Shown here in pieces: positions 1-64,000 of a DNA stretch of 64,000 bases. A model generated the notes under the pieces. It made no database searches and was not told the DNA's origin. It saw nothing but the letters and a program-made list of their open reading frames with translations. Location: positions 19,743 to 83,742 of the forward strand of contig JAFTYI010000006.1 of the NCBI GenBank assembly GCA_017464815.1. Reading direction: 5' to 3'. How positions within the stretch are numbered: position 1 is the first letter of the stretch; each line of letters starts with the position of its first letter. Position numbers and translations under genes: made by a program. The DNA comes from Bacteroidaceae bacterium (GTDB lineage Bacteria > Bacteroidota > Bacteroidia > Bacteroidales > Bacteroidaceae).

Positions 1-801
1 TTCACCGCCGTCTATCTCTATGAGTGCAAAACCACCAATGCCGCCGGCACACCCATTACCGATTCGCTGATGATAGCCGTTCAGTCGGCAAACGGAGTGA
101 CCAAAAGTTTCCCCTATTATTCCTATAACAAGCAGACAAAGAAGAGCTACGACAACTACCACATTTACAAAGCAGCACAGATGCACATGGGCGATGTCTT
201 CATAAATTATCCCACAGGTCGCATCACCGTACAGGAAGAGCTCTATCCCAACCGCTACCAAACAGACGAGTCGTTGAAACTCCCTAAATGGAACTTGAGC
301 GAACAGCAGGATTCAATCTTCGGATATTTCTGCCATACGGCCGAAACCCGTTTCCGAGGGAAAGTGTGGCAAGCCTATTATACAGAAGAAGTTCCGGCAA
401 GCATCGGACCGTGGAAATTAGGCGGACTACCGGGCATGATTATCAAGGTGCAGGACAAAGAAGGCATACACACCTTCACCCTCTGCGGCCTGCTCAATGA
501 AGAACAGCCCCTAATATTCACTGAATACATCACTTGGATAGTGCCGGAGAACGGAATGAACTTTGTGAAGCAACGAGTGGATTACCACAAGATGACAGCC
601 GAAAAGTTTCTGAAATACAAGAAGAAAACACTTGGTAATCCGCGCTATGTGCAAGACCCTGCGTATTACGCTCCAGACGCAATGGAAGCATTCGGGTATA
701 AGGAATACCGCAACAGCCGCATCTCCGACCAACAGATTACCAGCGTTGCAGGAGTTATCATTCTATCTGAAGCCCATGTCTATCAACCATTGGAACAATA
801 A
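1..801 (+). CDS. GLPGLI family protein, 5'-truncated by window edge
   Basis: The frame is open from the first base, so the start codon and presumed signal peptide lie outside the window; 266 codons are visible. The family signature is clear: an AYYTEEVP segment followed by GPWKLGGLPGMIIKV near visible residues 126-150. GLPGLI proteins are exported proteins of Bacteroidetes with no established biochemical role. A paralogue with the same signature (WYTQEVP, GPWRLRGLPGIIVK) lies at 1450-2316, and both end in a similar HVHQPLE / HVYQPLE tail, so they arose by duplication. A toxin-antitoxin pair on the other strand separates them. Assignment to the family is secure; function is unknown. Confidence 0.85.
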   Translation, partial: FTAVYLYECKTTNAAGTPITDSLMIAVQSANGVTKSFPYYSYNKQTKKSYDNYHIYKAAQMHMGDVFINYPTGRITVQEELYPNRYQTDESLKLPKWNLSEQQDSIFGYFCHTAETRFRGKVWQAYYTEEVPASIGPWKLGGLPGMIIKVQDKEGIHTFTLCGLLNEEQPLIFTEYITWIVPENGMNFVKQRVDYHKMTAEKFLKYKKKTLGNPRYVQDPAYYAPDAMEAFGYKEYRNSRISDQQITSVAGVIILSEAHVYQPLEQ

Positions 802-804
802 AAA

Positions 805-1125
805 CTATTCGCAAAACATTTGACGAAGCACAATTTGCAATTCGGTTTGCTCATCGGTCGAAAGAGTGGCAATTCGTCTCTTCAGACGACTTTTGTCAAC
901 TGTCCTTATTTGGTCAGTAACAATTTCGCCCTCCCGTCCTTCTATTTGACAAGCAACCCGATAAGGATAACCATGAATGGACGAAGTAATAGGAATAACA
1001 ATGACCGTCGCAAGGTATTGATTCAATTCCTTGGGACTCACTACGACACAAGGACGTATTTTCTGCATTTCGGCTCCAACCGTAGGATTGAGATTAACCC
1101 AATAGACATCAAACTGGTTTACCAT
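805..1125 (-). CDS. PemK/MazF-family mRNA interferase toxin
   Basis: This protein of about 106 residues has the PemK/MazF layout: an N-terminal strand FDVYWVNLNPT, then GAEMQKIRPCVVVSP, matching the family pattern G-x-E-x-x-K-x-RP-x-V-V-V-S, and a central VIPITSS strand. Family members are ribosome-independent endoribonucleases that cut mRNA at short motifs when released from their antitoxin. I chose the ATG at 1125 over a TTG two codons upstream; it overlaps the end of the antitoxin gene by 7 bases, typical of translational coupling in such modules. The stop is only 3 bases from the end of the convergent GLPGLI gene. The family call is strong; target specificity cannot be read from sequence. 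Confidence 0.85.
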   Translation of the reverse strand: MVNQFDVYWVNLNPTVGAEMQKIRPCVVVSPKELNQYLATVIVIPITSSIHGYPYRVACQIEGREGEIVTDQIRTVDKSRLKRRIATLSTDEQTELQIVLRQMFCE

Positions 1126-1373
1126 GACCAATCCTCCACCTTGTCGTCTTCAAATACATCTGCGTCCAACAACCGGTCGTTTCCCGCTTTGTGCGCTTCG
1201 CATGCTGCTGCCGACCATCCTTGTCGGACATCCTTCTTGGATGCCGGCACTTCGGTGAAAATCATTTTGCGGATGTCGCGCAAAGCCAAAAGAGCTTTCT
1301 TCATGGCCACTTCACTTTCAAAGATAGGATTGAGTTCACGGAGTAACTCCGCGCGTAACTGCATTGTTGTCAT
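1119..1373 (-). CDS. Antitoxin partner of the PemK/MazF toxin
   Basis: A small protein of 84 residues lies directly upstream of and overlaps the toxin gene, the usual antitoxin position. The N-terminal two thirds are predicted helical (LRAELLRELNPIFESEVAMKKALLALRDI), and the C-terminus is acidic (DADVFEDDKVEDW), as expected for a segment that wraps a basic toxin. I do not recognise a named antitoxin family, so the call rests on size, charge pattern, overlap and neighbour. A second ATG three codons in (1364) is an alternative start. A TACCTTTG element at 1401-1408 lies about 30 bases upstream and is the likely operon promoter. Confidence 0.7.
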   Translation of the reverse strand: MTTMQLRAELLRELNPIFESEVAMKKALLALRDIRKMIFTEVPASKKDVRQGWSAAACEAHKAGNDRLLDADVFEDDKVEDWSW

Positions 1374-1400
1374 ATCTTGCTAAGATTTGGATTAACACTG

Positions 1401-1408
1401 CAAAGGTA
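1401..1408 (-). promoter_or_regulatory. Putative -7 element for the toxin-antitoxin operon
   Basis: The minus strand reads TACCTTTG, matching the Bacteroidetes -7 consensus TAnnTTTG, 28 bases before the antitoxin ATG. No good TTTG -33 element at 19-21 bases is visible, so this is a partial match. Confidence 0.5.
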
Positions 1409-1449
1409 TAAAAATAAATCAAGAATTGTATGTAATGATAAAAATAATT

Positions 1450-2316
1450 ATGAAAATGAAACTTTTAATTACTTTATTCACTCTCACACTGACCATGTCA
1501 GCGCAGGCACAAACAAAAGATTCTATCGACACGGCGCAATTTGCCGCAATTTATGACTACACTGTCCGGACACAAGACGATGAAGGAAAGGATGTGTGCG
1601 ACTCCATACAAGTGGCCGTGCAGGTGGGACAACGGGTGACAAAGTCCATGCCAAGGAGCCATTATCAGGCAGGAGAAGACAAAGACGCAGGAATCACGGA
1701 GTATCGGAAGTTGATGGAGGTACAGCATCGCGAAACCTTGACGCACATGCCCACCGTGTGGACAAACCATCCCGAAGGAGAGACCACCGTGCGCGAAATG
1801 GTATTCCCCCGAGAGTTCGAAGGACACGAACCTACGCCCTCCTTGGATTGGACGCTTACGGACGACACACTGACCATCAACGGTTACCTCTGTTCGCGGG
1901 CAGAAGTCACCTTCCGAGGCATCCGTTGGACGGCCTGGTACACCCAAGAAGTCCCTTCGTCCGTAGGCCCATGGCGTTTGCGCGGATTGCCAGGTATTAT
2001 CGTCAAGGCAACGGGCAATGCCCACACATTCACCCTGACGGAACTGCGCGACGAGACCTCGGCCATCACCTATGCGACCAACATCAAAATAGAGCGGATG
2101 AAATACCCCAAACTGTTGAAATACCGCAACCAAGTGTTCGGAAGCAAACAGTATCCCAAGAATCCCCATCACCATCTCCCCACAAACACCGACATGGGCA
2201 TCGAACAGGTGACTGCCATAAAGAACGAGAGTGGCGACGGTGGCTACATCCTTGTCAACGGCGGTTTCCACATGTTGCAGAAGGCTCACGTCCACCAACC
2301 GTTGGAAAAGGAGTGA
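1450..2316 (+). CDS. GLPGLI family protein
   Basis: Starting at the ATG at 1450 gives a clean signal peptide (MKMKLLITLF, then a hydrophobic stretch ending SAQAQ before the presumed cleavage site); in-frame upstream starts at 1426 (TTG) and 1435 (ATG) would add charged residues before it. The protein is about 288 residues. The hallmark RWTAWYTQEVPSSVGPWRLR and GLPGIIVK segments lie around residues 155-185. The family is Bacteroidetes-specific, exported and of unknown function. It shares its layout and tail (AHVHQPLEKE) with the truncated gene at the window start. It is convergent with the S9 peptidase gene, and a shared bidirectional hairpin terminator lies between them. Confidence 0.85.
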   Translation: MKMKLLITLFTLTLTMSAQAQTKDSIDTAQFAAIYDYTVRTQDDEGKDVCDSIQVAVQVGQRVTKSMPRSHYQAGEDKDAGITEYRKLMEVQHRETLTHMPTVWTNHPEGETTVREMVFPREFEGHEPTPSLDWTLTDDTLTINGYLCSRAEVTFRGIRWTAWYTQEVPSSVGPWRLRGLPGIIVKATGNAHTFTLTELRDETSAITYATNIKIERMKYPKLLKYRNQVFGSKQYPKNPHHHLPTNTDMGIEQVTAIKNESGDGGYILVNGGFHMLQKAHVHQPLEKE

Positions 2317-2338
2317 AGAATACTATTCCTTTCACAAA

Positions 2339-2376
2339 AAGAATGCCATTCCTACTGCGGTAAGAATGGCATTCTT
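2339..2376. terminator. Bidirectional hairpin terminator
   Basis: The arm AAGAATGCCATTC pairs perfectly with GAATGGCATTCTT across a 12-base loop, with A-rich and T-rich flanks, between the convergent GLPGLI and S9 peptidase genes. It can terminate both. Confidence 0.85.
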
Positions 2377-2389
2377 CTAACCCCCTTTA

Positions 2390-4543
2390 TCACTTCAAAT
2401 AATCCTCGAAGTAGCGGGTGATGTGTTCATGGAGATGCACACGGTCGCGCCCCATCATGTTGTGCCCGTGGCCGGGATAGATGAAGAGGTCGGGATGCGT
2501 CCCCTTGTCGATGCAGGCTTTCAGGAAGGAGTAGGTCATCTGGGGGACACAGACGGGATCGTTGCCGCCATGGATGACGAGCAGGCGGCCCTGCAGGTTG
2601 CCGGCCTTCTCCAGGAGGCTGCTGTTCTTATATCCCTCGGGGTTGCTTTGGGGGGTGTCCATGTAGCGCTCGCCGTACATCACTTCGTAGTATTTCCAAT
2701 CGGTGACGGGGCCACCGGCCACACCCACCTTGAACACGTCGGGATAGGTGAGCATCAGGTTGGTGGTCATGAATCCGCCATAACTCCAGCCGTGTACACC
2801 GAGACGGTCAATGTCCACGTAGGGCAGACTCTTGAGGAAATCGACTCCCTTCAACTGGTCTTTCATCTCCTCCACGCCCAACTGGCGGAAGGTGCAGTTC
2901 TCGAACGCCAAGCCACGGTTGCTGCTTCCGCGATTATCAACGGTGAACACCACGTAACCCTGTTGGGCCATGTAGATGTCCCATCCGCGCACGTCGTAGT
3001 TCCACGAGTTGTGAATCATCTGCGCATGGGGGCCGCCATAGACGTAGATGACGGCGGGATAGGTCTTCGACGGGTCGAAATCGACGGGCTTCACCAAGCG
3101 GTAGTAGAGGTCGGTCACCCCATCGGCGGCTTTCAGGGTGCCTACGCTTATCTCAGGGGCATTGAAGCCCTCCCAAGGATTGGGGGCATCGAGCAACGTA
3201 TGAGCAACTTTTCCCGTTTTCACCGACACCAATTCGATGCGGCGCGGAGTGGTGGGGGCGGAATAGCGGTCGATCATCCAGTCGGACGAGGCGGAGAGCT
3301 GCACGGAGTGTACGCCCTCACTGTTGCCTAAGGGACGGCGCTTTCCGCTCTTTACATTGACAGCATATAGGTTGGTCTGCAAGGGGGAGACTTCGGTGGT
3401 GGCCACGATGACCTCCTTGCGCCCTTCGTGGAAGCCCACGAGCTGTTGCACGAGCCATTCGCCCTTTGTCAACTGAGCCAGTTCCTTCCCCTCCACATCG
3501 TATAGATACAGGTGGTTGAATCCGTCCTTCTGACTATGGTAAATGAACTTCGTGTCGTCCCAAGGGAGGAAGGTAATGGGGTGCTGCGGCTCCACATACT
3601 TCTCGTGCGCCTCGGTAATGAGCACAGCATCCTTCTCGCCCGTCAAGGCATTGTAGCGCACCAGTTCGGCACGATTCTGTTCGCGCGGATGCTCCATCAT
3701 ATAGATGTAGTCTCCACAAGGACTCCAAGCAATGTTGGAGAAGTAGCGGTCAGTGGGGTCACCGGCTTGCAAGTAGATGGTCTTGCCCGTGGCGACGTCA
3801 TAGACACCCACCGTCACCTTGTGGCTGGCCGTGCCGGCCATGGGGTATTTGTCGGGCTGATATTCGGCCGTGCGTGCCTCGGTGTCGACTTGCGGATAGT
3901 CGCTCACCATCGTCTCGTCCATGCGGTAGAAGGCAAGGCGCTGGCCATCGGGGCTCCAGAAGGTTCCCTTCTCGATGCCGAACTCATTGCGGTGTACGGC
4001 TTGTCCGCACTTGATGCCCGCTGGTTCGTCGGTCACCTGCACACGTTGGCCATCGGCCGTGGTTACCCACAGGTTGTTATCAACGGTGTAGGCCATGTGG
4101 CGCGAGCGTTTGTGCCAATCCTTGTCGGAGGCCTTTGCATCGACGGGTAAGCTCCACACCACGTCACCCGTCAACCAATTAAGCAGGATGTATTCGCGAT
4201 TTGCCTGAAGCAGTGCCAATGGCTCATCGGCATAGGGGAAGGAGAGGCTCTGCAACGTATGCACAGGCTTCTTATCTGCCGCCTCGAGCCACTTGTTCAC
4301 TTGGTCGAGGGTGAACAGCACCGTGGCCGGCTTACGGCTTCGGGGGGAGTGCACGGTGAGCGTGTCCACGTCCAACTTCACACACTGGTCGCCCCACCAG
4401 GTGTACCATGCATTTTCAGGGGTACACTGGCGGTAGGTCTCGCCTCCAGGAATGAGGTCGTGCAGGGTGAAAGGTTTCTTTTCTTGTGCCATAGTGGTAA
4501 AAACAACAACCAATGCTGCAAGAGCTAAAATACTTTTCTTCAT
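2390..4543 (-). CDS. S9 family prolyl oligopeptidase / dipeptidyl peptidase IV-like
   Basis: This protein of 717 residues starts with a signal peptide (MKKSILALAALVVVF, ending TMAQ). The N-terminal half is a DPPIV-type beta-propeller containing repeats such as FWSPDGQRLAFYRMDE and AWSPCGDYIYMMEHPR. The C-terminal quarter is the alpha/beta hydrolase: the oxyanion/strand segment VYVYGGPHAQM, nucleophile motif GWSYGGFM, catalytic Asp in HGGNDPVC and catalytic His in PGHGHN near residue 692. Such enzymes remove Xaa-Pro dipeptides from peptides in the periplasm or at the cell surface and support peptide feeding. The DEPA-like Glu region for substrate amino-terminus recognition is plausible in YRMDETMVSDYP. 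The gene lies downstream of the THUMP methyltransferase with a hairpin repeat between them; whether it has its own promoter is unclear. Confidence 0.92.
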   Translation of the reverse strand: MKKSILALAALVVVFTTMAQEKKPFTLHDLIPGGETYRQCTPENAWYTWWGDQCVKLDVDTLTVHSPRSRKPATVLFTLDQVNKWLEAADKKPVHTLQSLSFPYADEPLALLQANREYILLNWLTGDVVWSLPVDAKASDKDWHKRSRHMAYTVDNNLWVTTADGQRVQVTDEPAGIKCGQAVHRNEFGIEKGTFWSPDGQRLAFYRMDETMVSDYPQVDTEARTAEYQPDKYPMAGTASHKVTVGVYDVATGKTIYLQAGDPTDRYFSNIAWSPCGDYIYMMEHPREQNRAELVRYNALTGEKDAVLITEAHEKYVEPQHPITFLPWDDTKFIYHSQKDGFNHLYLYDVEGKELAQLTKGEWLVQQLVGFHEGRKEVIVATTEVSPLQTNLYAVNVKSGKRRPLGNSEGVHSVQLSASSDWMIDRYSAPTTPRRIELVSVKTGKVAHTLLDAPNPWEGFNAPEISVGTLKAADGVTDLYYRLVKPVDFDPSKTYPAVIYVYGGPHAQMIHNSWNYDVRGWDIYMAQQGYVVFTVDNRGSSNRGLAFENCTFRQLGVEEMKDQLKGVDFLKSLPYVDIDRLGVHGWSYGGFMTTNLMLTYPDVFKVGVAGGPVTDWKYYEVMYGERYMDTPQSNPEGYKNSSLLEKAGNLQGRLLVIHGGNDPVCVPQMTYSFLKACIDKGTHPDLFIYPGHGHNMMGRDRVHLHEHITRYFEDYLK

Positions 4544-4582
4544 GATTATTTCATTTATCGAATAGGGTATACCATTTATTTT

Positions 4583-4657
4583 TCAGACGCGGATGACGCA
4601 GATGACGCGGATATTTTATAAGAAAAAATCTGCGTCATCCACGTTATCTGCGTCTGA
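4583..4657. repeat. 9-bp-period inverted repeat (GACGCGGAT type)
   Basis: Left arm 4583-4612 and right arm 4628-4657 are 30-base inverted repeats matching at 25 of 30 positions, and all five differences are transitions. Each arm is itself three to four units of a 9-base word (GCGGATGAC, GCAGATGAC, GCGGATATT). The loop is 15 bases of A and T. It could fold as a terminator-like hairpin downstream of the methyltransferase gene. It resembles the CACGGATTA elements elsewhere in the window in architecture. Confidence 0.85.
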
Positions 4658-4673
4658 AAGTTCATTATTCAGG

Positions 4674-6251
4674 CTACTCTTCCGTCTTCTTCGGTTCAAA
4701 ACTCATGGCTTGAATGCCACTGAGACGCTTGCGTTCGCCACGGAGTTCGCGCTCTTCGTCGGTCTGTCGCCAGGTGCCGAAGCGGCGTTCCTGCTTCTGG
4801 TCGCGCTCCTCGCGACGAGGCTTGAAGCCACCATCCTTGCGGTTGCGGTCGAACTTGCGGTCACCATCGAACTTACGGTCGTCGCGACGCGGACGGTCGT
4901 CGAACTTGCGCTCGCGACGGTCATCAGACTTGCGTGCGCGGTCGGTATCCTTCTTGAACCGGCGGTCGCCATCACGTTTGCCATGACGGTCTTCACGCTC
5001 TTTCCGCTCCTCAAAGCGGCGTTGGCGACGCTCCTCGTAACGGCCCGTGCCGGCACGGCGTTCGTCACGCTCACGACGCTCCTTGCGCTCGGCCAACTCC
5101 TCACCCTCGCGACGGAAGTCGTTGTAGCGTCCACTGAAGAGCTGGTATTTGCGAAACTCGCACGCCAAGGCTCCGTTGAACACGGGTATCTTCACCGAGG
5201 GCTTCAGACCTATCTTGTCGAAGCACTCCTCGCGATAGCTCAATATCCAGGCATCGCCCTCCTTGAAGACGTTCTTCAGGCGGTTGCCAATCATGGCGTA
5301 GAGGCCCAGCAGGTCGTCGGCCGAGATGCGCTCGCCATAAGGCGGATTGCTGACGATAATGGCCTTCTCTTCGGGTGTCTGGAAGTCGGCAAAGTCCTGC
5401 AACTTCAGCTCTATCTCGCCAGTCAATCCGGCGGCACGCACATTGCGCGTGGCCACTTCGATGGCTTGCCGGTTATTGTCGTAGCCATATATCTTGTGGG
5501 CAAACTCGCGCTCGGCCGAGTCGTCGTTATAGACGTGGTCGAAGAGGGCTTGGTCGAAGTCGTTCCACTTCTCGAAGGCGTACTCCTTGCGGAAGACACC
5601 CGGTGCAATGTTGCGGGCAATGAGGGCGGCCTCGATGGGCAATGTGCCCGAGCCGCACATGGGATCGATGAAATCGCACTCGCCCTGCCAACCGGTCATC
5701 AGTATCATACCCGCGGCCAACACTTCGTTGAGCGGAGCCTCCATCGTCTCCTGACGGTAGCCACGGCGATGAAGCGACTCACCCGATGAGTCGAGCGAAA
5801 GGGTACACTTTTCCTGCGCCACGTGGATGTTGAGCGAGAGGTCGGGGTTGTTCAACCGCACGTTGGGACGCTCGCCCGTCTTCTCGCGGAAGTAGTCGGC
5901 AATGGCGTCCTTCACCTTGTAAGCCACAAACTTCGAGTGGCGGAACTCATCGCTGAACACCACCGCATCCACGGCAAAGGTTTTGTCATTCGTCAGATAC
6001 TGCTCCCACTCGATGGCCTTCACGGCATCGTACACCTCGTCGGCCGACTGGGCCTTGAAGTGCTTGATAGGTTTCAAGATGCGCAACGCCGTGCGCAAAC
6101 TGAAGTTGGCGCGGTACATCATCTCCTTGTCGCCGGTGAATGAGACCATCCGTCGGCCAATCTCTACATTGTTTGCTCCCAGTGCGGTGAGCTCTTTTGC
6201 CAACACCTCTTCCAGTCCTTGGAAGGTTTTGGCGATGAGTTCAAATTCCAT
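4674..6251 (-). CDS. THUMP-domain class I SAM-dependent RNA methyltransferase
   Basis: Residues 1-160 form a THUMP RNA-binding region (FELIAKTFQGLEEVLAKEL; LSLDSSGESLHRRGYR). The Rossmann methyltransferase follows, with the SAM motif DPMCGSGT at 196-203 and the catalytic NPPYGER at 302-308, typical of N2-guanine methylation as in RlmL (m2G of 23S rRNA). The canonical fold ends near residue 385. The remaining roughly 140 residues are an unusually charged, low-complexity tail rich in Arg, Lys, Asp and Glu (DRRERKFDDRPRRDDRKFD), probably an RNA-binding disordered extension. The RlmL-like assignment is to the family; the exact rRNA target is inferred. It is flanked on both sides by inverted repeats. 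Confidence 0.88.
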   Translation of the reverse strand: MEFELIAKTFQGLEEVLAKELTALGANNVEIGRRMVSFTGDKEMMYRANFSLRTALRILKPIKHFKAQSADEVYDAVKAIEWEQYLTNDKTFAVDAVVFSDEFRHSKFVAYKVKDAIADYFREKTGERPNVRLNNPDLSLNIHVAQEKCTLSLDSSGESLHRRGYRQETMEAPLNEVLAAGMILMTGWQGECDFIDPMCGSGTLPIEAALIARNIAPGVFRKEYAFEKWNDFDQALFDHVYNDDSAEREFAHKIYGYDNNRQAIEVATRNVRAAGLTGEIELKLQDFADFQTPEEKAIIVSNPPYGERISADDLLGLYAMIGNRLKNVFKEGDAWILSYREECFDKIGLKPSVKIPVFNGALACEFRKYQLFSGRYNDFRREGEELAERKERRERDERRAGTGRYEERRQRRFEERKEREDRHGKRDGDRRFKKDTDRARKSDDRRERKFDDRPRRDDRKFDGDRKFDRNRKDGGFKPRREERDQKQERRFGTWRQTDEERELRGERKRLSGIQAMSFEPKKTEE

Positions 6252-6283
6252 ATATCTTTCTTTTAATACTTATCTTTTTATTA

Positions 6284-6419
6284 GGAGTGAAACTTTCTCT
6301 TTCAAGGAGTGTAGGAGAGAAGGAGTGAAGCTTCGCTTAGGAGTGTAGACAATAGTATTGGCTTATCTCCCTCTATCTCCTTTTCTTATCACTCCTCTAC
6401 TCCTACCTCCTACACTCCT
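6284..6419. repeat. Inverted-repeat region built from GGAGTG / CACTCC words
   Basis: Between the methyltransferase and cysE, AGGAGTGTAGGAG at 6305-6317 is repeated exactly in inverted form as CTCCTACACTCCT at 6407-6419. Several further GGAGTG copies (6284, 6322, 6340) oppose CACTCC/CTCC copies in the right half. The strand asymmetry (purine-rich left, pyrimidine-rich right) would form a long branched hairpin. It may terminate cysE transcription; otherwise the role is unknown. Confidence 0.75.
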
Positions 6420-6433
6420 TTACTTTACTATCT

Positions 6434-7324
6434 TCATCCTCTCCTCTGCACAATCCGCTCACCGGCCGGCACATCCTCGGTCACCCAAATGTTGCCACCC
6501 ACCGTGGCGCCACGTCCGATGGTGATGCGCCCGAGAATGGTGGCGTTGCTATAAACGATGACATCGTCCTCCAGTATCGGGTGGCGGGGGATTCCCTTGA
6601 TGGGGTTTCCATCCTCGTCGAGGGGGAAGCTCTTGGCACCGAGGGTCACTCCCTGATAGAGCTTCACGTTGTTGCCGATGATGCAGGTTTCGCCAATCAC
6701 CACACCCGTGCCATGGTCGATGGTGAAGTGGTGGCCGATGGAGGCTCCTGGGTGGATATCGATACCCGTCTCGCTATGCGCCATCTCGGTGATGATGCGG
6801 GGGATGAGGGGAACACCCAAGGTGAGCAATTCGTGAGCAATGCGATAGTTGCTGATGGCGCGTATGGCCGGATAGCAACAGATGACCTCGCCGTAGTTCG
6901 TTGCCGCAGGGTCGCCATTGTAAGCCGCTTCCACGTCGGTGGCCAGCGTGCGACGCATCTCGGGCAAGCGGGCTATGAACTGGGCGCCCAACAGACGGGC
7001 CTGTTCACAGAGGGTCTCGGCATCACCGCTATCCTCAGACAGGTCGAAAGCCAATCCCGCCTGAATCTGGTTGACCAGCAGGTGGTAGAGTTGCTCCACG
7101 TTCACACCGATGTGATAGGTTACCGTCTGGGCATTCACGGTGGAGTTTCCAAAATATCCGGGGAAAAGGATGGCACGCGCCAAGTTGACAATGCGTGTCA
7201 ACTGTTCGGCCGAAGGCAAGGGTTGCCCTTGGCGGTGATTGTGACAAAGGCCGGTGTAGGACGACGCCTCGGAGAGTTGCTCAACGGCACTGGTCAGTGT
7301 CTGTATATAGCTCTGTGGGTTCAT
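6434..7324 (-). CDS. cysE: Serine O-acetyltransferase
   Basis: This protein of 296 residues transfers acetyl from acetyl-CoA to serine, the first step of cysteine synthesis in the cytoplasm. The N-terminal 180 residues are helical; the C-terminal part is a left-handed beta-helix of hexapeptide repeats (IDIHPGASIGHHFTIDHG, VVIGETCIIGNNVKLYQGVTLGA), including the catalytic DHGTG-type His and the long insertion FPLDEDGNP typical of the SatA-like Bacteroidetes and plant forms. I chose the ATG at 7324; a GTG two codons upstream is open but less likely. A good promoter (TTG-N20-TTACTTTG) lies 53 bases upstream. No cysK is adjacent. Confidence 0.93.
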   Translation of the reverse strand: MNPQSYIQTLTSAVEQLSEASSYTGLCHNHRQGQPLPSAEQLTRIVNLARAILFPGYFGNSTVNAQTVTYHIGVNVEQLYHLLVNQIQAGLAFDLSEDSGDAETLCEQARLLGAQFIARLPEMRRTLATDVEAAYNGDPAATNYGEVICCYPAIRAISNYRIAHELLTLGVPLIPRIITEMAHSETGIDIHPGASIGHHFTIDHGTGVVIGETCIIGNNVKLYQGVTLGAKSFPLDEDGNPIKGIPRHPILEDDVIVYSNATILGRITIGRGATVGGNIWVTEDVPAGERIVQRRG

Positions 7325-7377
7325 ACTCACGATTCAATATTATTACGCGCGGAGGGCTACTCCACCAATTTAAGGTG

Positions 7378-7408
7378 CAAAGTAACACAAAATCCGTCGG
7401 ATAATCAA
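7378..7408 (-). promoter_or_regulatory. Putative cysE promoter
   Basis: The minus strand shows TTG (7406-7408), 20 bases, then TTACTTTG (7378-7385), close to the Bacteroidetes TTTG-N19/21-TAnnTTTG pattern, with one mismatch in the -7 box. Confidence 0.6.
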
Positions 7409-7480
7409 GAAGTTGGCGGATTATTCGCAAAAAACTCCGGCCAAGGTTCGCTTTTCACCCGACCTCAACTCTAGGGATGA

Positions 7481-7546
7481 GGCAAGCTTAGCCTTGGGTT
7501 AAGGCAACCTTAACCTTGGGATAAGGCAGGCTTAGCCTTGGGATAA
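7481..7546. repeat. Tandem array, 3 x 22 bp (AAGGC-N7-GCCTT word)
   Basis: Three consecutive 22-base units at 7481-7502, 7503-7524 and 7525-7546 share GGCAASCTTARCCTTGGGWTAA-like sequence with few differences. Each junction contains a small palindrome such as AAGGC...GCCTT, so the array could form serial small hairpins. Confidence 0.9.
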
Positions 7547-7551
7547 GGTTC

Positions 7552-7617
7552 CCTCAATCGGCCACTGATGTCTCTTCTATCGGCCACTGATGTCTCCTCA
7601 ATCAGTCACTGATGTCT
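7552..7617. repeat. Tandem array, 3 x 22 bp (CACTGATGTCT word)
   Basis: Units at 7552-7573, 7574-7595 and 7596-7617 all end in CACTGATGTCT and are exactly 22 bases long. The sequence is unrelated to the array 5 bases to the left, although the period and copy number are the same. Confidence 0.9.
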
Positions 7618-7633
7618 CCCCCTATCCCCTGCA

Positions 7634-9574
7634 TCACCTTTCGAGAGGGGTTATCAAGATGCCATCGGTGCGGCAACTTTCGCCTCCCTCGGGTAAGAGT
7701 TCGATGCGCAACTGGTCGCCGGTGTTCAGTTCAAAGGTGCCTAACGGGTGATTAACCAACGCATCGGTGTTGACGTCAGCGCTTATGGTGCTCTTCAACA
7801 CATCGTTGATGTAAAGGCGGTAACGCCCCTTTCCATCGCTCTCGTCGAACATGCGCACGGACACCTCGGCCTTCAATCGAGCACCACGCCACACGGCATT
7901 CAGTGTGCCCACTCCGGCCTCGCCGCTCACCACGCGGTCACCCGAGGCCTTGAACCAAGCCCCATCCTGCACCTCGACGAACGAACGGAGGCCACGTGTC
8001 CATCCCTCCGCCTCGTTCATGCCTTCGCAAGCCTCGGCTATCGGAGCCGAAAAGCTCCATTGAGGCGCATCCGCCATCGCCTTTCCTTTCACGATGGGAG
8101 CCACCGACCACGTGTAGTTGCGCCCATACGGCAAGGTGGCGGGTTGCCACGTGGTGGTGCGTGCGTCCACCTCTGCCGTGCGAGTCACCTCCCCTTCGGC
8201 ATCCGTCAAGGTCAATCGGTATCCCTCGGCGCCAAAGGCCGGTCGCCAGCTGAGCACCAAGGGTTGCGCCTCCGTCTCCCCCTTCATTGCTTGTAGCGAA
8301 ACATGAGTTTCCCCATCGGCAGGGAAAGGCTTGCAAGCATAGCGGGAAGCAGTGGTGAATTGCCACACGGCCCCCCGTAGCAACGTGTCGGCCAACTGGG
8401 TATCTACGCGCCAATAGTAGGTAGTGGCGGGCTTCAATGCATTCGTTTTCAATCCATTATCAACCACGCGCTTCGGTCTCTTCTTATCCAACTTGTCAGG
8501 CGCAGTGGCCAATCGCACGTGATAAGCCACGGCTTCAGGCGCCTTGCTCCACCTGAGCACTCCATCGGTGTGAGGATAATCGATGCGCCCATGATTGGGC
8601 AAGGGGATGAGGTCGTACTCCAAGCCCGCCACTGGGCCTGCCGAAGCCGTCACCACCCTCTGCACATCGGTCGAAGCGTCCAACGTCATGGTGTAGTCAT
8701 AGAGGGCCTTTGCATCAAACACCTCGCCCGTCCCTTCCATGTTTCCTGAGCATTCGACGAACAGATTGTCCACCGACGAAGCGTGTCCATAGAAAGGCGA
8801 AGCAGGGTCGGTGCTGTACATCTGTTTCAACGGAGTCTTGCATCGCTGGAAGCTATTTCCCTCCACCACCACACGGGCACCACAGAAGAATCCCACACAA
8901 TAAGACCTCACATCTTCGTAATGATTATTCCACACATGTCCGCATCCATATCCGATGCGGGGATTGCGCTGGGTGGTGCGGAGAAAGGCATTGTGGTGAT
9001 ACGACACATTCAGCCTCCCCACATCCTCGGCATGTTGGGTGCCCGAGTTGCACACCGACACCTTATTGTGGTCATGCAGGCAATTCCACGAGGCCGTCAT
9101 CAAGTCGGAGCCAATGGTGAAGTCGAGCAATCCGTCATCGGAATTTCCCAAGTCGCAATGGTCCACCCACACGTGGTGCGACGAGCGGAAGGCAATGGCA
9201 TCCTGATGAGCATTGCGGATGGTGAAGCCACGGATAACCACGTTGCTCACCCCATTTCCTCTGAATCCGATGCCATCCAACACGGCACGTCCGTTCAAGC
9301 CAATAATCGTCTTGTCCGAAGCCACGTCAATGTCGCGCTCATCATCCAAGTCAATCGTCCCCTCAAACAGAATGGTGTAAGGTCCCTCGGCCGCACAATA
9401 ACGGCGCAAGCCGGCCTCATCGGTCACACGCACCACCTCACCCAATCCGCCACCAATCGTGCCTTCAACTCCATAACCGGGCATTGCGGCAAAGCCCACA
9501 AGACCGTGCTCCCCCCGTTGTGCCTGCACACTCAGGACACCCCCCAACAAAAGTATTGGTAAAATGTGTTTCAT
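7634..9574 (-). CDS. Secreted pectate lyase (PL1-type) with Fn3-like and C-terminal beta-sandwich modules
   Basis: Starting at the ATG at 9574 gives a signal peptide (MKHILPILLLGGVLSVQAQ). Residues about 20-310 are a parallel beta-helix pectate lyase: DKTIIGLNG, NVVIRGFTIRN, the Ca-binding/catalytic region DHCDLGNSDDGLLDFTIGSD, SWNCLHDHNK and the RNPRIGYG segment. Two Fn3-like repeats follow (about 335-420 and 425-510: TTYYWRVDTQLADTLLRGAVWQFTT; NYTWSVAPIVKGKAMADAPQWSF), then a C-terminal carbohydrate-binding-like sandwich. It would cleave polygalacturonate by beta-elimination outside the inner membrane. It is a lone gene with a strong promoter, not embedded in a visible SusC/SusD locus. Substrate specificity is inferred from the fold only. 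Confidence 0.87.
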   Translation of the reverse strand: MKHILPILLLGGVLSVQAQRGEHGLVGFAAMPGYGVEGTIGGGLGEVVRVTDEAGLRRYCAAEGPYTILFEGTIDLDDERDIDVASDKTIIGLNGRAVLDGIGFRGNGVSNVVIRGFTIRNAHQDAIAFRSSHHVWVDHCDLGNSDDGLLDFTIGSDLMTASWNCLHDHNKVSVCNSGTQHAEDVGRLNVSYHHNAFLRTTQRNPRIGYGCGHVWNNHYEDVRSYCVGFFCGARVVVEGNSFQRCKTPLKQMYSTDPASPFYGHASSVDNLFVECSGNMEGTGEVFDAKALYDYTMTLDASTDVQRVVTASAGPVAGLEYDLIPLPNHGRIDYPHTDGVLRWSKAPEAVAYHVRLATAPDKLDKKRPKRVVDNGLKTNALKPATTYYWRVDTQLADTLLRGAVWQFTTASRYACKPFPADGETHVSLQAMKGETEAQPLVLSWRPAFGAEGYRLTLTDAEGEVTRTAEVDARTTTWQPATLPYGRNYTWSVAPIVKGKAMADAPQWSFSAPIAEACEGMNEAEGWTRGLRSFVEVQDGAWFKASGDRVVSGEAGVGTLNAVWRGARLKAEVSVRMFDESDGKGRYRLYINDVLKSTISADVNTDALVNHPLGTFELNTGDQLRIELLPEGGESCRTDGILITPLER

Positions 9575-9595
9575 ATTCCTCTTTCTAATTTGCGA

Positions 9596-9627
9596 CAAAA
9601 GTAATAAAGCCTATTTGCATAACCAAA
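9596..9627 (-). promoter_or_regulatory. Putative pectate lyase promoter
   Basis: The minus strand reads TTTG (9624-9627), 20 bases, TACTTTTG (9596-9603), a full match to the Bacteroidetes promoter pattern, 22 bases before the ATG. Confidence 0.8.
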
Positions 9628-9670
9628 CCAACAAGAAAGTTTTTTATCTCACTTTCGTCATTTCTGCAAC

Positions 9671-9705
9671 AAAAGGCCATGCACTCTACCGTGCACAGCC
9701 TTTTT
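9671..9705. terminator. Hairpin terminator downstream of carB
   Basis: AAAAGGC-CA-TGCAC and GTGCA-CA-GCCTTTT arms flank a short loop, with T runs on both strands. It lies 76 bases past the carB stop and upstream of the pectate lyase promoter. Confidence 0.75.
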
Positions 9706-9780
9706 GCATTTATGTGAGAAGGTGGGTGAGCCCTATCCCTACACTTATCCACCAATAACTGGCAACTACCAGCCAACAAT

Positions 9781-12700
9781 TTACTTATACTCCTGCCAGC
9801 TCTTGATCTGGATATTCTCCTCGCCCTTCTCGCAGAAGGCTTCGATGAAGGCACTGGCCAGGCGGGCATTGGTAATCAAGGGGATGTTGTGGTCGATGGC
9901 GCCACGGCGAATCTTGTAACCGTTGGTCAGCTCGCGCTTGGTGTGGTTCTTCGGGATGTTGACGATGAGGTCGAACTTGTGGTCGGCAATCATCTTCATC
10001 ACGTTGTTCTCGGCATCGGCCTTCTCATCGGGCCAATAGACGGGAGTGGTGCTCACACCGTGGGCATTGAGGAATGTAGCGGTTCCTGCCGTGGCATAAA
10101 TATTGTAGCCCTGAGCAGAGAGCACGCGGCTGGCATCCAAGAGGTCCACCTTCGACTTCATGGCTCCGCTGGAGAGCATCACGCCCTTCTCCTTGCGAGG
10201 AATCTTGAAGCCGGTAGAAATCATGGCGCTGAGGAGGGCTTCGCTAAAGTCGTCGCCCATGCAACCAACCTCACCGGTTGAGGACATATCTACGCCCAAC
10301 ACGGGGTCGGCCTTATGCAGACGTGAGAAGGAGAACTGAGAGGCTTTCACACCAATCCAGTCGATATCGAATGCGCTCTTGTCGGGACGGGTATAGGGGG
10401 CATCCAACATGATGCGGGTAGCCGTTTCGATGAAGTTGCGCTTGAGAATCTTACTTACGAAGGGGAACGAACGTGAGGCACGGAGGTTACACTCGATAAC
10501 CTTCACCTCGTTGTTGCGAGCCAGGAACTGGATGTTGAAAGGTCCTGAAATGTTCAGTTCCTTGGCAATCTGACGGCTGATCTGCTTGATACGGCGGGCC
10601 GTAGCGAAGTAAATCTTCTGTGCGGGGAAGACGAGGGTTGCGTCACCAGAGTGTACGCCGGCAAACTCGATATGCTCGCTGATGGCATACTCTACCACCT
10701 CACCATTCTGAGCCACGGCGTCGAACTCAATCTCCTTGGTGTTCTCCAAGAACTGGCTTACCACCACGGGGAACTCCTTAGAGACCTCAGAGGCCATCTG
10801 GAGGAACTCTTTCAGCTCATCGTCGTTGTAGCAGACGTTCATGGCCGCACCTGAAAGCACGTATGAAGGACGTACAAGGACGGGATAGCCCACCTTATCG
10901 ACAAACTGTTTCACATCCTCGAGGCTGGTCAGCTCCTGCCAAGCGGGCTGGTCGATGCCCAGCTGGTCGAGCATGGCTGAGAACTTGTTGCGGTTCTCGG
11001 CACGGTCGATGCTCAACGGAGAAGTACCGAGGATGGGCACTGACTGGCGATGGAGCTTCATGGCCAGGTTATTAGGAATCTGTCCACCCACAGAAACGAT
11101 GACACCACCCGGTTGCTCGAGGTCAATCACGTCGAGCACGCGCTCGAACGAAAGTTCATCGAAGTAGAGACGGTCGCACATGTCGTAGTCGGTCGATACG
11201 GTCTCGGGGTTGTAGTTGATCATGATGGACTTGTAGCCCAACTTGCGGGCGGTCTGCACGGCATTCACCGAGCACCAGTCGAACTCAACCGACGAACCGA
11301 TGCGATAGGCACCTGAGCCGAGGACAACGACAGACTTGTCTGTCTTATAGTAGTTCACATCATAACCCTCTACAGCGTATGTCATATAGAGGTAGTTGGT
11401 CAGTTCGGGATGCTCGCTGGCCACGGTGTTGATGCGCTTCACGGCAGGCAGGACGCCCAACTCCTTACGGCGTGAGCGGACGGCCAGCACCTCTTTCTCC
11501 ATACCGGCAGTGGGTTTGCTGACGAAGCGGGCAATCTGGAAGTCGGAGAAGCCCAACACCTTTGCCTGACGCATTACGTCGGCAGGTACTTCGGCCAGTG
11601 AGTTATATCCGCAGAGCACCTGCTTATAGTCAACGATATTCTTCAATCTTTCGAGGAACCAGGGAGAGATGCGTGTCAGCTCGTAGAGGCGGTCGATGGT
11701 GTAACCCTCCTCGAGTGCCTGAGCAAGGGCAAAGACGCGCAGGTCGGTGGGGTTGGCCAGCTCATGGTCGAGGTTGTCGAACTTGGTGTGTTCGTTGCCC
11801 ACGAATCCGTGCATACCCTGACCAATCATGCGGAGACCCTTCTGGATAACCTCCTCGAACGAACGACCGATGGACATGATTTCGCCCACCGACTTCATGC
11901 TTGAGCCGATTTCGCGAGACACGCCGGCAAACTTCGTCAAGTCCCAACGAGGAATCTTGCAGATGAGGTAGTCGAGCTGAGGAGCCACATAAGCCGAGTT
12001 GGGAGTACCCATTTCGCCAATCTCGTCGAGCGTATAGCCGAGGGCAATCTTGGCAGCCACGAAGGCGAGTGGATAACCCGTAGCCTTAGAGGCAAGGGCT
12101 GATGAGCGGCTCAGACGGGCGTTCACCTCGATGACACGATAGTCGTTGGTGTCGCCATTGAACGCATACTGGATGTTGCACTCGCCCACGATGCCGAGGT
12201 GGCGGATGGCCTTCACGGAGAGTTCCTGAAGCATCTGCACCTGCTCTTCGCTGAGCGAGCAAGTGGGAGCCACCACGATACTCTCACCCGTGTGGATACC
12301 CAGCGGGTCGAAGTTCTCCATGCTGGCCACGGTGAAGCAGTGGTTGTTGGCATCGCGGATAACCTCGAACTCTATCTCCTTCCAGCCCTTCAGCGACTCT
12401 TCCACAAGAATCTGCTTGCTGAAGGTGAACGAGCTTTCGGCCAACTTCACGAACTCCTCCTTATTCTGACAGATACCGCTACCGAGTCCGCCCAAAGCGT
12501 AAGCCGAACGGACCATCACGGGGAAGCCGATGCGCTCAGCGGCGGCGATGGCATCTTCCATCGTCTCCACGGCCTGGCTGACGGGAGTCTTCATCTCAAT
12601 CTCGTCGAGCTTCTTCACGAAGAGGTCGCGGTCCTCGGTGTACATGATGGCATCCACCGACGTACCCAGCACCTGCACGCCATACTGCTCAAGGATGCCA

Positions 12701-13011
12701 CGGGTGTAGAGGTCGGTACCACAGTTCAGCGCCGTCTGTCCGCCGAAGGCCAACAGGATGCCGTCGGGACGCTCCTTCTTGATGATTTCCTCCACAAAGA
12801 AGGGAGTCACGGGCAGGAAGTACACCTGGTCGGCAATACCCTCTGATGTCTGGATGGTGGCCACGTTGGGGTTCACCAACACTGAACTGATACCCTCTTC
12901 ACGCAACGCCTTCAAGGCCTGCGAACCGCTGTAGTCAAACTCTCCGGCCTGACCAATCTTCAGTGCGCCCGAGCCGAGCACGAGCACTTTCTTCAGCTTC
13001 TTTTTCTCCAT
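9781..13011 (-). CDS. carB: Carbamoyl-phosphate synthase large subunit
   Basis: At 1076 residues it is full length. Two homologous halves each carry an ATP-grasp fold: an N-terminal half beginning VLVLGSGALKIGQAGEFDYSG and a second beginning VVVLGSGAYRIGSSVEFDW near residue 560; the family motif ALGGLGSG-type glycine loop is at about 175. The C-terminal 140 residues form the MGS-like allosteric domain. With the small subunit it makes carbamoyl phosphate from glutamine-derived ammonia, bicarbonate and ATP for pyrimidines and arginine. The small-subunit gene carA is not next to it in this window; the upstream neighbour is tRNA-Gln. A hairpin with a T-rich tail sits in its leader. Confidence 0.97.
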   Translation of the reverse strand: MEKKKLKKVLVLGSGALKIGQAGEFDYSGSQALKALREEGISSVLVNPNVATIQTSEGIADQVYFLPVTPFFVEEIIKKERPDGILLAFGGQTALNCGTDLYTRGILEQYGVQVLGTSVDAIMYTEDRDLFVKKLDEIEMKTPVSQAVETMEDAIAAAERIGFPVMVRSAYALGGLGSGICQNKEEFVKLAESSFTFSKQILVEESLKGWKEIEFEVIRDANNHCFTVASMENFDPLGIHTGESIVVAPTCSLSEEQVQMLQELSVKAIRHLGIVGECNIQYAFNGDTNDYRVIEVNARLSRSSALASKATGYPLAFVAAKIALGYTLDEIGEMGTPNSAYVAPQLDYLICKIPRWDLTKFAGVSREIGSSMKSVGEIMSIGRSFEEVIQKGLRMIGQGMHGFVGNEHTKFDNLDHELANPTDLRVFALAQALEEGYTIDRLYELTRISPWFLERLKNIVDYKQVLCGYNSLAEVPADVMRQAKVLGFSDFQIARFVSKPTAGMEKEVLAVRSRRKELGVLPAVKRINTVASEHPELTNYLYMTYAVEGYDVNYYKTDKSVVVLGSGAYRIGSSVEFDWCSVNAVQTARKLGYKSIMINYNPETVSTDYDMCDRLYFDELSFERVLDVIDLEQPGGVIVSVGGQIPNNLAMKLHRQSVPILGTSPLSIDRAENRNKFSAMLDQLGIDQPAWQELTSLEDVKQFVDKVGYPVLVRPSYVLSGAAMNVCYNDDELKEFLQMASEVSKEFPVVVSQFLENTKEIEFDAVAQNGEVVEYAISEHIEFAGVHSGDATLVFPAQKIYFATARRIKQISRQIAKELNISGPFNIQFLARNNEVKVIECNLRASRSFPFVSKILKRNFIETATRIMLDAPYTRPDKSAFDIDWIGVKASQFSFSRLHKADPVLGVDMSSTGEVGCMGDDFSEALLSAMISTGFKIPRKEKGVMLSSGAMKSKVDLLDASRVLSAQGYNIYATAGTATFLNAHGVSTTPVYWPDEKADAENNVMKMIADHKFDLIVNIPKNHTKRELTNGYKIRRGAIDHNIPLITNARLASAFIEAFCEKGEENIQIKSWQEYK

Positions 13012-13278
13012 TGTTCTGTTAATGTTAACTTTATATTATTATTTTCTTTTTTTCGCTTTTTTGATTCTATCAGTGGCGTTTGTCATCACTGAATGCAGTG
13101 AAGGATCTGTAAACATCCACCCACTTTCCTTTTGCTGACGAACACAGATTTTCCGCTACGCTCAAAATGGCAGGAGTCCGTCAGCTGTTTTTCTTCCCCG
13201 TCTGAAAAATATTTTTCTCAGGTAGGGGAGAAAAAATTCTCAGGTCTTTCCGTTCACAGTCCCTCGTATATAAAGAAA

Positions 13279-13314
13279 ATGCATCGCTCTTCCCGTGGGA
13301 AGGGAGCAATGCAT
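13279..13314 (-). terminator. Terminator-like hairpin in the carB leader
   Basis: ATGCATTGCTC (minus strand) pairs with GAGCGATGCAT around a small inner stem (CTTCC/GGAAG-like), and is followed by TTTTCTTTATATA on the minus strand. Orientation and T tail fit an intrinsic terminator reading toward carB, either an attenuator or the end of an upstream tRNA transcript. Confidence 0.6.
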
Positions 13315-13384
13315 ACCTTATATTATATGTCCCAGCCGGAGTGGCCGACAAACTGTTTCACGTCCATACTTTCAGAATTTCGTG

Positions 13385-13392
13385 CAAAGTAA
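13385..13392 (-). promoter_or_regulatory. Putative -7 element upstream of carB
   Basis: The minus strand reads TTACTTTG, one mismatch from TAnnTTTG, about 375 bases before the carB start. No clear -33 element is visible at the usual distance. Confidence 0.4.
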
Positions 13393-13521
13393 CAACTTAT
13401 TTCTGACATAACAAAAAAAAGTGGGAGAAGTTTTCTAAAAAAATCAGGAGCCACCAGATGAAGACGAGAAGAGCCGCATCGGATATCGACGCGGCTCCCT
13501 GCTTTTTTGCTTTGCTTTCGG

Positions 13522-13592
13522 TTGGACTACCAGGATTCGAACCTGGAAAAACAGAACCAAAACCTGTTGTGTTACCATTACACCATAGTCCA
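13522..13592 (-). tRNA. tRNA-Gln (anticodon UUG)
   Basis: The minus strand folds as a 71-base cloverleaf: acceptor TGGACTA/TAGTCCA, anticodon loop TTTTGGT (anticodon TTG) on a CAGG stem, and T-loop GTTCGAATC. The discriminator is A, and CCA is not encoded. A matching promoter lies at 13624-13655. Confidence 0.95.
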
Positions 13593-13623
13593 ATCATCAG
13601 GTGCTTTCTGTTAAAAAGCGGTG

Positions 13624-13655
13624 CAAAGATAGTGCTCTCTCGCGAATTATCCAAA
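13624..13655 (-). promoter_or_regulatory. Promoter of tRNA-Gln
   Basis: The minus strand reads TTTG (13652-13655), 20 bases, TATCTTTG (13624-13631), an exact match to the Bacteroidetes consensus, about 30 bases before the tRNA. Confidence 0.85.
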
Positions 13656-13677
13656 AAAAACGCGAAGAAAATTCACC

Positions 13678-13764
13678 TTAGGCACGGATTACACGGATTA
13701 CACAGATTTCAAAATCATATAAACGAATGGTTTTTTCCATGTAATCCGTGTAATCCGCGCCTAA
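13678..13764. repeat. 9-bp-period inverted repeat (CACGGATTA type)
   Basis: Arm 13678-13702 (TTAGGCACGGATTACACGG...) and arm 13740-13764 are inverted repeats identical at 24 of 25 bases. Each arm contains two to three CACGGATTA units. It lies between tyrS and tRNA-Gln, just past the tyrS stop in the direction of transcription, where it may also serve as the tyrS terminator. Related copies are at 15185-15200 (half) and 23638-23796. Confidence 0.9.
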
Positions 13765-13770
13765 AATATC

Positions 13771-15063
13771 TTACTTTGCAATCACCAAATAATAGTTCTT
13801 CTTACCACGTTGCACGAGCAGGTATTTGTCGTTCAACAGGTCGGCCGTGGTGATTGTCTGGTCAAAGGCAGCCAGCTTCTCCTTGTTCAGCGACACACCG
13901 CCACCCTGCACCAGCTTGCGCATCTCGCCCTTCGAGGGGAATACGGCAACATTCTCCACAAACAGGTCGACGGCCTTCACTCCCTCGGCGAGCAGATTCT
14001 TGTCAATCTCGAACTGGGGAACTCCCTCAAACACGGCCAGCAACGTAGCCTCGTCTAACTTGTGAAGCGCCTCGCTCGTGGCATTTCCAAACAAGATGCC
14101 CGAAGCCTCCACGGCAGCATTGTAGTCCTCCTCGGAGTGAACCATGATGGTGACCTCCTTGGCCAAGCGCTTCTGCAACAGACGCAAGTGAGGTGCCTCG
14201 GTGTGCTCGGCGATGAGCGCGTCAATCTCCTCCTTACCGATGGAGGTGAAAATCTTGATGTAGCGGGCAGCATCCTCGTCGCTCACGTTCAACCAGAATT
14301 GGTAGAACTTGTAAGGCGACGTATAAGCGGGGTCGAGCCAGATGTTTCCGCTCTCGGTCTTTCCAAACTTGCCACCATCGGCCTTGGTGATGAGGGGGCA
14401 AGTCAGCGCATACGCCTCGCCACCCGTCGTGCGACGGATAAGCTCCGTACCCGTGGTGATGTTTCCCCACTGGTCGCTACCACCCACCTGCAACTTACAA
14501 TTCTTGTGAGTGTTCAGGTAGAGGAAGTCGTATCCCTGCAGGAGCTGGTAGGTGAACTCGGTGAACGAAAGACCGTCGCGAGCCTCGCCATTCAAGCGCT
14601 TCTGCACACTGTCCTTGGCCATCATGTAGTTCACGGTGATGTGCTTGCCGATGTCGCGTGCAAAGTCAAGGAAGGTGAAGTCCTTCATCCAATCATAGTT
14701 GTTCACCAACTCAGCCTTGTTTTCAGCATCGCTATTGAAGTCGAGGAATTTCTCGAGCTGCTTTTTGATGCAAGCCACGTTGTGAGTCAGCGTGGCCTCA
14801 TCGAGCAAATTGCGCTCTTGCGACTTACCCGAAGGGTCGCCAATCATACCCGTGGCTCCACCGATGAGTGCCAACGGTTTGTGTCCGCAACGTTGCAAGT
14901 GGCGGAGCATCATCACACCGCACAAGTGTCCGATGTGGAGTGAGTCAGCCGTAGGGTCGATACCCAAGTAAGCCGTTACCATCTCTTTCGAGAGCAGTTC
15001 TTCAGTGCCCGGCATCATGGTGTGCAACATGCCGCGCCATCTAAGTTCTTCTACAAAGTTCAT
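13771..15063 (-). CDS. tyrS: Tyrosyl-tRNA synthetase
   Basis: At 430 residues this is a normal-length class I synthetase. The HIGH motif is SLHIGH at about residues 41-46; the tyrosine-binding segment is GGSDQWGN; the KMSKS counterpart is KFGKTESGN, the usual KFGKT form of bacterial TyrRS. The last 65 residues are an S4 RNA-binding domain ([22 protein letters not shown]...GGVSLN). It charges tRNA-Tyr in the cytoplasm. A promoter lies 57 bases upstream, and a CACGGATTA hairpin follows the stop. Confidence 0.97.
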
Positions 15064-15119
15064 TGTATCGTTTCGCTTTTAGTTATTTCTTATTAAGGTA
15101 TAGGGGTTCAATCGAGCGG

Positions 15120-15150
15120 CAAAATTACGACCTTTTTGGGGAATAGACAA
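15120..15150 (-). promoter_or_regulatory. Putative tyrS promoter
   Basis: The minus strand reads TTG (15148-15150), 20 bases, TAATTTTG (15120-15127), fitting the Bacteroidetes pattern 57 bases before the tyrS ATG. Confidence 0.75.
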
Positions 15151-15184
15151 GAAATCAGTTGGATTTTAGTCAAAAATAGATTTC

Positions 15185-15200
15185 GGCACGGATGACACGG
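15185..15200. repeat. Half copy of the CACGGATTA element
   Basis: GGCACGGATGACACGG matches the left end of the inverted-repeat elements at 13678 and 23638, without a visible partner arm. It lies between cotH and tyrS. Confidence 0.65.
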
Positions 15201-15232
15201 AGTTTATGCTATTGAGGTTGTGATTCGTTATC

Positions 15233-16681
15233 TTAACGAATTACAACTTTCTTTCCATTCATGATGTAGATACCTTTCTGCAATATGCCTTCACGACTGT
15301 TCACTATTCTTCCCGAAAGGTCGTATATTGTCGTGGAAATGGTCTCTTTCAGTGCAGGTAGATTTTCTATGTTTTCCACATCAGATAGCAGTTGTGCGTC
15401 TATCCATTCAAACCGTTCTTTCAACCAGGATGCAGCATTTTCTATTTCGGTTGCCAATGCGGTGATGTTGTCATTCCAGCGTTGTTTGTTCATTTGTCTG
15501 CTTTCATTTATGGCAATACCTTTAAGTTGATTTATGGTGTACAGGTAGCCGATGAGTTCATCAGGTAGTGTGTCCCGCATGTTTTTCCACAGGGTGATGT
15601 AGGTGGAATAGAAATCTTGTCGTTTCAGTAGTTTGGTGAAATAAAAGCTGTATGACATGCCATGTATGTGACTCCAGGTGTTCACACACTTGAATGTAGC
15701 ATCAAAATCCCATAATACTCCCATCTGTAAGGGTGTCTCCGATGGGTTTGCAGGATTGAAATCTTTTTTATAGAGGTAGCGGTTGGTGCCTCCACTATCA
15801 CCTTGTCCTAAAATGTCTTGAGCCAACAGCCATGCGGCAAAGCTTGACATGTCGATGTGCGTGGTGATGTTTCCATCATTGACGAGCAGTTCTTCAAATT
15901 CAAGTATGTAGTTTTTGATGTTATTTATAATGGAATCGTTTATGTCGTCAGTATCAGGATATTTGAAAGTGTATCCCGTTTGGTGTGTGAGTATGTTTCC
16001 TTTAAAATGAACATCTTCGTTCCACCAATATGCATCGTCTTCAATGATGTAGCCAGTGTCATCGATGTTGATTCGGCCTTTTTCTTTTTCCACACTTTCG
16101 ATGAGTATGTAGTCACCTTTGTAATCTCCGTTGATGACCAAGTTGACATACTCCCATTGGGGTTGCCATCCAAGTCCTATTAATTTGCCCAATTGGTTAC
16201 CGGTGAAGAAACGCGTGAGAAATCCGTCATAAACGCGGAGGAGCACCCAATCTTTATCTTTGTATCTGGATTCATTTCTGAAGAGTAAATCCGCTTTTTT
16301 GGAAAGTTTTATTTTGTAGGGTTTCTTTTCCCAGTAATAACTGCTGGTGTTTCCGCGTAGTTTTATCCGTACTCCACTGATATTTTCGACGTATTCACCA
16401 CTTTCATAAAGTGTGCTGCCATTCAGCGACATCCTCATTTGTCCGGTGACATATTCATTGTCAGTCAATCCTATCCCCCACAATCCTTCAGGAGCTGTAA
16501 TGTGGTTACCCGTAGGTTCCGTCCCGTCGGTTGTCCATATTTCGACAAGGGGAACTTGTATTTTCTGCAACAGGGAATCGTATTGGGACGAAGGAAGTGA
16601 GGTATTGGCATGTAAACCAAGACTTTTCCCCATCGAACAGCACATGATGAGGATAAACAGTTTATGAAGGTTTCTGCTCAT
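15233..16681 (-). CDS. CotH kinase family protein, secreted
   Basis: This protein of 482 residues has an N-terminal signal sequence (LHKLFILIMCCSMGKSLG...HA). The CotH-like core covers about residues 95-400: IKLRGNTSSYYWEKKPYKIKLSKKADL, DWVLLRVYDGFLTRFFTGNQLG, and NLVINGDYKGDYILIESVEKEKGRINI, an arrangement shared with spore-coat kinase CotH. The C-terminal 30 residues (ETISTTIYDLSGRIV...GIYIMNGKKVVIR) look like a type IX secretion sorting tail. Known CotH proteins phosphorylate extracellular proteins; the target here is unknown. It is the last gene of the probable leuS-yitT-rdgB-porZ run, 17 bases after porZ. Its base composition is visibly more AT-rich than its neighbours, suggesting later acquisition. 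Confidence 0.82.
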   Translation of the reverse strand: MSRNLHKLFILIMCCSMGKSLGLHANTSLPSSQYDSLLQKIQVPLVEIWTTDGTEPTGNHITAPEGLWGIGLTDNEYVTGQMRMSLNGSTLYESGEYVENISGVRIKLRGNTSSYYWEKKPYKIKLSKKADLLFRNESRYKDKDWVLLRVYDGFLTRFFTGNQLGKLIGLGWQPQWEYVNLVINGDYKGDYILIESVEKEKGRINIDDTGYIIEDDAYWWNEDVHFKGNILTHQTGYTFKYPDTDDINDSIINNIKNYILEFEELLVNDGNITTHIDMSSFAAWLLAQDILGQGDSGGTNRYLYKKDFNPANPSETPLQMGVLWDFDATFKCVNTWSHIHGMSYSFYFTKLLKRQDFYSTYITLWKNMRDTLPDELIGYLYTINQLKGIAINESRQMNKQRWNDNITALATEIENAASWLKERFEWIDAQLLSDVENIENLPALKETISTTIYDLSGRIVNSREGILQKGIYIMNGKKVVIR

Positions 16682-16698
16682 GATGAGGAATGGAGGAA

Positions 16699-19008
16699 CT
16701 ACTTAATCATTACTATCTTTGTTACCACTCCTTCTTGTCCCTCTTCGTCGGTGGCCATGACGTGGTAGACGCCTGAGGCCACGCGGCGTCCTTGGGCATT
16801 GCGTCCGTTCCACGAGAAGGAGCCGCCTACTGAGGTGCCTTCATGAACGATGCTGCCATACGAGTCGGTAATCTTCACTTGGGAATTCATCATCAAGCCA
16901 TCGATGCGGATGTAGCCCTGATAGTCGGGGCGGACGGGATTGGGATAGGCGCGCACGCGGCTCTCGTTGAACGAGGGTTGTGCTTCGGTGGCGTCGCTCT
17001 GATAGGCTACCAATCCTTTGTTGGTGCCTATGTAGACCATGCCCGTAGTTTCATCGGTGACGATGTTATAGATTTCGTTGGATGGCAAGGGGCTGTTCTC
17101 GGTGGTAAAGTGGTGGATGGCTTCCAATCCGTCGGCCGAGAGGAGGTAGACACCGTTCTTTTCGGTACCCACCCACTTGCGGTTGGCACCGTCTACGGCT
17201 ATATTGAGTACGGTGACTCCTTCGAGCAGGAAGTCGGCCAAATTGGTGCCATCATTGCGCGGCACTTTTACTTGGGTGACGGTGACGGTGCTACTCTGTG
17301 CCGCCATCAGTTGGGTGGGGTTACTGATGAGCCAAGTGCCGTTAGTGGTGCCCAACCAAATGACACCTTCCTTATCTTCGACGGCGCAGTGTACTTGCTG
17401 ATGTTCGAGCAAAGTGCCGTCCTGATTATAAAACCTATTCATAAACAGACTTTTATCATCGGATGTATCTTCTAATGTACCATTGGTGTTGAGCATGAAC
17501 ACACCATTGTCATCGTAATGCGGAGTGACGGCCCACATCCACCCACGATTATCGAAAAAAGTGCCTCGAAGTGCTGATTTACGATAGGTACCCTTGTGAT
17601 ATAGTTTTATCCAACGACTGTCTTTGGTAAGAATGCTGATGGCACTGTCAGCATTGGCACATAACGACCAGAGGTTGTTGTCATTGTCATAAACCAATCC
17701 GTTTACGCGGATGATACTAGGATAACGATAGTCGCTGCTGATACTGCTATTGGATGGAGTGTGCACAGCTACACACTTTCCTTGTAAAAACTCATATACT
17801 CCTTCTCCGGCTGATGAGGCAAAGACACGACTATCATTGTAGGGATCAATAGCCAATGAAGTGATGTCGCGATACTTTTTTCCAGTGATGTCAGAAATTC
17901 CATCTTCTTTATAGATTTGCCAAGTTCCATCATTATGCAGTACTTGGATGGTTCCTGGTAAATAGTATCGGTCAAGATAGATACCTCCTCCACACGTGTA
18001 GAGTTTCCCATTATGTACCTGCATCTGGTAGAAGAGATTGCGGCGTGGAGCATTCAATGAGATGGAGCTTGTGGTGAGTTCCAATTGGTTGTCAGACAGT
18101 TTGTAGCCGCTGAGTTTTTCTTCGGTGCCGGCCATCCAATAGGTGGAGTTCCCATAGCAGATGTCGGTCATTCCACTGGGAATCTGAATCAGCTTGTACG
18201 ACTTGGGCGATTCGAAGAGATAGAGTTTTCCCGTAGCATTTCCGGCCAATAATTCTCCATTCACCTCTTCGAGAAAAGTGAAGTTGTCCTTCACTATCAA
18301 TTCATAGGAGCGGGCCGACGGGTCCACGGTCAGCAGGGCGTGACCGGGGATGCAGGCATAGATGGTTTCTCCCACCGTTTTCAGCAGGGTGAAGGTGTTT
18401 GTCATCATCCGCGTCCAGTTGTCCTTCTCCAGCAGGTTGTCGGTGAGTTTGCCGTAGTAGAGTCCGTCTCCGGGTGTGGTGGCTGCCATCAGGTAGTTGC
18501 CTTTTACGGCCGTGGCCACAATCTCTTTGTCTAGCGTGTAGGTGGTGCTGATGATGCGTTTGGCGATGTCCAGCACCACGATGCCGAAGTTGGTGGCGAG
18601 GTATGCTTTGTTGCCTTGCACGTTCACGTTGTTCACCGTCTTGTCGGTCACGTGGCTGTTCTTCAAGTCGGTGATGTTGTACACCTCCTCCTGCTCGTTC
18701 ATCAGGTCGATGTTTCCGTTTGCATAGACGATGAGCAGCTTTTTCTCTGCCGGGCAGGTTGCCAGGTGGGTAATCTCCACGTCGCTCATGGGATACACGA
18801 TGTCAAAGGTCTGTATATCCTCGTCTTCGGGGTCGTAGGAGAAGAGCGAACCTTCTGAAACGGCGTACACTTTTCCGTTGAAATAGGCACAAGTGGAGGC
18901 TTTATCGTAAGCCATGAATGCCTGCCATTCGCCAAGTGGAAGGCGGGCATCCATCGTTTGCCATCCGATGGCGAAAAGGGTCAGCAGAATCAGTGTAAGT
19001 CGTTTCAC
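16699..19008 (-). CDS. porZ: PorZ-like type IX secretion beta-propeller protein
   Basis: This protein of 769 residues starts at a GTG with a signal peptide (KRLTLILLTLFAIGWQTMDA). The start of the mature protein (LPLGEWQAFMAYDKASTCAYFNGKVYAVSEGSLFSYDP) matches PorZ-type proteins. Propeller repeats follow (VWLGTTNGTWLISNP, RKWVGTEKNGVYLLSADG, MVYIGTNKGLVAYQSD), and a C-terminal sorting-like domain begins RAYPNPVRP and ends ASGVYHVMATDEEGQEGVVTKIVMIK. PorZ is a surface part of the T9SS attachment complex that presents lipopolysaccharide for cargo anchoring. It lies 15 bases after rdgB. The PorZ name is from layout and context; a generic two-component-propeller annotation is the alternative. Confidence 0.8.
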   Translation of the reverse strand: MKRLTLILLTLFAIGWQTMDARLPLGEWQAFMAYDKASTCAYFNGKVYAVSEGSLFSYDPEDEDIQTFDIVYPMSDVEITHLATCPAEKKLLIVYANGNIDLMNEQEEVYNITDLKNSHVTDKTVNNVNVQGNKAYLATNFGIVVLDIAKRIISTTYTLDKEIVATAVKGNYLMAATTPGDGLYYGKLTDNLLEKDNWTRMMTNTFTLLKTVGETIYACIPGHALLTVDPSARSYELIVKDNFTFLEEVNGELLAGNATGKLYLFESPKSYKLIQIPSGMTDICYGNSTYWMAGTEEKLSGYKLSDNQLELTTSSISLNAPRRNLFYQMQVHNGKLYTCGGGIYLDRYYLPGTIQVLHNDGTWQIYKEDGISDITGKKYRDITSLAIDPYNDSRVFASSAGEGVYEFLQGKCVAVHTPSNSSISSDYRYPSIIRVNGLVYDNDNNLWSLCANADSAISILTKDSRWIKLYHKGTYRKSALRGTFFDNRGWMWAVTPHYDDNGVFMLNTNGTLEDTSDDKSLFMNRFYNQDGTLLEHQQVHCAVEDKEGVIWLGTTNGTWLISNPTQLMAAQSSTVTVTQVKVPRNDGTNLADFLLEGVTVLNIAVDGANRKWVGTEKNGVYLLSADGLEAIHHFTTENSPLPSNEIYNIVTDETTGMVYIGTNKGLVAYQSDATEAQPSFNESRVRAYPNPVRPDYQGYIRIDGLMMNSQVKITDSYGSIVHEGTSVGGSFSWNGRNAQGRRVASGVYHVMATDEEGQEGVVTKIVMIK

Positions 19009-19023
19009 GTTTTTAATCCTTAG

Positions 19024-19599
19024 TTATGAATTGTGAGTTTTCAGGAACTCCACCAGCTTCTCCACCGCACGGGCGCGGTGGCTGATGCGGTTTTTCACCT
19101 CGTCACCCAGTCGGGCAAAGGAGTGTTCGTAGCCATCGGGGCAGAAGATAGGGTCGTAGCCGAAGCCTTCGCCCTCTTCGCGCTCTTCCATGATGTGGCC
19201 GGTGACGATGCCTTCGAAGAGGTATTCCCGTCCCTCCTTTATTAACGCAATAACGGTGCGAAATTGTGCACGGCGGTCACTTTTTCCTTCCATTTCGGCC
19301 AAAAGTTTCTGCATGTTGGCTTCCGAGTCATGCCCAGGGCCGGCATAGCGGGCTGAGTACACGCCTGGTCGTCCGTCCAAGGCGGCCACTTCCAAGCCGG
19401 TGTCGTCGGCAAAGCAGTCGCCTCCGTAGCGCTCGTGGATGTAGCGTGCCTTCATCAGGGCATTTCCCTCCAGGGTGTTGGCCGTTTCGGGAATGTCGTC
19501 GGTGCAACCTATGTCACGCAAGCTCTTTAGAGCCATCTTTCCGCCGAGCATAGCGCCCACCTCTTGCAATTTGTGGGGATTGTTTGTTACGAAAATCAT
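19024..19599 (-). CDS. rdgB: Non-canonical purine NTP pyrophosphatase (RdgB/HAM1)
   Basis: This protein of 191 residues has the family signatures: N-terminal [12 protein letters not shown], the metal/active-site region [33 protein letters not shown] near residue 150, and the terminal NRISHRARA. It hydrolyses dITP, ITP and XTP to the monophosphate, keeping deaminated purines out of nucleic acids. It lies in a tight minus-strand run (15 bases from porZ; 89 bases downstream of yitT with a repeat hairpin between). Confidence 0.95.
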
Positions 19600-19605
19600 T
19601 ATAAT

Positions 19606-19697
19606 AAGGTTTAGGGTTGAAGGTTTAGGGATTATGGTTTAGGGTTTAGGGTTTAGGGACTAACTCCCTACACCCTACACCTTCAACCCTACACCTT
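19606..19697. repeat. TTTAGGG-repeat inverted pair
   Basis: The left part contains five TTTAGGG words at 19610, 19624, 19638, 19645 and 19652 (spacings 14, 14, 7, 7). The arm 19606-19622 is an inverted repeat of 19681-19697 (16 of 17 matches), so it can form a hairpin between rdgB and yitT. The right arm overlaps the stop codon of yitT (19689-19691). Confidence 0.85.
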
Positions 19698-20642
19698 CTT
19701 CTTGCTTTTAACTTTTATCTGGTCAAATCCTTCGCCATACACGCCCACCACGTTGCTTTGCGAGATGAACGCACCCGGGTCAATGTCCTTCACCAGGCGG
19801 AAAATGTGGATGGCTTCGCTCTTCTTGGCCAACACGCACAGCACCTTCACTGGTTGTTTGCTATAGAATCCTGTGCCGTCCAACACCGTCACTCCGCGGT
19901 TCACTTCCGTCATCACAGCTTCGCCTATCTCCTCATACTTCTTGCTGAAGATGAGGAATTGCACACTCTGTCGGGCACTGTTCACGATGTAGTCGATGGC
20001 CACGCTGATGATGATGAGTGTGACGAAGCCGAACACCACGCGGCGCCAATCCTCGAACACAAAGTAGCACGAGGAGATGATGACGATGTCGCACACCATT
20101 ATCATGCGCCCGAAGGAGACGGTTTTGTACTTGTTTACGATGGCGGCAATGATGTCGGTTCCTCCTGTGCTTCCACCCACGATGAACACCACCGCGATGC
20201 CCACTCCGCAAAAGATGGCACCTATGACACAAGCCATGAAGTCTTGTCCGGGACCTATTATCTGCAGGAACTCGCCCGTCTCGGGATTCTTCATCATCTG
20301 TTGGAAGATGTCGAGGAAGAAGGTCAGCACAGTCACCGAATAGATGGTCTTCAGGCAGAACTTCAATCCCAACACGTAGAGGGCTACGGCCAGGAAGGCG
20401 GCATTGATGATGAAGTAGGAGATTTGCATCTCGATGCCCGTGGCGTAGTAGATGATGGCCGAGATACCCGTCACGCCTCCTGTAGTTATCTGATAGGGCA
20501 GCAAGAAAAGACACCATCCCAGGGCGTAGGCCATCAGTCCCAAGGTGATGGTGATGTAGTCTTTAGTCTCGCGCCAAAAGAGACCCACCCCCCTACCCCT
20601 CCCAGGGGAAGGGAGTGGATTGCCTTGTTTATCTGTTTTCAT
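19689..20642 (-). CDS. YitT family membrane protein
   Basis: This protein of 317 residues has five to six hydrophobic segments between about residues 25 and 210 (DYITITLGLMAYALGWCLFL, FIINAAFLAVALYVLG, GAIFCGVGIAVVFIVGGSTGGTDIIA, MIMVCDIVIISSCYFVF), followed by the cytoplasmic DUF2179 domain (RGVTVLDGTGFYSKQPVKVLCVLAKK). The substrate of YitT proteins is not established. The first about 20 residues (GNPLPSPGRGRGVGLF) are simply the translation of a dispersed G/C-rich repeat (20583-20621), fused in frame ahead of the conserved WRETKDYI start region. It is 44 bases downstream of leuS and likely co-transcribed with it. Confidence 0.88.
   Translation of the reverse strand: MKTDKQGNPLPSPGRGRGVGLFWRETKDYITITLGLMAYALGWCLFLLPYQITTGGVTGISAIIYYATGIEMQISYFIINAAFLAVALYVLGLKFCLKTIYSVTVLTFFLDIFQQMMKNPETGEFLQIIGPGQDFMACVIGAIFCGVGIAVVFIVGGSTGGTDIIAAIVNKYKTVSFGRMIMVCDIVIISSCYFVFEDWRRVVFGFVTLIIISVAIDYIVNSARQSVQFLIFSKKYEEIGEAVMTEVNRGVTVLDGTGFYSKQPVKVLCVLAKKSEAIHIFRLVKDIDPGAFISQSNVVGVYGEGFDQIKVKSKKKV
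20583..20621. repeat. Dispersed C/G-rich palindromic repeat inside the yitT 5' end
   Basis: On the minus strand it reads ATCCACTCCCTTCCCCTGGG and continues GAGGGG...GGGTC, the same element as the copy at 60511-60554. Here it forms codons about 8-20 of yitT. Confidence 0.85.
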
Positions 20643-20686
20643 ACGTCTGTCTATTTACTCCCCTCTCTTGAGAGTGGAGGGTTTGT

Positions 20687-23521
20687 TTACAGCACTATAT
20701 TCACAATCTTCTTCGGCACGATGATGACCTTCTTCGGAGTTTTTCCTTCAATCCATTTTTGGCTCTGCTCGTTGGCCATCACGGTGCTTTCAATTGTGGC
20801 ATTGTCGGCATCGGCGGGGAATTCCAGTGTGAAGCGTGCCTTTCCGTTGAACGAGATGGTGTACTTCACGGTGTCTTCCACCAGATACGATTCGTTGCAT
20901 ACGGGCCACTGGGCATCGCACACGCTCGTTGTGCTTCCAAGCATCTCCCAAAGTTCCTCTGCCAAGTGTGGTGCGAAGGGGGCGATGAGCACCGTCAGCA
21001 GGCGCAGCACCTCTTTGCTCTGGCACTTCAGCTGAGTCAGTTCGTTCACGCAAATCATGAAGGCACTGATGCTGGTGTTGTACGAGAATGTCTCGATGTC
21101 GCCCGTCACCTTCTTGATGAGCTTGTGGATGCTCTTCAGCTGTTCCTTTGTCGGCTCGATGTCGGTGGGCAGGTATTCTCCTGTGCGGCTATAGAAGAGG
21201 CTCCACAACTTCTTCAAGAAGCGGTGTACACCGTCGATTCCGTTGGTGTCCCACGGCTTGCTCTGCTCCACAGGGCCGAGGAACATTTCATACATGCGCA
21301 GTGTGTCGGCACCGTATTTCTCCACAATCATGTCGGGGTTCACCACGTTGAACATCGACTTCGACATCTTCTCCACGGCCCATCCGCAGATGTACTTGCC
21401 ATCTTCCAGGATGAACTCGGCATCGTTGTACTCGGGGCGCCAAGCCTTGAAGGCCTCCACGTCGAGCACATCGGCGCTCACGATATTCACGTCCACGTGC
21501 AGGGGAGTCACGTCGTACTGCTCCTTCAGTCCGAGGCTGACGAATGTGTTGGTGTCCTTGATGCGGTATACAAAGTTGCTTCGTCCCTGAATCATACCCT
21601 GGTTGACCAGTTTCTGGAAGGGCTCGTCCTTCACGCTCACGCCCAGGTCATAGAGGAACTTGTTCCAAAAGCGGCTATAGATCAAGTGACCCGTAGCGTG
21701 CTCGGTACCACCCACATAGAGGTCAACATTCTGCCAATAGTTATCGGCCTTCTCGCTCACCAGTGCTTCGGTGTTGTGGGGGTCCATATAGCGCAGGTAG
21801 TAGGCGCTTGAGCCGGCAAAGCCCGGCATGGTGTTCAGTTCGAGGGGGAAGACGTTTACGTTGTCGATGAGTGCGTTGTCCACCACTTCGCCCTTCTGCA
21901 CATCCCACGCCCACTTGGTGGCGTTGCCGAGGGGAGGTTCGCCCGTCTCGGTAGGCAGGAACTTGCTTACCTCCGGCAATTCCAGCGGCAACTTGGCCGA
22001 GTCAATCATGTAGGGCATACCGTCCTTGTAGTACACGGGGAAGGGTTCACCCCAGTAGCGCTGGCGGCTGAAGATGGCGTCGCGCAGGCGGAAGTTCACC
22101 TTCACGCGGCCCAATCCGTGTTCCTTCACATATTTCTTAGTGGCGGCAATCGCCTCCTTGATGGTGAGTCCGTTGAGCACCAGGTCGCAATAAGGCTCCA
22201 CACCCGCCTTGGGCGAGTTGGTGACAATTCCCTCCTTGGCGTCGAAGCTCTCTTCGCTCACGTCGCAACCCTCCACCAACGGCACGATGGGGAGTCCGAA
22301 GTGCTTGGCAAAGGCATAGTCGCGGCTATCGTGGGCAGGCACGGCCATGATGGCTCCCGTGCCATATCCGGCCAACACATAATCGCTGATCCACACCGGC
22401 ACGGCTTCGCCCGTGAAGGGGTTGATGGCATACGAACCGCTGAACACGCCCGTCACCTTGCGGTCGCTGATGCGCTCGCGCTCGGTGCGCTTCTTCGTGC
22501 GGTCGAGGTAAGCCTCCACTTCAGCCTTCTGTTCGGGGGTAGTCAGCTGGGCCACCAGTTCGCTTTCGGGGGCCAACACCATGAAGGTCACGCCATACAT
22601 CGTGTCGGCACGTGTGGTGAAGATGGTGAACTCCACGTCCGAATCCTTCACCTTGAACACAATTTCAGCACCCTCTGAGCGTCCGATCCAGTTCTTCTGT
22701 GTCTCCTTCAGCGAGTCAGTCCAGTCGATGTTGTCCAATCCGTCGAGCAGGCGCTGGGCGTATGCACTCACGCGCAAGCACCATTGGCGCATCTTCTTCT
22801 GCACCACGGGGTGTCCGCCGCGTTCGCTCACGCCGTCCACCACCTCGTCGTTGGCAAGCACGGTGCCCAGTGCGGGACACCAGTTCACCATCGTCTCGCC
22901 CAAGTAGGCGATGCGGTAGTTCATCAATGTCTCCTGCTGCTCCTTCTCCGTCATGGCCTTCCATTCCTCGGCGGTGAAGGTCAGCTCTTCGCTCTGTGCC
23001 ACGTCCAGTCCCTCGGTGCCCTTCTCGGCAAAGCGCTCCACCAGTTTGCTGATGGGCATAGCTTTCTGGCACGTGTTGCAATAGAAGTGCTCATACATCT
23101 GCTGGAAAGCCCACTGTGTCCAGTGGTAATATCCCGGCTCACAGGTGCGCACCTCGCGGTCCCAGTCGAAGCAGAATCCGATTTTGTCCAACTGCTCGCG
23201 GTAGCGGTTGATGTTTGCCTCGGTCGTCACGGCCGGGTGTTGTCCTGTCTGTATGGCATACTGCTCGGCGGGCAGTCCGTAGGCATCGTATCCCATGGGG
23301 TTCAACACGTTGAATCCCTGCAAGCGCTTGTAGCGTGCGTAGATATCGCTGGCGATGTATCCCAGCGGATGACCCACGTGCAATCCTGCTCCCGACGGAT
23401 AGGGGAACATATTAAGTACATAGAATTTCTTCTTCGCCTCATCTTCGGCCACCTTGTAGGTCTTCTGCTCCACCCACCGTTGTTGCCATTTCTTTTCAAT
23501 TTCTCTGAAATTATATTCCAT
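20687..23521 (-). CDS. leuS: Leucyl-tRNA synthetase
   Basis: Starting at the ATG at 23521 ([16 protein letters not shown]) gives 944 residues, normal for the bacterial enzyme; the frame is open further upstream, but those codons lie across the promoter. The HIGH counterpart is HVGH at 48-51 after FPYPSGAGL. The editing domain CP1 lies in the middle ([18 protein letters not shown]), the leucine-specific region is near [11 protein letters not shown], and KMSKS is intact ([13 protein letters not shown]) near 705. It charges tRNA-Leu in the cytoplasm. A perfect promoter lies 55 bases upstream. Confidence 0.97.
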
Positions 23522-23575
23522 AGCGGATATCGTTTGTTTCTTTATGTGATTACACCTTATTATAATAAACGGGTG

Positions 23576-23607
23576 CAAAGATAGTAATCCCATCAGAATT
23601 GACCAAA
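23576..23607 (-). promoter_or_regulatory. leuS operon promoter
   Basis: The minus strand reads TTTG (23604-23607), 20 bases, TATCTTTG (23576-23583), an exact consensus match 55 bases before the leuS ATG. It probably drives leuS-yitT-rdgB-porZ-cotH. Confidence 0.88.
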
Positions 23608-23637
23608 GAAACTCCAGCCTTTTTCTTCCATAGATAA

Positions 23638-23796
23638 TTTTAGGCACGGATTACACGGATTACACGGTTTCTTCTATAAACGAAGGCTGTTGGCTATGGC
23701 TGTAGGCCTTTGACTTTCTTAGCCATAGTAGCGAATCGAATCGCCATAGCCATCGTTAATTTATTCCGTGTTAATCCGTGAAATCCGTGCCTAAAA
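23638..23796. repeat. CACGGATTA inverted-repeat element with nested inner palindrome
   Basis: The outer left arm (23638-23667, TTTTAGGCACGGATTACACGG...) is an inverted repeat of 23766-23796 (ending CCGTGCCTAAAA), again with 9-base internal units. Between them lies a second set of inverted words: GGCTATGGCTGTAGGCC against AGCCATAG and GCCATAGCC. The total span of 159 bases is the largest member of this family in the window. Confidence 0.85.
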
Positions 23797-23844
23797 AAGA
23801 ATGATGCTATTTTAGATACACCTCCATTAGGCAAGGTTAATAGC

Positions 23845-25923
23845 TTACAGCATTACCTTTGCTGATTTTCCTCCTTCAACTTTGATGTAGATACCATGTT
23901 TGGGATTTTCAACAGGACGTCCAGTCAAATCAAAGTATCTGGCTTTTTCTGCATCCACTCGAATTTCGTCGATTCTGTCCGCTGTAACATTAATGGTTTT
24001 CTCCACCACTTTAGCCACATCGAACTCTTTATCACCTGACTGGGATGCCTCAACCCGAATCGTGCCTGCAGCATTTACCGTGAGCTTGTTTCCTTGAATG
24101 GTTGCATCGCCTTCCAACACTTTATAAACAACATTCAACCCTGACGATGCTGTCGCATTCAGTTCTACAACATCACCTTCGACAATATTTGCAAAAGTCT
24201 GATTCCAAGTGATAGTCTGACTTTTCTTGGATACAGTCACCTTGCAACTGGCGGTTTTACCTCCACAGGTTGCCGTTATTGTTGCAGTTCCTGCAGAAAC
24301 AGGGGTGACTTTTCCATTGGCATCCACGGTGGCGATGCTCTTGTCTGATGAAGTCCATGTAACGCTCTTGTCAGTAGCATTCGTGGGAGATACCGTGGCA
24401 GTCAATTGCCCACTGCCCCCCATCGTAAGCGACATGGATGTTTTGTTCAACGTCACGGAAGTCACGGCCACGGGAAGTACGGTCACCTTACAACTGGCTG
24501 TTGCCTCACCACAGGTTGCCGTTATCGTGGCAGTTCCTGCAGCCTTAGCAACAATGCGTCCACTGGCATTCACCGCCACTACGCTGGCATCCGACGAAGT
24601 CCATTTCACACTTTTGTCAGTCGTGTTCGCAGGGGAAACGGTGGCTGTCAACTTGTCGCTGCTACCCACGATGAGTTCCAATGTTGATTTGTCCAATGTT
24701 ACGGAAGAGGCAGCAATGGTAATAACAGTCACCTCGCAATTAGCCGTCACCTCACCACAAGAAACCGTTATCGTGGCACTTCCAACAGACACGGCTGTAA
24801 CGTTTCCATTGGTATCAACGGTGGCGATGCTGTTATCCGACGATGCCCATGTCACACTCTTATCAGTGGTATTCTCAGGCAAAACAGTGGCACTCAGTTG
24901 CTCACTGCCACCAATAGCGAGTTCCAATGTTGACTTGTTCAGTGTCACAGATGAAGCAGGTACAGTATAGACCGTCACCTCACAACTGGTTGTCACATCC
25001 CCGCTTTTTGCCATTATCGTGGCTGTTCCTGCCGAAATGGCCTTTACATTTCCATTGGCGTCCACTGTCGCCACTTTTTTGTCCGACGATGTCCATGTCA
25101 CACTCTTGTCGGTGGCATTCTCCGGCAAAACGGTGGCGCTCAGTTGTTCACTGCCACCCACAGCAAGCTCTAAGGATGTTTTGTTCAACGTCACAGAAGA
25201 CACCGCAATAGGAAGCACCTTCACTTCGCAACCGGCCGTCACATCCCCACTTTTTGCCGTTATCGTAGCCGTTCCTAATGAAACAGCGGTAACATTTCCA
25301 TTTGTATCTACAGTAGCTACACTATTATTAGACGAAGTCCATGTTACGCTCTTATCTGTGGCATTCTCCGGCAAAACAGTGGCATTCAATTTACTACTTT
25401 CGCCCACATGAAGTTCCAATGTAGAATTATCCAGAACCACACTTTGCACATACACAGGTTCCACAGTCAGAACAATCTCCGAATCGTCCATATAATAAGC
25501 CTTCGCACCAGAGGCTGTAGCCACTGCATTTTGCAACTTGATGCTGTAATCCCCAAGGGGAACATCCACACTTAATGGAACATTCAGCACCACGCCGCTA
25601 TTCCCAGTAAAAGCCGTGTTAGGATTGGAATAGACCAACACTCTCATGGCACCACCTTCCTGTTCCTTTGTCACTAATGTATGCACTCCCTCTTGGTGAC
25701 GGAGCATTGTCATAGCGCCTGAAATCTTCACACCTTCGGGAAGGGTTATGTCGCATTGGAAGCCCACAGCCTCACCCGCATTCTTTAGTTCTATAGCAAG
25801 TGTGGCCGCTTCCCCTTCTGTTACCGATATGTCAGCTGCAGTTACCTCATAGTCGGCAGCTTTGGTAACAACGCCTATTAGTGCCAGAGACACTAACAGG
25901 CTGATTTTTCTCAATAATTTCAT
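23845..25923 (-). CDS. Secreted protein with cohesin-like module, five Big_2 Ig-like repeats and sorting tail
   Basis: This protein of 692 residues has a signal peptide (LLRKISLLVSLALIGVVTKAA). Residues about 25-150 are a cohesin-like module (FQCDITLPEGVKI...MLRHQEGVHT...MRVLVYSNPNTAF). Residues about 155-560 are five roughly 80-residue Big_2 repeats, each VTLNKTSLEL...LSATVLPENATDKSVTWTSS...TATITAKSG. Residues about 565-650 form a module beginning ITWNQTF...ASSGLNV, then a short tail with DLTGRPVENPKHGIYIKVEGG, resembling a type IX sorting signal. Its start lies one base after the stop of the 4500-residue BspA-like gene, so the two are co-transcribed and probably translationally coupled. Both the cohesin-like and the ITW modules recur in that neighbour. 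The surface/adhesion role is inferred. Confidence 0.82.
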   Translation of the reverse strand: MKLLRKISLLVSLALIGVVTKAADYEVTAADISVTEGEAATLAIELKNAGEAVGFQCDITLPEGVKISGAMTMLRHQEGVHTLVTKEQEGGAMRVLVYSNPNTAFTGNSGVVLNVPLSVDVPLGDYSIKLQNAVATASGAKAYYMDDSEIVLTVEPVYVQSVVLDNSTLELHVGESSKLNATVLPENATDKSVTWTSSNNSVATVDTNGNVTAVSLGTATITAKSGDVTAGCEVKVLPIAVSSVTLNKTSLELAVGGSEQLSATVLPENATDKSVTWTSSDKKVATVDANGNVKAISAGTATIMAKSGDVTTSCEVTVYTVPASSVTLNKSTLELAIGGSEQLSATVLPENTTDKSVTWASSDNSIATVDTNGNVTAVSVGSATITVSCGEVTANCEVTVITIAASSVTLDKSTLELIVGSSDKLTATVSPANTTDKSVKWTSSDASVVAVNASGRIVAKAAGTATITATCGEATASCKVTVLPVAVTSVTLNKTSMSLTMGGSGQLTATVSPTNATDKSVTWTSSDKSIATVDANGKVTPVSAGTATITATCGGKTASCKVTVSKKSQTITWNQTFANIVEGDVVELNATASSGLNVVYKVLEGDATIQGNKLTVNAAGTIRVEASQSGDKEFDVAKVVEKTINVTADRIDEIRVDAEKARYFDLTGRPVENPKHGIYIKVEGGKSAKVML

Positions 25924-25924
25924 C

Positions 25925-28900
25925 TTATTTTATAATTACTTTATTCTTACCAATGATATATACACCCTGCTTCAAAGCAAACTTGTTATAGCCGGCTTTG
26001 ACATCGAGCATGTGGACGATACCGTCAACAGATGTAACGGGCAACTGATAATCCACTGGTGAATAGATTGAAATCTCTTCTCCCTGAGTCTTTATCTTCA
26101 TGCTTGAAATCACATCTTCCATGCTCTCCATGCCTGTAACATAGCCGTATTCGAACGGACGATATATAATCGTTCCATTTTCACGGAATGAGTATCCGGC
26201 ATTCTCTATTTCGATGTCGCCATTTCTCGATACACTTTCCAGCAACAAGGTCACTGCCTGGTTGTTGGCCATCGGTGTGTTGTCAGTAGAGTACAGCAGT
26301 ATTCTGATGCATCCCTCTTCCACGAAGCGGGCTACGGCCACTTGTGTACCTGCCGCCTCACTGTGGCGGAGGGTCACTATCGGATTACCTGCATCATCCA
26401 ATTTGGGCAAGCAGTCGTCTGACAGACGGATGTCGCACTGGAAGGTCAGGTATTCACCCATGTTGCTTGAGAGTATCACGTTCAATCCGTTGGCCGACAT
26501 TTCACCACGCAGAACTTCGCCTGTTGAGCGGGTCATCAGTTCGGCCTCGTCAATGGTAGCCGGAGCAGTCAGTACGATGTCTACCACACCCGACACGTCG
26601 GCCACGTTCACACGTTGGTCTTTGTTCACGTCGGCAGCTCTGAACAGGAACTCCTGCGGGTCGTTACCGATGGCATAGTCAATGGTTGTCGCAAGGTCGG
26701 CCGAGTTGATTTCTCTGTTACCGTTGGCATCGCCATATTCGTATGCTTGGATATACTTCACATCCGTAGAGATAGAGGCGTATTGGTTATCACCCTTCTG
26801 CTGGGCAATAAGGGCAATGGCTCCCGGTTTCACAATCGCCAGTGTGTTGTCACTCAAGTTGGCAAACTGGCTTGACTCGTTATTTCCGAACGCAAAGTTT
26901 ACCGACAGACCACTGGAAGCCGCAGCGTTCAGTGTAATCTTATCGCCTACCATTACGGGTTGTTCAAACTCTTGTTCCCAAGTAATCACCTGTGCGGTCT
27001 TGGTCAACTCCGAGAAGTTGACTACCAATTCAGCACTTTGCTTGTCAGCCGTTGTCACAAACACACCGTCCACAATCTGTGAAGTGATGTCTTCGCCGTC
27101 TAACGTGGCTGACACAATCTCCTCACCCTCTTCGGGAGTGATGTAGAAGCGTACGGTTCCATCTTTCGGCACATAGAGTGAAGAACCATCTTCTACGGTT
27201 GTCACCGTGCTTTCTGTTTCGTTGGTTGCAGCACGGGTGGCTCTTGTTACCGGGGCAGGAGTATTTCCCTCTTCGGCAGTCTCACCGCTGGCGAAGCTGA
27301 TAGAGCCGTTACCCTTCTTCTGCACGACAATGTCGTTACGCATCTGGATGAAGCGTCCCCAATAAGTTGCCAATGCATACTCCTTTTTAGATTCCGTAGG
27401 AATGGAAACGATACATCTGTCGGTGTTCACTCCACGGAACGTGTTGTCCGCTACTGTGGGAGGTGTAAGCGCCTTCACCGTGAGGTTCATCAACTGACGG
27501 CAGTTGTAGAACACGCCATCTTCCAACGAAGTGATGGTTGAGGGCAATGTGGCAAAGCGCAAATTGGCACAGTCGGCAAAGGTATATTCGCGCAAGGTCT
27601 TCACACTTTCCGGCACACTCACACTTCTGATGGGGATGGCACGGAATGCTTCGCGCTCAATCTCTTCCACCTTTTGTGAGAGTCGCAGATCTTTCAGTGA
27701 AGTACATCCCTGGAAGGCCGATGCATTGATGCGGGTAATGTTGTCGGGGATATACACCACGTTGAGCTGCGGACAGTTGGCAAATACGGATGATTCAAGA
27801 GTCGTCATCTTACCAGAGATGAACACCGTAGAGATGTTGGTACCACTGAATGCACGTTGTCCCACTGTGGTCACCGATTCAGGGATGGTCAAGTGGCCGG
27901 TAATGCCGCTTTGTCCCTCAAAGGCCCTCTCGCCGATGCTGGTCAATGTCTCCGAGAAGTACAGTTCCTGTTCCAGATTACATCCTTGGAATGCCTCGCT
28001 ACCGATTGATTCCACCTTGTTTTGGAAGGAAATCTCTTTCAGTGGCGTGTTGGCAAAGGCGCGGTTACCGATTTTCTGCAAGGCATAGTTGAAGTCCAAT
28101 GTCTCGATGTTGGTACCAGCAAAGGCTCCGTCGCCAATCTCTGTCAAGTCAGTGGGCAACACCAGTTCTTCAATGCCGTGGCATCCTTGGAAGGCATAGT
28201 TGCCCACCACCTTTGTTGTACTGGGAAGTTGCAGCGACAGCAACTGCTGCTTGCCGTCAAAGGCATTGTTGGGCACCTTGTTCACTTTGGCATTCGACAA
28301 ATCGAGGTAAAGTAGCGACTTCATATTTAAATTCATTTGTTCGAAGTCATCATCGTTGATTTCACCACGTACTGTCAGGCCTACCACTTTGGCAGGGGCC
28401 ATATTATGTTTGTCAATAATTTCCCAACTCAGCTCACCGGGTGTACTTACCAGTACATCCACCTTGTTGCTTTGGTTGGTCAGTTGCATACCTTCCCAAC
28501 CTTTGGCAGTAGAATATTTGTTCTGGTCACTGGGATTCAAGAGTACCACCACTCCATAGGCTCCATTGTCGAACAGGCATTTGGGGAAGGGACTCCAGTC
28601 TTCGTCATTTTCTTTTGTAATCGTCGGAGGAGTAGTCGCATTGCTTACCACAATCAAGGCATTGGGGAACTCACCTTCTATCTTGGTAAGATTGCTTCCT
28701 AAGGTCAAATTGGTAATCTTTTCACTACGTCCTTTCGGAAGAATCTTTAATCCGTTACCTGTGTTCAATGAGGTAATGCAAGAATTGTAGAGTAAAGGCA
28801 ATATAGGTGCTTCTGTGAATTTTTCAGGAATCTCCAATGCAGTCAAAGGTTGCTTGCCTATATACAGTTCTTTAAAGAGATAGTCGTTTCCGTTATTGGA

Positions 28901-31900
28901 ATTGATTTCTACTTTAAATAGCCAGTCAAGACTTGGTATATAGGTTAAAGTATGGCGTCCATTACCTAACCCGAGTCCTACGTATCCAAAAGCTGCTTCA
29001 CCAATGGACTGAATAGAATTCCCTAATGTGACAGATTCCAATCCATAGCAATCGTAGAAAGCTTCGCTTGGAATAGTGGTTACAGAATTGGGAATCTCAA
29101 TAGATTCCAAAGCCCTGCAATACATGAAAGCTCTTTCACCAATAGTCTGAAGAGAATTACTCAAGGTGACAGATGTCAGATTGTTACAATTATAAAATGC
29201 TTCTCGTGAAAGAGTTGTTACAGAGTTGGGCATTTCGATGGAAGTCAATGAAGGATTATCAGCAAAAGCTGCGAAACCTATGGTTTGGAGGGAATCTCCT
29301 AATGTAACGGATGATAAATTGTCACAAACGCGGAACGCTTGATCTGAAATAACCTTCACTGAATTGGGAATCTCAACAGAGGTCAATGCCTTACAGTTAT
29401 AGAAAGCACCAGCTCCAATAATATCTACTGAATTACCCAAAGAAAGAGTTGCTAATTTCTCACAACCGTTAAAAGCGTTGTCGCCAATCTTCTTCACTGA
29501 ATTGGGAATCTCAACAGAGGTCAATGCCTTACAGTTATAGAAAGCACCAGCTCCAATAGTATCTACTGAATTACCCAAAGAAAGAGTTGCTAATTTCTCA
29601 CAACCGTTAAAAGCGTTGTCGCCAATAGTTTCTACAGAATTAGGGATTACCAATGATTTTATTCCACGTCCATTAAAGATTCCACCAGGTATCTTTTTTA
29701 CCGTATTAGGTACTTCCAAATCAACAATTTCTTCATTGTTCACACACAAGTTTGTAGCTGTTTCGAAGGGGCTTGACCGATACCCATCAAATTTGAATTC
29801 GTTGAAAAGAACCTCTAACTTTGCCACGTTAATTGTTAATGAATCGCATCCATTGAAGGCACAATAACCAAAATTACTTATAGAATCACCAAGCGTGATA
29901 TACGATAAGTTTTTGCATCCACTAAATGTTTCTGTTCCGATACTTTTCACCGAATTAGGGATAGTTACAGAAGTAATACCTTCCGCGCCAAAGAAAGCAT
30001 ATGGAGAGATTTGAGTTACACCCTCGGGAATCACTAAATCCGTCACTTCCTCACCATTCAAGTAAAGGTGCTTGGCCTTTGAAAGCGGATTGGAATCTCC
30101 TCTTTCGAATCCACTATTACATAGGGTTGCTACATCGGTTACATGTACAGATGTTAAAGAAGGACAATTCTCAAATACTCCCCACTGGATATTTTTCACA
30201 GGGCCACCCATTGTCACTGTGGTTAAAGCCGCACAGTCATAGAACGCCCTATAACCAATGTTCTCTACTGAGTTCCCAATAGACACAGTTGCTAATTTCG
30301 GCCAACCATAGAAAATATCCGCTCCAATCGTTCTTACCGAATTAGGAATGGTTATTGAGGTTACATTCTTACCAAAGTTATAGAAGAATCCGTTATGGAT
30401 TTGTGTAACTCCTTCAGGAATCACCAAATCTGTCACTTCTTTTCCGTTTACATGCAATTTGGAGGCGATACTGAAAGGGTTGCCAGCATGACCATATTGA
30501 ATATTAAACATAGTCCCTAGTTTGTTTAGATTCACTGTTTGCAAGCTGTCACAACCATTGAATGCAAATTCGCCAATCGTTCTTACTGAATCGCCCAATG
30601 TGATATGCGACAGATTGGTACAGAACTCAAAAACTCTGTCCTCAATAGTGACAACAGAATTAGGAATGACAATTGATTTTAAATTCGTACATTTGTGGAA
30701 AGATCCTCCACCAATTGTGCGAAGAGAATCTCCCAACGTTACAGATTTCAAATTCGTACATCCCAAAAATACATTACGTGGAAAAAATTTAATCGAATTG
30801 GGAACCTCAATAGCAGTCAAAGAAACACAATTCTGAAAAATTCCTTCACCGATGGTATCTACCGAATTTTCCCATGATACAGAAGCTAACTTCGACCAAT
30901 CATTAAAAGCATAATTATTTATCTTCTTTACTGATTTAGGGATAATTATTGAAGTTATATTCTTTCCGAATTTGTAGAACATTCCGCTCTTAATTTCTGA
31001 GATACTTTCAGGAATCACCAAATCAGTCACTTCTTTGCCATTCAGATGCAATTTGGAGGCTATGCTGAATGGATTACTGTTGCTATGACCGCATTGAATA
31101 TTAAACATGGTTTCAAGGCTGTTTACATTTACGACTTGGAAACTATCACAGCGATTGAATGCATAAGAATCAATAGATTTTACAGAATCTCCCAATGAAA
31201 TATAAGATAGATTAGTACAATCTTCGAATGCTCCATATCCAATAGAGACAACGGAGTTGGGGAAAACCACAGATTTCAAACTTTTACATTCTCTGAAAGC
31301 ATACTGTCCTATTGTCCGGAGAGAATCTCCCAAAACAACTGATGCAAGATTGGTACAATTGCGGAACACTTCATTCGGGAATGCTTTTACCGAATTGGGT
31401 ATTTTGATAGCAGTCAAAGCTGTACAATTTTGGAATGCGCTTGTTCCAATAGTTTCCAAAGAACTGCTTAATGTAACAGATTCCAAGTTTACTAACCCCA
31501 TGAATGCACGGTCGCCAATCTTTACTACTGAATTGGGAAGAACGATAGACTTGATGTTCTTATACCCCTTGAAGAATCCTTCGTTGATTTCAGTGATGCC
31601 TTCGGGAATTTTCAGGCCTGTCACCTCTTCACCATTAAAGTAGAGATGCTGGGCAATGGTCAGCGGGTTGGCACTTTGGTTTTCAAAATAAATAGCATAC
31701 CATGCATCTAAGTTGGTTACGTCCACTCGCTTCAAGCTGTCACAACCAGCGAAGGCATTTGTTTCAATGCTGTCAATAGATTCACCAAAGGTAACGGAAG
31801 TCAAAGCTGTACAGCTTGCAAATGCAGAATTTCCGATTTTCTCTACGGAATCGCCTAATTTCAGTGAAGTGATCTTGCTACCTTCAAAGAGGTGATCTTT

Positions 31901-34900
31901 AATCTCCTTGACGGTATTGGGCACTACCAATTCGGTAATCTCTTTACCATCTGAATAAAAATGCTTTGCTTTTGTAAGAGGGTTAGAATGATAGTCTCCA
32001 AATTCAATGTTGAACCAGTCTTCTAATTTAGCAATATGCACATCCTCTAACGAATCACATTGATAGAATGCATGATATCCAACAGTTGTTAAAGAATCAC
32101 CAAAAGTAACAGAACGCAAATTCTTACATCCACCAAAGGCACGTTCACTCAGATATTTCAATGAATTTGGAAGTACAACCTTGGTCAATGATTTACTGCC
32201 TTCGAACATATGCCAACCATAAATTCCTTGAACTGAATTAGCAAATACCAAAGAGGTGATGAAATCGTATCCGGAAAGGAGGTTTCCTCTCACTTCTGTG
32301 GCGCCATAAGGCTGAACATATTCAGTCACAAGCTTATCATCGCAATACAAACCTTTTGTTATTTTCGCAGGATTAGACGAATCTGAACCGAAATTAATCG
32401 CAAAATATGCCGCAGCATCAGTCACATCCACTCGGGACAGCTTTTCACATCCATTAAATACATTATGCTCAATTGTTTTAATCTGATTTCCAAGTGACAC
32501 TGATTCCAGATTGGTACATCCATCAAACGCATGGTCACCGATAAATGTCAATGGCTCGGGAAACTCAATAGATGTCAAAGAGGTACAACCCCTGAATGCT
32601 TCTCTACCAATACTCTCTAATGAACTGCTTAATGTAACAGACTCCAAGTTTGCTAATCCCTTGAATGCGCGGTCGCCAATCTTTACTACTGAATTAGGAA
32701 GAACAATAGACTTGATGTTTTCATACCCCTTGAAGAATCCTTCGTTGATTTCAGTGATACCTTCAGGAATCTTCAAACCTGTTACCTCTTCACCATTAAA
32801 GTAGAGATGCTGAGCAATGGTCAGCGGATTGGCACTTTGATTTTCAAAGTTAATGGCATACCATGTATCCAAGTTGGTGACATCTACTCGTTTCAGACTA
32901 TCGCAACCATTGAAGGCATAACTGCCGACAGAAGAGATGGCGTCACCGAAGGTAACGGATGACAATTTGGTACAACCTTCAAAGGCCGCTTTCTCAATAG
33001 CTACCACCGTATTGGGAATAACAACGGATTCCAATCCCTTACAGTAGCGGAATGCACCTGCAGCAATGGTGTCCACTGAAGCACCCCAATTGATAGATGT
33101 CAATGCTGAACAGCCTTCAAATGCATTCTTTCCCGTTCTTTCCAATGTCACAGATTCCAACTTGGGCCAGTTCTGGAAGGCATAATCACCGACTTTAACT
33201 GAATTCGGGATAGTTACAGAAGTTACATTGTTTCCGAAATTATATAAGAAGCCTTTGTTTATTTCAGTAAGATATTCAGGTATAACTAAATCGGTAACTT
33301 CTTCACCACTCAGATGTAAATTAGAAGCGATGCTGAACGGATTACTGCCACTGCCGTTGCATGTGAGATTGAACATGGTCTCAAGACTATGTATATTCAC
33401 AGTTTTCAGGCTGTCACAAAACCAAAAAGCACGGTCTCCTATGGTTTTTACAGAATCACCTAATGTAACGTACGACAATGCATCGCAATCATGAAATACA
33501 TATTCTCCTATACTTTTTACAGAAGTTGGAATAAACACAGAAGTAATGCTTGACGCACCACTGAATGCATAATTGGATATATGAGTTACATCATCGGGAA
33601 TAATCAACTCTGTAACCTCCTCTCCATTCAAGTAGAGGTGTTTTGCTATTGATAAAGGATTGGAATTACCACCGCCAGAATTGTGGGATGCAAATTCAAT
33701 GTTACACAAAGTACTGATATTGGGAACGTTCACTTTTGTCAATTTGTCACATCCACTAAATGGATACAACCCGACTGTTTTTATAGAATCTCCCAATGAT
33801 ATGGATTCCAATTCAGACCAATTCTGAAAAGCTCCACCATTTATACTTTTTACTGAATTGGGGATAGTTACCGAAGTCACAATATTCCCAAAATTGTAAA
33901 AAAATCCTTGATTAATTTCTGTTACTCCTTCAGGAATTTCCAATTCTGTGATTTCTTTGCCGTTCAGATGCAACTTAGAGGCTTTGCTGAATGGGTTAGC
34001 ATTGCTTCCACCGCATTGAATGTTGAACATGGTCAAAAGAGTGTTCACATTTACTGTTTGTAAACTATCACAGCCATTAAACGAACGAGAGCCAATAGAT
34101 TTTACAGAATCTCCTAGTGTAATGTATGACAAATTGGTACAGAATTCAAAGACTCCATCCTCAAGAGTGACGACAGAATTAGGAATGACAATGGATTTTA
34201 AATTTTTACATTCTTTGAACGAACCTCCAGCAATTGTACGAAGAGAATCGCTCAATGTTACAGATTGCAAATTAGTACATCCAAAGAATACATTACGTGA
34301 GAGCGCTTTTACCGAATTAGGAATTTCAACAGCGGTCAAAGAGGTACAATACTGAAATGCTTCCGTTCCAATTGTTTCCAAAGAACTGCTTAATGTCACT
34401 GATTCCAAATTTGCCAATCCCTTGAATGCGCGGTCACCAATCTTTACTACCGAATTGGGAAGAACGATTGACTTGATGTTCTCATACCCCTTGAAGAAAC
34501 CTTCGTTGATTTCAGTGATGCCCTCGGGGATAGTCAAACCCGTCACCTCTTCACCATTGTAATAAAGATGCTGAGCTATGGTCAGCGGGTTGGCACTTTG
34601 GTTCTCGAAGTTGATGGCATACCATGCATCCAAGTTGGTGACATCCACTCGTTTCAAACTGTCACAACCATTGAAGGCATAGCTGCCGACAGAGGCGATG
34701 GCGTCACCAAATGTAACGGATGCCAATTTGGTACAACCTTCGAATGCTGCCTTCTCAATAGCTACCACCGTATTGGGGATAACAACGGATTCCAATCCCT
34801 TACAGTAGCGGAACGCTCCCGCAGCAATGGTATCGACCGAAGCTCCCAAGGTGATAGAGGTCAATGCGGAACAACCTTCGAACGCGTTCTTACCCGTTCG

Positions 34901-37900
34901 TTCCAGTGTAACAGATGCCAACTTGGGCCAGTTCTGGAAGGCATAATCACCAACTTTTACCGAATTAGGGATAGTCACGGAAGTAACATTGTTTCCAAAG
35001 TTATAAAGGAATCCTTTCTTGATTTCAGTGATGCTTTCAGGAATTACAAGGTTAGTCACTTCTTCACCGTTGAGGTACAGTTTGGAGGCTTTGCAGAACG
35101 GATTACGATGTGATATATTTCCGTATTTCACAGAGTTCAGAACAGTTTCAAGACTGTTTACATTCATTGTCTTCAGACTGTCGCAATTATCAAATGCCCA
35201 ATCACCAATAGTCTCTACGGAATTGCCCCATGTGATATATGCCAAATTCGTACAACCATTGAATGCAGTACCTCCAATGCTTTTGACTGAATTAGGAATG
35301 GAAAGAGATGTGATACCCTTCGCATCAACAAAAGCAAATGGAGCGATTTGGGTTACACCCTCAGGAATCACCAATTCTGTCACCTCCTCGTCATTCATGT
35401 AGAGGTGTTTGGCAATTCTAAGAGGATTAGAATTAACGTCTGTGTATGCAACATTACACAATGCGGCAATATTTGTTGTATTTACTCTTGCCAACTTCTC
35501 ACATCCGTTGAACACATTCTGCAGAATGGTCTTTATGGAGTCACCGAATGTAACAGCCTCCAAGTTGGAACATCCATCAAAAGCATTACGCCCTATAAGC
35601 TCCAACGAATTAGGGAATGTTACAGATGTTAATCCCGTTTTCTTAAAAGCCTCATATTCGATCGTTTTTACAGAATCACCAATGATTACCGTTGCCAAAG
35701 CAGAACAATTTTCGAACGCTCTATATCCAATTGTCTTCACAGAATTACCGATGGATGCGGATGTCAGTTTTGACCAATTTTGGAATGCATTACCACCGAT
35801 TGTCTTCACCGAATTGGGAATAGTCACCGAGGTGATGTTTTCCCAAAAATTGTAGAAGAATCCGTTCTTAATCTCTGTAACACCTTCGGGGATTACCAAA
35901 TCAGTGATCTCTTCACCGTTGAGATGCAGTTTGGTGGCAACAGTGAACGGATTACCAAGATGATTGTTACTTTTAAGATTGAATAGCGATACAAGACTCT
36001 TTACATTTACGGTCTGCAGTTTCTCACAACCATTGAAGGTGTATTCACCGATAGTCTCTACAGAATCACCCATTGTAATGTATGACAGATTGGAGCAGGA
36101 TTCAAACACTCGATCCTCAATGGTCTTGACAGAGTTCGGAATGACAATGGACTCTAGGCTCGTACAATCATGGAATGAACCTCCACCAATTGTTTGCAGC
36201 GAATCGCCCAAGGTGACAGATGACAAACTCGTGCAACCATAGAACACATTGCGTGCGAATGTCTTCACGGAGTTGGGAATGACGACAGCTGTCAAGGCCG
36301 TACAGCCCCTGAATGCATCCTCTCCAATACTCTGCAGGGAGTCGTTCAAGGTGACGGACTCCAAATTCGTCAAATTATAAAAGGCACGGTAGCCGATTTT
36401 CTTGACGGACTTGGGGAGCGTTATTGATTTGATGTTTTCATATCCTTTGAAGAAACCTTCGTTGATTTCAGTGATACCCTCGGGGATGGTAAAGCCAGTC
36501 ACCTCTTCATCATTGAAGTAAAGATGTTTGGCGATGACAAGCGGGTTGGCACTTTCATTTCCAAAGTTGATGGCATACCATGCATCCAAGTCGGTCACAT
36601 TCACCCGTTGCAAGCTGTTGCAACCATTGAAAGCATACTCTCCCACACTGTCTACAGATTCGCTGAAGGTGACAGATGCCAGTTTGGAGCAACCTTCAAA
36701 CGCTCTGTTCTCAATGACAACAACAGAGTTGGGGATAACGACCGATTCCAGTCCCGTACAATTCTTGAATGCTCCCGCAGCAATGGTGTCCACCGAAGCG
36801 CCCAAGGTGATGGATGTCAATGCCGAACAGCCCTCAAAAGCGTTCTTACCCGTTCGTCCCAATGTAACAGATGCCAACTTGGGCCAATTTTGGAAGGCGT
36901 AATCACCGACATTCACCGACTTAGGAATAGTCACCGAAGTTACATTGTTTCCAAAGTTATAGAGGAATCCCTTATTGAGTTCTGTGATGCTTTCGGGAAT
37001 TACCAAATTGGTCACTTCTACCCCATTCAGATGTAGCTTGGAAGCCATCTTAAATGGATTGTTATTTGTGGAATTACCATATTTTACAGAATTGAAAATG
37101 GTTTCAAGTTTGTTCACATTCACCGTTTGCAAATTGTCACAACCATTAAATGCATATTGTCCTATAGACTCTACAGAATCACCCAATGTAACGGATGACA
37201 AATTGGAACAATAGTAAAAAGCAGCATTCTCAATAGTAATTACGGAATTGGGAATATTAACAGCAGTCAAAGAAGAACAACGGTTAAAAGCATTATCTCC
37301 AATGATTTTTACTGAATCACCAATGGCTACAGAAGCCAATTTTGTCCAATTAGAAAAAGCAGAACTACCGATTTTCTTCACCGAATTGGGAATAGTCACC
37401 GAAGTGATGTCACTGCCCCAATTATAGAAGAATCCTTGCTTAATCTCTGTTACACCTTCGGGGATTACCAGTTCTGTAGTAATCTCTTCACCATTCACAC
37501 TAAGTTTGGGAGCAATTTTGAAGGGGTTGCTATTACTATTCCCACATGTCACATTGAACATTGTCAAAAGTGTGTTCACATCCACTGTTGTCAAACTGCT
37601 GCAACCATTGAACGCCCAATTGCCGATTGTCTTCACTGAATCTCCCAATGTGATGGATGACAGATTGGTACAACCGTCAAATGCATATTCGCCAATGGTA
37701 GAAACCGGAATGGGGAGTTCTATTGTTGTCAGCGCTGTACAGCCCTTGAAGGCATTTGCTCCAATGCTTTTGACAGAATTGCCAATAGTCACGGAGGCCA
37801 ACTTCGTCCAATCTTGGAAGGCGGCATCGCCAATGGTTGTCACCGAACCGGGGATAGTCAATGAAGTGACATTCTTGCCAAAGTTGTTAAAGAAGCCTTG

Positions 37901-39427
37901 GTTGATTTCCGTCATGCCATCCGGCAAGGTCAATTCTGTGACTTCCGTGTCAGCCACATAGATATGCTTGGCCAACGTGAAAGGGTTGGACGAACCTTCG
38001 CCCCATGAGATGGCATCGCCGTACAAGATGGCAAACATACGGTCATTGCTTGAGACATGGATTTTGCTCAAGTTGCTGCAACTCTTAAAGGCATCGTCAC
38101 CGATGGAGGCTATGGCATCGCCCATGGTAAGTTCTGACAAACCTGTGCATCCCGAGAATGCAGCCTTCTCAATAGTAGTGACTGTGTTGGGAAGAACCAC
38201 CTTTGTCAGCTGGGTGAAGTTCTCAAACGCCCCCTCGGCAATGTTGACAGTTCCTTCAGTCACCTCGATGGCGGTGTTGGCCTCCATCGTACCCTTATAT
38301 TTATAGAGCACCTTATTAATATATATAGGCCCGTCTTCTAAACCGTCATACCATGTAGTACCCGTGAAAGCGTCCTTACCGATGTGGGTTACTGACTCGG
38401 GAATTGTGATACCGACCAAGTTGGTTTGGTTCTTGAACGCACCTTCGGCGATACTGGTAGTACCTTCCTTTACAGCGATGGTTGTATTCTCCGGCATGTC
38501 ACCTTTATATTGATAAAGGACGGAGCCGATATAGACAACATTGTCATCGGATTGATGATTGCTTATCCATGCCGTATTTGCAAAGACATCCTTTCCCATA
38601 TTGATAGAAGATTCGGGGAAAGTTACAGTGGCCAGATTGGTACATCCGTTGAAAGCATTATCGCCAATGGACGTGACGGATGAGGGGATGGTAATGGAAG
38701 TTATGCTGGCAACATCTTTGAAAAATTCATTAGGTATTTCGGTTACACCGTCTGGTATGACCAAGTTTGTCACCTCTGTTTCCCCGCCATTTTCATCCTT
38801 CACATAAATATGTTTGGCTATTGGCAAGGGGTTGGAACTGTAGCTGACAAATTCAATATTGAAAAGGGTGCTGATATTGGGAAAAATCACTTTATTTAAG
38901 CTTGTACAGGAGCTAAATGTAGCTTCTTGAATGGACTTTATGGATTCTCCGAATGATACCGATTCCAATTTGTCACATGATTGGAATGCACGAGTTTCGA
39001 TAGTTTCTAAAGAATTAGGTAATTCCACTGATGTCAAAGCGGAACAATGATTGAATGCATAGGCACTTATCGTCTTTACAGAATTTCCCAATTGTACCGT
39101 AGCCAGATTGGTGCAATTCTGAAAGGCTGCACTCCCAATGCTAACCACAGAATTAGGAATTGTAACAGAAGTCAAGTTTGAACATCCGTTGAAAACCATA
39201 TTCCCAATCGCTGTTACGGCATATTGGATTTCATTGTTGGTTACATTTTCGGGAATGACAATGTTTCCCGCATACGGACTTTCTCCACTCACAACGGAGA
39301 CCGTACTTTCCGACGTGATTTCATACGTGATGGAAACTCCATCATCATTCTCAACAGAGAATGTCTCTGCGAAACACGGCATGTTCATGAACATGGCCAT
39401 GCTTAGAAAAAACAACATTTTTTTCAT
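25925..39427 (-). CDS. Giant BspA-like leucine-rich-repeat surface protein (4500 aa) with dockerin and cohesin-like modules
   Basis: A signal peptide (KKMLFFLSMAMFMNMPCFA) is followed by LRR_5/TpLRR repeats of about 23 residues with the consensus L-x-x-V-x-IPNSV-x-x-IG-x-x-AF-x-GC-x-x-L. They run from about residue 55 to 3680 and again from 3700 to 4000, probably well over a hundred units. About twenty spacer segments of the form AKHLYLNGEEVTDLVIPEG break the array into blocks of roughly 110-200 residues. The C-terminal part holds an ITW/ASSGL module (about 4146), a type I dockerin with both calcium loops (DANGNREINSAD, DVNKDQRVNVAD; about 4231-4294), a cohesin-like module and a sorting tail (GVYIIGKNKVIIK). 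BspA-type proteins bind host matrix proteins and mediate adhesion. No frameshift breaks the 13.5-kb frame. The gene is more AT-rich than its housekeeping neighbours and contains recent internal duplications. Confidence 0.92.
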   Translation of the reverse strand: MKKMLFFLSMAMFMNMPCFAETFSVENDDGVSITYEITSESTVSVVSGESPYAGNIVIPENVTNNEIQYAVTAIGNMVFNGCSNLTSVTIPNSVVSIGSAAFQNCTNLATVQLGNSVKTISAYAFNHCSALTSVELPNSLETIETRAFQSCDKLESVSFGESIKSIQEATFSSCTSLNKVIFPNISTLFNIEFVSYSSNPLPIAKHIYVKDENGGETEVTNLVIPDGVTEIPNEFFKDVASITSITIPSSVTSIGDNAFNGCTNLATVTFPESSINMGKDVFANTAWISNHQSDDNVVYIGSVLYQYKGDMPENTTIAVKEGTTSIAEGAFKNQTNLVGITIPESVTHIGKDAFTGTTWYDGLEDGPIYINKVLYKYKGTMEANTAIEVTEGTVNIAEGAFENFTQLTKVVLPNTVTTIEKAAFSGCTGLSELTMGDAIASIGDDAFKSCSNLSKIHVSSNDRMFAILYGDAISWGEGSSNPFTLAKHIYVADTEVTELTLPDGMTEINQGFFNNFGKNVTSLTIPGSVTTIGDAAFQDWTKLASVTIGNSVKSIGANAFKGCTALTTIELPIPVSTIGEYAFDGCTNLSSITLGDSVKTIGNWAFNGCSSLTTVDVNTLLTMFNVTCGNSNSNPFKIAPKLSVNGEEITTELVIPEGVTEIKQGFFYNWGSDITSVTIPNSVKKIGSSAFSNWTKLASVAIGDSVKIIGDNAFNRCSSLTAVNIPNSVITIENAAFYYCSNLSSVTLGDSVESIGQYAFNGCDNLQTVNVNKLETIFNSVKYGNSTNNNPFKMASKLHLNGVEVTNLVIPESITELNKGFLYNFGNNVTSVTIPKSVNVGDYAFQNWPKLASVTLGRTGKNAFEGCSALTSITLGASVDTIAAGAFKNCTGLESVVIPNSVVVIENRAFEGCSKLASVTFSESVDSVGEYAFNGCNSLQRVNVTDLDAWYAINFGNESANPLVIAKHLYFNDEEVTGFTIPEGITEINEGFFKGYENIKSITLPKSVKKIGYRAFYNLTNLESVTLNDSLQSIGEDAFRGCTALTAVVIPNSVKTFARNVFYGCTSLSSVTLGDSLQTIGGGSFHDCTSLESIVIPNSVKTIEDRVFESCSNLSYITMGDSVETIGEYTFNGCEKLQTVNVKSLVSLFNLKSNNHLGNPFTVATKLHLNGEEITDLVIPEGVTEIKNGFFYNFWENITSVTIPNSVKTIGGNAFQNWSKLTSASIGNSVKTIGYRAFENCSALATVIIGDSVKTIEYEAFKKTGLTSVTFPNSLELIGRNAFDGCSNLEAVTFGDSIKTILQNVFNGCEKLARVNTTNIAALCNVAYTDVNSNPLRIAKHLYMNDEEVTELVIPEGVTQIAPFAFVDAKGITSLSIPNSVKSIGGTAFNGCTNLAYITWGNSVETIGDWAFDNCDSLKTMNVNSLETVLNSVKYGNISHRNPFCKASKLYLNGEEVTNLVIPESITEIKKGFLYNFGNNVTSVTIPNSVKVGDYAFQNWPKLASVTLERTGKNAFEGCSALTSITLGASVDTIAAGAFRYCKGLESVVIPNTVVAIEKAAFEGCTKLASVTFGDAIASVGSYAFNGCDSLKRVDVTNLDAWYAINFENQSANPLTIAQHLYYNGEEVTGLTIPEGITEINEGFFKGYENIKSIVLPNSVVKIGDRAFKGLANLESVTLSSSLETIGTEAFQYCTSLTAVEIPNSVKALSRNVFFGCTNLQSVTLSDSLRTIAGGSFKECKNLKSIVIPNSVVTLEDGVFEFCTNLSYITLGDSVKSIGSRSFNGCDSLQTVNVNTLLTMFNIQCGGSNANPFSKASKLHLNGKEITELEIPEGVTEINQGFFYNFGNIVTSVTIPNSVKSINGGAFQNWSELESISLGDSIKTVGLYPFSGCDKLTKVNVPNISTLCNIEFASHNSGGGNSNPLSIAKHLYLNGEEVTELIIPDDVTHISNYAFSGASSITSVFIPTSVKSIGEYVFHDCDALSYVTLGDSVKTIGDRAFWFCDSLKTVNIHSLETMFNLTCNGSGSNPFSIASNLHLSGEEVTDLVIPEYLTEINKGFLYNFGNNVTSVTIPNSVKVGDYAFQNWPKLESVTLERTGKNAFEGCSALTSINWGASVDTIAAGAFRYCKGLESVVIPNTVVAIEKAAFEGCTKLSSVTFGDAISSVGSYAFNGCDSLKRVDVTNLDTWYAINFENQSANPLTIAQHLYFNGEEVTGLKIPEGITEINEGFFKGYENIKSIVLPNSVVKIGDRAFKGLANLESVTLSSSLESIGREAFRGCTSLTSIEFPEPLTFIGDHAFDGCTNLESVSLGNQIKTIEHNVFNGCEKLSRVDVTDAAAYFAINFGSDSSNPAKITKGLYCDDKLVTEYVQPYGATEVRGNLLSGYDFITSLVFANSVQGIYGWHMFEGSKSLTKVVLPNSLKYLSERAFGGCKNLRSVTFGDSLTTVGYHAFYQCDSLEDVHIAKLEDWFNIEFGDYHSNPLTKAKHFYSDGKEITELVVPNTVKEIKDHLFEGSKITSLKLGDSVEKIGNSAFASCTALTSVTFGESIDSIETNAFAGCDSLKRVDVTNLDAWYAIYFENQSANPLTIAQHLYFNGEEVTGLKIPEGITEINEGFFKGYKNIKSIVLPNSVVKIGDRAFMGLVNLESVTLSSSLETIGTSAFQNCTALTAIKIPNSVKAFPNEVFRNCTNLASVVLGDSLRTIGQYAFRECKSLKSVVFPNSVVSIGYGAFEDCTNLSYISLGDSVKSIDSYAFNRCDSFQVVNVNSLETMFNIQCGHSNSNPFSIASKLHLNGKEVTDLVIPESISEIKSGMFYKFGKNITSIIIPKSVKKINNYAFNDWSKLASVSWENSVDTIGEGIFQNCVSLTAIEVPNSIKFFPRNVFLGCTNLKSVTLGDSLRTIGGGSFHKCTNLKSIVIPNSVVTIEDRVFEFCTNLSHITLGDSVRTIGEFAFNGCDSLQTVNLNKLGTMFNIQYGHAGNPFSIASKLHVNGKEVTDLVIPEGVTQIHNGFFYNFGKNVTSITIPNSVRTIGADIFYGWPKLATVSIGNSVENIGYRAFYDCAALTTVTMGGPVKNIQWGVFENCPSLTSVHVTDVATLCNSGFERGDSNPLSKAKHLYLNGEEVTDLVIPEGVTQISPYAFFGAEGITSVTIPNSVKSIGTETFSGCKNLSYITLGDSISNFGYCAFNGCDSLTINVAKLEVLFNEFKFDGYRSSPFETATNLCVNNEEIVDLEVPNTVKKIPGGIFNGRGIKSLVIPNSVETIGDNAFNGCEKLATLSLGNSVDTIGAGAFYNCKALTSVEIPNSVKKIGDNAFNGCEKLATLSLGNSVDIIGAGAFYNCKALTSVEIPNSVKVISDQAFRVCDNLSSVTLGDSLQTIGFAAFADNPSLTSIEMPNSVTTLSREAFYNCNNLTSVTLSNSLQTIGERAFMYCRALESIEIPNSVTTIPSEAFYDCYGLESVTLGNSIQSIGEAAFGYVGLGLGNGRHTLTYIPSLDWLFKVEINSNNGNDYLFKELYIGKQPLTALEIPEKFTEAPILPLLYNSCITSLNTGNGLKILPKGRSEKITNLTLGSNLTKIEGEFPNALIVVSNATTPPTITKENDEDWSPFPKCLFDNGAYGVVVLLNPSDQNKYSTAKGWEGMQLTNQSNKVDVLVSTPGELSWEIIDKHNMAPAKVVGLTVRGEINDDDFEQMNLNMKSLLYLDLSNAKVNKVPNNAFDGKQQLLSLQLPSTTKVVGNYAFQGCHGIEELVLPTDLTEIGDGAFAGTNIETLDFNYALQKIGNRAFANTPLKEISFQNKVESIGSEAFQGCNLEQELYFSETLTSIGERAFEGQSGITGHLTIPESVTTVGQRAFSGTNISTVFISGKMTTLESSVFANCPQLNVVYIPDNITRINASAFQGCTSLKDLRLSQKVEEIEREAFRAIPIRSVSVPESVKTLREYTFADCANLRFATLPSTITSLEDGVFYNCRQLMNLTVKALTPPTVADNTFRGVNTDRCIVSIPTESKKEYALATYWGRFIQMRNDIVVQKKGNGSISFASGETAEEGNTPAPVTRATRAATNETESTVTTVEDGSSLYVPKDGTVRFYITPEEGEEIVSATLDGEDITSQIVDGVFVTTADKQSAELVVNFSELTKTAQVITWEQEFEQPVMVGDKITLNAAASSGLSVNFAFGNNESSQFANLSDNTLAIVKPGAIALIAQQKGDNQYASISTDVKYIQAYEYGDANGNREINSADLATTIDYAIGNDPQEFLFRAADVNKDQRVNVADVSGVVDIVLTAPATIDEAELMTRSTGEVLRGEMSANGLNVILSSNMGEYLTFQCDIRLSDDCLPKLDDAGNPIVTLRHSEAAGTQVAVARFVEEGCIRILLYSTDNTPMANNQAVTLLLESVSRNGDIEIENAGYSFRENGTIIYRPFEYGYVTGMESMEDVISSMKIKTQGEEISIYSPVDYQLPVTSVDGIVHMLDVKAGYNKFALKQGVYIIGKNKVIIK
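29357..29632 (-). repeat. 138-bp near-perfect tandem duplication inside the BspA-like gene
   Basis: Copies at 29357-29494 and 29495-29632 encode the same 46 residues (two LRR units, GDNAFNGCEKLATLSLGNSV...). Over most of the length they differ at a single base (Thr to Ile); divergence appears only at the outer edge. This marks recent expansion. Confidence 0.9.
31560..36940 (-). repeat. Kilobase-scale internal repeats in the BspA-like gene
   Basis: The block boundary AQHLYFNGEEVTGL (or a close variant) and its flanking repeats recur near 31620, 32800, 34550 and 36520. The distinctive NWPKL...TGKNAFEGCSALTSI segment recurs near 33120-33200, 34880-34950 and 36850-36930. Nucleotide similarity across the 32730-33200 and 34490-34950 copies is high over more than 400 bases. 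Exact limits need a dot plot. Confidence 0.8.
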
Positions 39428-39499
39428 AGGTTACTTATTTTGTTAGTTTTGATGTTCTTTTTCTCTCTCCGAAGAAGAGCAGACAAGGCGAAAATGAAA

Positions 39500-39670
39500 T
39501 ATCCTAAGTCCCTCGGGCAAAAAAGAAACGCAAGCACATCTTTGATGCCTTTGTCCATTGAGGTCTTAGGATACCCGAAACTACAAAAGATTAAGATGCA
39601 CCTGCGTACGCAGGCATCTGCCATCTTATTCTCATCGTAATTTCTTGAAAGTTCCTAAGTTTCAATGGAC
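39500..39670 (-). promoter_or_regulatory. Structured 5' leader of the BspA-like gene
   Basis: Inside the untranslated leader, 39553-39570 and 39654-39670 are inverted repeats (GTCCATTG..CTTAGG against CCTAAG..CAATGGAC) centred on a perfect 14-base palindrome CCTGCGTACGCAGG (39601-39614), with partly matching sequence between. CTTAGGATA (39565-39573) can instead pair with TATCCTAAG (39500-39508). The two pairings exclude each other, as in leader switches. Function is inferred from structure only. Confidence 0.5.
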
Positions 39671-39747
39671 GATTAGAATAATAGCAAACGCTATACTTTT
39701 CCACAATGTCAGTTTTCAACACTCACCGCTGTGAACGATTGATGGGG

Positions 39748-39755
39748 CAAAGATA
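39748..39755 (-). promoter_or_regulatory. Putative promoter of the BspA-like/Big_2 operon
   Basis: The minus strand reads TATCTTTG, an exact -7 match, giving a leader of about 315 bases. The -33 element is not clear. Confidence 0.6.
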
Positions 39756-39954
39756 CGTTTTAATTGTGAATTATTGATTATGAAATCTTATTTATTTTAC
39801 AGAAAATGTTGCAGAACATGTTTTTACACCTTTTAGTAATAAATTTCGCGCTTCTATTTCATCCCTATTTCGTCAAAATGAAATGCCGCGTGAGGGGTGC
39901 GTGATTGCATATATATACAATGTAAAGATGAGGGGATGAGGTAAGGCACAAAGT

Positions 39955-40065
39955 GGTCAGCCCGTCTCCTCTCAAGTGGTCAGCGGCTAAGGTGTCCGAC
40001 GGTTAGCCCGTGTCCTCTCGAGAGGTTAGCGGCTGACCTCTCGACACCTTAGCGGCTAAAGGGTG
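39955..40065. repeat. Tandem array, about 5 x 23 bp (GGTYAGC word)
   Basis: GGTCAGC at 39955 and 39978, GGTTAGC at 40001 and 40024, and CCTTAGC at 40047 are spaced exactly 23 bases apart. Units contain paired words such as GGTTAGC...GGCTGACC, so neighbouring units can form hairpins. Confidence 0.9.
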
Positions 40066-40386
40066 GGAAGAAGGCGGTTTTTGTTTGATTTTCCCGACCG
40101 AAAAATGTATAAATATACAGTGGGCGCATATTTATGCAAAACTGACCGCACGAGAATCGCGTATATGGGCGTGAATTTTCTTTTGAGCGAAAAATGGGAA
40201 GAATTTCAATCAGAATGCAAACAGCTAGGTTTCAGATTGTTAACAACACTCTGTTAACCTTTGAAGGGGGCAGGCTTATCCCATGGATGAAGTGAGAGGG
40301 AAGAGGATGTATTCTTAAAAGCTGACATATTGTTTTCTCGCATATTTACAGGAGCTCTGCATTATCGGCATTTTTAGGGAGGAGGA

Positions 40387-41277
40387 TTAATCAGGGTGAG
40401 GGGGATTTTGAGGAATCGGAGGAGTCGGAGGAGTCGAATTATTCTGAGGATTCTGAGGGCTCGGAGTAATCTGAGGATTCTGAGTATTCTGAAGACTCGG
40501 AGTGTGCTGAAGACTCGGAGAGTTCGGAAGACTCTGAGAGCTCTGAGGATTCGGAGTGGGGTGGGTTATCTGGGACTTTTGGGCGTTCCTGTAATTTATC
40601 CTTGCTTGGAACATGCGTTCTTTGATGCCACCTTCGGTGACAAAACGCTGCTGCATGGTGATGAGCAGTTTGTGTAGCATATAAATGGCTTGGTGAATGA
40701 GGGTGATGCAGAGGTTGGCAATCTCCTCATCGTTCATGCGGCGTATGTTTTTCGCATAGGTGTTGCTGATTTGTCCGCTGCGGGCATACAGCCTCATTCT
40801 TTCGTAGCGTGGGTGCAAGGGACCCCATTGTTCAAGGTTTCGTACACGCAGATAGTCTTCGTAATCGTCGAGCAGTTCTTCAAGGCTTGCTTTGGCCACA
40901 TTGGTGAGTTTGATTTCTGTTTCGCTGGATGTGGCCGCAGCTTGGTTGCCTTCGGCGATGTTTTGCTTGCCGCTACGTGCGGCTTGCACCATCTGATCAA
41001 TGGTGCGGTCGCCTTTGGAGAGATACTGGTGGGTAAAATTGTAGGTGATGTCGTAGATTATCTCTGTCACTTGATAGACACGCAGGTTGCGGTAATGGCC
41101 GTGTTGGGGGAGGAAGGTGTGGGGCGCTTGAGGGGTCGGAGAAATCGGAGGGTTCGGAGAATTCGGAGTAATCGGAGAACTCTGAAGACTCTGAAGACTC
41201 TGAGGACTCTGAGGACTCTGAAAACTCTGAGAGCTCTCATTAATCTGAGCGAGCTGGGTGGGTTGATCGTTTTTCAT
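40387..41277 (-). CDS. Four-helix-bundle protein (suffix-domain type) with repeat-encoded tails at both ends
   Basis: Residues about 60-215 form the four-helix-bundle core related to 23S rRNA intervening-sequence proteins: YRNLRVYQVTEIIYDITYNFT, GDRTIDQMVQAARSGKQNIAEG, KLTNVAKASLEELLDDYEDYL. The suffix segment continues to about 225. Biochemical function is not known. The ends are unusual: residues about 14-45 (SSQSFQSPQSPQSLQSLQ) and about 235-296 (SSQSLPNSPSLQHTPSLQNT) are Ser/Gln/Pro/Asn-rich low complexity, encoded by strict 9-base DNA repeats in the same orientation at both gene ends. The gene is last in a minus-strand series with the DUF3108 gene 35 bases upstream. Confidence 0.8.
   Translation of the reverse strand: MKNDQPTQLAQINESSQSFQSPQSPQSLQSLQSSPITPNSPNPPISPTPQAPHTFLPQHGHYRNLRVYQVTEIIYDITYNFTHQYLSKGDRTIDQMVQAARSGKQNIAEGNQAAATSSETEIKLTNVAKASLEELLDDYEDYLRVRNLEQWGPLHPRYERMRLYARSGQISNTYAKNIRRMNDEEIANLCITLIHQAIYMLHKLLITMQQRFVTEGGIKERMFQARINYRNAQKSQITHPTPNPQSSQSLPNSPSLQHTPSLQNTQNPQITPSPQNPQNNSTPPTPPIPQNPPHPD
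40416..40555 (-). repeat. 9-bp array, 16 periods, coding the C-terminus
   Basis: TCGGA/TCTGA words (plus strand) occur every 9 bases without a slip from 40416 to 40551, consensus near TCTGAGGAN. They form the last third of the four-helix-bundle frame; three codons per unit keep the frame open. Confidence 0.92.
41136..41239 (-). repeat. 9-bp array, 12 periods, coding the N-terminus
   Basis: The same TCGGA/TCTGA word recurs every 9 bases from 41136 to 41235, in the same orientation as the array at the other gene end. It encodes the QSP/QSL-rich N-terminal extension. Confidence 0.92.
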
Positions 41278-41312
41278 GGCAGAAGAGGATTATTGGGGGG
41301 AATTATCGGACT

Positions 41313-42131
41313 TCACTCCTTCACCACGGAGGTCAGCGGGTGGCGATTGCCCTTGATGCCTTTGAGGAAGGCTTTGGCTGAACCGAAGTTGAGGAAGAGG
41401 TCGAGGCGGACGGGCAGGTGGTTCTTGTCGTCGGTGACGTAGAAGGTGATGACCTCCTGCTCCTTGCCCTTCTTGTCGTACTCTACAAGGGAGAAGACGA
41501 GGCAACGGTAGGTGGTTTCCTTGTCGTCTTCGGCTTCAAACTTCTTCTTGCCACGGTAGATGAGTGTCTGCTTCTCCACACGTCGGCCGGTGGCCATCTG
41601 GAAATGAATCTTGTCGCCTACCTTATAATCCGTGGGATCGAACGAGCGGGCGCGTTGAAGGATGCTGAGCATGTCGTAGATGCACTCGTCCATGGTGTCT
41701 TGGGCGGTCTTCACGCTGCCATCGCGATGCAGGCGGCGCTGACGTGCCTGACTTTTCCCGTCAGGGTAGCTGAACCATGCCTCGTCCACGGTGTAGCGTT
41801 TTCCCTCCTCGGCTCCTTTGCGGAAATAGAGGGGCTCCATCCGGGTGGTCATGCGGCTGATGAGCGTGTCGCGCATCTTGAAAAAGTAGTCGGCCCGCTT
41901 GCTGCTGGTGGCCACGAGCGAGGTTTCATATCCGGGTTGTCCGTCGTCGGTGGTGATGGCGTCGGTCTTCAGCACGGCTGTGCCGGCTTTTATCCACACG
42001 AACTTCCAGTTGAAGTACATCTCGTAATCCAGTTTCTCGCCACTCTGAAAAGCATAGTTTTCGGCGGGGCATTGGGCATAGGCACACCACCCGGTCACAA
42101 GGATGGCGATGAGGGCAAGTATTCTTTTCAT
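41313..42131 (-). CDS. DUF3108 domain-containing exported protein
   Basis: Starting at the ATG at 42131 gives 272 residues with a signal peptide (KRILALIAILVTGWCAYAQ). The body matches DUF3108: FQSGEKLDYEMYFNWKFVWIKAGTAVL at the start, a central YFRKGAEEGKRYTVDEAWFSY and a late LIYRGKKKFEAEDDKETTYRCLVFS...VTDDKNHLPVRLDLFLNFGSAKAFLKG. The family is found in Bacteroidetes and Proteobacteria, is exported, and has no assigned function. It lies 31 bases downstream of the Ig-like lipoprotein and 35 bases upstream of the four-helix-bundle gene, so it is probably co-transcribed. Confidence 0.85.
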   Translation of the reverse strand: MKRILALIAILVTGWCAYAQCPAENYAFQSGEKLDYEMYFNWKFVWIKAGTAVLKTDAITTDDGQPGYETSLVATSSKRADYFFKMRDTLISRMTTRMEPLYFRKGAEEGKRYTVDEAWFSYPDGKSQARQRRLHRDGSVKTAQDTMDECIYDMLSILQRARSFDPTDYKVGDKIHFQMATGRRVEKQTLIYRGKKKFEAEDDKETTYRCLVFSLVEYDKKGKEQEVITFYVTDDKNHLPVRLDLFLNFGSAKAFLKGIKGNRHPLTSVVKE

Positions 42132-42162
42132 GCTATATATATGTGTGTGATCAGTCTTTTCT

Positions 42163-44115
42163 CTATCTGTTATTCTTTCTCTTTCGTTCTTCGCGCTCGG
42201 CGTTCTTGCTCCGTCTTTCTTTCTTCTCCTCGGGCTTCTGCTTGGTGATGTCAAGGGGTTTCTGCTTCTCGATGGGCAGAGCGGAGACATTCCAATCCTG
42301 ACGCATGTCCCACAAGGCGCGTACTTCCAGCATTTTGGGGTAGTAGTAGACGTGCTCGGGTTGCAACTTGTCGGCGTAGAGGCCGGTGTCCCACTTGCCA
42401 TTTCCGTTGGCATCGTCCACTATGCGGGCGTAGTATTTGCCGGGATTGAGGAAGAAGAACTCGACGTGGCCCTTCTCCAACGGCTCGCGCCGGATGGGTT
42501 TGTCGTCGCCATTGAGCAACTCCACATAGGCATGGGGGGAGAGTTGTGCATTCGTCACATCGAAGGCCAAGGTGCCATAGTCGTCGAGCGAGCGCATCTT
42601 CAGGGTCTGTTTCAACTTGTCGGTGTGCAAGCCATAGATGCCCGTGAAGGCGGCTGAGTCGATGACGAGTTCATACTCCTGTTCGGGTCGCCATTCGGCG
42701 CGAATGCGGTATTTGCGGGTGAATCCGTCCATCAGTTCAAAGCGGTAGGGGATGTCCTTCCACAACGTGTCCACCTTCAGACGCAGATGTATGGCTTGTG
42801 TGTCGACACGTGCCAACGGTTCTTCAAAATCGATGGTGAGGGTGGCGTACACGTCCTTGATGCTTCCCATCTTTGGTTTCAGGAATTTGATGGGAGGAAG
42901 CGTGTCGGTCAGCACCTCGCCCTCCTTCAGGCGACGGCGCTTCTTTTTCAGCTGTTTTTGAAACTCCTCCATCTCCTTGTCCTTCTCCTTCTGATACATG
43001 GCCAGTGTCTTCTTGGAAGCCATATAGAAGGTGTCGGTGCGCGGCACGAGTTGTCCGAGCGTGTCGGTGTAGAGGTAGTCTATCGTCATCTCCAACGTAT
43101 CCAGACGGATGATGGCCGAGTCCTTCAACCAATAGTGGATGGTGTCGTTGTGCTGACTCTTTTCTATGACAAAGGCGTCCTTCTCGTCGAAGTTCATTCC
43201 CTTGAGGGTCGGCAAGGTGTCGGCCTTAGCGGCAAAGTAGAAGGAGAATTTGTTGGGCGTCAACCGCTCGTTCTTCAACAGATACTGGGTGGTCATTTCC
43301 TCCTTAAAGGCACGCAACACCAGGTCGTCGGGCAAAAAGCGGGTATAGGGGACATCAACGATGGTGTCGATGGTGAGCGAATCAATCCAAAAGGTGTCCT
43401 GCCGCACGGCCGGCTCGCTATAGGGGACTACGAGCGAATCCATGAAGGCCACCATCTCGCTCTTCTGACTGAAGCGGTAGTCCTGATCGCCATCCATCAA
43501 TCCATAGATGCGATAGGAACCCGGCGCCACTCCCTTGATGGAGAAGCGTCCGCTGGCATCGGTGCGCGAAATGCGTTCGAAGGGTTTGGTGGTGAAAGCC
43601 GTGTCGGAGAGGTCGGCATAGAGTCCCACCTGCATACCTTTCACCGGCTCCAGATTGGAGGCGTCCAATATGGTGCCGGCCACTTCCATTGAGTCGATGG
43701 CTTCGCCCGTAGAGAAGGTAAAGGCAAATTGTCCCATAGGATTGCCCTCGTTGTTGTCAGTGATGGCGTCGCCAAAGTCGATAGAGTAGGTGGTGTTGGG
43801 CCTCATCGTGTCCTGCAATTCCACAATAACGCGCTTGCCGCTGGCCTTTATCTCGGGCACATCAATCTGCGGGGGCGAGATGACCACCTTTTCCGAGGCA
43901 TTCTGCAGTTTGATGTATTCGTCAAACTCCAGCACAATACGTTTTTCGTTGCTGTTGATAGCACCTATGGCCGGATGGCTGTTCACCATCACGGGCGGTG
44001 TCTCGTCGTACATGCCGCCATCGGGCGACCCCATGCGAGCACACGAGACTATCATCAGAGCCAGCCATACCAGCGGACTCAGCAGGCGGTTGTTGTATGT
44101 GGGTTGGTTGGGCAT
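42163..44115 (-). CDS. Lipoprotein with Ig-like (Big_5) and carboxypeptidase-regulatory-like domains
   Basis: This protein of 650 residues has a lipobox ending VSCARMGSPDGG, placing the lipid on Cys at about residue 25. Residues 35-135 are an Ig-like Big_5 domain (DETPPVMVNSHPAIGAINSNEKRIVLEFDEYIKL...FTFSTG). Next comes a carboxypeptidase-regulatory-like fold (VAGTILDASNLEPVKGMQVGLYADL...GRFSIKGVAPGSYRIYGLMDG). The middle contains a Lys/Glu-rich linker (YQKEKDKEMEEFQKQLKKKRRRLKEGE), and the C-terminus is again charged. Such lipoproteins are common in Bacteroidetes next to DUF3108 genes; no enzymatic role is known. Confidence 0.82.
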   Translation of the reverse strand: MPNQPTYNNRLLSPLVWLALMIVSCARMGSPDGGMYDETPPVMVNSHPAIGAINSNEKRIVLEFDEYIKLQNASEKVVISPPQIDVPEIKASGKRVIVELQDTMRPNTTYSIDFGDAITDNNEGNPMGQFAFTFSTGEAIDSMEVAGTILDASNLEPVKGMQVGLYADLSDTAFTTKPFERISRTDASGRFSIKGVAPGSYRIYGLMDGDQDYRFSQKSEMVAFMDSLVVPYSEPAVRQDTFWIDSLTIDTIVDVPYTRFLPDDLVLRAFKEEMTTQYLLKNERLTPNKFSFYFAAKADTLPTLKGMNFDEKDAFVIEKSQHNDTIHYWLKDSAIIRLDTLEMTIDYLYTDTLGQLVPRTDTFYMASKKTLAMYQKEKDKEMEEFQKQLKKKRRRLKEGEVLTDTLPPIKFLKPKMGSIKDVYATLTIDFEEPLARVDTQAIHLRLKVDTLWKDIPYRFELMDGFTRKYRIRAEWRPEQEYELVIDSAAFTGIYGLHTDKLKQTLKMRSLDDYGTLAFDVTNAQLSPHAYVELLNGDDKPIRREPLEKGHVEFFFLNPGKYYARIVDDANGNGKWDTGLYADKLQPEHVYYYPKMLEVRALWDMRQDWNVSALPIEKQKPLDITKQKPEEKKERRSKNAEREERKRKNNR

Positions 44116-44141
44116 ATTCTGTTGGGTTCTTTTGTTCTTTT

Positions 44142-44228
44142 CTAGGGGGGGCTAGAGATTCTAGATATTCTAGATTGCCTAGATTTTCTAGAGATTCTAG
44201 ACTGTCTAGACTAATCTAGATTATCTAG
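44142..44228. repeat. 9-bp array, 10 CTAG periods
   Basis: CTAG occurs at 44142, 44152, 44161, 44170, 44179, 44188, 44197, 44206, 44216 and 44225: spacing 9 with two slips to 10. The typical unit is TCTAGATTN. Each TCTAGA is itself a palindrome. CTAG is generally rare in bacterial DNA, so ten copies in 87 bases stand out. It lies between the GH3-like gene and the lipoprotein gene. Confidence 0.93.
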
Positions 44229-44259
44229 GAGATTCAGGGGGCTGACTTATTTTGAGTTA

Positions 44260-45768
44260 TCATTTGTTATAATTCAACATTTCATCGATGTAGTCCCTTG
44301 TATTGCTCAGGCGGGGCACTTTGTGCTGGCCACCTAACTTGCCCTTATCCTTCAGCCAGTCGTGAAACAGGTCAGGGCGGGCGGGCACTACCTCCAAGCG
44401 TTGCAGGGTGATGTCCTTGTAGCGTTTGGCCTCGTAATCGCTGTTCACCTGTTGCAAGGTGGTGTCGAGCACTTGGGTAAAGTGTTCGATGGAGTCGGGC
44501 GCTACTGAGAACTCAATGAGCCATTGGTGGCGACATTTGGCATCGGTGCCCATGAAGACGGGGGCAGCCGTGTATTCGCTCACCTGTGCGCCGGTGGCGG
44601 CACAAGCTGCCTGCAACCCTTTCTCGGCATTTTCCACCACCAGCTCCTCGCCAAAAGCATTGATGAAGTGCTTGGTGCGCCCTGAGATAACAAACTTATA
44701 GGGATTTTTGCTCGTAAACCGCACGGTGTCGCCTATCAGATAGCGCCACAATCCGCACAGATTGCTGATGACCACGGCATAGTTGCGTCCGACTTCAATA
44801 CCTGTCAGAGGCACTACGGCAGGATTGGGTTTGTTCAACTCTTCCAATGGGACAAACTCGTAGAACACGCCATAATCCAGCATCAGCATCATCGAAGGAT
44901 CGGCAGGGTCGTTCTGCACCCCGAAGAAGCCTTCGCTGGCATTATAGGTCTCGCGATACTGCATGCGGGGGCTGCGGATGAGTTGCTGGTAGGTTTCGCG
45001 ATAGGGGGCAAAGCTGACTCCACCATGGAAGAAGACCTCCAGATTCGGCCACACCTCGTCCAACGATTGTGCGCCAGTGATTTCCAACACCCGTTTGATG
45101 ACGGCCATCATCCACGATGGCACGCCGGAGATGTTGGTAATGTTCTTGCTGATGGTGTTGCGGGCAATGCGCTCCATTTTCTCCTCGAAGTCGCTCAACA
45201 GGGCTATCTCCTTGCTGGGGACACGCAGGAAATTCACCAACGGATTGACGTTTTCGATGAGGATGGCCGAGAGGTCGCCCACCAAGCTGTGTTTCAAGTT
45301 GTAGTTGGGTGCATGGCTTCCGCCCAAGATAAGCCCCTTGCCACTGAAGAGGGCCGAGTCGGGGCGTGTCATCAGGTAGTAGGCAATGCAATCGGTGGGT
45401 CCCTTGTAGTGCATCTGTTTCAAGCCCTCGTTGCTCACGGGGATAAACTTGCTTTTGTCATTTGTGGTGCCCGACGACTTGGCATACCACCTCACCTGAG
45501 AGGGCCACAACACGTTGCGTGCACCATGCCGCATGCGCTCCACATAGGGTTTGATGTCATCGTAGGATTGGATAGGCACCTGACGGACGTAGTCCTCATA
45601 GGTGCGTATGGTGCCATATCCGTGTTTCACCCCCCATTCGGTGTGAGCGGCCTTGGCCACCAACTTCTTCAATTGATCAGCCTGCAGGGATTCTGCTTGT
45701 GTATCATAAGCTTGTAAAGCCCGTTGGCGTGGGATAAAACCCTTGCTTATCAAGTCTGTTATACTCAT
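44260..45768 (-). CDS. GH3 auxin-responsive promoter family protein
   Basis: This protein of 502 residues resembles the GH3 acyl-acid-amido synthetase family of the ANL adenylating superfamily. Visible motifs are the nucleotide-binding loop WYAKSSGTTNDKSKFIPVS (about residues 93-115), a central YNASEGFFGVQND, and LCGLWRYLIGDTVRFTSKNPYKFVISGRTKHFINAFGEELVVENAE near 325-375. In plants GH3 enzymes conjugate amino acids to acyl acids; the bacterial substrate is unknown. It is divergent from pfkA, and a TACTTTTG element lies 43 bases upstream. Confidence 0.9.
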   Translation of the reverse strand: MSITDLISKGFIPRQRALQAYDTQAESLQADQLKKLVAKAAHTEWGVKHGYGTIRTYEDYVRQVPIQSYDDIKPYVERMRHGARNVLWPSQVRWYAKSSGTTNDKSKFIPVSNEGLKQMHYKGPTDCIAYYLMTRPDSALFSGKGLILGGSHAPNYNLKHSLVGDLSAILIENVNPLVNFLRVPSKEIALLSDFEEKMERIARNTISKNITNISGVPSWMMAVIKRVLEITGAQSLDEVWPNLEVFFHGGVSFAPYRETYQQLIRSPRMQYRETYNASEGFFGVQNDPADPSMMLMLDYGVFYEFVPLEELNKPNPAVVPLTGIEVGRNYAVVISNLCGLWRYLIGDTVRFTSKNPYKFVISGRTKHFINAFGEELVVENAEKGLQAACAATGAQVSEYTAAPVFMGTDAKCRHQWLIEFSVAPDSIEHFTQVLDTTLQQVNSDYEAKRYKDITLQRLEVVPARPDLFHDWLKDKGKLGGQHKVPRLSNTRDYIDEMLNYNK

Positions 45769-45810
45769 CTATTTACCTTTCTTTTCTCAAAATAAGATAA
45801 AATTTGTCCG

Positions 45811-45818
45811 CAAAAGTA
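45811..45818 (-). promoter_or_regulatory. Putative -7 element of the GH3-like gene
   Basis: The minus strand reads TACTTTTG (TAnnTTTG) 43 bases before the ATG; the -33 element is unclear. Confidence 0.55.
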
Positions 45819-45968
45819 GTGTAAACTTCTGAAAATACCTATCTTTACACGCCGATTTTAACGAATGTTTCAGTAAAAGAAGAACTTTAAGGCCAATTTA
45901 AGGAAAAAAAGGCATCGGAAATAACGTAAAATGCATAAACGTACTATTCATTTATATACTATATAGAA

Positions 45969-46979
45969 ATGCGCATCGGAATTCTGACATCGGGCGGAGA
46001 CTGTCCCGGCATCAATGCCACCATCCGTGGCGTGTGCAAAACAGCCATCTTGAACTATGGCATGGAGGTCATAGGCATCCACAGTGGATTCAAGGGGTTG
46101 ATTGACCTTGACTATGAAGTGATGAACGAACGGTCGCTCACCGGCCTGCTCACCATGGGAGGCACCATCCTGGGCACCTCGCGCGAGAAGCCGTACAGCA
46201 AGAAACAGGCCGTGCCGGGCATCGACAAGCCGGCCTTGTTGAAGGCCAATGTGGAGCAGCTGGGGCTGGACGCGGTAGTGTGCATCGGTGGAAACGGTAC
46301 TCAGAAGACGGCCGGGAAGATGGCCCGCGCGGGCATCCCCGTCATAGGCATTCCCAAGACGATTGACAACGACGTGGCCGGCACCGACCTCTGCTTCGGG
46401 TTCCACACGGCCGTCAGCATCGCCACCGAGGCCATCGACCGCCTGCACAGCACCGCCAGTGCCCACCGTCGGGTGATGGTCATCGAGGTGATGGGTCACA
46501 AGGCGGGGTGGCTGGCCCTCTACAGCGGCATGGCCGGTGGGGGCGACGTCATCCTCATCCCCGAGCGCCCCTACGACATGGGGCACATCTGCCAAGCCAT
46601 CATGAACCGCATGCAACGGGGCAAGAACTATGCCATCGTGGTGGTGGCCGAGGGGTTGCCCACGCCCCGTCCCGGACGTGCCGGTGAATACATTGCTTCC
46701 ACCATCGCCGAGATGACGGGCATCGAAGCCCGCGAGACGGTGTTGGGATACACCCAGCGAGGCGGCTCGCCATGCCCCTTTGACCGCATCCTCTCCACCC
46801 GCATGGGCAGCCATGCCGTGGAGCTGATTGCACGCGGCGAGTTCGGACGCATGGTGGCCGTCCGTGGCGAGAGCATCACCTCTGTGCCCTTGGCCGAGGT
46901 GGCAGGCTGCACACGCATGGTGCCGCCCGACCACGAGTTGGTTCTGCAAGGGCAGCACATGGGCATCTGCTTTGGCTAA
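45969..46979 (+). CDS. pfkA: 6-phosphofructokinase
   Basis: This protein of 336 residues phosphorylates fructose 6-phosphate in glycolysis. The N-terminal nucleotide loop is GILTSGGDCPGINATIRG; the catalytic PKTIDNDVAGTD carries both aspartates; MGHKAGWLALYSG and VVVAEGLP follow. The phosphoryl-donor loop reads IGGNGTQ rather than the E. coli IGGDGS: the Gly linked to ATP use (where PPi enzymes have Asp) is kept, but the preceding Asp is Asn. This form is, as far as I recall, common in Bacteroidetes paralogues, so donor preference should not be assumed from E. coli. It is divergent from the GH3-like gene. Confidence 0.93.
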   Translation: MRIGILTSGGDCPGINATIRGVCKTAILNYGMEVIGIHSGFKGLIDLDYEVMNERSLTGLLTMGGTILGTSREKPYSKKQAVPGIDKPALLKANVEQLGLDAVVCIGGNGTQKTAGKMARAGIPVIGIPKTIDNDVAGTDLCFGFHTAVSIATEAIDRLHSTASAHRRVMVIEVMGHKAGWLALYSGMAGGGDVILIPERPYDMGHICQAIMNRMQRGKNYAIVVVAEGLPTPRPGRAGEYIASTIAEMTGIEARETVLGYTQRGGSPCPFDRILSTRMGSHAVELIARGEFGRMVAVRGESITSVPLAEVAGCTRMVPPDHELVLQGQHMGICFG

Positions 46980-47002
46980 ACAGAAGAAAATGAAGACTTT
47001 TC

Positions 47003-47033
47003 TTTGTGCATTGGTTTTCTTGCAGTATCTTTG
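47003..47033 (+). promoter_or_regulatory. Promoter of the acyl-CoA ligase gene
   Basis: TTTG (47003-47006), 19 bases, TATCTTTG (47026-47033): an exact consensus match, 23 bases before the ATG. Confidence 0.88.
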
Positions 47034-47056
47034 CAGCCGTTAACAATTACTAAAAT

Positions 47057-48958
47057 ATGAAAAAAACACTTGTAGATTTATTTGAAGCGTCGGTCAGCAA
47101 GTATCCCAACAACACATTCTTGTTGGAGAAGACCGGCAAACAGTTTGAACCTACTACTTACACAGAAGTTAAGAATCAAGTCTATCGCCTCGGTGCCGGA
47201 CTTCAGGCCTTGGGCGTGAAGAAAGGCGACACCATGGCGTTGCTCAGCGAGGGACGCAACATGTGGGTCATCGGCGAGCTGGCGATGTTCTATGCCGGAG
47301 CCATCAATGTGCCCCTGAGCATCAAGCTCGAGGAGAGCAACGACCTGCTGTTCCGCTTGAAGCACGGCGATGTGAAGTATGTGATGGTCAGTGGCACCCA
47401 GTTGAAGAAAATCCGCGCCATCAAGGAGCAGCTCACGCTGGTGGAGAAGGTCATTGTCTTCGACGAACAGAAGGAATATGAGGAGAAGGAGATTGCCCTC
47501 AGCGAGGTGTTTGCCATGGGCGACGAGTTCCTGAAGAGCCACACCGAGGAGGAATTCCTGAGCGTGGCCCGCTCCATCCAGAACGATGACTATGCCACCA
47601 TCACCTACACCAGCGGTACGACCGCCGACCCCAAGGGTGTGGTGCTGACCCACCGCAACTACACGGCCAACGTGGAGCAGTCGCTCACGCTGGTGGACAT
47701 TGACGAACATTGGCGCACGCTCATCATCCTGCCCCTCGACCACTGCTTTGCCCACGTGGTGGGATTCTACATCATGATGTCCGTGGGTGCTACGGCCGCT
47801 ACCACCCAAGTGGGCCGCACGCCGCTGGAGACCCTCAAGAACATACCTCTTAATATTAAGGAGGTGCGTCCCCACTTCATCCTCAGTGTGCCTGCCTTGG
47901 CCAAGACGTTCAAGAAGAACATCGAGCAGGGCATCCGCGCCAAGGGCCCCACGACGGTGAAGCTCTTCAACATGGGACTGAAGGTGCGCCAGATTTACTT
48001 CGGCGAGAGCAACCAAGACTTCAAGGGATGGCGTTACCTGCTGAAGCCCCTCGTGTGGTTGTTCGACAAGGTGCTCTTCTCCAAGGTGCGCGAGAACTTC
48101 GGTGGCGAGCTCCGCTTCTTCATCGGAGGCGGCGCGTTGCTCGACAAGGACTTGCAGAAGTTCTACGTCGGCGTGGGTATGCCCATGTATCAGGGCTACG
48201 GCTTGAGCGAAGCCACCCCCGTCATCTCCAGCAACGGCCCCACCCTCTACCGCTTCGGCTCAAGCGGTAAGCTGGTGAAACCCATCGAACTGAAGATTTG
48301 CGACAACGAGGGTAAGGAACTGCCCGTTGGCGAGATGGGAGAAATCGTGGTGAAGGGCGAGAACGTGATGGCCGGATATTGGAAGAATCCCGAATCCACC
48401 GCCGAGACCGTGCGCGACGGCTACCTCTACACGGGCGACTTGGGTTACATGACCAAGGAGGGACTGCTCTACGTGAAGGGTCGCTTCAAGAGCCTGCTCA
48501 TCGGCAGCGATGGCGAGAAGTACAGCCCCGAAGGCATCGAGGAGGCACTCGTGGAGAAGTCGCGCTACATCGACCAGGTGATGCTCTACAACAACCAGTC
48601 GGCCTACACCACGGCCGTCATCGTGCCCAACCGCGACCAGCTCATCCGCAAGTTGAAGGAGCAGGGCCTCAGCCTCGACACCGAGGAGGGACGCACCGCC
48701 GCCTTGCAGAAACTGGAAAGCGAGCTGAACAAGTATAAGAAGGGTGGCGAGTTCGAAGGTATGTTCCCCGAGCGTTGGCTGCCCAGCTGCTTCGCCGTGT
48801 TGGCCGAGCCGTTCACCGAGCAGAACCAGATGATCAACAGCACCATGAAGATGGTTCGCGGCAAGATTGAAAAGGCCTACGCCGACCGCATTGCCTACAT
48901 GTACACCCCCGAGGGCAAGCAATTGCTCAACCAACAGAACTTGGATGCGTTGAAGTAA
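47057..48958 (+). CDS. AMP-binding long-chain fatty acid-CoA ligase-like enzyme
   Basis: This 633-residue member of the ANL superfamily has the P-loop TYTSGTTADPKGVVLTH near residues 185-200, the adenine-binding GYGLSEATP near 385, and YTGDLGYMTKEGLLYVKGRFKSLL with the hinge and the catalytic Lys region (SDGEKYSPEGIEE) toward the C-terminus. It would activate a fatty acid with ATP and pass it to CoA. The end of the protein (MINSTMKMVRGKI) fits the C-terminal cap. It is monocistronic by context: own promoter and a strong hairpin terminator after the stop. Confidence 0.92.
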   Translation: MKKTLVDLFEASVSKYPNNTFLLEKTGKQFEPTTYTEVKNQVYRLGAGLQALGVKKGDTMALLSEGRNMWVIGELAMFYAGAINVPLSIKLEESNDLLFRLKHGDVKYVMVSGTQLKKIRAIKEQLTLVEKVIVFDEQKEYEEKEIALSEVFAMGDEFLKSHTEEEFLSVARSIQNDDYATITYTSGTTADPKGVVLTHRNYTANVEQSLTLVDIDEHWRTLIILPLDHCFAHVVGFYIMMSVGATAATTQVGRTPLETLKNIPLNIKEVRPHFILSVPALAKTFKKNIEQGIRAKGPTTVKLFNMGLKVRQIYFGESNQDFKGWRYLLKPLVWLFDKVLFSKVRENFGGELRFFIGGGALLDKDLQKFYVGVGMPMYQGYGLSEATPVISSNGPTLYRFGSSGKLVKPIELKICDNEGKELPVGEMGEIVVKGENVMAGYWKNPESTAETVRDGYLYTGDLGYMTKEGLLYVKGRFKSLLIGSDGEKYSPEGIEEALVEKSRYIDQVMLYNNQSAYTTAVIVPNRDQLIRKLKEQGLSLDTEEGRTAALQKLESELNKYKKGGEFEGMFPERWLPSCFAVLAEPFTEQNQMINSTMKMVRGKIEKAYADRIAYMYTPEGKQLLNQQNLDALK

Positions 48959-48984
48959 TACACATTAATAACATCTTACAGTTT

Positions 48985-49014
48985 AAGGGCTTGAAACACC
49001 TGTTTCAGGCCCTT
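48985..49014 (+). terminator. Hairpin terminator of the acyl-CoA ligase gene
   Basis: AAGGGCTTGAAAC and GTTTCAGGCCCTT pair with one mismatch around a four-base loop, 27 bases after the stop. The T tail is short. Confidence 0.85.
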
Positions 49015-49033
49015 ATTCATGCATGGCAATCGC

Positions 49034-49073
49034 ACCCCTTGCAAGGGGTACCATCATACCTCTTGCAAGGGGT
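49034..49073. repeat. Pair of CCCCTTGCAAGGGG-type palindromes, 24 bp apart
   Basis: ACCCCTTGCAAGGGGT at 49034-49049 is a perfect palindrome. ACCTCTTGCAAGGGGT at 49058-49073 is the second, imperfect copy. They lie between two convergent genes (acyl-CoA ligase, wbqC). Confidence 0.85.
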
Positions 49074-49198
49074 ATCGAGATAGGGCATGCATGAGGTGCA
49101 AAGGTGCCCATGTATAGAGCCTAACAGGTTGATAATAGGCGCATTACAAAAATTCAAAGAAAACATCTTGCAGGAGTAGCAAGGATATTGAAAATCTT

Positions 49199-49843
49199 CT
49201 ACAACACAGCATCGGATGTAGAGGCGGCAATGACCAGCAGACTCTCCGGCCCCATGTTGAAGAGGAGGTCGACGATGCTGAGGTCGGGCAGGAAGCCGTG
49301 GCGCTCCTTGAACACCTGGTAGTAGGGGCGCGGCGCATAGCCGGGGAGCGCCTCGGTGCAGGGGCGCTTGGGATGGATGAGGGTGCGCAGGTCGGTGTCG
49401 CCAGCGGGCACCTCATGAAGGTATTCGGTGCTCAGCCCGACGCGTGGTTCGAAGCCGATAAGGTTACATACCAACTCACGCAACCGCTCGTTGAAGTCGA
49501 GCAGGAAGGTAATCTTCCTCTCGTAGAAGGGGCGGAAGTCGTCGGCATAGTATTCAAAGAAAGGGCTTTGGCGGTAGGCAGCCTCCAGGGCATTCCAGTG
49601 GAGGTGGCGCCAGTTGCCGTGGTCGCTGATGCGCACGTCGCGCATCAGGCACTTCTCGCCACCGTTGCTCTCGGTGGGGATGGTCAGTGGCAAGGGGCCT
49701 TGCGCGGTGGCAATGATGCACCGGTTGCGGTAGGTCTGCTTCACATAGTGCTCCCATTGCTCGATGCATGCGCCTTCGGTGGCGGCATAGAGCTGTGCGT
49801 AGTATGAAACGGGGGCCAAGTAGGCGGTGGAGAAGTGGTGCAT
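49199..49843 (-). CDS. WbqC family protein
   Basis: This protein of 214 residues has the WbqC-like layout: N-terminal STAYLAPVSYYAQLYAA, then WEHYVKQTYRNRCIIATAQGPLPLTIP, and a central RHLHWNALEAAYRQSPFFEYYADDFRPFYE. The family is associated with polysaccharide biosynthesis in some bacteria but has no proven catalytic activity. It is 13 bases downstream of the lepB-like gene, in an apparent dapB-lepB-lepB-wbqC unit on the minus strand. Confidence 0.88.
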   Translation of the reverse strand: MHHFSTAYLAPVSYYAQLYAATEGACIEQWEHYVKQTYRNRCIIATAQGPLPLTIPTESNGGEKCLMRDVRISDHGNWRHLHWNALEAAYRQSPFFEYYADDFRPFYERKITFLLDFNERLRELVCNLIGFEPRVGLSTEYLHEVPAGDTDLRTLIHPKRPCTEALPGYAPRPYYQVFKERHGFLPDLSIVDLLFNMGPESLLVIAASTSDAVL

Positions 49844-49856
49844 GGTTGATGAGTAT

Positions 49857-50780
49857 CTACAATTTGTTTCCTACCCTCTCCCATCGGTATCCCTTGTCCC
49901 AAGGCTGTTCGGGGTCGTGGGAGAACCAGATGAACGAGGCGCGTCCGATGAGGTGGTCTTCGGGCACGAAGCCGAAGAGGCGCGAGTCGGTGACATTGAT
50001 GGAGTTGCTTGCCGCCACCCAGCAGTAGTTCTTGGTGAAGCGGAATCCCTTGACGGGTGTACCGTCGATGACCAGCGTGTTGCCCTTGATGGTGGCGCGG
50101 CGCCCTTCGTGCAGATTGATGGTGTTGCACAGCAGCTTGACATTCCACGGATAGGCCCTCACCAACATGCCGCGGGCAGGCACCACAAAGGGGTGTACGC
50201 CATCGGTGGCCGCCGTCTGCAGGGGCTTGATGGCGACGGCATCCTGCAACTCCTGCTTCAACAGGTAGAGTTCATAGTGGCTGAAGCTGCGCACATAGTC
50301 CCCTTTGTCGTACCCCAACAGCTGATTGTCGGTGAGGCCCGCGTTTTTCAGCGCCGCCAGCATCATCTCCTCCTGCTCGCCAGGGTAGGCGTAGAGGAAC
50401 TTGTCATCGGGGCTCACGATGCTGTCGCCCGTCACCACGCGCTCGCCGTTGAGCATCAGCGTGTCGCCCGGCTGGCCCACGCAACGGCTGATGTACACCT
50501 CGCGCCGGTCGATGGGCGTCGAGGGGTCGGCGGGTGCGGGATTGTTGAACAGCACCACGTCGCCCCGCCTTACACCGTCGGGCGCCCAGCGGTGATAGCC
50601 GATGAGCGAGGTGAAGGGCAGGCGCAGGCCGTAGCTCCACTTGTTCACCATCACACGGTCGCCCCGATAGAGGGTGTTCTCCATGCCGTCGGACGGGATG
50701 GTGCACGAGGTGAAGGCCAGTGTCCGCACAAGCAGGACAAGGGCCACGGCTATCAACAAGGTCAGTAGGGTACGTTTCAT
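49857..50780 (-). CDS. Signal peptidase I homologue lacking both catalytic residues
   Basis: This protein of 307 residues has one N-terminal membrane anchor (TLLTLLIAVALVLLVRTLAF) and all the S26 peptidase I boxes, but not the catalytic dyad. Box B reads TIPSDGMENTLYRGD where active enzymes have P-S/T-x-S-M/L: the nucleophile position is Gly32 (GGC). Box D reads VYISRCVGQPGD where the general base Lys is expected before Arg: the residue is Ser98 (AGC). Box E (FVPEDHLIGRASFIW) is intact. The gene lies 82 bases downstream of the full-length lepB. No frameshift or stop is present, so it is maintained as a protein and probably is a pseudo-enzyme. Confidence 0.85.
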   Translation of the reverse strand: MKRTLLTLLIAVALVLLVRTLAFTSCTIPSDGMENTLYRGDRVMVNKWSYGLRLPFTSLIGYHRWAPDGVRRGDVVLFNNPAPADPSTPIDRREVYISRCVGQPGDTLMLNGERVVTGDSIVSPDDKFLYAYPGEQEEMMLAALKNAGLTDNQLLGYDKGDYVRSFSHYELYLLKQELQDAVAIKPLQTAATDGVHPFVVPARGMLVRAYPWNVKLLCNTINLHEGRRATIKGNTLVIDGTPVKGFRFTKNYCWVAASNSINVTDSRLFGFVPEDHLIGRASFIWFSHDPEQPWDKGYRWERVGNKL

Positions 50781-50862
50781 GTTTTTTTCAGTTACAAGTT
50801 ATGAGCTACAAGCTACAAAATCTGTCAGTATTGTGTGGCCACTCGTAGCTGTTCACTATTTA

Positions 50863-52329
50863 CTATTTAATATCATCCACCCACTTGAAGAGGCGCTTCC
50901 ATCGGATGCCTCCGTCGAAGAGGCTGCGGTCTTTGTCGAGCGAGAGCCAGATGAAGAGCGGCTTGCCCACGATGTGGTCTTCGGGCACAAAGCCCCAGTA
51001 GCGCGAGTCGGCCGAGTTGTGGCGATTGTCGCCCTGCATCCAGTAGTAGTCCTGCTTGAAGGTGTAGGAGTCGGCCTCTGTGCCGTTGATGAGGATGCGT
51101 CCGTCGGGCGTCACCTCCAGCTTGTTACCCTCGTAGACGGCAATGGGGCGCTCGTAGATGGGCAGGTTCTCCAGGGTCAGACGGATGCTCTCGCCCCTCT
51201 TGGGAATCCACACGGGGCCGTAGTTGTCACACGTCCAATCCTTGTGCATGTTCAGCGGGTAGAGGTCGCCCTGCTGCTCGTCGGGGTAGGGCTTTATGTC
51301 GCGCACCACATCCTTGCGTGCCAGCAATCCCTGCTTGGCAGCCTCGGTCAAGGGCAGGCAGTAGAGTGTGCCTTGCGGATTGTGGTTCAGCAAGTCCTCG
51401 TTGCTGATGCCCAGTTGGCGCGACAGGTCGGCAGGGATGGGGCGGTTGGTGGTCACCAGGTAGTTGTACTGCACATTGTCGGGCTCCTTGTTGGCCACGC
51501 CATCGAGGTAGATGATGCGGTCCTTTATCTGAAGCGTCTGTCCCGGCAGGCCGATGCAGCGCTTCACGTAGTTCTCGCGTCGGTCGGTGGGGCGCGAGGT
51601 CACCTCGCCAAACTGCTGGGGATTCTGCCTGATGTAGCGCGAGCCGTAGGCATAGTTCTTGGCATAGTAGGCGCGTTGCTCAAGGGTGGTGAGCGAGTCG
51701 AGCACCGGCTTGTCGGGGTTCAGCTGGGCGCCATAGGCATAGGCCAAGGTGTAGAAGTCGGCATTCTGGGCATTCAGTGCCACGGTGTCGCCCGAGGGGT
51801 AGTTGAACACCACGATGTCGTTCAGCTGCACCTGTCCCAATCCCTTCACACGGCGGTATTCCCATTGGGGCCACTCAAGGTAGCTCTTGCAGTTGAGGAT
51901 GGGCAACGTGTGTTGGGTCAGCGGCATGGTGAGGGGCGTCTGCGGGATGCGGGGGCCATAGCTCACCTTGCTCACGGCCAGGTAGTCACCCACGAGCAGC
52001 GACTTCTCCAACGACGAGGTGGGTATCACGTAGTTCTGGAAGAAGAACTGGTTGACGAAGTAGACGGCCACCAGGGCAAACACGATGGCGTCCACCCACC
52101 CCATCACCCACAGGAAGGTTTTGTTCTTCGACCGCTTCCACCACGTCCAGGGTATCTTCTTGCTGATGTAGGCATCATATATAAAAGGTACGACCAGCAA
52201 GCCCCACCAGCTGCCCACCCAGTAGAGGAAGAGCAGGTAGAGGGCCGTGACTATCGCAAACTTGACCCATTGCACGCGAGGGTCAACTCTCTTTTCCGTA
52301 TCTTTGTCTGTCTTTTCTTTATTCTCCAT
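50863..52329 (-). CDS. lepB: Signal peptidase I, active-type
   Basis: This protein of 488 residues has hydrophobic segments at about 22-55 and 72-98, then box B VIPTSSLEKSLLVGD with nucleophile Ser106 and box D NYVKRCIGLPGQ with general base Lys256. The C-terminal box E reads FVPEDHIVGKPLFIW. The protein is longer than E. coli LepB because of a large insertion between boxes, common in Bacteroidetes. It cleaves signal peptides of exported proteins on the periplasmic face of the inner membrane. It is upstream of the catalytically degenerate homologue and downstream of dapB. Confidence 0.93.
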   Translation of the reverse strand: MENKEKTDKDTEKRVDPRVQWVKFAIVTALYLLFLYWVGSWWGLLVVPFIYDAYISKKIPWTWWKRSKNKTFLWVMGWVDAIVFALVAVYFVNQFFFQNYVIPTSSLEKSLLVGDYLAVSKVSYGPRIPQTPLTMPLTQHTLPILNCKSYLEWPQWEYRRVKGLGQVQLNDIVVFNYPSGDTVALNAQNADFYTLAYAYGAQLNPDKPVLDSLTTLEQRAYYAKNYAYGSRYIRQNPQQFGEVTSRPTDRRENYVKRCIGLPGQTLQIKDRIIYLDGVANKEPDNVQYNYLVTTNRPIPADLSRQLGISNEDLLNHNPQGTLYCLPLTEAAKQGLLARKDVVRDIKPYPDEQQGDLYPLNMHKDWTCDNYGPVWIPKRGESIRLTLENLPIYERPIAVYEGNKLEVTPDGRILINGTEADSYTFKQDYYWMQGDNRHNSADSRYWGFVPEDHIVGKPLFIWLSLDKDRSLFDGGIRWKRLFKWVDDIK

Positions 52330-52355
52330 GTCTTTTCTCTATATTATCTTAGTTA

Positions 52356-52440
52356 CTGCCAAGCCTGTGGCAGTGTCCTGCCTCTATGGTGGCAGTACTC
52401 TGCCACAGTAATGGCAGACGTCTGCCAACGCCGTTGGCAG
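52356..52440. repeat. Tandem array, 4 x 22 bp (CTGCC-N7-TGGCAG)
   Basis: CTGCC occurs at 52356, 52378, 52400 and 52422 (spacing exactly 22), and TGGCAG at 52368, 52390, 52412 and 52435. Each unit is a small hairpin CTGCC-loop-GGCAG. The array lies in the dapB-lepB gap, just upstream of lepB. Confidence 0.93.
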
Positions 52441-52489
52441 TAGCTGATTGTACGCATCTTACTGATGAAAGAAGCGAATGAAGGGGCGA

Positions 52490-53245
52490 TTAGAACTTGA
52501 ACAGGTCGTCCATCCCAAGGAATCCCTCGTGGCCGGCCGTGTACTCAGCGGCCAACACGGCGCCCAAGGCAAAGCCCTTGCGGCTGTGTGCATCGTGGGT
52601 GATGGTGATGCAATCGGCCTCGGAGTCGTAGCTGATGGAGTGGATGCCCGGCACTTCGTCGCGACGGATGGCCGAGATGGGCAGCTCGTTCGCCCGGCAC
52701 TCGGTGCTTCCGCTCACGGTGCCGTCGGGGGCAGTCAGTGTGCCCATCACCCACTTGCTCTTGCGCTCGAGGTTCTCCATGATTCCCTCGGCCAGTGTGA
52801 TGGCCGTGCCGCTGGGGGCGTCCAGCTTGTGGATGTGGTGGGTCTCCTCCATGCTCACCTCGTACTCGGGAAACTTGTTCATGATGCCGGCCAAATATTT
52901 GTTCACGGCCGAGAAAATGGCCACGCCAAGGCTGAAGTTGCTGCTCCAGAAGAGCGTCTTCCCACCCGTGGTGCAGAGCTGTTTCATCTCATCCAGGTGC
53001 TCGTCGAGCCACCCGGTGCTGCCCGACACCACTTTCACTCCGGCGGCAAAGGCCTTCATATAGTTCTGATAAGCCACGGTGGGGGCGGTGAATTCGATGG
53101 CCACGTCGGCACTCTTGAATGCGGCAGATTCAAACTCCTCCTGATTGTCAATGTCGATAATGCTCACTATCTCATGACCACGGCTCAGGGCTATCTGCTC
53201 TATCATTTTACCCATCTTGCCGTATCCAATTAATGCTATTTTCAT
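52490..53245 (-). CDS. dapB: 4-hydroxy-tetrahydrodipicolinate reductase
   Basis: This protein of 251 residues has the N-terminal nucleotide loop LIGYGKMGKMIE (glycine motif), EFTAPTVAYQN, VSGSTGW and the family signature HHIHKLDAPSGTA with the catalytic His/Lys. It reduces the dihydrodipicolinate precursor on the way to diaminopimelate and lysine, so it supplies cell wall synthesis. First gene of the dapB-lepB-lepB-like-wbqC series; divergent from the DUF2851 gene with overlapping promoter elements. Confidence 0.95.
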   Translation of the reverse strand: MKIALIGYGKMGKMIEQIALSRGHEIVSIIDIDNQEEFESAAFKSADVAIEFTAPTVAYQNYMKAFAAGVKVVSGSTGWLDEHLDEMKQLCTTGGKTLFWSSNFSLGVAIFSAVNKYLAGIMNKFPEYEVSMEETHHIHKLDAPSGTAITLAEGIMENLERKSKWVMGTLTAPDGTVSGSTECRANELPISAIRRDEVPGIHSISYDSEADCITITHDAHSRKGFALGAVLAAEYTAGHEGFLGMDDLFKF

Positions 53246-53268
53246 TGTAAATCGTCAATTAAATGGTG

Positions 53269-53276
53269 CAAATGTA
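53269..53276 (-). promoter_or_regulatory. Putative -7 element of the dapB operon
   Basis: The minus strand reads TACATTTG, 24 bases before the dapB ATG. It lies 22 bases from an identical plus-strand TACATTTG (53298-53305). Confidence 0.6.
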
Positions 53277-53297
53277 GGCAATTATCGCGGATATTCC

Positions 53298-53305
53298 TAC
53301 ATTTG
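53298..53305 (+). promoter_or_regulatory. Putative -7 element of the DUF2851 gene
   Basis: Plus-strand TACATTTG sits inside the palindrome CCTACATTTGTAGG, about 85 bases before the DUF2851 ATG. No clear -33 element. Confidence 0.5.
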
Positions 53306-53389
53306 TAGGATTTTTTAAAAGAACTCTCCCCACGAAAAGGGGAAATCGGCCTAAAAATCACCCATTACAACCCTCAAAAAGCTGACACG

Positions 53390-54691
53390 ATGATGGAATA
53401 CTTGTTGCACTACACATGGAAGCACCGCCTCTTTCCGCTGGAGGAGCTGACGACCACCGACGGGCAATCCGTGGAGGTCGTCGACCCGGGCCTTCGCAAC
53501 ACCAATGCCGGCCCCGACTTCTTCAATGCCAAGGTGAAGATTGGCGGCACCCTGTGGGTGGGAAATGTGGAGATTCACACCCACCTGCGCGACTGGTATG
53601 CACATGGGCATCAGGGCGACAGGGCCTACGACAACGTGGTGCTGCACGTGGTGGAGCACCCCGATGGCGAACCGCCCGTGGCCGACACCACCGGACGCCC
53701 CATCCCCACCCTGGCACTGCCCGTGCCCCAGCGCGTGAAGGACAACTACCACGAGCTGATGCGCACCGAGGAGTACCCCCGTTGCCACCGCATCATCCCC
53801 ACCCTGCCCCGACTGACGGTGCACAGCTACCTCAGCGCCTTGCACACCGAGCGCCTCACCCACAAGGCCGAGCGCATCGGGCAATACCGGCTGAAAAACG
53901 AGCTCAACTGGGAGAATGCCTTCTTCATGACCCTGGCCCGCAACTTCGGCTTCGGAGTCAACGGCGAGGCCTTCGAGGAGTGGGCGGCACACATCCCCCT
54001 GCGGGCGGTGAACAAGCATCGCGACGACCTCGCCCGCATCGAAGCCATCTTCTTCGGACAAGCCGGCCTGTTGCAAAGCGAGGCAACCAACGAGGGCAAC
54101 GAGGCCGACGAATACCTCCGCCACCTGCAACGCGAGTATGCCTTCCTGGCCAACAAGTTCGAGCTGAAGCCGATGGACGCCGTGCGTTGGCGCTTCCTGC
54201 GCATGAGGCCCGGCAATTTCCCCCACGTGCGGCTGGCCCAACTGGCCTACCTCTATTACAAAGGTGAAGGGCTGCTCAGCCGCCTGCTCGACGCCCCATC
54301 GGTGGAGGAGATAGGGAAACTGCTCGTGGCCGACACATCGGAGTATTGGCAGACCCACTACACCTTCGGCCACCCATCGCCGCGCCGCACCAAGCAGCTG
54401 AGCCAATCCACCCGCCTGCTGCTCATCATCAACACCATCAGCCCCTTCCTCTACGCCTACGGCCAACACCAGGGCAACGAGGCCCTGTGCCAACGCGCCG
54501 TCAGCCTTCTGGAAGAGCTGAAAGCCGAGGACAACCGCATCATCCGCATCTGGCGCGAGTGTGGCCTCAAGGTGGAGAGCGCGGCCGACTCGCAAGCCCT
54601 CATCCAACTGAAACGCGAATATTGCGACGTGAAGAAGTGCCTTCATTGCCGCTTTGGATATGAATACTTAAAGAGAAAAGAAAAAGAATAA
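53390..54691 (+). CDS. DUF2851 family protein
   Basis: This protein of 433 residues belongs to a family confined largely to Bacteroidetes. The start region is diagnostic: LLHYTWKHRLFPLEEL, VVDPGLRNTNAGPDFFNAKVKIGGTLWVGNVEIHTHLRDWYAHGHQGDRAYDNVVLHVV, which resembles a nuclease-like metal site (D-x-F...E-I-H). The C-terminus ends YCDVKKCLHCRFGYEYLK with two Cys and one His. Function is unknown; DNA-related activity is only suggested by the location upstream of dprA. It is followed after 3 bases by the thioesterase gene. Confidence 0.88.
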   Translation: MMEYLLHYTWKHRLFPLEELTTTDGQSVEVVDPGLRNTNAGPDFFNAKVKIGGTLWVGNVEIHTHLRDWYAHGHQGDRAYDNVVLHVVEHPDGEPPVADTTGRPIPTLALPVPQRVKDNYHELMRTEEYPRCHRIIPTLPRLTVHSYLSALHTERLTHKAERIGQYRLKNELNWENAFFMTLARNFGFGVNGEAFEEWAAHIPLRAVNKHRDDLARIEAIFFGQAGLLQSEATNEGNEADEYLRHLQREYAFLANKFELKPMDAVRWRFLRMRPGNFPHVRLAQLAYLYYKGEGLLSRLLDAPSVEEIGKLLVADTSEYWQTHYTFGHPSPRRTKQLSQSTRLLLIINTISPFLYAYGQHQGNEALCQRAVSLLEELKAEDNRIIRIWRECGLKVESAADSQALIQLKREYCDVKKCLHCRFGYEYLKRKEKE

Positions 54692-54694
54692 AAC

Positions 54695-55093
54695 ATGTAT
54701 TATACATTCGAACTGAAAATGAAGGTGCGCGACTATGAATGCGACCTGCAGGGCATCGTCAACAATGCCAACTATCAGCACTACATCGAGCACACCCGCC
54801 ACGAGTACCTCACCTCGCGAGGCATCAGCTTTGCACAGATGCACGCCGACGGGATTGATGCCGTGGTGGCCCGCCTCACCATGTCGTTCAAGACCCCGCT
54901 CACCAGCGGCGACGAGTTTGTCTCCAAGCTCTACCTCAAGCGCGATGGCATCAAGTATGTCTTCCATCAGGACATCTTCCGCCTGCCCGACATGAAATGT
55001 GCCATGAAGGCCGTGGTGGAGACCGTCTGCCTCGTGAACGGCCGCCTGGGCACCTGCGACGAACTCGACGAAAAACTCACCTTCCATGAATAA
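54695..55093 (+). CDS. Acyl-CoA thioesterase (4HBT hotdog family)
   Basis: This protein of 132 residues has the hotdog signature: MKVRDYECDLQGIVNNANYQHYIEHTRHEYL at the N-terminus (the D-x-x-G-I-V-N-N-A-x-Y helix carries the catalytic Asp), then VVARLTMSFKTPLTSGDEFVSKL. Such proteins hydrolyse acyl-CoA thioesters; chain-length preference is unknown. Its stop overlaps the start of dprA by 8 bases, so translation is coupled. Confidence 0.9.
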   Translation: MYYTFELKMKVRDYECDLQGIVNNANYQHYIEHTRHEYLTSRGISFAQMHADGIDAVVARLTMSFKTPLTSGDEFVSKLYLKRDGIKYVFHQDIFRLPDMKCAMKAVVETVCLVNGRLGTCDELDEKLTFHE

Positions 55094-56222
55094 CCCACCC
55101 ATGAAACCCGAAGAAATCCTCCATTGCCTGGCCTTGCAACAGACACCCGGCGTGGGCCTCGTCAGCGCCCGCGTGTTGTACGACGTGTTTGGCAACGCCA
55201 CCGATGTGTTCACCCGCCGCGCCGAGCTGGTTCACTACACCCAACCCGCCCAACGACGCCTGCTGAACCACCTGGACAACCCCGAAGCCCTCCGCCGCGC
55301 CGAGCGCGAACTGGAGTTTGCACAGAAGAATGGCATCGACGCCATCTGCATCGGCGACCGCCGCTATCCGTCGCGCCTCCGCGAATGCCCCGACGCCCCA
55401 CTGGTGCTCTTTTTCAAGGGAGACACCAACCTCAATGCCCTGCGCGTAGTCAGCATGGTGGGCACCCGCAAGGCCACCGACTACGGGCGCCAACTCTGCA
55501 ACGACTTCGTCCGCGACCTCAAGGCCCTGTGTCCCGAGGTGCTCATCGTCAGCGGATTGGCCTACGGCATCGACATTGCTGCCCACCGTGCCGCACTGGA
55601 CAACGGACTGCCCACCGTAGGCGTGTTGGCTCATGGGCTCGACCGCATCTATCCGCCCGTACACCGCAACACCGCCATCGAAATGCTGAAAATGGGCGGA
55701 TTGCTCACCGAATACATGAGCGAGACGAACCCCGACCGGCAGAACTTCGTGCAACGCAACCGCATCGTGGCCGGCATGGCCGATGCCACCATCGTGGTCG
55801 AAAGTGCCGCCAAGGGTGGAGCACTCATCACCGCCGGCTTGGCCACCGACTACTTCCGCGACTGCTTTGCCTTCCCCGGCCGCGTGGGCGACCCCTACTC
55901 ACAAGGATGCAACGCCCTGGTGCGCGACAACAAAGCATCACTCATCCTCTCGGCCGAAGACTTTGTGAAAGCCATGTCGTGGGACATCGCCCCCACCAAC
56001 CATCAGGCGCCACAGGCCATCCAACGACAGCTCTTCCTCGACCTTTCGCCCGATGAAGAAGCCCTCATTGCCGCCCTTCGTCCCCATCGCGACGGTTTGC
56101 AAATCAACACATTGGTGGTGGAAGCCGACATACCCATCAACCGTGCCAGCGCCCTGCTGTTCGAGTTGGAAATGAAGGGAGTGGTGAAAGCCCTTGCCGG
56201 TGGCGTGTACAAGGTGGTGTGA
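55086..56222 (+). CDS. dprA: DNA-processing protein DprA
   Basis: This protein of 378 residues has a helix-hairpin-helix-like N-terminus (LALQQTPGVGLVSARVLYDVFG), then the Rossmann-like DNA-binding core: VSMVGTRKATDYGRQLCNDFV, IVSGLAYGIDIAAHRAAL, GVLAHGLDRIYPPVHRN and NRIVAGMADATIVVESAAKGGALITA. The C-terminal 75 residues are the winged-helix DprA domain (LSPDEEALIAALRPHRDGLQINTLV). It loads RecA on incoming single-stranded DNA during transformation. The start at 55086 overlaps the thioesterase; an ATG five codons on is also possible. Confidence 0.94.
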   Translation: MNNPPMKPEEILHCLALQQTPGVGLVSARVLYDVFGNATDVFTRRAELVHYTQPAQRRLLNHLDNPEALRRAERELEFAQKNGIDAICIGDRRYPSRLRECPDAPLVLFFKGDTNLNALRVVSMVGTRKATDYGRQLCNDFVRDLKALCPEVLIVSGLAYGIDIAAHRAALDNGLPTVGVLAHGLDRIYPPVHRNTAIEMLKMGGLLTEYMSETNPDRQNFVQRNRIVAGMADATIVVESAAKGGALITAGLATDYFRDCFAFPGRVGDPYSQGCNALVRDNKASLILSAEDFVKAMSWDIAPTNHQAPQAIQRQLFLDLSPDEEALIAALRPHRDGLQINTLVVEADIPINRASALLFELEMKGVVKALAGGVYKVV

Positions 56223-56243
56223 ATAAAGGAGACGTGCCTAAAA

Positions 56244-56283
56244 AAGAAAAAGGTGTGCCGAACATTCGACACACCCTTCTTTC
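56244..56283. terminator. Bidirectional hairpin terminator between dprA and tRNA-Phe
   Basis: AAGGTGTG and CACACCCTT arms around a short inner stem, A-rich before and T-rich after, 20 bases past the dprA stop; also positioned to end the convergent tRNA-Phe transcript. Confidence 0.75.
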
Positions 56284-56290
56284 CTCTTCG

Positions 56291-56363
56291 TGGTGCCACC
56301 AGGAATCGAACCGGGGACACAAGGATTTTCAGTCCTTTGCTCTACCAACTGAGCTATGGCACC
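56291..56363 (-). tRNA. tRNA-Phe (anticodon GAA)
   Basis: The minus-strand cloverleaf has acceptor GGTGCCA/TGGCACC, D-loop AGCTCAGTTGGTAGAGC, anticodon loop CTGAAAA (GAA) and T-loop GGTTCGATTCC. The discriminator is A; CCA is not encoded. Confidence 0.95.
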
Positions 56364-56385
56364 ATCGCTTTTCCAAATGCGGGTG

Positions 56386-56393
56386 CAAAGATA
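56386..56393 (-). promoter_or_regulatory. -7 element of tRNA-Phe
   Basis: Minus-strand TATCTTTG, exact consensus, 23 bases before the tRNA 5' end. Confidence 0.8.
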
Positions 56394-56443
56394 CTGCTTT
56401 TTTCGGAAAATCCTAACATCCTTGGGATTTTTTTCACAAAATG

Positions 56444-56475
56444 TTTGGCGTTTCTTAGGAAAGTGCGTATCTTTG
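56444..56475 (+). promoter_or_regulatory. Promoter of tRNA-Pro
   Basis: TTTG (56444-56447), 20 bases, TATCTTTG (56468-56475): an exact match, 14 bases before the mature tRNA. Confidence 0.88.
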
Positions 56476-56489
56476 CACCCGCAAAACGG

Positions 56490-56562
56490 CGGAAAGTAGC
56501 GCAGTTGGTAGCGCACTACGTTCGGGACGTAGGGGTCGGGCGTTCGAGTCGCCTCTTTCCGA
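56490..56562 (+). tRNA. tRNA-Pro (anticodon CGG)
   Basis: The 73-base cloverleaf begins CGGAAAG (C1-G72 pair typical of bacterial tRNA-Pro), with D arm AGCGCAGTTGGTAGCGC, anticodon stem-loop CTACG-TTCGGGA-CGTAG (CGG) and acceptor CTTTCCG. CCA is not encoded. A T-tailed hairpin follows. Confidence 0.95.
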
Positions 56563-56565
56563 CAC

Positions 56566-56604
56566 AAGCGGTAATCAGCAAAAGTTGGTTACCGCTTTTT
56601 GTTT
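56566..56604 (+). terminator. Terminator of tRNA-Pro
   Basis: AGCGGTAA and TTACCGCT form a perfect 8-base-pair stem followed by TTTTTGTTTT. Confidence 0.9.
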
Positions 56605-56680
56605 TCTTTCTTCTCACCATCTTACTGAAAGCCTTGAGCCACGTTTTCCACCCTACAATCGCTGATTCCCTTCATTTTAC

Positions 56681-56711
56681 TTTGTGTAATATAAAGAATG
56701 TGTTATATTTG
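56681..56711 (+). promoter_or_regulatory. Promoter of the pnuT-thiN operon
   Basis: TTTG (56681-56684), 19 bases, TATATTTG (56704-56711): consensus match. The leader would be only about 20-25 bases, too short for a TPP riboswitch. Confidence 0.82.
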
Positions 56712-56739
56712 CGGCTCGTTTACATCATACGTTAGCATT

Positions 56740-57330
56740 ATGAACTATTTGGAAATCATAGGTACAATCGTAGGACTCATCTACTTGTGGCTGGAGTACA
56801 AGGCCAGCATCTGGTTGTGGGTGGCCAATGTGGTGATGCCGGCCATCTACGTGGTGGTGTACTACGAGGCAGGACTGTACGCCGACTTCGGAATCAACAT
56901 CTATTATCTGATTATCTCCTTCTACGGAATCTTCTGGTGGTGGAAAGGGAGAAAGGGGAGCCACGCGCAACCGACAAAGGAGACAAAGGAACTGCCCATC
57001 GGCCACACACCCCGGCAGATGTGGGCACGGCTGGGCGTCATCAGTGCAGGCTTACTGGTGCTCATCGCCTTCATCCTTATCCAATACACCGACAGCACCG
57101 TGCCTTGGATGGACAGTTTCACCACGGCACTCAGCATTGTGGCCATGTGGATGCTGGCCCGCAAGTATGTCGAGCAATGGCTGGTGTGGATAGTGGTGGA
57201 TGCCGTCAGCGCAGGCCTGTACGTATATAAGGAACTTTACTTCACCGCCGGACTCTATGCCCTCTACACGGTGATTGCTTACTTCGGATACAAAGAATGG
57301 AAACGATTGATGCAACAACAAGCGGCTTGA
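56740..57330 (+). CDS. PnuC-family transporter, probably thiamine (PnuT)
   Basis: Starting at the ATG at 56740 gives 196 residues, a normal PnuC length; codons upstream of it overlap the promoter and are not used. Five to seven hydrophobic segments follow (LEIIGTIVGLIYLWLEY, IWLWVANVVMPAIYVVVYY, INIYYLIISFYGIFWWW, LGVISAGLLVLIAFILI, WLVWIVVDAVSAGLYVYK). The PnuC signature W..N..(W) region and the terminal FGYKEW are present. The family imports vitamins by facilitated diffusion with trapping by a kinase. The overlapping thiamine pyrophosphokinase gene points to thiamine (PnuT) rather than nicotinamide riboside. The substrate is inferred from context. Confidence 0.88.
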   Translation: MNYLEIIGTIVGLIYLWLEYKASIWLWVANVVMPAIYVVVYYEAGLYADFGINIYYLIISFYGIFWWWKGRKGSHAQPTKETKELPIGHTPRQMWARLGVISAGLLVLIAFILIQYTDSTVPWMDSFTTALSIVAMWMLARKYVEQWLVWIVVDAVSAGLYVYKELYFTAGLYALYTVIAYFGYKEWKRLMQQQAA

Positions 57331-57959
57331 AGCCGACGACAGGCTACGACTACCACCCCGAAGCCGTGGTTGTGGGCGGAGGCGACTTTCCCACTCATCC
57401 CCTGCCCCTCAAACTGATGCAGGAGAGCGAGCGCACGGTGTGTTGCGACGGGGCGGCCAACGAATTTCTTGCCCGCGGCCTGCGTCCGTGGCGCGTGGTG
57501 GGCGATTGCGACTCACTCTCTCCCGAAGCGGCCGAGGCATTCAGCAATATTGTGCGCCGCAATCCCGACCAAGAGACGAACGACCAGACGAAGGCCATCC
57601 ATTATCTGACAAGCAAAGGCATACGCCACATAGCCATCGTGGCGGCTACAGGACGGCGCGAGGATCACACATTGGGCAACATCAGCCTGCTCATTGAATA
57701 CATGTGCCAGGGGCTGGAGGTGCGCATCTACACCGACTACGGTGTCTTTATCCCCTGCCACGACACCTGCACCTTCGAATGCCCCACGGGCACAGCCGTC
57801 TCCATCTTCAGCTTTGGCACCCAAGGGATGGAAGCCGAGGGATTGCGCTACCCCCTGCGCGACTTCTCCACCTGGTGGCAAGGCACGCTCAACACAGCCG
57901 ATGCCCCCCACTTCACCATCCGGTGCATGGGAGACTATCTGGTCTATTTGAATTACTAA
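57297..57959 (+). CDS. Thiamine pyrophosphokinase
   Basis: This protein of 220 residues has the N-terminal CCDGAANEFLARGLRPWRVVGDCDSLSP (D-G-A and the metal-binding GDxDS) and NPDQETNDQTKAI (the D-Q-x-x-T-D-x-x-K signature variant), with AATGRREDHTLGNISLL in the middle. The C-terminal part is the smaller beta-sandwich that completes the thiamine site. It transfers pyrophosphate from ATP to thiamine to make TPP, trapping what PnuT imports. It overlaps the transporter gene by 34 bases, so the two are one operon. Confidence 0.93.
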   Translation: METIDATTSGLKPTTGYDYHPEAVVVGGGDFPTHPLPLKLMQESERTVCCDGAANEFLARGLRPWRVVGDCDSLSPEAAEAFSNIVRRNPDQETNDQTKAIHYLTSKGIRHIAIVAATGRREDHTLGNISLLIEYMCQGLEVRIYTDYGVFIPCHDTCTFECPTGTAVSIFSFGTQGMEAEGLRYPLRDFSTWWQGTLNTADAPHFTIRCMGDYLVYLNY

Positions 57960-57979
57960 AGGGAGAAAAATCCTTAACT

Positions 57980-58945
57980 TTACAGCGTCACCATGAAGGT
58001 GGCTCCTTGTCCGTAGTGGCTGTTCAGCTTCAGGTCGCCGCCGTGCAGGCGCATGATTTGGCGGCTCAGACAGAGGCCGATGCCTGTGCCATTCCGCTTG
58101 GTGGTGTAGAAGGGGAGGAAGACCTCTTCGGCCATTTTATCGGGAATGCCCGGGCCATTGTCGCTCACGCTGATGTAGGGCGAACCATCGGCTTCGCTGG
58201 CCACGATGCGGATGCAGGCATCGGGCTGCCCCTCCGTAGCCTCGCGCGCGTTCTTTATCAGATTGGTCAGCACCAGAGTCAGCTGGTCGGCATCGGCCAT
58301 CACCTTCATGCCGTTTCCCCACGTGAAGTGCAACGACGGGTGCGCCATCAGCCGTTGCAATTGTGCAAACAGTTTTTCCACATCCACCTCCTGCTTCACC
58401 GGCGCCGGCAAGTGGGTCAACTGACGATATGAGTCAAGGAAGGCTTTCACGCTCACACACTGGTCGTGTATCACCTCCATCCCCTCGTGCATCTCCTCGG
58501 CCGAATAGTTTTCGGGGCGCTTCAACATGTCGCTCGACAGGCTGATGACGGGGGTGATGCTGTTGCGCAGTTCGTGTGTCATGATGCGCAGCAGGCGGTC
58601 GTAGTACAACTGTTTGTACTCCAGGTCGGCCAGGCTGTCCTGATAGATTCGGGTGATGTTGTTCATCCCTTCGTACATGTCATCCAACTTGGAGTCTTTG
58701 ACGGAGGGGTAGTTCATGGTATAGTTCTTGTTCAGCAGCGATTTCAGGAAGTAGTCCACCTGCTTGGGGATGAAGTAGACCCGCCTCACCATCCACACCA
58801 TCAGCAACAGAGCCACCAGAGCGATGCCCTCGATTTGCGAGGGCAGCCACTTCTCGAAGTGCCCCCACACCACCAGCCCGCCTATCGCCATGAAGAGCAG
58901 GGCCATAAGCGCAAAGAACAATCCGTGTCTATAGGGGAACTTCAT
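57980..58945 (-). CDS. Sensor histidine kinase
   Basis: Starting at the ATG at 58945 gives 321 residues. Two membrane segments (about 9-29 and 38-58) are separated by only a few residues, so there is no real periplasmic sensor domain. A dimerisation helix follows with the H-box IMTHELRNSITP (His124), then N-box LTNLIKNAREA, G1 SVSDNGPGIPD and G2 GTGIGLCLS. It phosphorylates the overlapping response regulator. The ATG overlaps the regulator stop by 4 bases (ATGA), so the regulator is translated first and the kinase is coupled to it. The absence of a sensor domain suggests sensing within the membrane, such as by a transporter or lipid signal. It ends 20 bases past the convergent thiamine kinase gene. 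Confidence 0.9.
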   Translation of the reverse strand: MKFPYRHGLFFALMALLFMAIGGLVVWGHFEKWLPSQIEGIALVALLLMVWMVRRVYFIPKQVDYFLKSLLNKNYTMNYPSVKDSKLDDMYEGMNNITRIYQDSLADLEYKQLYYDRLLRIMTHELRNSITPVISLSSDMLKRPENYSAEEMHEGMEVIHDQCVSVKAFLDSYRQLTHLPAPVKQEVDVEKLFAQLQRLMAHPSLHFTWGNGMKVMADADQLTLVLTNLIKNAREATEGQPDACIRIVASEADGSPYISVSDNGPGIPDKMAEEVFLPFYTTKRNGTGIGLCLSRQIMRLHGGDLKLNSHYGQGATFMVTL

Positions 58946-59541
58946 AGGCAGATTCCATATTTCTTCAGTCGGGTGTACAGTGTCTGACGGCTGATGCCCA
59001 GTCGGGCGGTGGCCTCCGTCAGGTTGCCCCGACACTCGTCCAACACCTCCATGATGTGTTGCCGCTCAAGTTCGTCCAGCGTCATTTGAAGGGTCGATTC
59101 GTGGCGGTCCCTCAGTTGGCTGGCCTCGTGCAGGGTGCTGTCGATGTGGCGCTGATTGTCGCGCCGTTCGATGGCTTTCAGCAGTTTCTCAATCAGTTCA
59201 TCGTTGTCCCACGGCTTGGTGACAAAGTCCTCTGCTCCCTCCTTCAGCGAGGTCACGGCCAAACCGATGTCGCCAAAGGCGGTTATCAGCACCACCGCCG
59301 GCGGGTCGGGCTGGCCTTTGATATATTTCAGCCAGTTGAGCCCCTCTTCACCGTCGAGCCGCTGGGCGCTGAAGTTCATGTCCAGCAACACCGCGTCCAC
59401 CCGTTCGCTGGCCAGCAGGGCCGGCAATGAGCTGGGATGGGGCAAGGTGACGACCGAGGCAAACACCCCCTTCAACACCAGCTTCAGTGTCTTCAGCACC
59501 GCCTGATTGTCGTCGATGATGGCTATTCTGTAATCGTACAT
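58942..59541 (-). CDS. Response regulator, REC plus Fis-type HTH (no AAA+ domain)
   Basis: Starting at the ATG at 59541 (MYDYRIAIIDDNQ) gives 199 residues. The receiver domain (1-125) has the acidic pocket IIDD, the phosphoacceptor Asp54 in LLDMNF, the Thr region LITAFGD and Lys in DFVTKPWD. The C-terminal about 40 residues form a Fis/HTH_8 helix-turn-helix (IMEVLDECRGNLTEATARLGISRQTLYTRLKKYGI). The NtrC AAA+ domain is absent, as in PrrA/RegA-type activators, so it cannot drive sigma-54 itself. It probably binds the TGTCTA-N5-TAGACA palindrome 44 bases upstream of its own start, and thus controls itself and the divergent ABC transporter. Confidence 0.9.
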   Translation of the reverse strand: MYDYRIAIIDDNQAVLKTLKLVLKGVFASVVTLPHPSSLPALLASERVDAVLLDMNFSAQRLDGEEGLNWLKYIKGQPDPPAVVLITAFGDIGLAVTSLKEGAEDFVTKPWDNDELIEKLLKAIERRDNQRHIDSTLHEASQLRDRHESTLQMTLDELERQHIMEVLDECRGNLTEATARLGISRQTLYTRLKKYGICL

Positions 59542-59556
59542 ATCGGCAATTTTTTG

Positions 59557-59564
59557 CAAATTTA
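59557..59564 (-). promoter_or_regulatory. Putative -7 element of the two-component operon
   Basis: Minus-strand TAAATTTG matches TAnnTTTG, 16 bases before the regulator ATG. The operator at 59585-59601 sits where it could affect this promoter. Confidence 0.5.
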
Positions 59565-59584
59565 CATGCTTTCCCCCAAACGAG

Positions 59585-59669
59585 TGTCTAGAAATTAGAC
59601 AATTTTGGGGCTCAAAATACGATTTAACAGAATTTAGCACTCTTCTTCTTGCACGATTCAATAACTTTG
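59585..59669 (+). promoter_or_regulatory. Operator and promoter of the ABC transporter operon
   Basis: TGTCTAGAAATTAGACA (59585-59601) is a perfect 6-base inverted repeat with a 5-base spacer. AAAATACG follows at 59614, TTTAACA soon after, and the -7 box TAACTTTG lies at 59662-59669 with no good -33 element, as expected of an activated promoter. All these elements recur with identical spacing at 63726-63810. Confidence 0.75.
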
Positions 59670-59722
59670 TGAGGCAAAAAGCTAACTACGCATGATTTTA
59701 ACCCATAAAAAGACAAGAAAAT

Positions 59723-60397
59723 ATGATTAAGACAAACAGTTTGCAGAAAGTCTTCCGCACGGAAGAAGTGGAAACTTGGGCTTTGCACAATGTGAGCCTG
59801 GAAGTGAAGGAGGGTGAGTTCGTGGCCATCATGGGTCCTTCGGGTTGTGGCAAGTCCACCTTATTAAATATATTGGGCCTGCTGGACAATCCCACGAACG
59901 GCACGTATGAACTCTTGGGCACCAACGTAGAGGAGTTCAACGAAGGTCGCCGCACGGAGTTGCGCAAGGGCGTCATCGGCTTTGTGTTTCAGAGTTTCAA
60001 CCTCATCGAGGAGCTGAGCGTATATGAGAACATCGAACTGCCCCTGCTCTACAGGGGTGTGCCGAAGGCCGAGCGCAAGCAGCGCATCCAGGAGGTGATG
60101 AAGCGCATGGACATTGCCCACCGCGAAAAGCACTTCCCCAAGCAGCTTTCCGGTGGTCAGCAACAGCGCGTGGCCATAGCCCGTGCCGTGGTGGGAGGAC
60201 CGAAGCTCATCCTGGCCGACGAGCCGACGGGTAACCTCGACTCGAAGAACGGCCACGAGGTGATGACCCTCCTGAGCCAGTTCCACAAGGAGGGATGCAC
60301 CGTGGTGATGGTGACCCACTCGCGCCACGATGCCGGCTATGCCGACCGCATCGTCAACCTCTTCGACGGACAGGTGGTGGAGGAGATGCACTTGTAA
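59723..60397 (+). CDS. ABC transporter ATP-binding protein (MacB/LolD type)
   Basis: This protein of 224 residues has Walker A GPSGCGKST (38-46), the Q-loop FVFQSFNL, signature LSGGQQQR (142-149), Walker B LILADEPTGNLD (162-173) and the H-loop VTHSRHD. It belongs to the LolD/MacB/FtsE-type subfamily, which energises FtsX-fold permeases by mechanotransmission rather than moving a substrate through the membrane. It is followed after a 168-base repeat-filled gap by its permease and is probably controlled by the divergent two-component system. Confidence 0.93.
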   Translation: MIKTNSLQKVFRTEEVETWALHNVSLEVKEGEFVAIMGPSGCGKSTLLNILGLLDNPTNGTYELLGTNVEEFNEGRRTELRKGVIGFVFQSFNLIEELSVYENIELPLLYRGVPKAERKQRIQEVMKRMDIAHREKHFPKQLSGGQQQRVAIARAVVGGPKLILADEPTGNLDSKNGHEVMTLLSQFHKEGCTVVMVTHSRHDAGYADRIVNLFDGQVVEEMHL

Positions 60398-60415
60398 AGA
60401 GCCCCACCCAAAACC

Positions 60416-60554
60416 ATCAGCCCCCTCCCCCTTACCCTCCCCAAGGGGAGGGAGTGAATACTACAAATCCTATAGAAACTATAAACCAAAAAACATTAGC
60501 AACAGACTCTATCCACTCCCCTCCCCTGGGAGGGGCAAGGGGGAGGGTCCCCTC
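60416..60554. repeat. Inverted pair of C/G-rich dispersed repeats
   Basis: A C-rich copy (60416-60460, CCCTCCCCAAGGGGAGGG core) and a copy at 60511-60554 (CTCCCCTGGGAGGGG core) face each other across about 50 A/T-rich bases, in the gap between the ATPase and the permease genes. The second copy is the same element that forms the yitT N-terminus at 20583-20621. Confidence 0.85.
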
Positions 60555-60565
60555 TTCTCTTCATT

Positions 60566-62980
60566 ATGCTCGAACATAACCTAACCATCGCGTGGCGGAA
60601 CATACGCAAGTATCTTTCGCAAAACATCATCAGTGTGGTCGGCCTCTCGGCCAGCCTCGTCTGCTTCAGCCTGTGTATGCACTTCAGCCGCTACATCATG
60701 GGCACGGACAAACATTTCCCGAACTACGACCGCATTGCGGAGGTGGCCATGAAAGAAGTCAACGGCAATCTCCACCCAGCCTCTGCCATGGAGGCAGAGA
60801 AACTGAAAACACTGTCCATGAACACCTTGGAGGATGTCTGCACCCTCTTGGGAGGTATGCCCTTCGTATGCAGCTACGAGGACGCATCGGGAAAGCTCAC
60901 TCCGGCATCCTTGCAGAGCATAGACACGGATGCGTCCTTTGCCAAGGTGTTCAGCGTGAAGGTGGTTGCAGGCAGTTGGGAACATGCCAGCCACACGCCC
61001 AACTCGCTGGTGCTCGCAGCTTCGGTGGCCCGTCGCCTGTTCGGTTCGGAAACAGAGGCCGTAGGCCGTGTGTTCAACGGCTACCGCCGGAATGGAACAC
61101 CCTACACGGTGCAAGCGGTGATGGCCGACTTGCCAAAGAACATCAGTTTCTTTGAATTGGGGATAGAAGCCTTGGTGCTGAATGACGAAGGCTCTGCCCG
61201 AAAGAGCCAATACGCCTACAACTACACGGGCTACATCTATGGCCTGATGCCCGAAGGGATTGACTTGGACGATGTCAACCACGAGTTGAACACCTCCATC
61301 CTTCCGAACTTCACCCACTTCTATGGAGAAGAGCGCGGCGAAAGGACATTGGTGGCCATCCGTATGGGCGAGGGTGCGGCCGACAACATGGCCATGGTCA
61401 ACGGTGTCATCATCACCTTTGCCACCCTCATCCTGTTGGTGGGTCTGCTTAACTTCCTGCACTTCCTGGTGGGAAGCATCCTGAACCGCACACACGAATA
61501 CAGCCTGCGCCGCATGTTCGGGTGTCGCTTGCGCGCCCTCTTCTTCATGCTGCTCACCCAAGTGGTGCTGATGTTGCTGGCCGCCGGTTGGCTGTGCCGC
61601 TTCCTGGTGGAACTGACGGCCGCCCACATCACATTGCCGGTACAGATAGGCACCTTCTTTGAACTGGATGCCAGCCGCCTGATGGGCGAGTCGTTGGAAT
61701 ACATCGGTTGGCTCTTCCTCCTCTGCACACTCATCTGCTTTGGGGTGAGCCTCTATGTCCAACGCATCACCATCCAACAGGGAGTGGCGGGCGTGAGCAG
61801 TGCGCCACGCATCCGCCGCCACGTGGGGCGCGACCTGATGATGGGCCTGCAGTTCTTCATCTGCTGGGTGTTCGTCAGCCTCACGGTGGCCTTCTATCTG
61901 CAAGGAAGGCTCACCACGGGCACGGTGTTGAACACCTTGTCACGCACTGAGAAGGAAGAAATCCTCTCCATCCCGATGAATGGAAGCTTGGCCATCATGC
62001 ATCCCAATGAGAAACTGGCACTGATAGACCGTCTGAAGGCACACGCCGGAGTGAAAGAGACAATGACGAAGGAGGGAGATATGCTGAGGAGTCTTTCGGG
62101 AAACGGAATACTTACCGAAAAGGGAAACCCCGACAGCATGATAGATGCACTGCTTGAGGAAGTGTCCCGCCAGTACTACGACTTCATGCACATCGAAGTA
62201 ATCCGTGGCGTATTGCCCGAGGCGGAAAACCAGATAGCTGTTGACACAGACTTTGCCGCACTCTTCGACGAGGACATCTTGGGACGCTCGTTCTACCTCC
62301 GTGGAAATGATACCCCCTACACGGTGACGGCCATCGTGAAGCATGTGCCACGCGCAGCAGACCACAGAGGATTGATAGCCCGGAACAAGAACGGATGGAT
62401 TTTCCTGATGGAGAACCAGCGCAGACAGGCACAGCCCTACATCGGGCACGTCTATCTGAAATGCCACCCCGGACAGGTGGAGGCCGTCCGCCAACATGCG
62501 CTTGAAGAGCTAAGGAAAGTGTTGTCCGCCAGCACCGAGCCAGTGGTGAAGACGCTGATGAAGGACATCGAAGAGGAGCAGGGATTTGAAATCATCCTGC
62601 AAGACATCATCCTCTTCTTCGCCCTCGTCAGCCTCAGCATCACGCTGTTGGGAGTCTATTCGGCCATCACGCTCGACACCGAGCGCCGCCGCCGCGAAGT
62701 GGCACTACGCAAAGTGCACGGTGCCCGCTTCGGCGACATTCTCTGGCTCTTCGGACGCAGGTACTTCTACCTGCTGGTCATCCCCGCCGCATTGGCTTTC
62801 CCCATTGTAGGCTGGATTCTCAACATCCTGAGCGAGGAGTACACGGTGTTCATCGATTACGGCTTCCTCTTCTGGGCAGGCATTTTCTTTGGCGTTGCCC
62901 TGCTGGTGGTGCTCACCATCCTTTGGCGCATTCTGCAAGTGGCCCGCACCCGCCCGGCGGAAGAGATTGCAAAGGGGTGA
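60566..62980 (+). CDS. ABC transporter permease, double FtsX/MacB_PCD type
   Basis: This protein of 804 residues begins with the family signature NLTIAWRNIRKYLSQNIISVVGL. TM1 (about 20-40) is followed by an extracytoplasmic MacB_PCD-like domain, then three helices of an FtsX core (about 275-300, 325-350, 385-400). A second membrane entry near 425 starts a second extracytoplasmic domain and a final FtsX core (ILFFALVSLSITLLGVYSAITLDTERRRREVALRKVHGA). The R-K-V-H-G-A segment is the coupling helix typical of the family. Such permeases export peptides, antimicrobials or lipoproteins; the substrate is unknown. Confidence 0.92.
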   Translation: MLEHNLTIAWRNIRKYLSQNIISVVGLSASLVCFSLCMHFSRYIMGTDKHFPNYDRIAEVAMKEVNGNLHPASAMEAEKLKTLSMNTLEDVCTLLGGMPFVCSYEDASGKLTPASLQSIDTDASFAKVFSVKVVAGSWEHASHTPNSLVLAASVARRLFGSETEAVGRVFNGYRRNGTPYTVQAVMADLPKNISFFELGIEALVLNDEGSARKSQYAYNYTGYIYGLMPEGIDLDDVNHELNTSILPNFTHFYGEERGERTLVAIRMGEGAADNMAMVNGVIITFATLILLVGLLNFLHFLVGSILNRTHEYSLRRMFGCRLRALFFMLLTQVVLMLLAAGWLCRFLVELTAAHITLPVQIGTFFELDASRLMGESLEYIGWLFLLCTLICFGVSLYVQRITIQQGVAGVSSAPRIRRHVGRDLMMGLQFFICWVFVSLTVAFYLQGRLTTGTVLNTLSRTEKEEILSIPMNGSLAIMHPNEKLALIDRLKAHAGVKETMTKEGDMLRSLSGNGILTEKGNPDSMIDALLEEVSRQYYDFMHIEVIRGVLPEAENQIAVDTDFAALFDEDILGRSFYLRGNDTPYTVTAIVKHVPRAADHRGLIARNKNGWIFLMENQRRQAQPYIGHVYLKCHPGQVEAVRQHALEELRKVLSASTEPVVKTLMKDIEEEQGFEIILQDIILFFALVSLSITLLGVYSAITLDTERRRREVALRKVHGARFGDILWLFGRRYFYLLVIPAALAFPIVGWILNILSEEYTVFIDYGFLFWAGIFFGVALLVVLTILWRILQVARTRPAEEIAKG

Positions 62981-62995
62981 GGCGAAGGGCGGGGA

Positions 62996-63643
62996 TTACT
63001 CCACAAACTTCACTTTGCCCATATCGCGTGGCTTGGCGGCCGGTGCTTCATCGGCATAGCCGAGGCCCACGCAGAGGCAAAGCTCGTAGCCTTCGCTAAA
63101 GCCCAAACGCTCGAGGATGGGGGCGCAAGCAGGATTGTCGTTAATCATGCGCACGGGGCTGCCCAGGCAGATGGAACCCACGCCGAGCGACCAGGCAGAG
63201 AGCATCATATTCTCGGCCATCAAGCCACAATCGTAGGCCGAGAAGTCATAGCCCTTGTCGCGGGCAATGAACACCATCACCGGAGCACCGCGGAAACATC
63301 CGGCCGCGTTCTCCATCTTAGGATAAGCCGCGTTGAGGGCACTCCGAATCTCCTCCATCACCTGAGGAGTGTCCACCACGCGCACCTCCCACGACTGCTT
63401 GTTCTGCCCGTTGGGGGCATTGATGCCACACAGCATAATCTGGTCGAGCACCTCGCGGCTCACCGCTTCGCTCTTGTACTTACGGATGCTGCGGCGAGCC
63501 ATGATGTTTTCAATCACCGCATTCTTTCCCTCCTCCACAGCAGGGTCTGCTGTTGCCTGATTGTTTGCACTCTGGTTACCTTCTCCACACGATGCCATTG
63601 CCATCAGGCACAAGCATCCCACAAGCATTTTCTTCAGTTTCAT
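62996..63643 (-). CDS. Nitroreductase family lipoprotein
   Basis: This protein of 215 residues starts with a lipoprotein signal (MKLKKMLVGCLCLMAMASC; lipid on Cys19), then a short linker and the nitroreductase fold: MARRSIRKYKSEAVSREVLDQIM (FMN phosphate site), GINAPNGQNKQSWEVRVV, and LMAENMMLSAWSLGVGSICLGSP. The family reduces nitro compounds or quinones with FMN and NAD(P)H, which are normally cytoplasmic; an exported lipoprotein form is unusual in concept, and electron supply is unclear. It is convergent with the ABC permease with only 15 bases between stops. A promoter lies at 63690-63719. Confidence 0.88.
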   Translation of the reverse strand: MKLKKMLVGCLCLMAMASCGEGNQSANNQATADPAVEEGKNAVIENIMARRSIRKYKSEAVSREVLDQIMLCGINAPNGQNKQSWEVRVVDTPQVMEEIRSALNAAYPKMENAAGCFRGAPVMVFIARDKGYDFSAYDCGLMAENMMLSAWSLGVGSICLGSPVRMINDNPACAPILERLGFSEGYELCLCVGLGYADEAPAAKPRDMGKVKFVE

Positions 63644-63689
63644 AACAGTTCTTTGTTTTTTTAGAAATTTGTTTTATCAAAATACGGTG

Positions 63690-63719
63690 CAAATATAGCA
63701 TTTTCTCCTCTTCCCCAAA
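63690..63719 (-). promoter_or_regulatory. Putative nitroreductase promoter
   Basis: Minus-strand TTTG (63716-63719), 18 bases, TATATTTG (63690-63697); spacing is one base below the usual range. Confidence 0.65.
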
Positions 63720-63725
63720 ATCGAG

Positions 63726-63810
63726 TGTCTAAAAATCATACATTTTTCACCTTGAAAATACGTTTTAACAAAGTTTTAACGGTTTATATTTTGTCAATTC
63801 AATAACTTTG
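63726..63810 (+). promoter_or_regulatory. Second copy of the operator-promoter unit
   Basis: TGTCTAAAAATCATACA (63726-63742, imperfect palindrome), AAAATACG at 63755, TTTAACA, and TAACTTTG at 63803-63810 repeat the arrangement at 59585-59669 with the same internal distances (29 bases to AAAATACG, 77 bases to the -7 box). It points to an off-window gene in the same regulon. Confidence 0.75.
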
Positions 63811-63825
63811 TAAGGAGAAACGGAG

Positions 63826-64000
63826 CGTTTCCGCATCTCTTCCAAGAGGAAACGGTGCCCCCTTAAGGGAAAAACAGGTCTCTGCAAGAGAAACTGTGTT
63901 TCCCGTAAAGGGGTACAAAGTTCTCTCTCAAAGGGGAAAAGTTTTTCCCCAGTAAGAAACTTCCGTTTCCTTCAAGAGGAACGCGAGTCCCCCTATGAGG
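63826..64000. repeat. Periodic array of pyrimidine-AAG-purine words, about 21-22 bp
   Basis: About eight small hairpin words (such as CTCTTCCAAGAG, CCCTTAAGGG, TCTCTGCAAGAGA, GGGGAAAAGTTTTTCCCC) recur with spacings of 20-24 bases from about 63850 to the window end. They lie directly downstream of the promoter at 63810, so they would be in the leader of the next gene. Confidence 0.75.

Follow-up and report, generated by a model that had tools for sequence, protein, structure and literature searches.

Quasi-palindromic intergenic tandem arrays with a preferred unit length near 22 bp in Bacteroidaceae

Tandem repeats are generally assumed to expand through slippage, which favours no particular unit. 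In eukaryotic satellite DNA, monomer length is conserved and the repeats evolve in concert. The arrays that we analyse here resemble satellite DNA in joining a fixed length to a free word, but occupy intergenic gaps of bacteria and number about 2-11 units. Among known systems they are akin to BrickBuilt of Porphyromonas gingivalis, a MITE that contains a minisatellite of 23 nt (Klein et al. 2015, PMC4596501). According to the parts of that paper drawn on here, its units are likewise intergenic, tandem, spacerless and predicted to form long stem-loops; full copies have a leader and a tail, variants are spread through the units at intervals, and 16 of 19 copies, at 18-19 copies per genome, retain at least a leader or a tail. 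Like the present arrays, REP/BIME and REPIN-RAYT sequences are extragenic and palindromic, with species-specific words and several types per genome, and CGTC repeats have been reported in Bacteroidetes (PMC3733652, in the sections used here).

BrickBuilt uses a single word, known from P. gingivalis and P. gulae, whereas the present arrays use many unlike words. Their units span 20-24 bp, and among 106 arrays 22 bp is the mode (72 arrays), followed by 21 bp (14), with the BrickBuilt length of 23 in a minority (12). The BrickBuilt unit word AGAYCATARTATCCTCTCRTRTG has no site at up to five substitutions in a 464-kb sample of the genome under study ("own genome"), and its IS5-like terminal repeats GAGACCTTTGCA gave one and zero matches (at most two mismatches) around six of the compound elements described below; these tests spoke against BrickBuilt membership. 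REP/BIME sequences share with our arrays a downstream and convergent bias and neighbouring units that are often oppositely oriented (PMC3733652, same sections). The REP tags are not enriched in 106 consensus units (GTAG in 8, 15.2 expected; CGTC in 15, 14.8 expected), and RAYT, a Y1 transposase (PF01797), has no match in the array-bearing genome G008, which is 99% complete; on these two grounds a REPIN/RAYT identity was rejected. The own genome has one weak PF01797 match above cut-off (27.5 bits against 23). REP sequences are not known to have a contiguous tandem period of 22 bp. CRISPR arrays were also set aside, as the units are contiguous, imperfect and 20-24 bp long rather than identical repeats with unique spacers. 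At gathering score, Rfam matched only three tRNAs in the window, and in the open-licence PMC literature we found no such arrays described outside P. gingivalis.

Arrays of the window and the compound element

The window is a 64,000-bp stretch (19743-83742 of its contig, C37), and every array listed in the original prediction is present in it (Table 1), although the one placed at 49034-49073 with two 24-bp units has a third. The loose array abuts the contig end, the contig being 83742 bp long; its match at lag 21-22 is 0.42 against 0.25 expected, a value that none of 500 shuffles equalled. The W4 array consists of three TGGCAG-N4-CTGCCA-N6 units, the last A variable, with a half-unit at either end, and was missed both by TRF at score 30 and by the masked lag scan.

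Table 1. Positions of the arrays and associated features in the window
Feature	Position	Strand	Description
W1 array	7474..7548	+	3.4 x 22 bp, word GGGATAAGGCAAGCTTAGCCTT; TRF; fold z -3.36
W2 array	7552..7619	+	3.1 x 22 bp, word CCTCAATCGGCCACTGATGTCT, directly 3' of W1; TRF; fold z -1.83
Compound element, type A	39822..40350	-	529 bp; frame comparison of own-genome copies
W3 array	39955..40065	-	5 x 23 bp (TRF periods 23 and 46); exchangeable middle of compound element; fold z -3.25
Best-kept frame segment	40106..40159	-	CGATTCTC box and two palindromes; 37-sequence alignment
24-bp dyad array	49027..49099	+	3 x 24 bp, core TACCCCTTGCAAGGGGTA, unit 3 degenerate; convergent gap; fold z -6.14 (49010-49090)
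W4 array	52340..52445	-	between dapB and lepB; four 22-bp periods; fold z -6.57
Loose array	63826..64000	+	lag 21-22, chain of short hairpins reaching contig end; fold z -3.05 (63870-64000)

The W3 array lies inside a dispersed compound element whose frame is constant while the array word changes, alternative middles (types B and C) being about 22 bp in unit. On the left, the frame has an end TGTAAAYATTT, degenerate W1-type units and a conserved box with two 14-bp palindromes; on the right, the 23-bp array is followed by a TATATATA box and an end TTATTAC(N8)TGTAAA. The two palindromes of the best-kept segment may be ArgR-like. The ends of the compound element, TGTAAAC... and ...TGTAAAG, look like direct TGTAAA repeats, and by eye no target-site duplication is evident in the flanks. 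Among the loci scanned there are 36 own-genome frames, including 15 with a length of 529-531 bp and another 14 of 580-584 bp. The exact frame pattern has no match in a genome-contig or a viral-contig collection.

The W1 and W4 words are dispersed families. A query with the whole W1 gap gave 43 BLAST matches in the own genome, itself included, W2 has a second copy at C15:25014 that likewise adjoins a W1-like array, and pairs of W4 loci share short flanks. At least 4 of 24 distinct W1/W4 loci (L089, L092, L096 and L098) lie inside compound elements, two duplicate entries among 26 having been merged (L003 with L081, L007 with L083). The words of the window are unlike in sequence, as had been claimed, but their placement is not fully independent, since the W1 word sits in the left part of compound elements with a W3-type middle and is degenerate in the window copy. 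When 59 further genomes from the phylum were searched by BLAST for the W1/W2 array, and 60 others from the family for the compound element, neither was found; these negatives are not absolute, because a W1-like array is present in the same genus (L290, G064) and L169 has a related frame with another middle.

This dispersal, the fixed length classes of the frame and the precedent of BrickBuilt (PMC4596501, as far as the parts used here go) would suit arrays that are simply passengers of similar miniature elements, their period inherited from one ancestor and their word drifted, with no present constraint on length. We consider this account unlikely: matches to the W1 gap query span the array part only, the 94 word clusters recorded below have no detectable similarity, about half of the own arrays are without a second locus in the sample (some do have copies elsewhere in the genome), and drift by itself should broaden unit lengths.

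A preferred unit length across unlike words

In the 464-kb own-genome sample, which covers 18% of one genome, intergenic self-match has its maximum at a lag of 22 (z 9.9). A set of 12 genomes from the same genus shows this peak too (z 6.9), as do 80 named Bacteroidaceae loci, all of which surround one gene (z 12.9), and in the pooled family sets the peak is stable across five threshold settings. Lag 22 is weak in three other family genomes pooled (G005, G009 and G027; z 1.9, below lag 58), of which G027 has no such array within 120 kb, and weak again in other families of the order (z 1.7); other orders and classes (z -2.3) and E. coli (z 0.8) have no peak there, the outgroup samples being smaller than the family samples. 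The own sample contains 48 intergenic tandem loci at lags 8-60, 25 of them at lags 20-24, against none in three shuffles and one in a further shuffle. Some loci placed in the coding class also have lag 22 (7 of 52 for the named loci and 3 of 18 for the own sample); we take these to be false ORFs. The constant period had been staked on a genome-wide lag spectrum, and the spectrum of this sample bears it out: the observation is real and reaches beyond the window.

Arrays at lags 15-60 fall into 94 word clusters without detectable similarity, 71 with units of 20-24 bp and 42 with units of exactly 22 bp, lags of 41-48 being counted as two units. The own sample by itself has 28 such clusters, 21 of them at 20-24 bp, and its arrays are not recognisable as decayed copies of one element, the outcome named beforehand as fatal to the idea. 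Among the 31 own arrays, 15 are without a second locus in the sample, though some of these have copies elsewhere in the genome. The L125 array, at lag 23 with a match of 1.0, has near-identical repeats of a word present at no other locus in the sample, and so fits the prediction of local amplification. By inspection, other species of the genus mostly have other words, with some shared.

Word turnover, folding and placement

Arrays persist in the same gap over species, and there the word changes while period and symmetry stay, as the comparison of relatives suggested originally was meant to reveal. Between the 24-bp dyad array of the window and the same gap in L170 (TACCCCACGCGTGGGGTA, 24 bp), the centre TTGCAA has become ACGCGT in step, with arms and period kept. 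One gap followed across ten species has two unlike word groups, yet both spacings are equal in 10 of 10 (23,23 or 24,24); the first and third units (U1-U3) are complementary at 92 of 102 and 71 of 76 positions, with 6 and 4 compensatory positions against at most 1 when slid. In the W4 gap, L167 and L172 retain word and period, and L171 retains the period with half of the dyad lost.

Relative to shuffles, arrays fold with a mean z of -3.43, against -0.53 for arrays at control lags, and dyads at p<0.05 are found in 31 of 106 arrays against 2 of 32, the control-lag sets being small (24 and 32 arrays). The view that most units carry an inverted repeat therefore needs qualifying: a strict dyad is present in only about 3 of 10 arrays, many having weak dyads only, while 53 of 106 fold with z < -3. 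In 25 arrays with perfect 7-bp dyads, mismatch is 0.165 in the arms and 0.228 in the rest of the unit. Compensatory changes within arrays are modest (13, with 5.9 expected), and GT and AC mismatches are nearly equal (32 and 37). Selection of a whole-array hairpin through unit order was rejected, the effect being weak (54 of 93 lower, p 0.03). Outer stems of at least 7 bp around arrays are not enriched (4 of 105, 3.1% expected); at a minimum of 6 bp they number 16 of 105, with 10% expected.

Symmetric change in step would fit quasi-palindrome correction, and the L125 array also accords with functionless arrays that a replication or recombination process, such as template switching at quasi-palindromes, would extend by about 22 bp at a time. 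Such a mutational origin seems to us quite improbable, as the dyad arms have fewer mismatches than other parts of the unit and arrays persist in the same gap across species; moreover, no enzyme is known to us that sets a length of 22 bp.

Gaps at the 3' ends of genes are preferred: an array is present in 29 of 103 convergent gaps against 31 of 254 co-directional gaps, and arrays are also present in 19 of 124 divergent gaps of at least 150 bp, these classes being approximate because gene calls come from a crude ORF picker (longest ORFs of at least 100 aa), under a false ORF of which the W4 array of the window is apparently hidden. In 34 co-directional gaps the array lies a median of 55 bp from the upstream stop and 132 bp from the next start. 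Most arrays of genus g14 are flanked by a stop codon on one side and a terminator-like hairpin on the other; for 8 of 10 the sense strand gives the better fold (mean difference -2.6 kcal), and some end in short T-runs. The 3'-gap preference and the g14 sense-strand folding are what an RNA role would give, and they count against the DNA-level reading that we prefer below. On such a view the arrays, transcribed and often part of 3' UTRs, would act as rod-like series of hairpins protecting or marking the ends of transcripts, a role already proposed for REP elements. A unit of 22 bp would then equal two turns of A-form RNA, in keeping with the fold scores and with a mode of 22 rather than 21. Against this stand the even balance between strands in 43 co-directional arrays (the sense strand folds more stably in 22, the antisense strand in 21; p 0.82), the lack of TTTTT enrichment near array edges (13 of 212, against 783 of 9313 at random intergenic positions) and the distinct W1/W4 loci, of which 8 are divergent, 11 co-directional and 5 convergent. 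A role at the RNA level appears improbable. The T-run count also spoke against intrinsic terminators, and the eight divergent loci led us to reject W1 as a 3'-end-only element.

We think it very unlikely that each word is the operator of a different sequence-specific dimeric regulator, with 22 bp as the packing distance. Dyad words do recur at many loci per genome and a fixed packing distance is plausible for dimers, but this scheme has to accommodate 21 word clusters of 20-24 bp in just 18% of one genome, convergent gaps, where no promoter is expected, as 31 of 85 array-bearing gaps, and the mostly different words of other species of the genus.

How the unit length may be held

We tentatively regard the arrays, with somewhat less than even confidence, as quasi-palindromic minisatellites, common in Bacteroidaceae, whose concerted evolution is subject to a constraint on unit length; this constraint is probably read at the level of DNA. 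Unit length would stay near 22 bp (20-24) however the word changes; units within an array would be homogenised and dyad symmetry, where present, kept, giving symmetric word replacement over time. New arrays would come from tandem amplification in place and from copies made of existing arrays or of the 530-580 bp compound element. A DNA-level reading is suggested by the absence of a strand bias in folding, the similar GT and AC mismatch counts and the arrays in divergent gaps. The constraint may act on duplex or cruciform DNA over roughly two helical turns. One putative reader would be a dimeric protein of low specificity, involved in DNA binding or recombination, that recognises dyads lying on the same face of the helix. 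Weak dyads, modest compensation, the slight unit-order effect, G027 without arrays and lag 22 in the coding class sit less easily with this proposal.

The original prediction had offered a generating mechanism or a shared ligand reading two helical turns. Neither the lag spectrum nor the same-gap comparison, both made on samples, refuted it; copying explains part of the pattern, since several words of the window are dispersed families, and BrickBuilt is a known relative (PMC4596501, from the parts used here). It is possible, if somewhat doubtful, that a family-wide, word-independent system in Bacteroidaceae makes or maintains the arrays by length and symmetry, as a 22-bp ruler acting on dyads; if so, bacteria would have an equivalent of satellite DNA, with a machine behind it. 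A preferred unit length shared by dozens of dissimilar words within one bacterial family would imply an isolable physical ruler, be it protein, polymerase or helix geometry, and such a ruler would account for part of the intergenic sequence in very common gut bacteria. The arrays also offer a test case for concerted evolution in bacteria.

Two turns of B-DNA predict a unit of 21 bp, yet the mode is 22, which an A-form duplex fits better.

Excess of lag 22 in Bacteroidaceae intergenic DNA

Every intergenic tandem array named in the original prediction was found in the sequence, with small corrections: the array at 49034 has the expected 24-bp period but three units rather than two, the array at 52356 comprises three full units and two half-units rather than four units, and 63826-64000 is a loose chain of lag 21/22 at the contig end. 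The window is positions 19743-83742 of contig C37. The genome itself (2.63 Mb, 58 contigs, 78.7% complete) was sampled as the window plus 20 stretches of 20 kb picked irrespective of hits, 464 kb in all. A local scan of intergenic DNA (self-match of at least 70% in a 40-bp window, lags 8-60) found 48 loci in this sample, 15 at lag 22, 25 at lags 20-24 and 6 at lags 41-47; shuffled, the sample yielded no locus in three shuffles and one in a further shuffle. Pooling family sets (this sample, 12 same-genus genomes, genomes G005, G009 and G027, and 80 named Bacteroidaceae loci) gave 196 loci, with 59 at lag 22, 90 at lags 20-24 and 18 at lags 41-47; lag 14 was the commonest other lag (15 loci), and the peak at 22 holds under five threshold settings. 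Among loci that our ORF picker labelled coding, lag 22 accounted for 7 of 52 in the named set and 3 of 18 in the genome's own.

Density, expressed as loci at lags 20-24 and 41-47 per 100 kb of intergenic DNA, came to 66 for the own sample, 97 for G058, 25 for G008 and likewise for the other genus members, and 20, 15 and 0 for G005, G009 and G027; it was 41 in the named loci, whose 1.36 Mb lies entirely around one gene, dapB, and so samples one neighbourhood of many species, not whole genomes. Outside the family, values fell to 7 for further families of the order, 6 for other orders and 5 for other classes, and E. coli K-12 gave 0 in the same scan. A simple averaged lag spectrum agrees with the scan and bears out the predicted peak: z at lag 22 is 9.9 in the own sample, 6.9 in the genus, 12.9 in the named loci, 1.9 in G005/G009/G027, 1.7 in other families, -2.3 in other orders and classes, and 0.8 in E. 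coli.

Features of the window, by coordinate
Feature	Coordinates	Strand	Remarks
Long inverted repeat	6304-6419		AGGAGTG / CACTCCT
Heptamer gap	19608-19698		GGTTTAG array (7 copies) opposite inverted CCCTACA heptamers; 21 bp is the third harmonic
ORF	23845-25923		Adjoins the 4500-aa ORF; contains a 246-bp repeat
ORF	25925-39427	minus	4500 aa; contains 138-bp repeats
Compound element	39822-40350	minus	529 bp; the 39955 array is its middle
ORF	40387-41277		Weak 23S_rRNA_IVP match, under that profile's cut-off
9-bp minisatellites	40403-40557; 41136-41248		Within ORF 40387-41277
9-bp minisatellite	44152-44235		CTAGAGATT; between ORFs
W4 array	52340-52445		dapB-lepB gap; compared in 32 loci

Free words at a kept period

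Single-linkage clustering (E <=1e-3) of 147 arrays of lags 15-60, with lags 41-48 taken as two units, gave 94 word clusters, the unit being 20-24 bp in 71 and exactly 22 bp in 42; within the own sample, 21 of 28 clusters have units of 20-24 bp. Words of G008 (AAACAATATTGTTT and CAAAGTATAATACTTTG) differ from the genome's own, and further words occur in G058 (GCTCGTGAGC, with CATATG) and G005 (CAAAATAAGTTGATTTG). Three of the eight largest clusters contain own arrays together with arrays from other genomes, with units of 21-22 bp; the biggest cluster of all (17 arrays, modal lag 16) stands outside the ~22-bp class. A 21-bp word around CTTCCATAGTCCA is present in this genome and in same-genus G069 (L115:10049-10166, L117:13032-13096, L304:17857-17920), so some words are common to different species. 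The AGTACT word of own array L108:2256-2373 clusters with arrays of L209 and L210:8494-8597 at another gap, in Bacteroides mediterraneensis and Phocaeicola plebeius. A single dispersed element as source is hard to square with 94 word clusters, and slippage, which has no preferred unit, with one favoured unit length; a mutational ruler may set that length.

The suggested comparison of the same gaps in relatives did show an altered word at a kept period at 49034. In L170, one of the nearest named relatives (L167-L172, Bacteroidaceae MAGs from ruminant gut with 98-90% DapB identity), the flanks are as in the window and three 24-bp units have changed their centre in step from TTGCAA to ACGCGT; the array is absent from L167, and no usable gap was obtained from L180. 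In the dapB-lepB gap, TGGCAG/CTGCCA at 22 bp is retained in L167 (98% DapB identity) and L172 (90%), the period persists in L171, where one arm is gone, and L195 and L202 have repeats of ~10 bp; by eye, no such array was seen in the rest of the 32 loci, including L168-L170. The gap of L168 is occupied by sequence like the inverted repeat 6304-6419. An 11-bp array, CCCCTTTAACT, with half the usual period, directly follows dapB in two Prevotella-like MAGs (L218:10784-10892, L219:10811-10883).

Next to dapB lies a conserved gene without Pfam match, whose 3' gap we compared in 30 loci (L352 was unusable). Ten arrays of genus g14 (L333 was left out as a duplicate of the L332 array) each have three units spaced 23,23 or 24,24, with GAGTC-type words in six and GTCGAC/CCGACG-type words in four; a third word, ACGAGCGCTCGT, occurs in L359 and L360 (genus g19). 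One unit alone is present in L344; L353 has an AT-rich array of lag 42, L356 a lag-14 repeat and L342 a lag-21 array 300 bp away, and in the other 12 loci no such array was found in this gap. Several array-less species have a terminator-like hairpin directly after the stop codon.

Folding and the candidate reader

Arrays of period 20-24 fold far better than dinucleotide shuffles (mean z -3.43; below -3 in 53 of 106); the effect is much smaller for control-lag arrays (mean -0.53; 4 of 32) and for 90-mers drawn at random from intergenic DNA (-0.81; 8 of 87), and the window's arrays score -3.4, -1.8, -3.3, -6.6, -6.1 and -3.1. Strict dyads occur in 31 of 106 arrays versus 2 of 32 controls (26 of 90 versus 0 of 24 in an earlier subset). 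Where the 7-bp dyad is perfect (25 arrays), the arms are less variable than the remainder of the unit (0.165 versus 0.228), and 13 compensatory double changes were counted where 5.9 would be expected. When the units are put in another order, folding becomes only slightly worse (54 of 93 arrays, p 0.03).

For the ten g14 arrays, the following counts are not independent events, because the unit alignment is manual and the species are relatives of one another. In the two word groups, units 1 and 3 show complementarity of 92/102 and 71/76, units 1 and 2 of 90/102 and 67/76, and units 2 and 3 of 85/102 and 54/76; inside single units it is 0.72-0.92. Compensatory unit 1-3 pairs occur at 6 and 4 positions. 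Registers slid by 1-2 bases paired at 0.06-0.47 with at most one compensatory position, except one unit 1-2 register with two. The sense strand is the better folder in 8 of these 10 arrays. GT mismatches are about as frequent as AC mismatches (32 and 37), and in 43 co-directional arrays the antisense strand folds as well as the sense; selection on one strand, as for RNA, is thus not generally apparent.

The arrays look like hairpin-forming minisatellites that conserve monomer length, leave the word free and change in concert. Since the pooled data show nothing strand-specific, our first choice is a DNA-level reader, by which unit length would be read at two helical turns; RNA rods may set the length instead. 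REPIN/RAYT systems are hard to reconcile with a conserved monomer length and a free word, and terminators fit these poorly. Searches of the open-access literature turned up no description of this pattern across the family. BrickBuilt is the closest published system, sharing the architecture but differing in word and ends; its authors report variants recurring at intervals along the units (PMC4596501).

Placement, dispersal and the compound element

Arrays occupy 29 of the 103 convergent gaps of at least 150 bp, 19 of the 124 divergent ones and 31 of the 254 co-directional ones, and in 34 co-directional gaps of at least 100 bp they lie closer to the upstream stop. The 24 distinct loci of W1 (the word at 7474-7548) and W4, two repeated rows removed, do not share this preference: 5 lie in convergent gaps, 8 in divergent and 11 in co-directional ones. 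For 16 of 31 own arrays the 464-kb sample contains a further locus, and W4 has four further own loci, on contigs C16, C2, C8 and C56 (the last weak, E 0.06).

Unit length may also be inherited within mobile elements. The compound element has an invariant frame, whereas its middle varies between at least three dissimilar arrays; its left part holds W1-type units, a word also free-standing at many loci. Of 36 own-genome frames in the loci scanned, both ends were obtained in 35: 15 measure 529-531 bp, 14 measure 580-584 bp, one (L044) is misanchored and five have other lengths, two of which (L066, L069) were probably measured from an inner TGTAAA that lies 23 bp inward. In L169 the frame surrounds a 22-bp middle similar to type C. 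Among the best conserved parts of 37 aligned frames are two palindromes at 40106-40137, which we take to resemble ArgR boxes.
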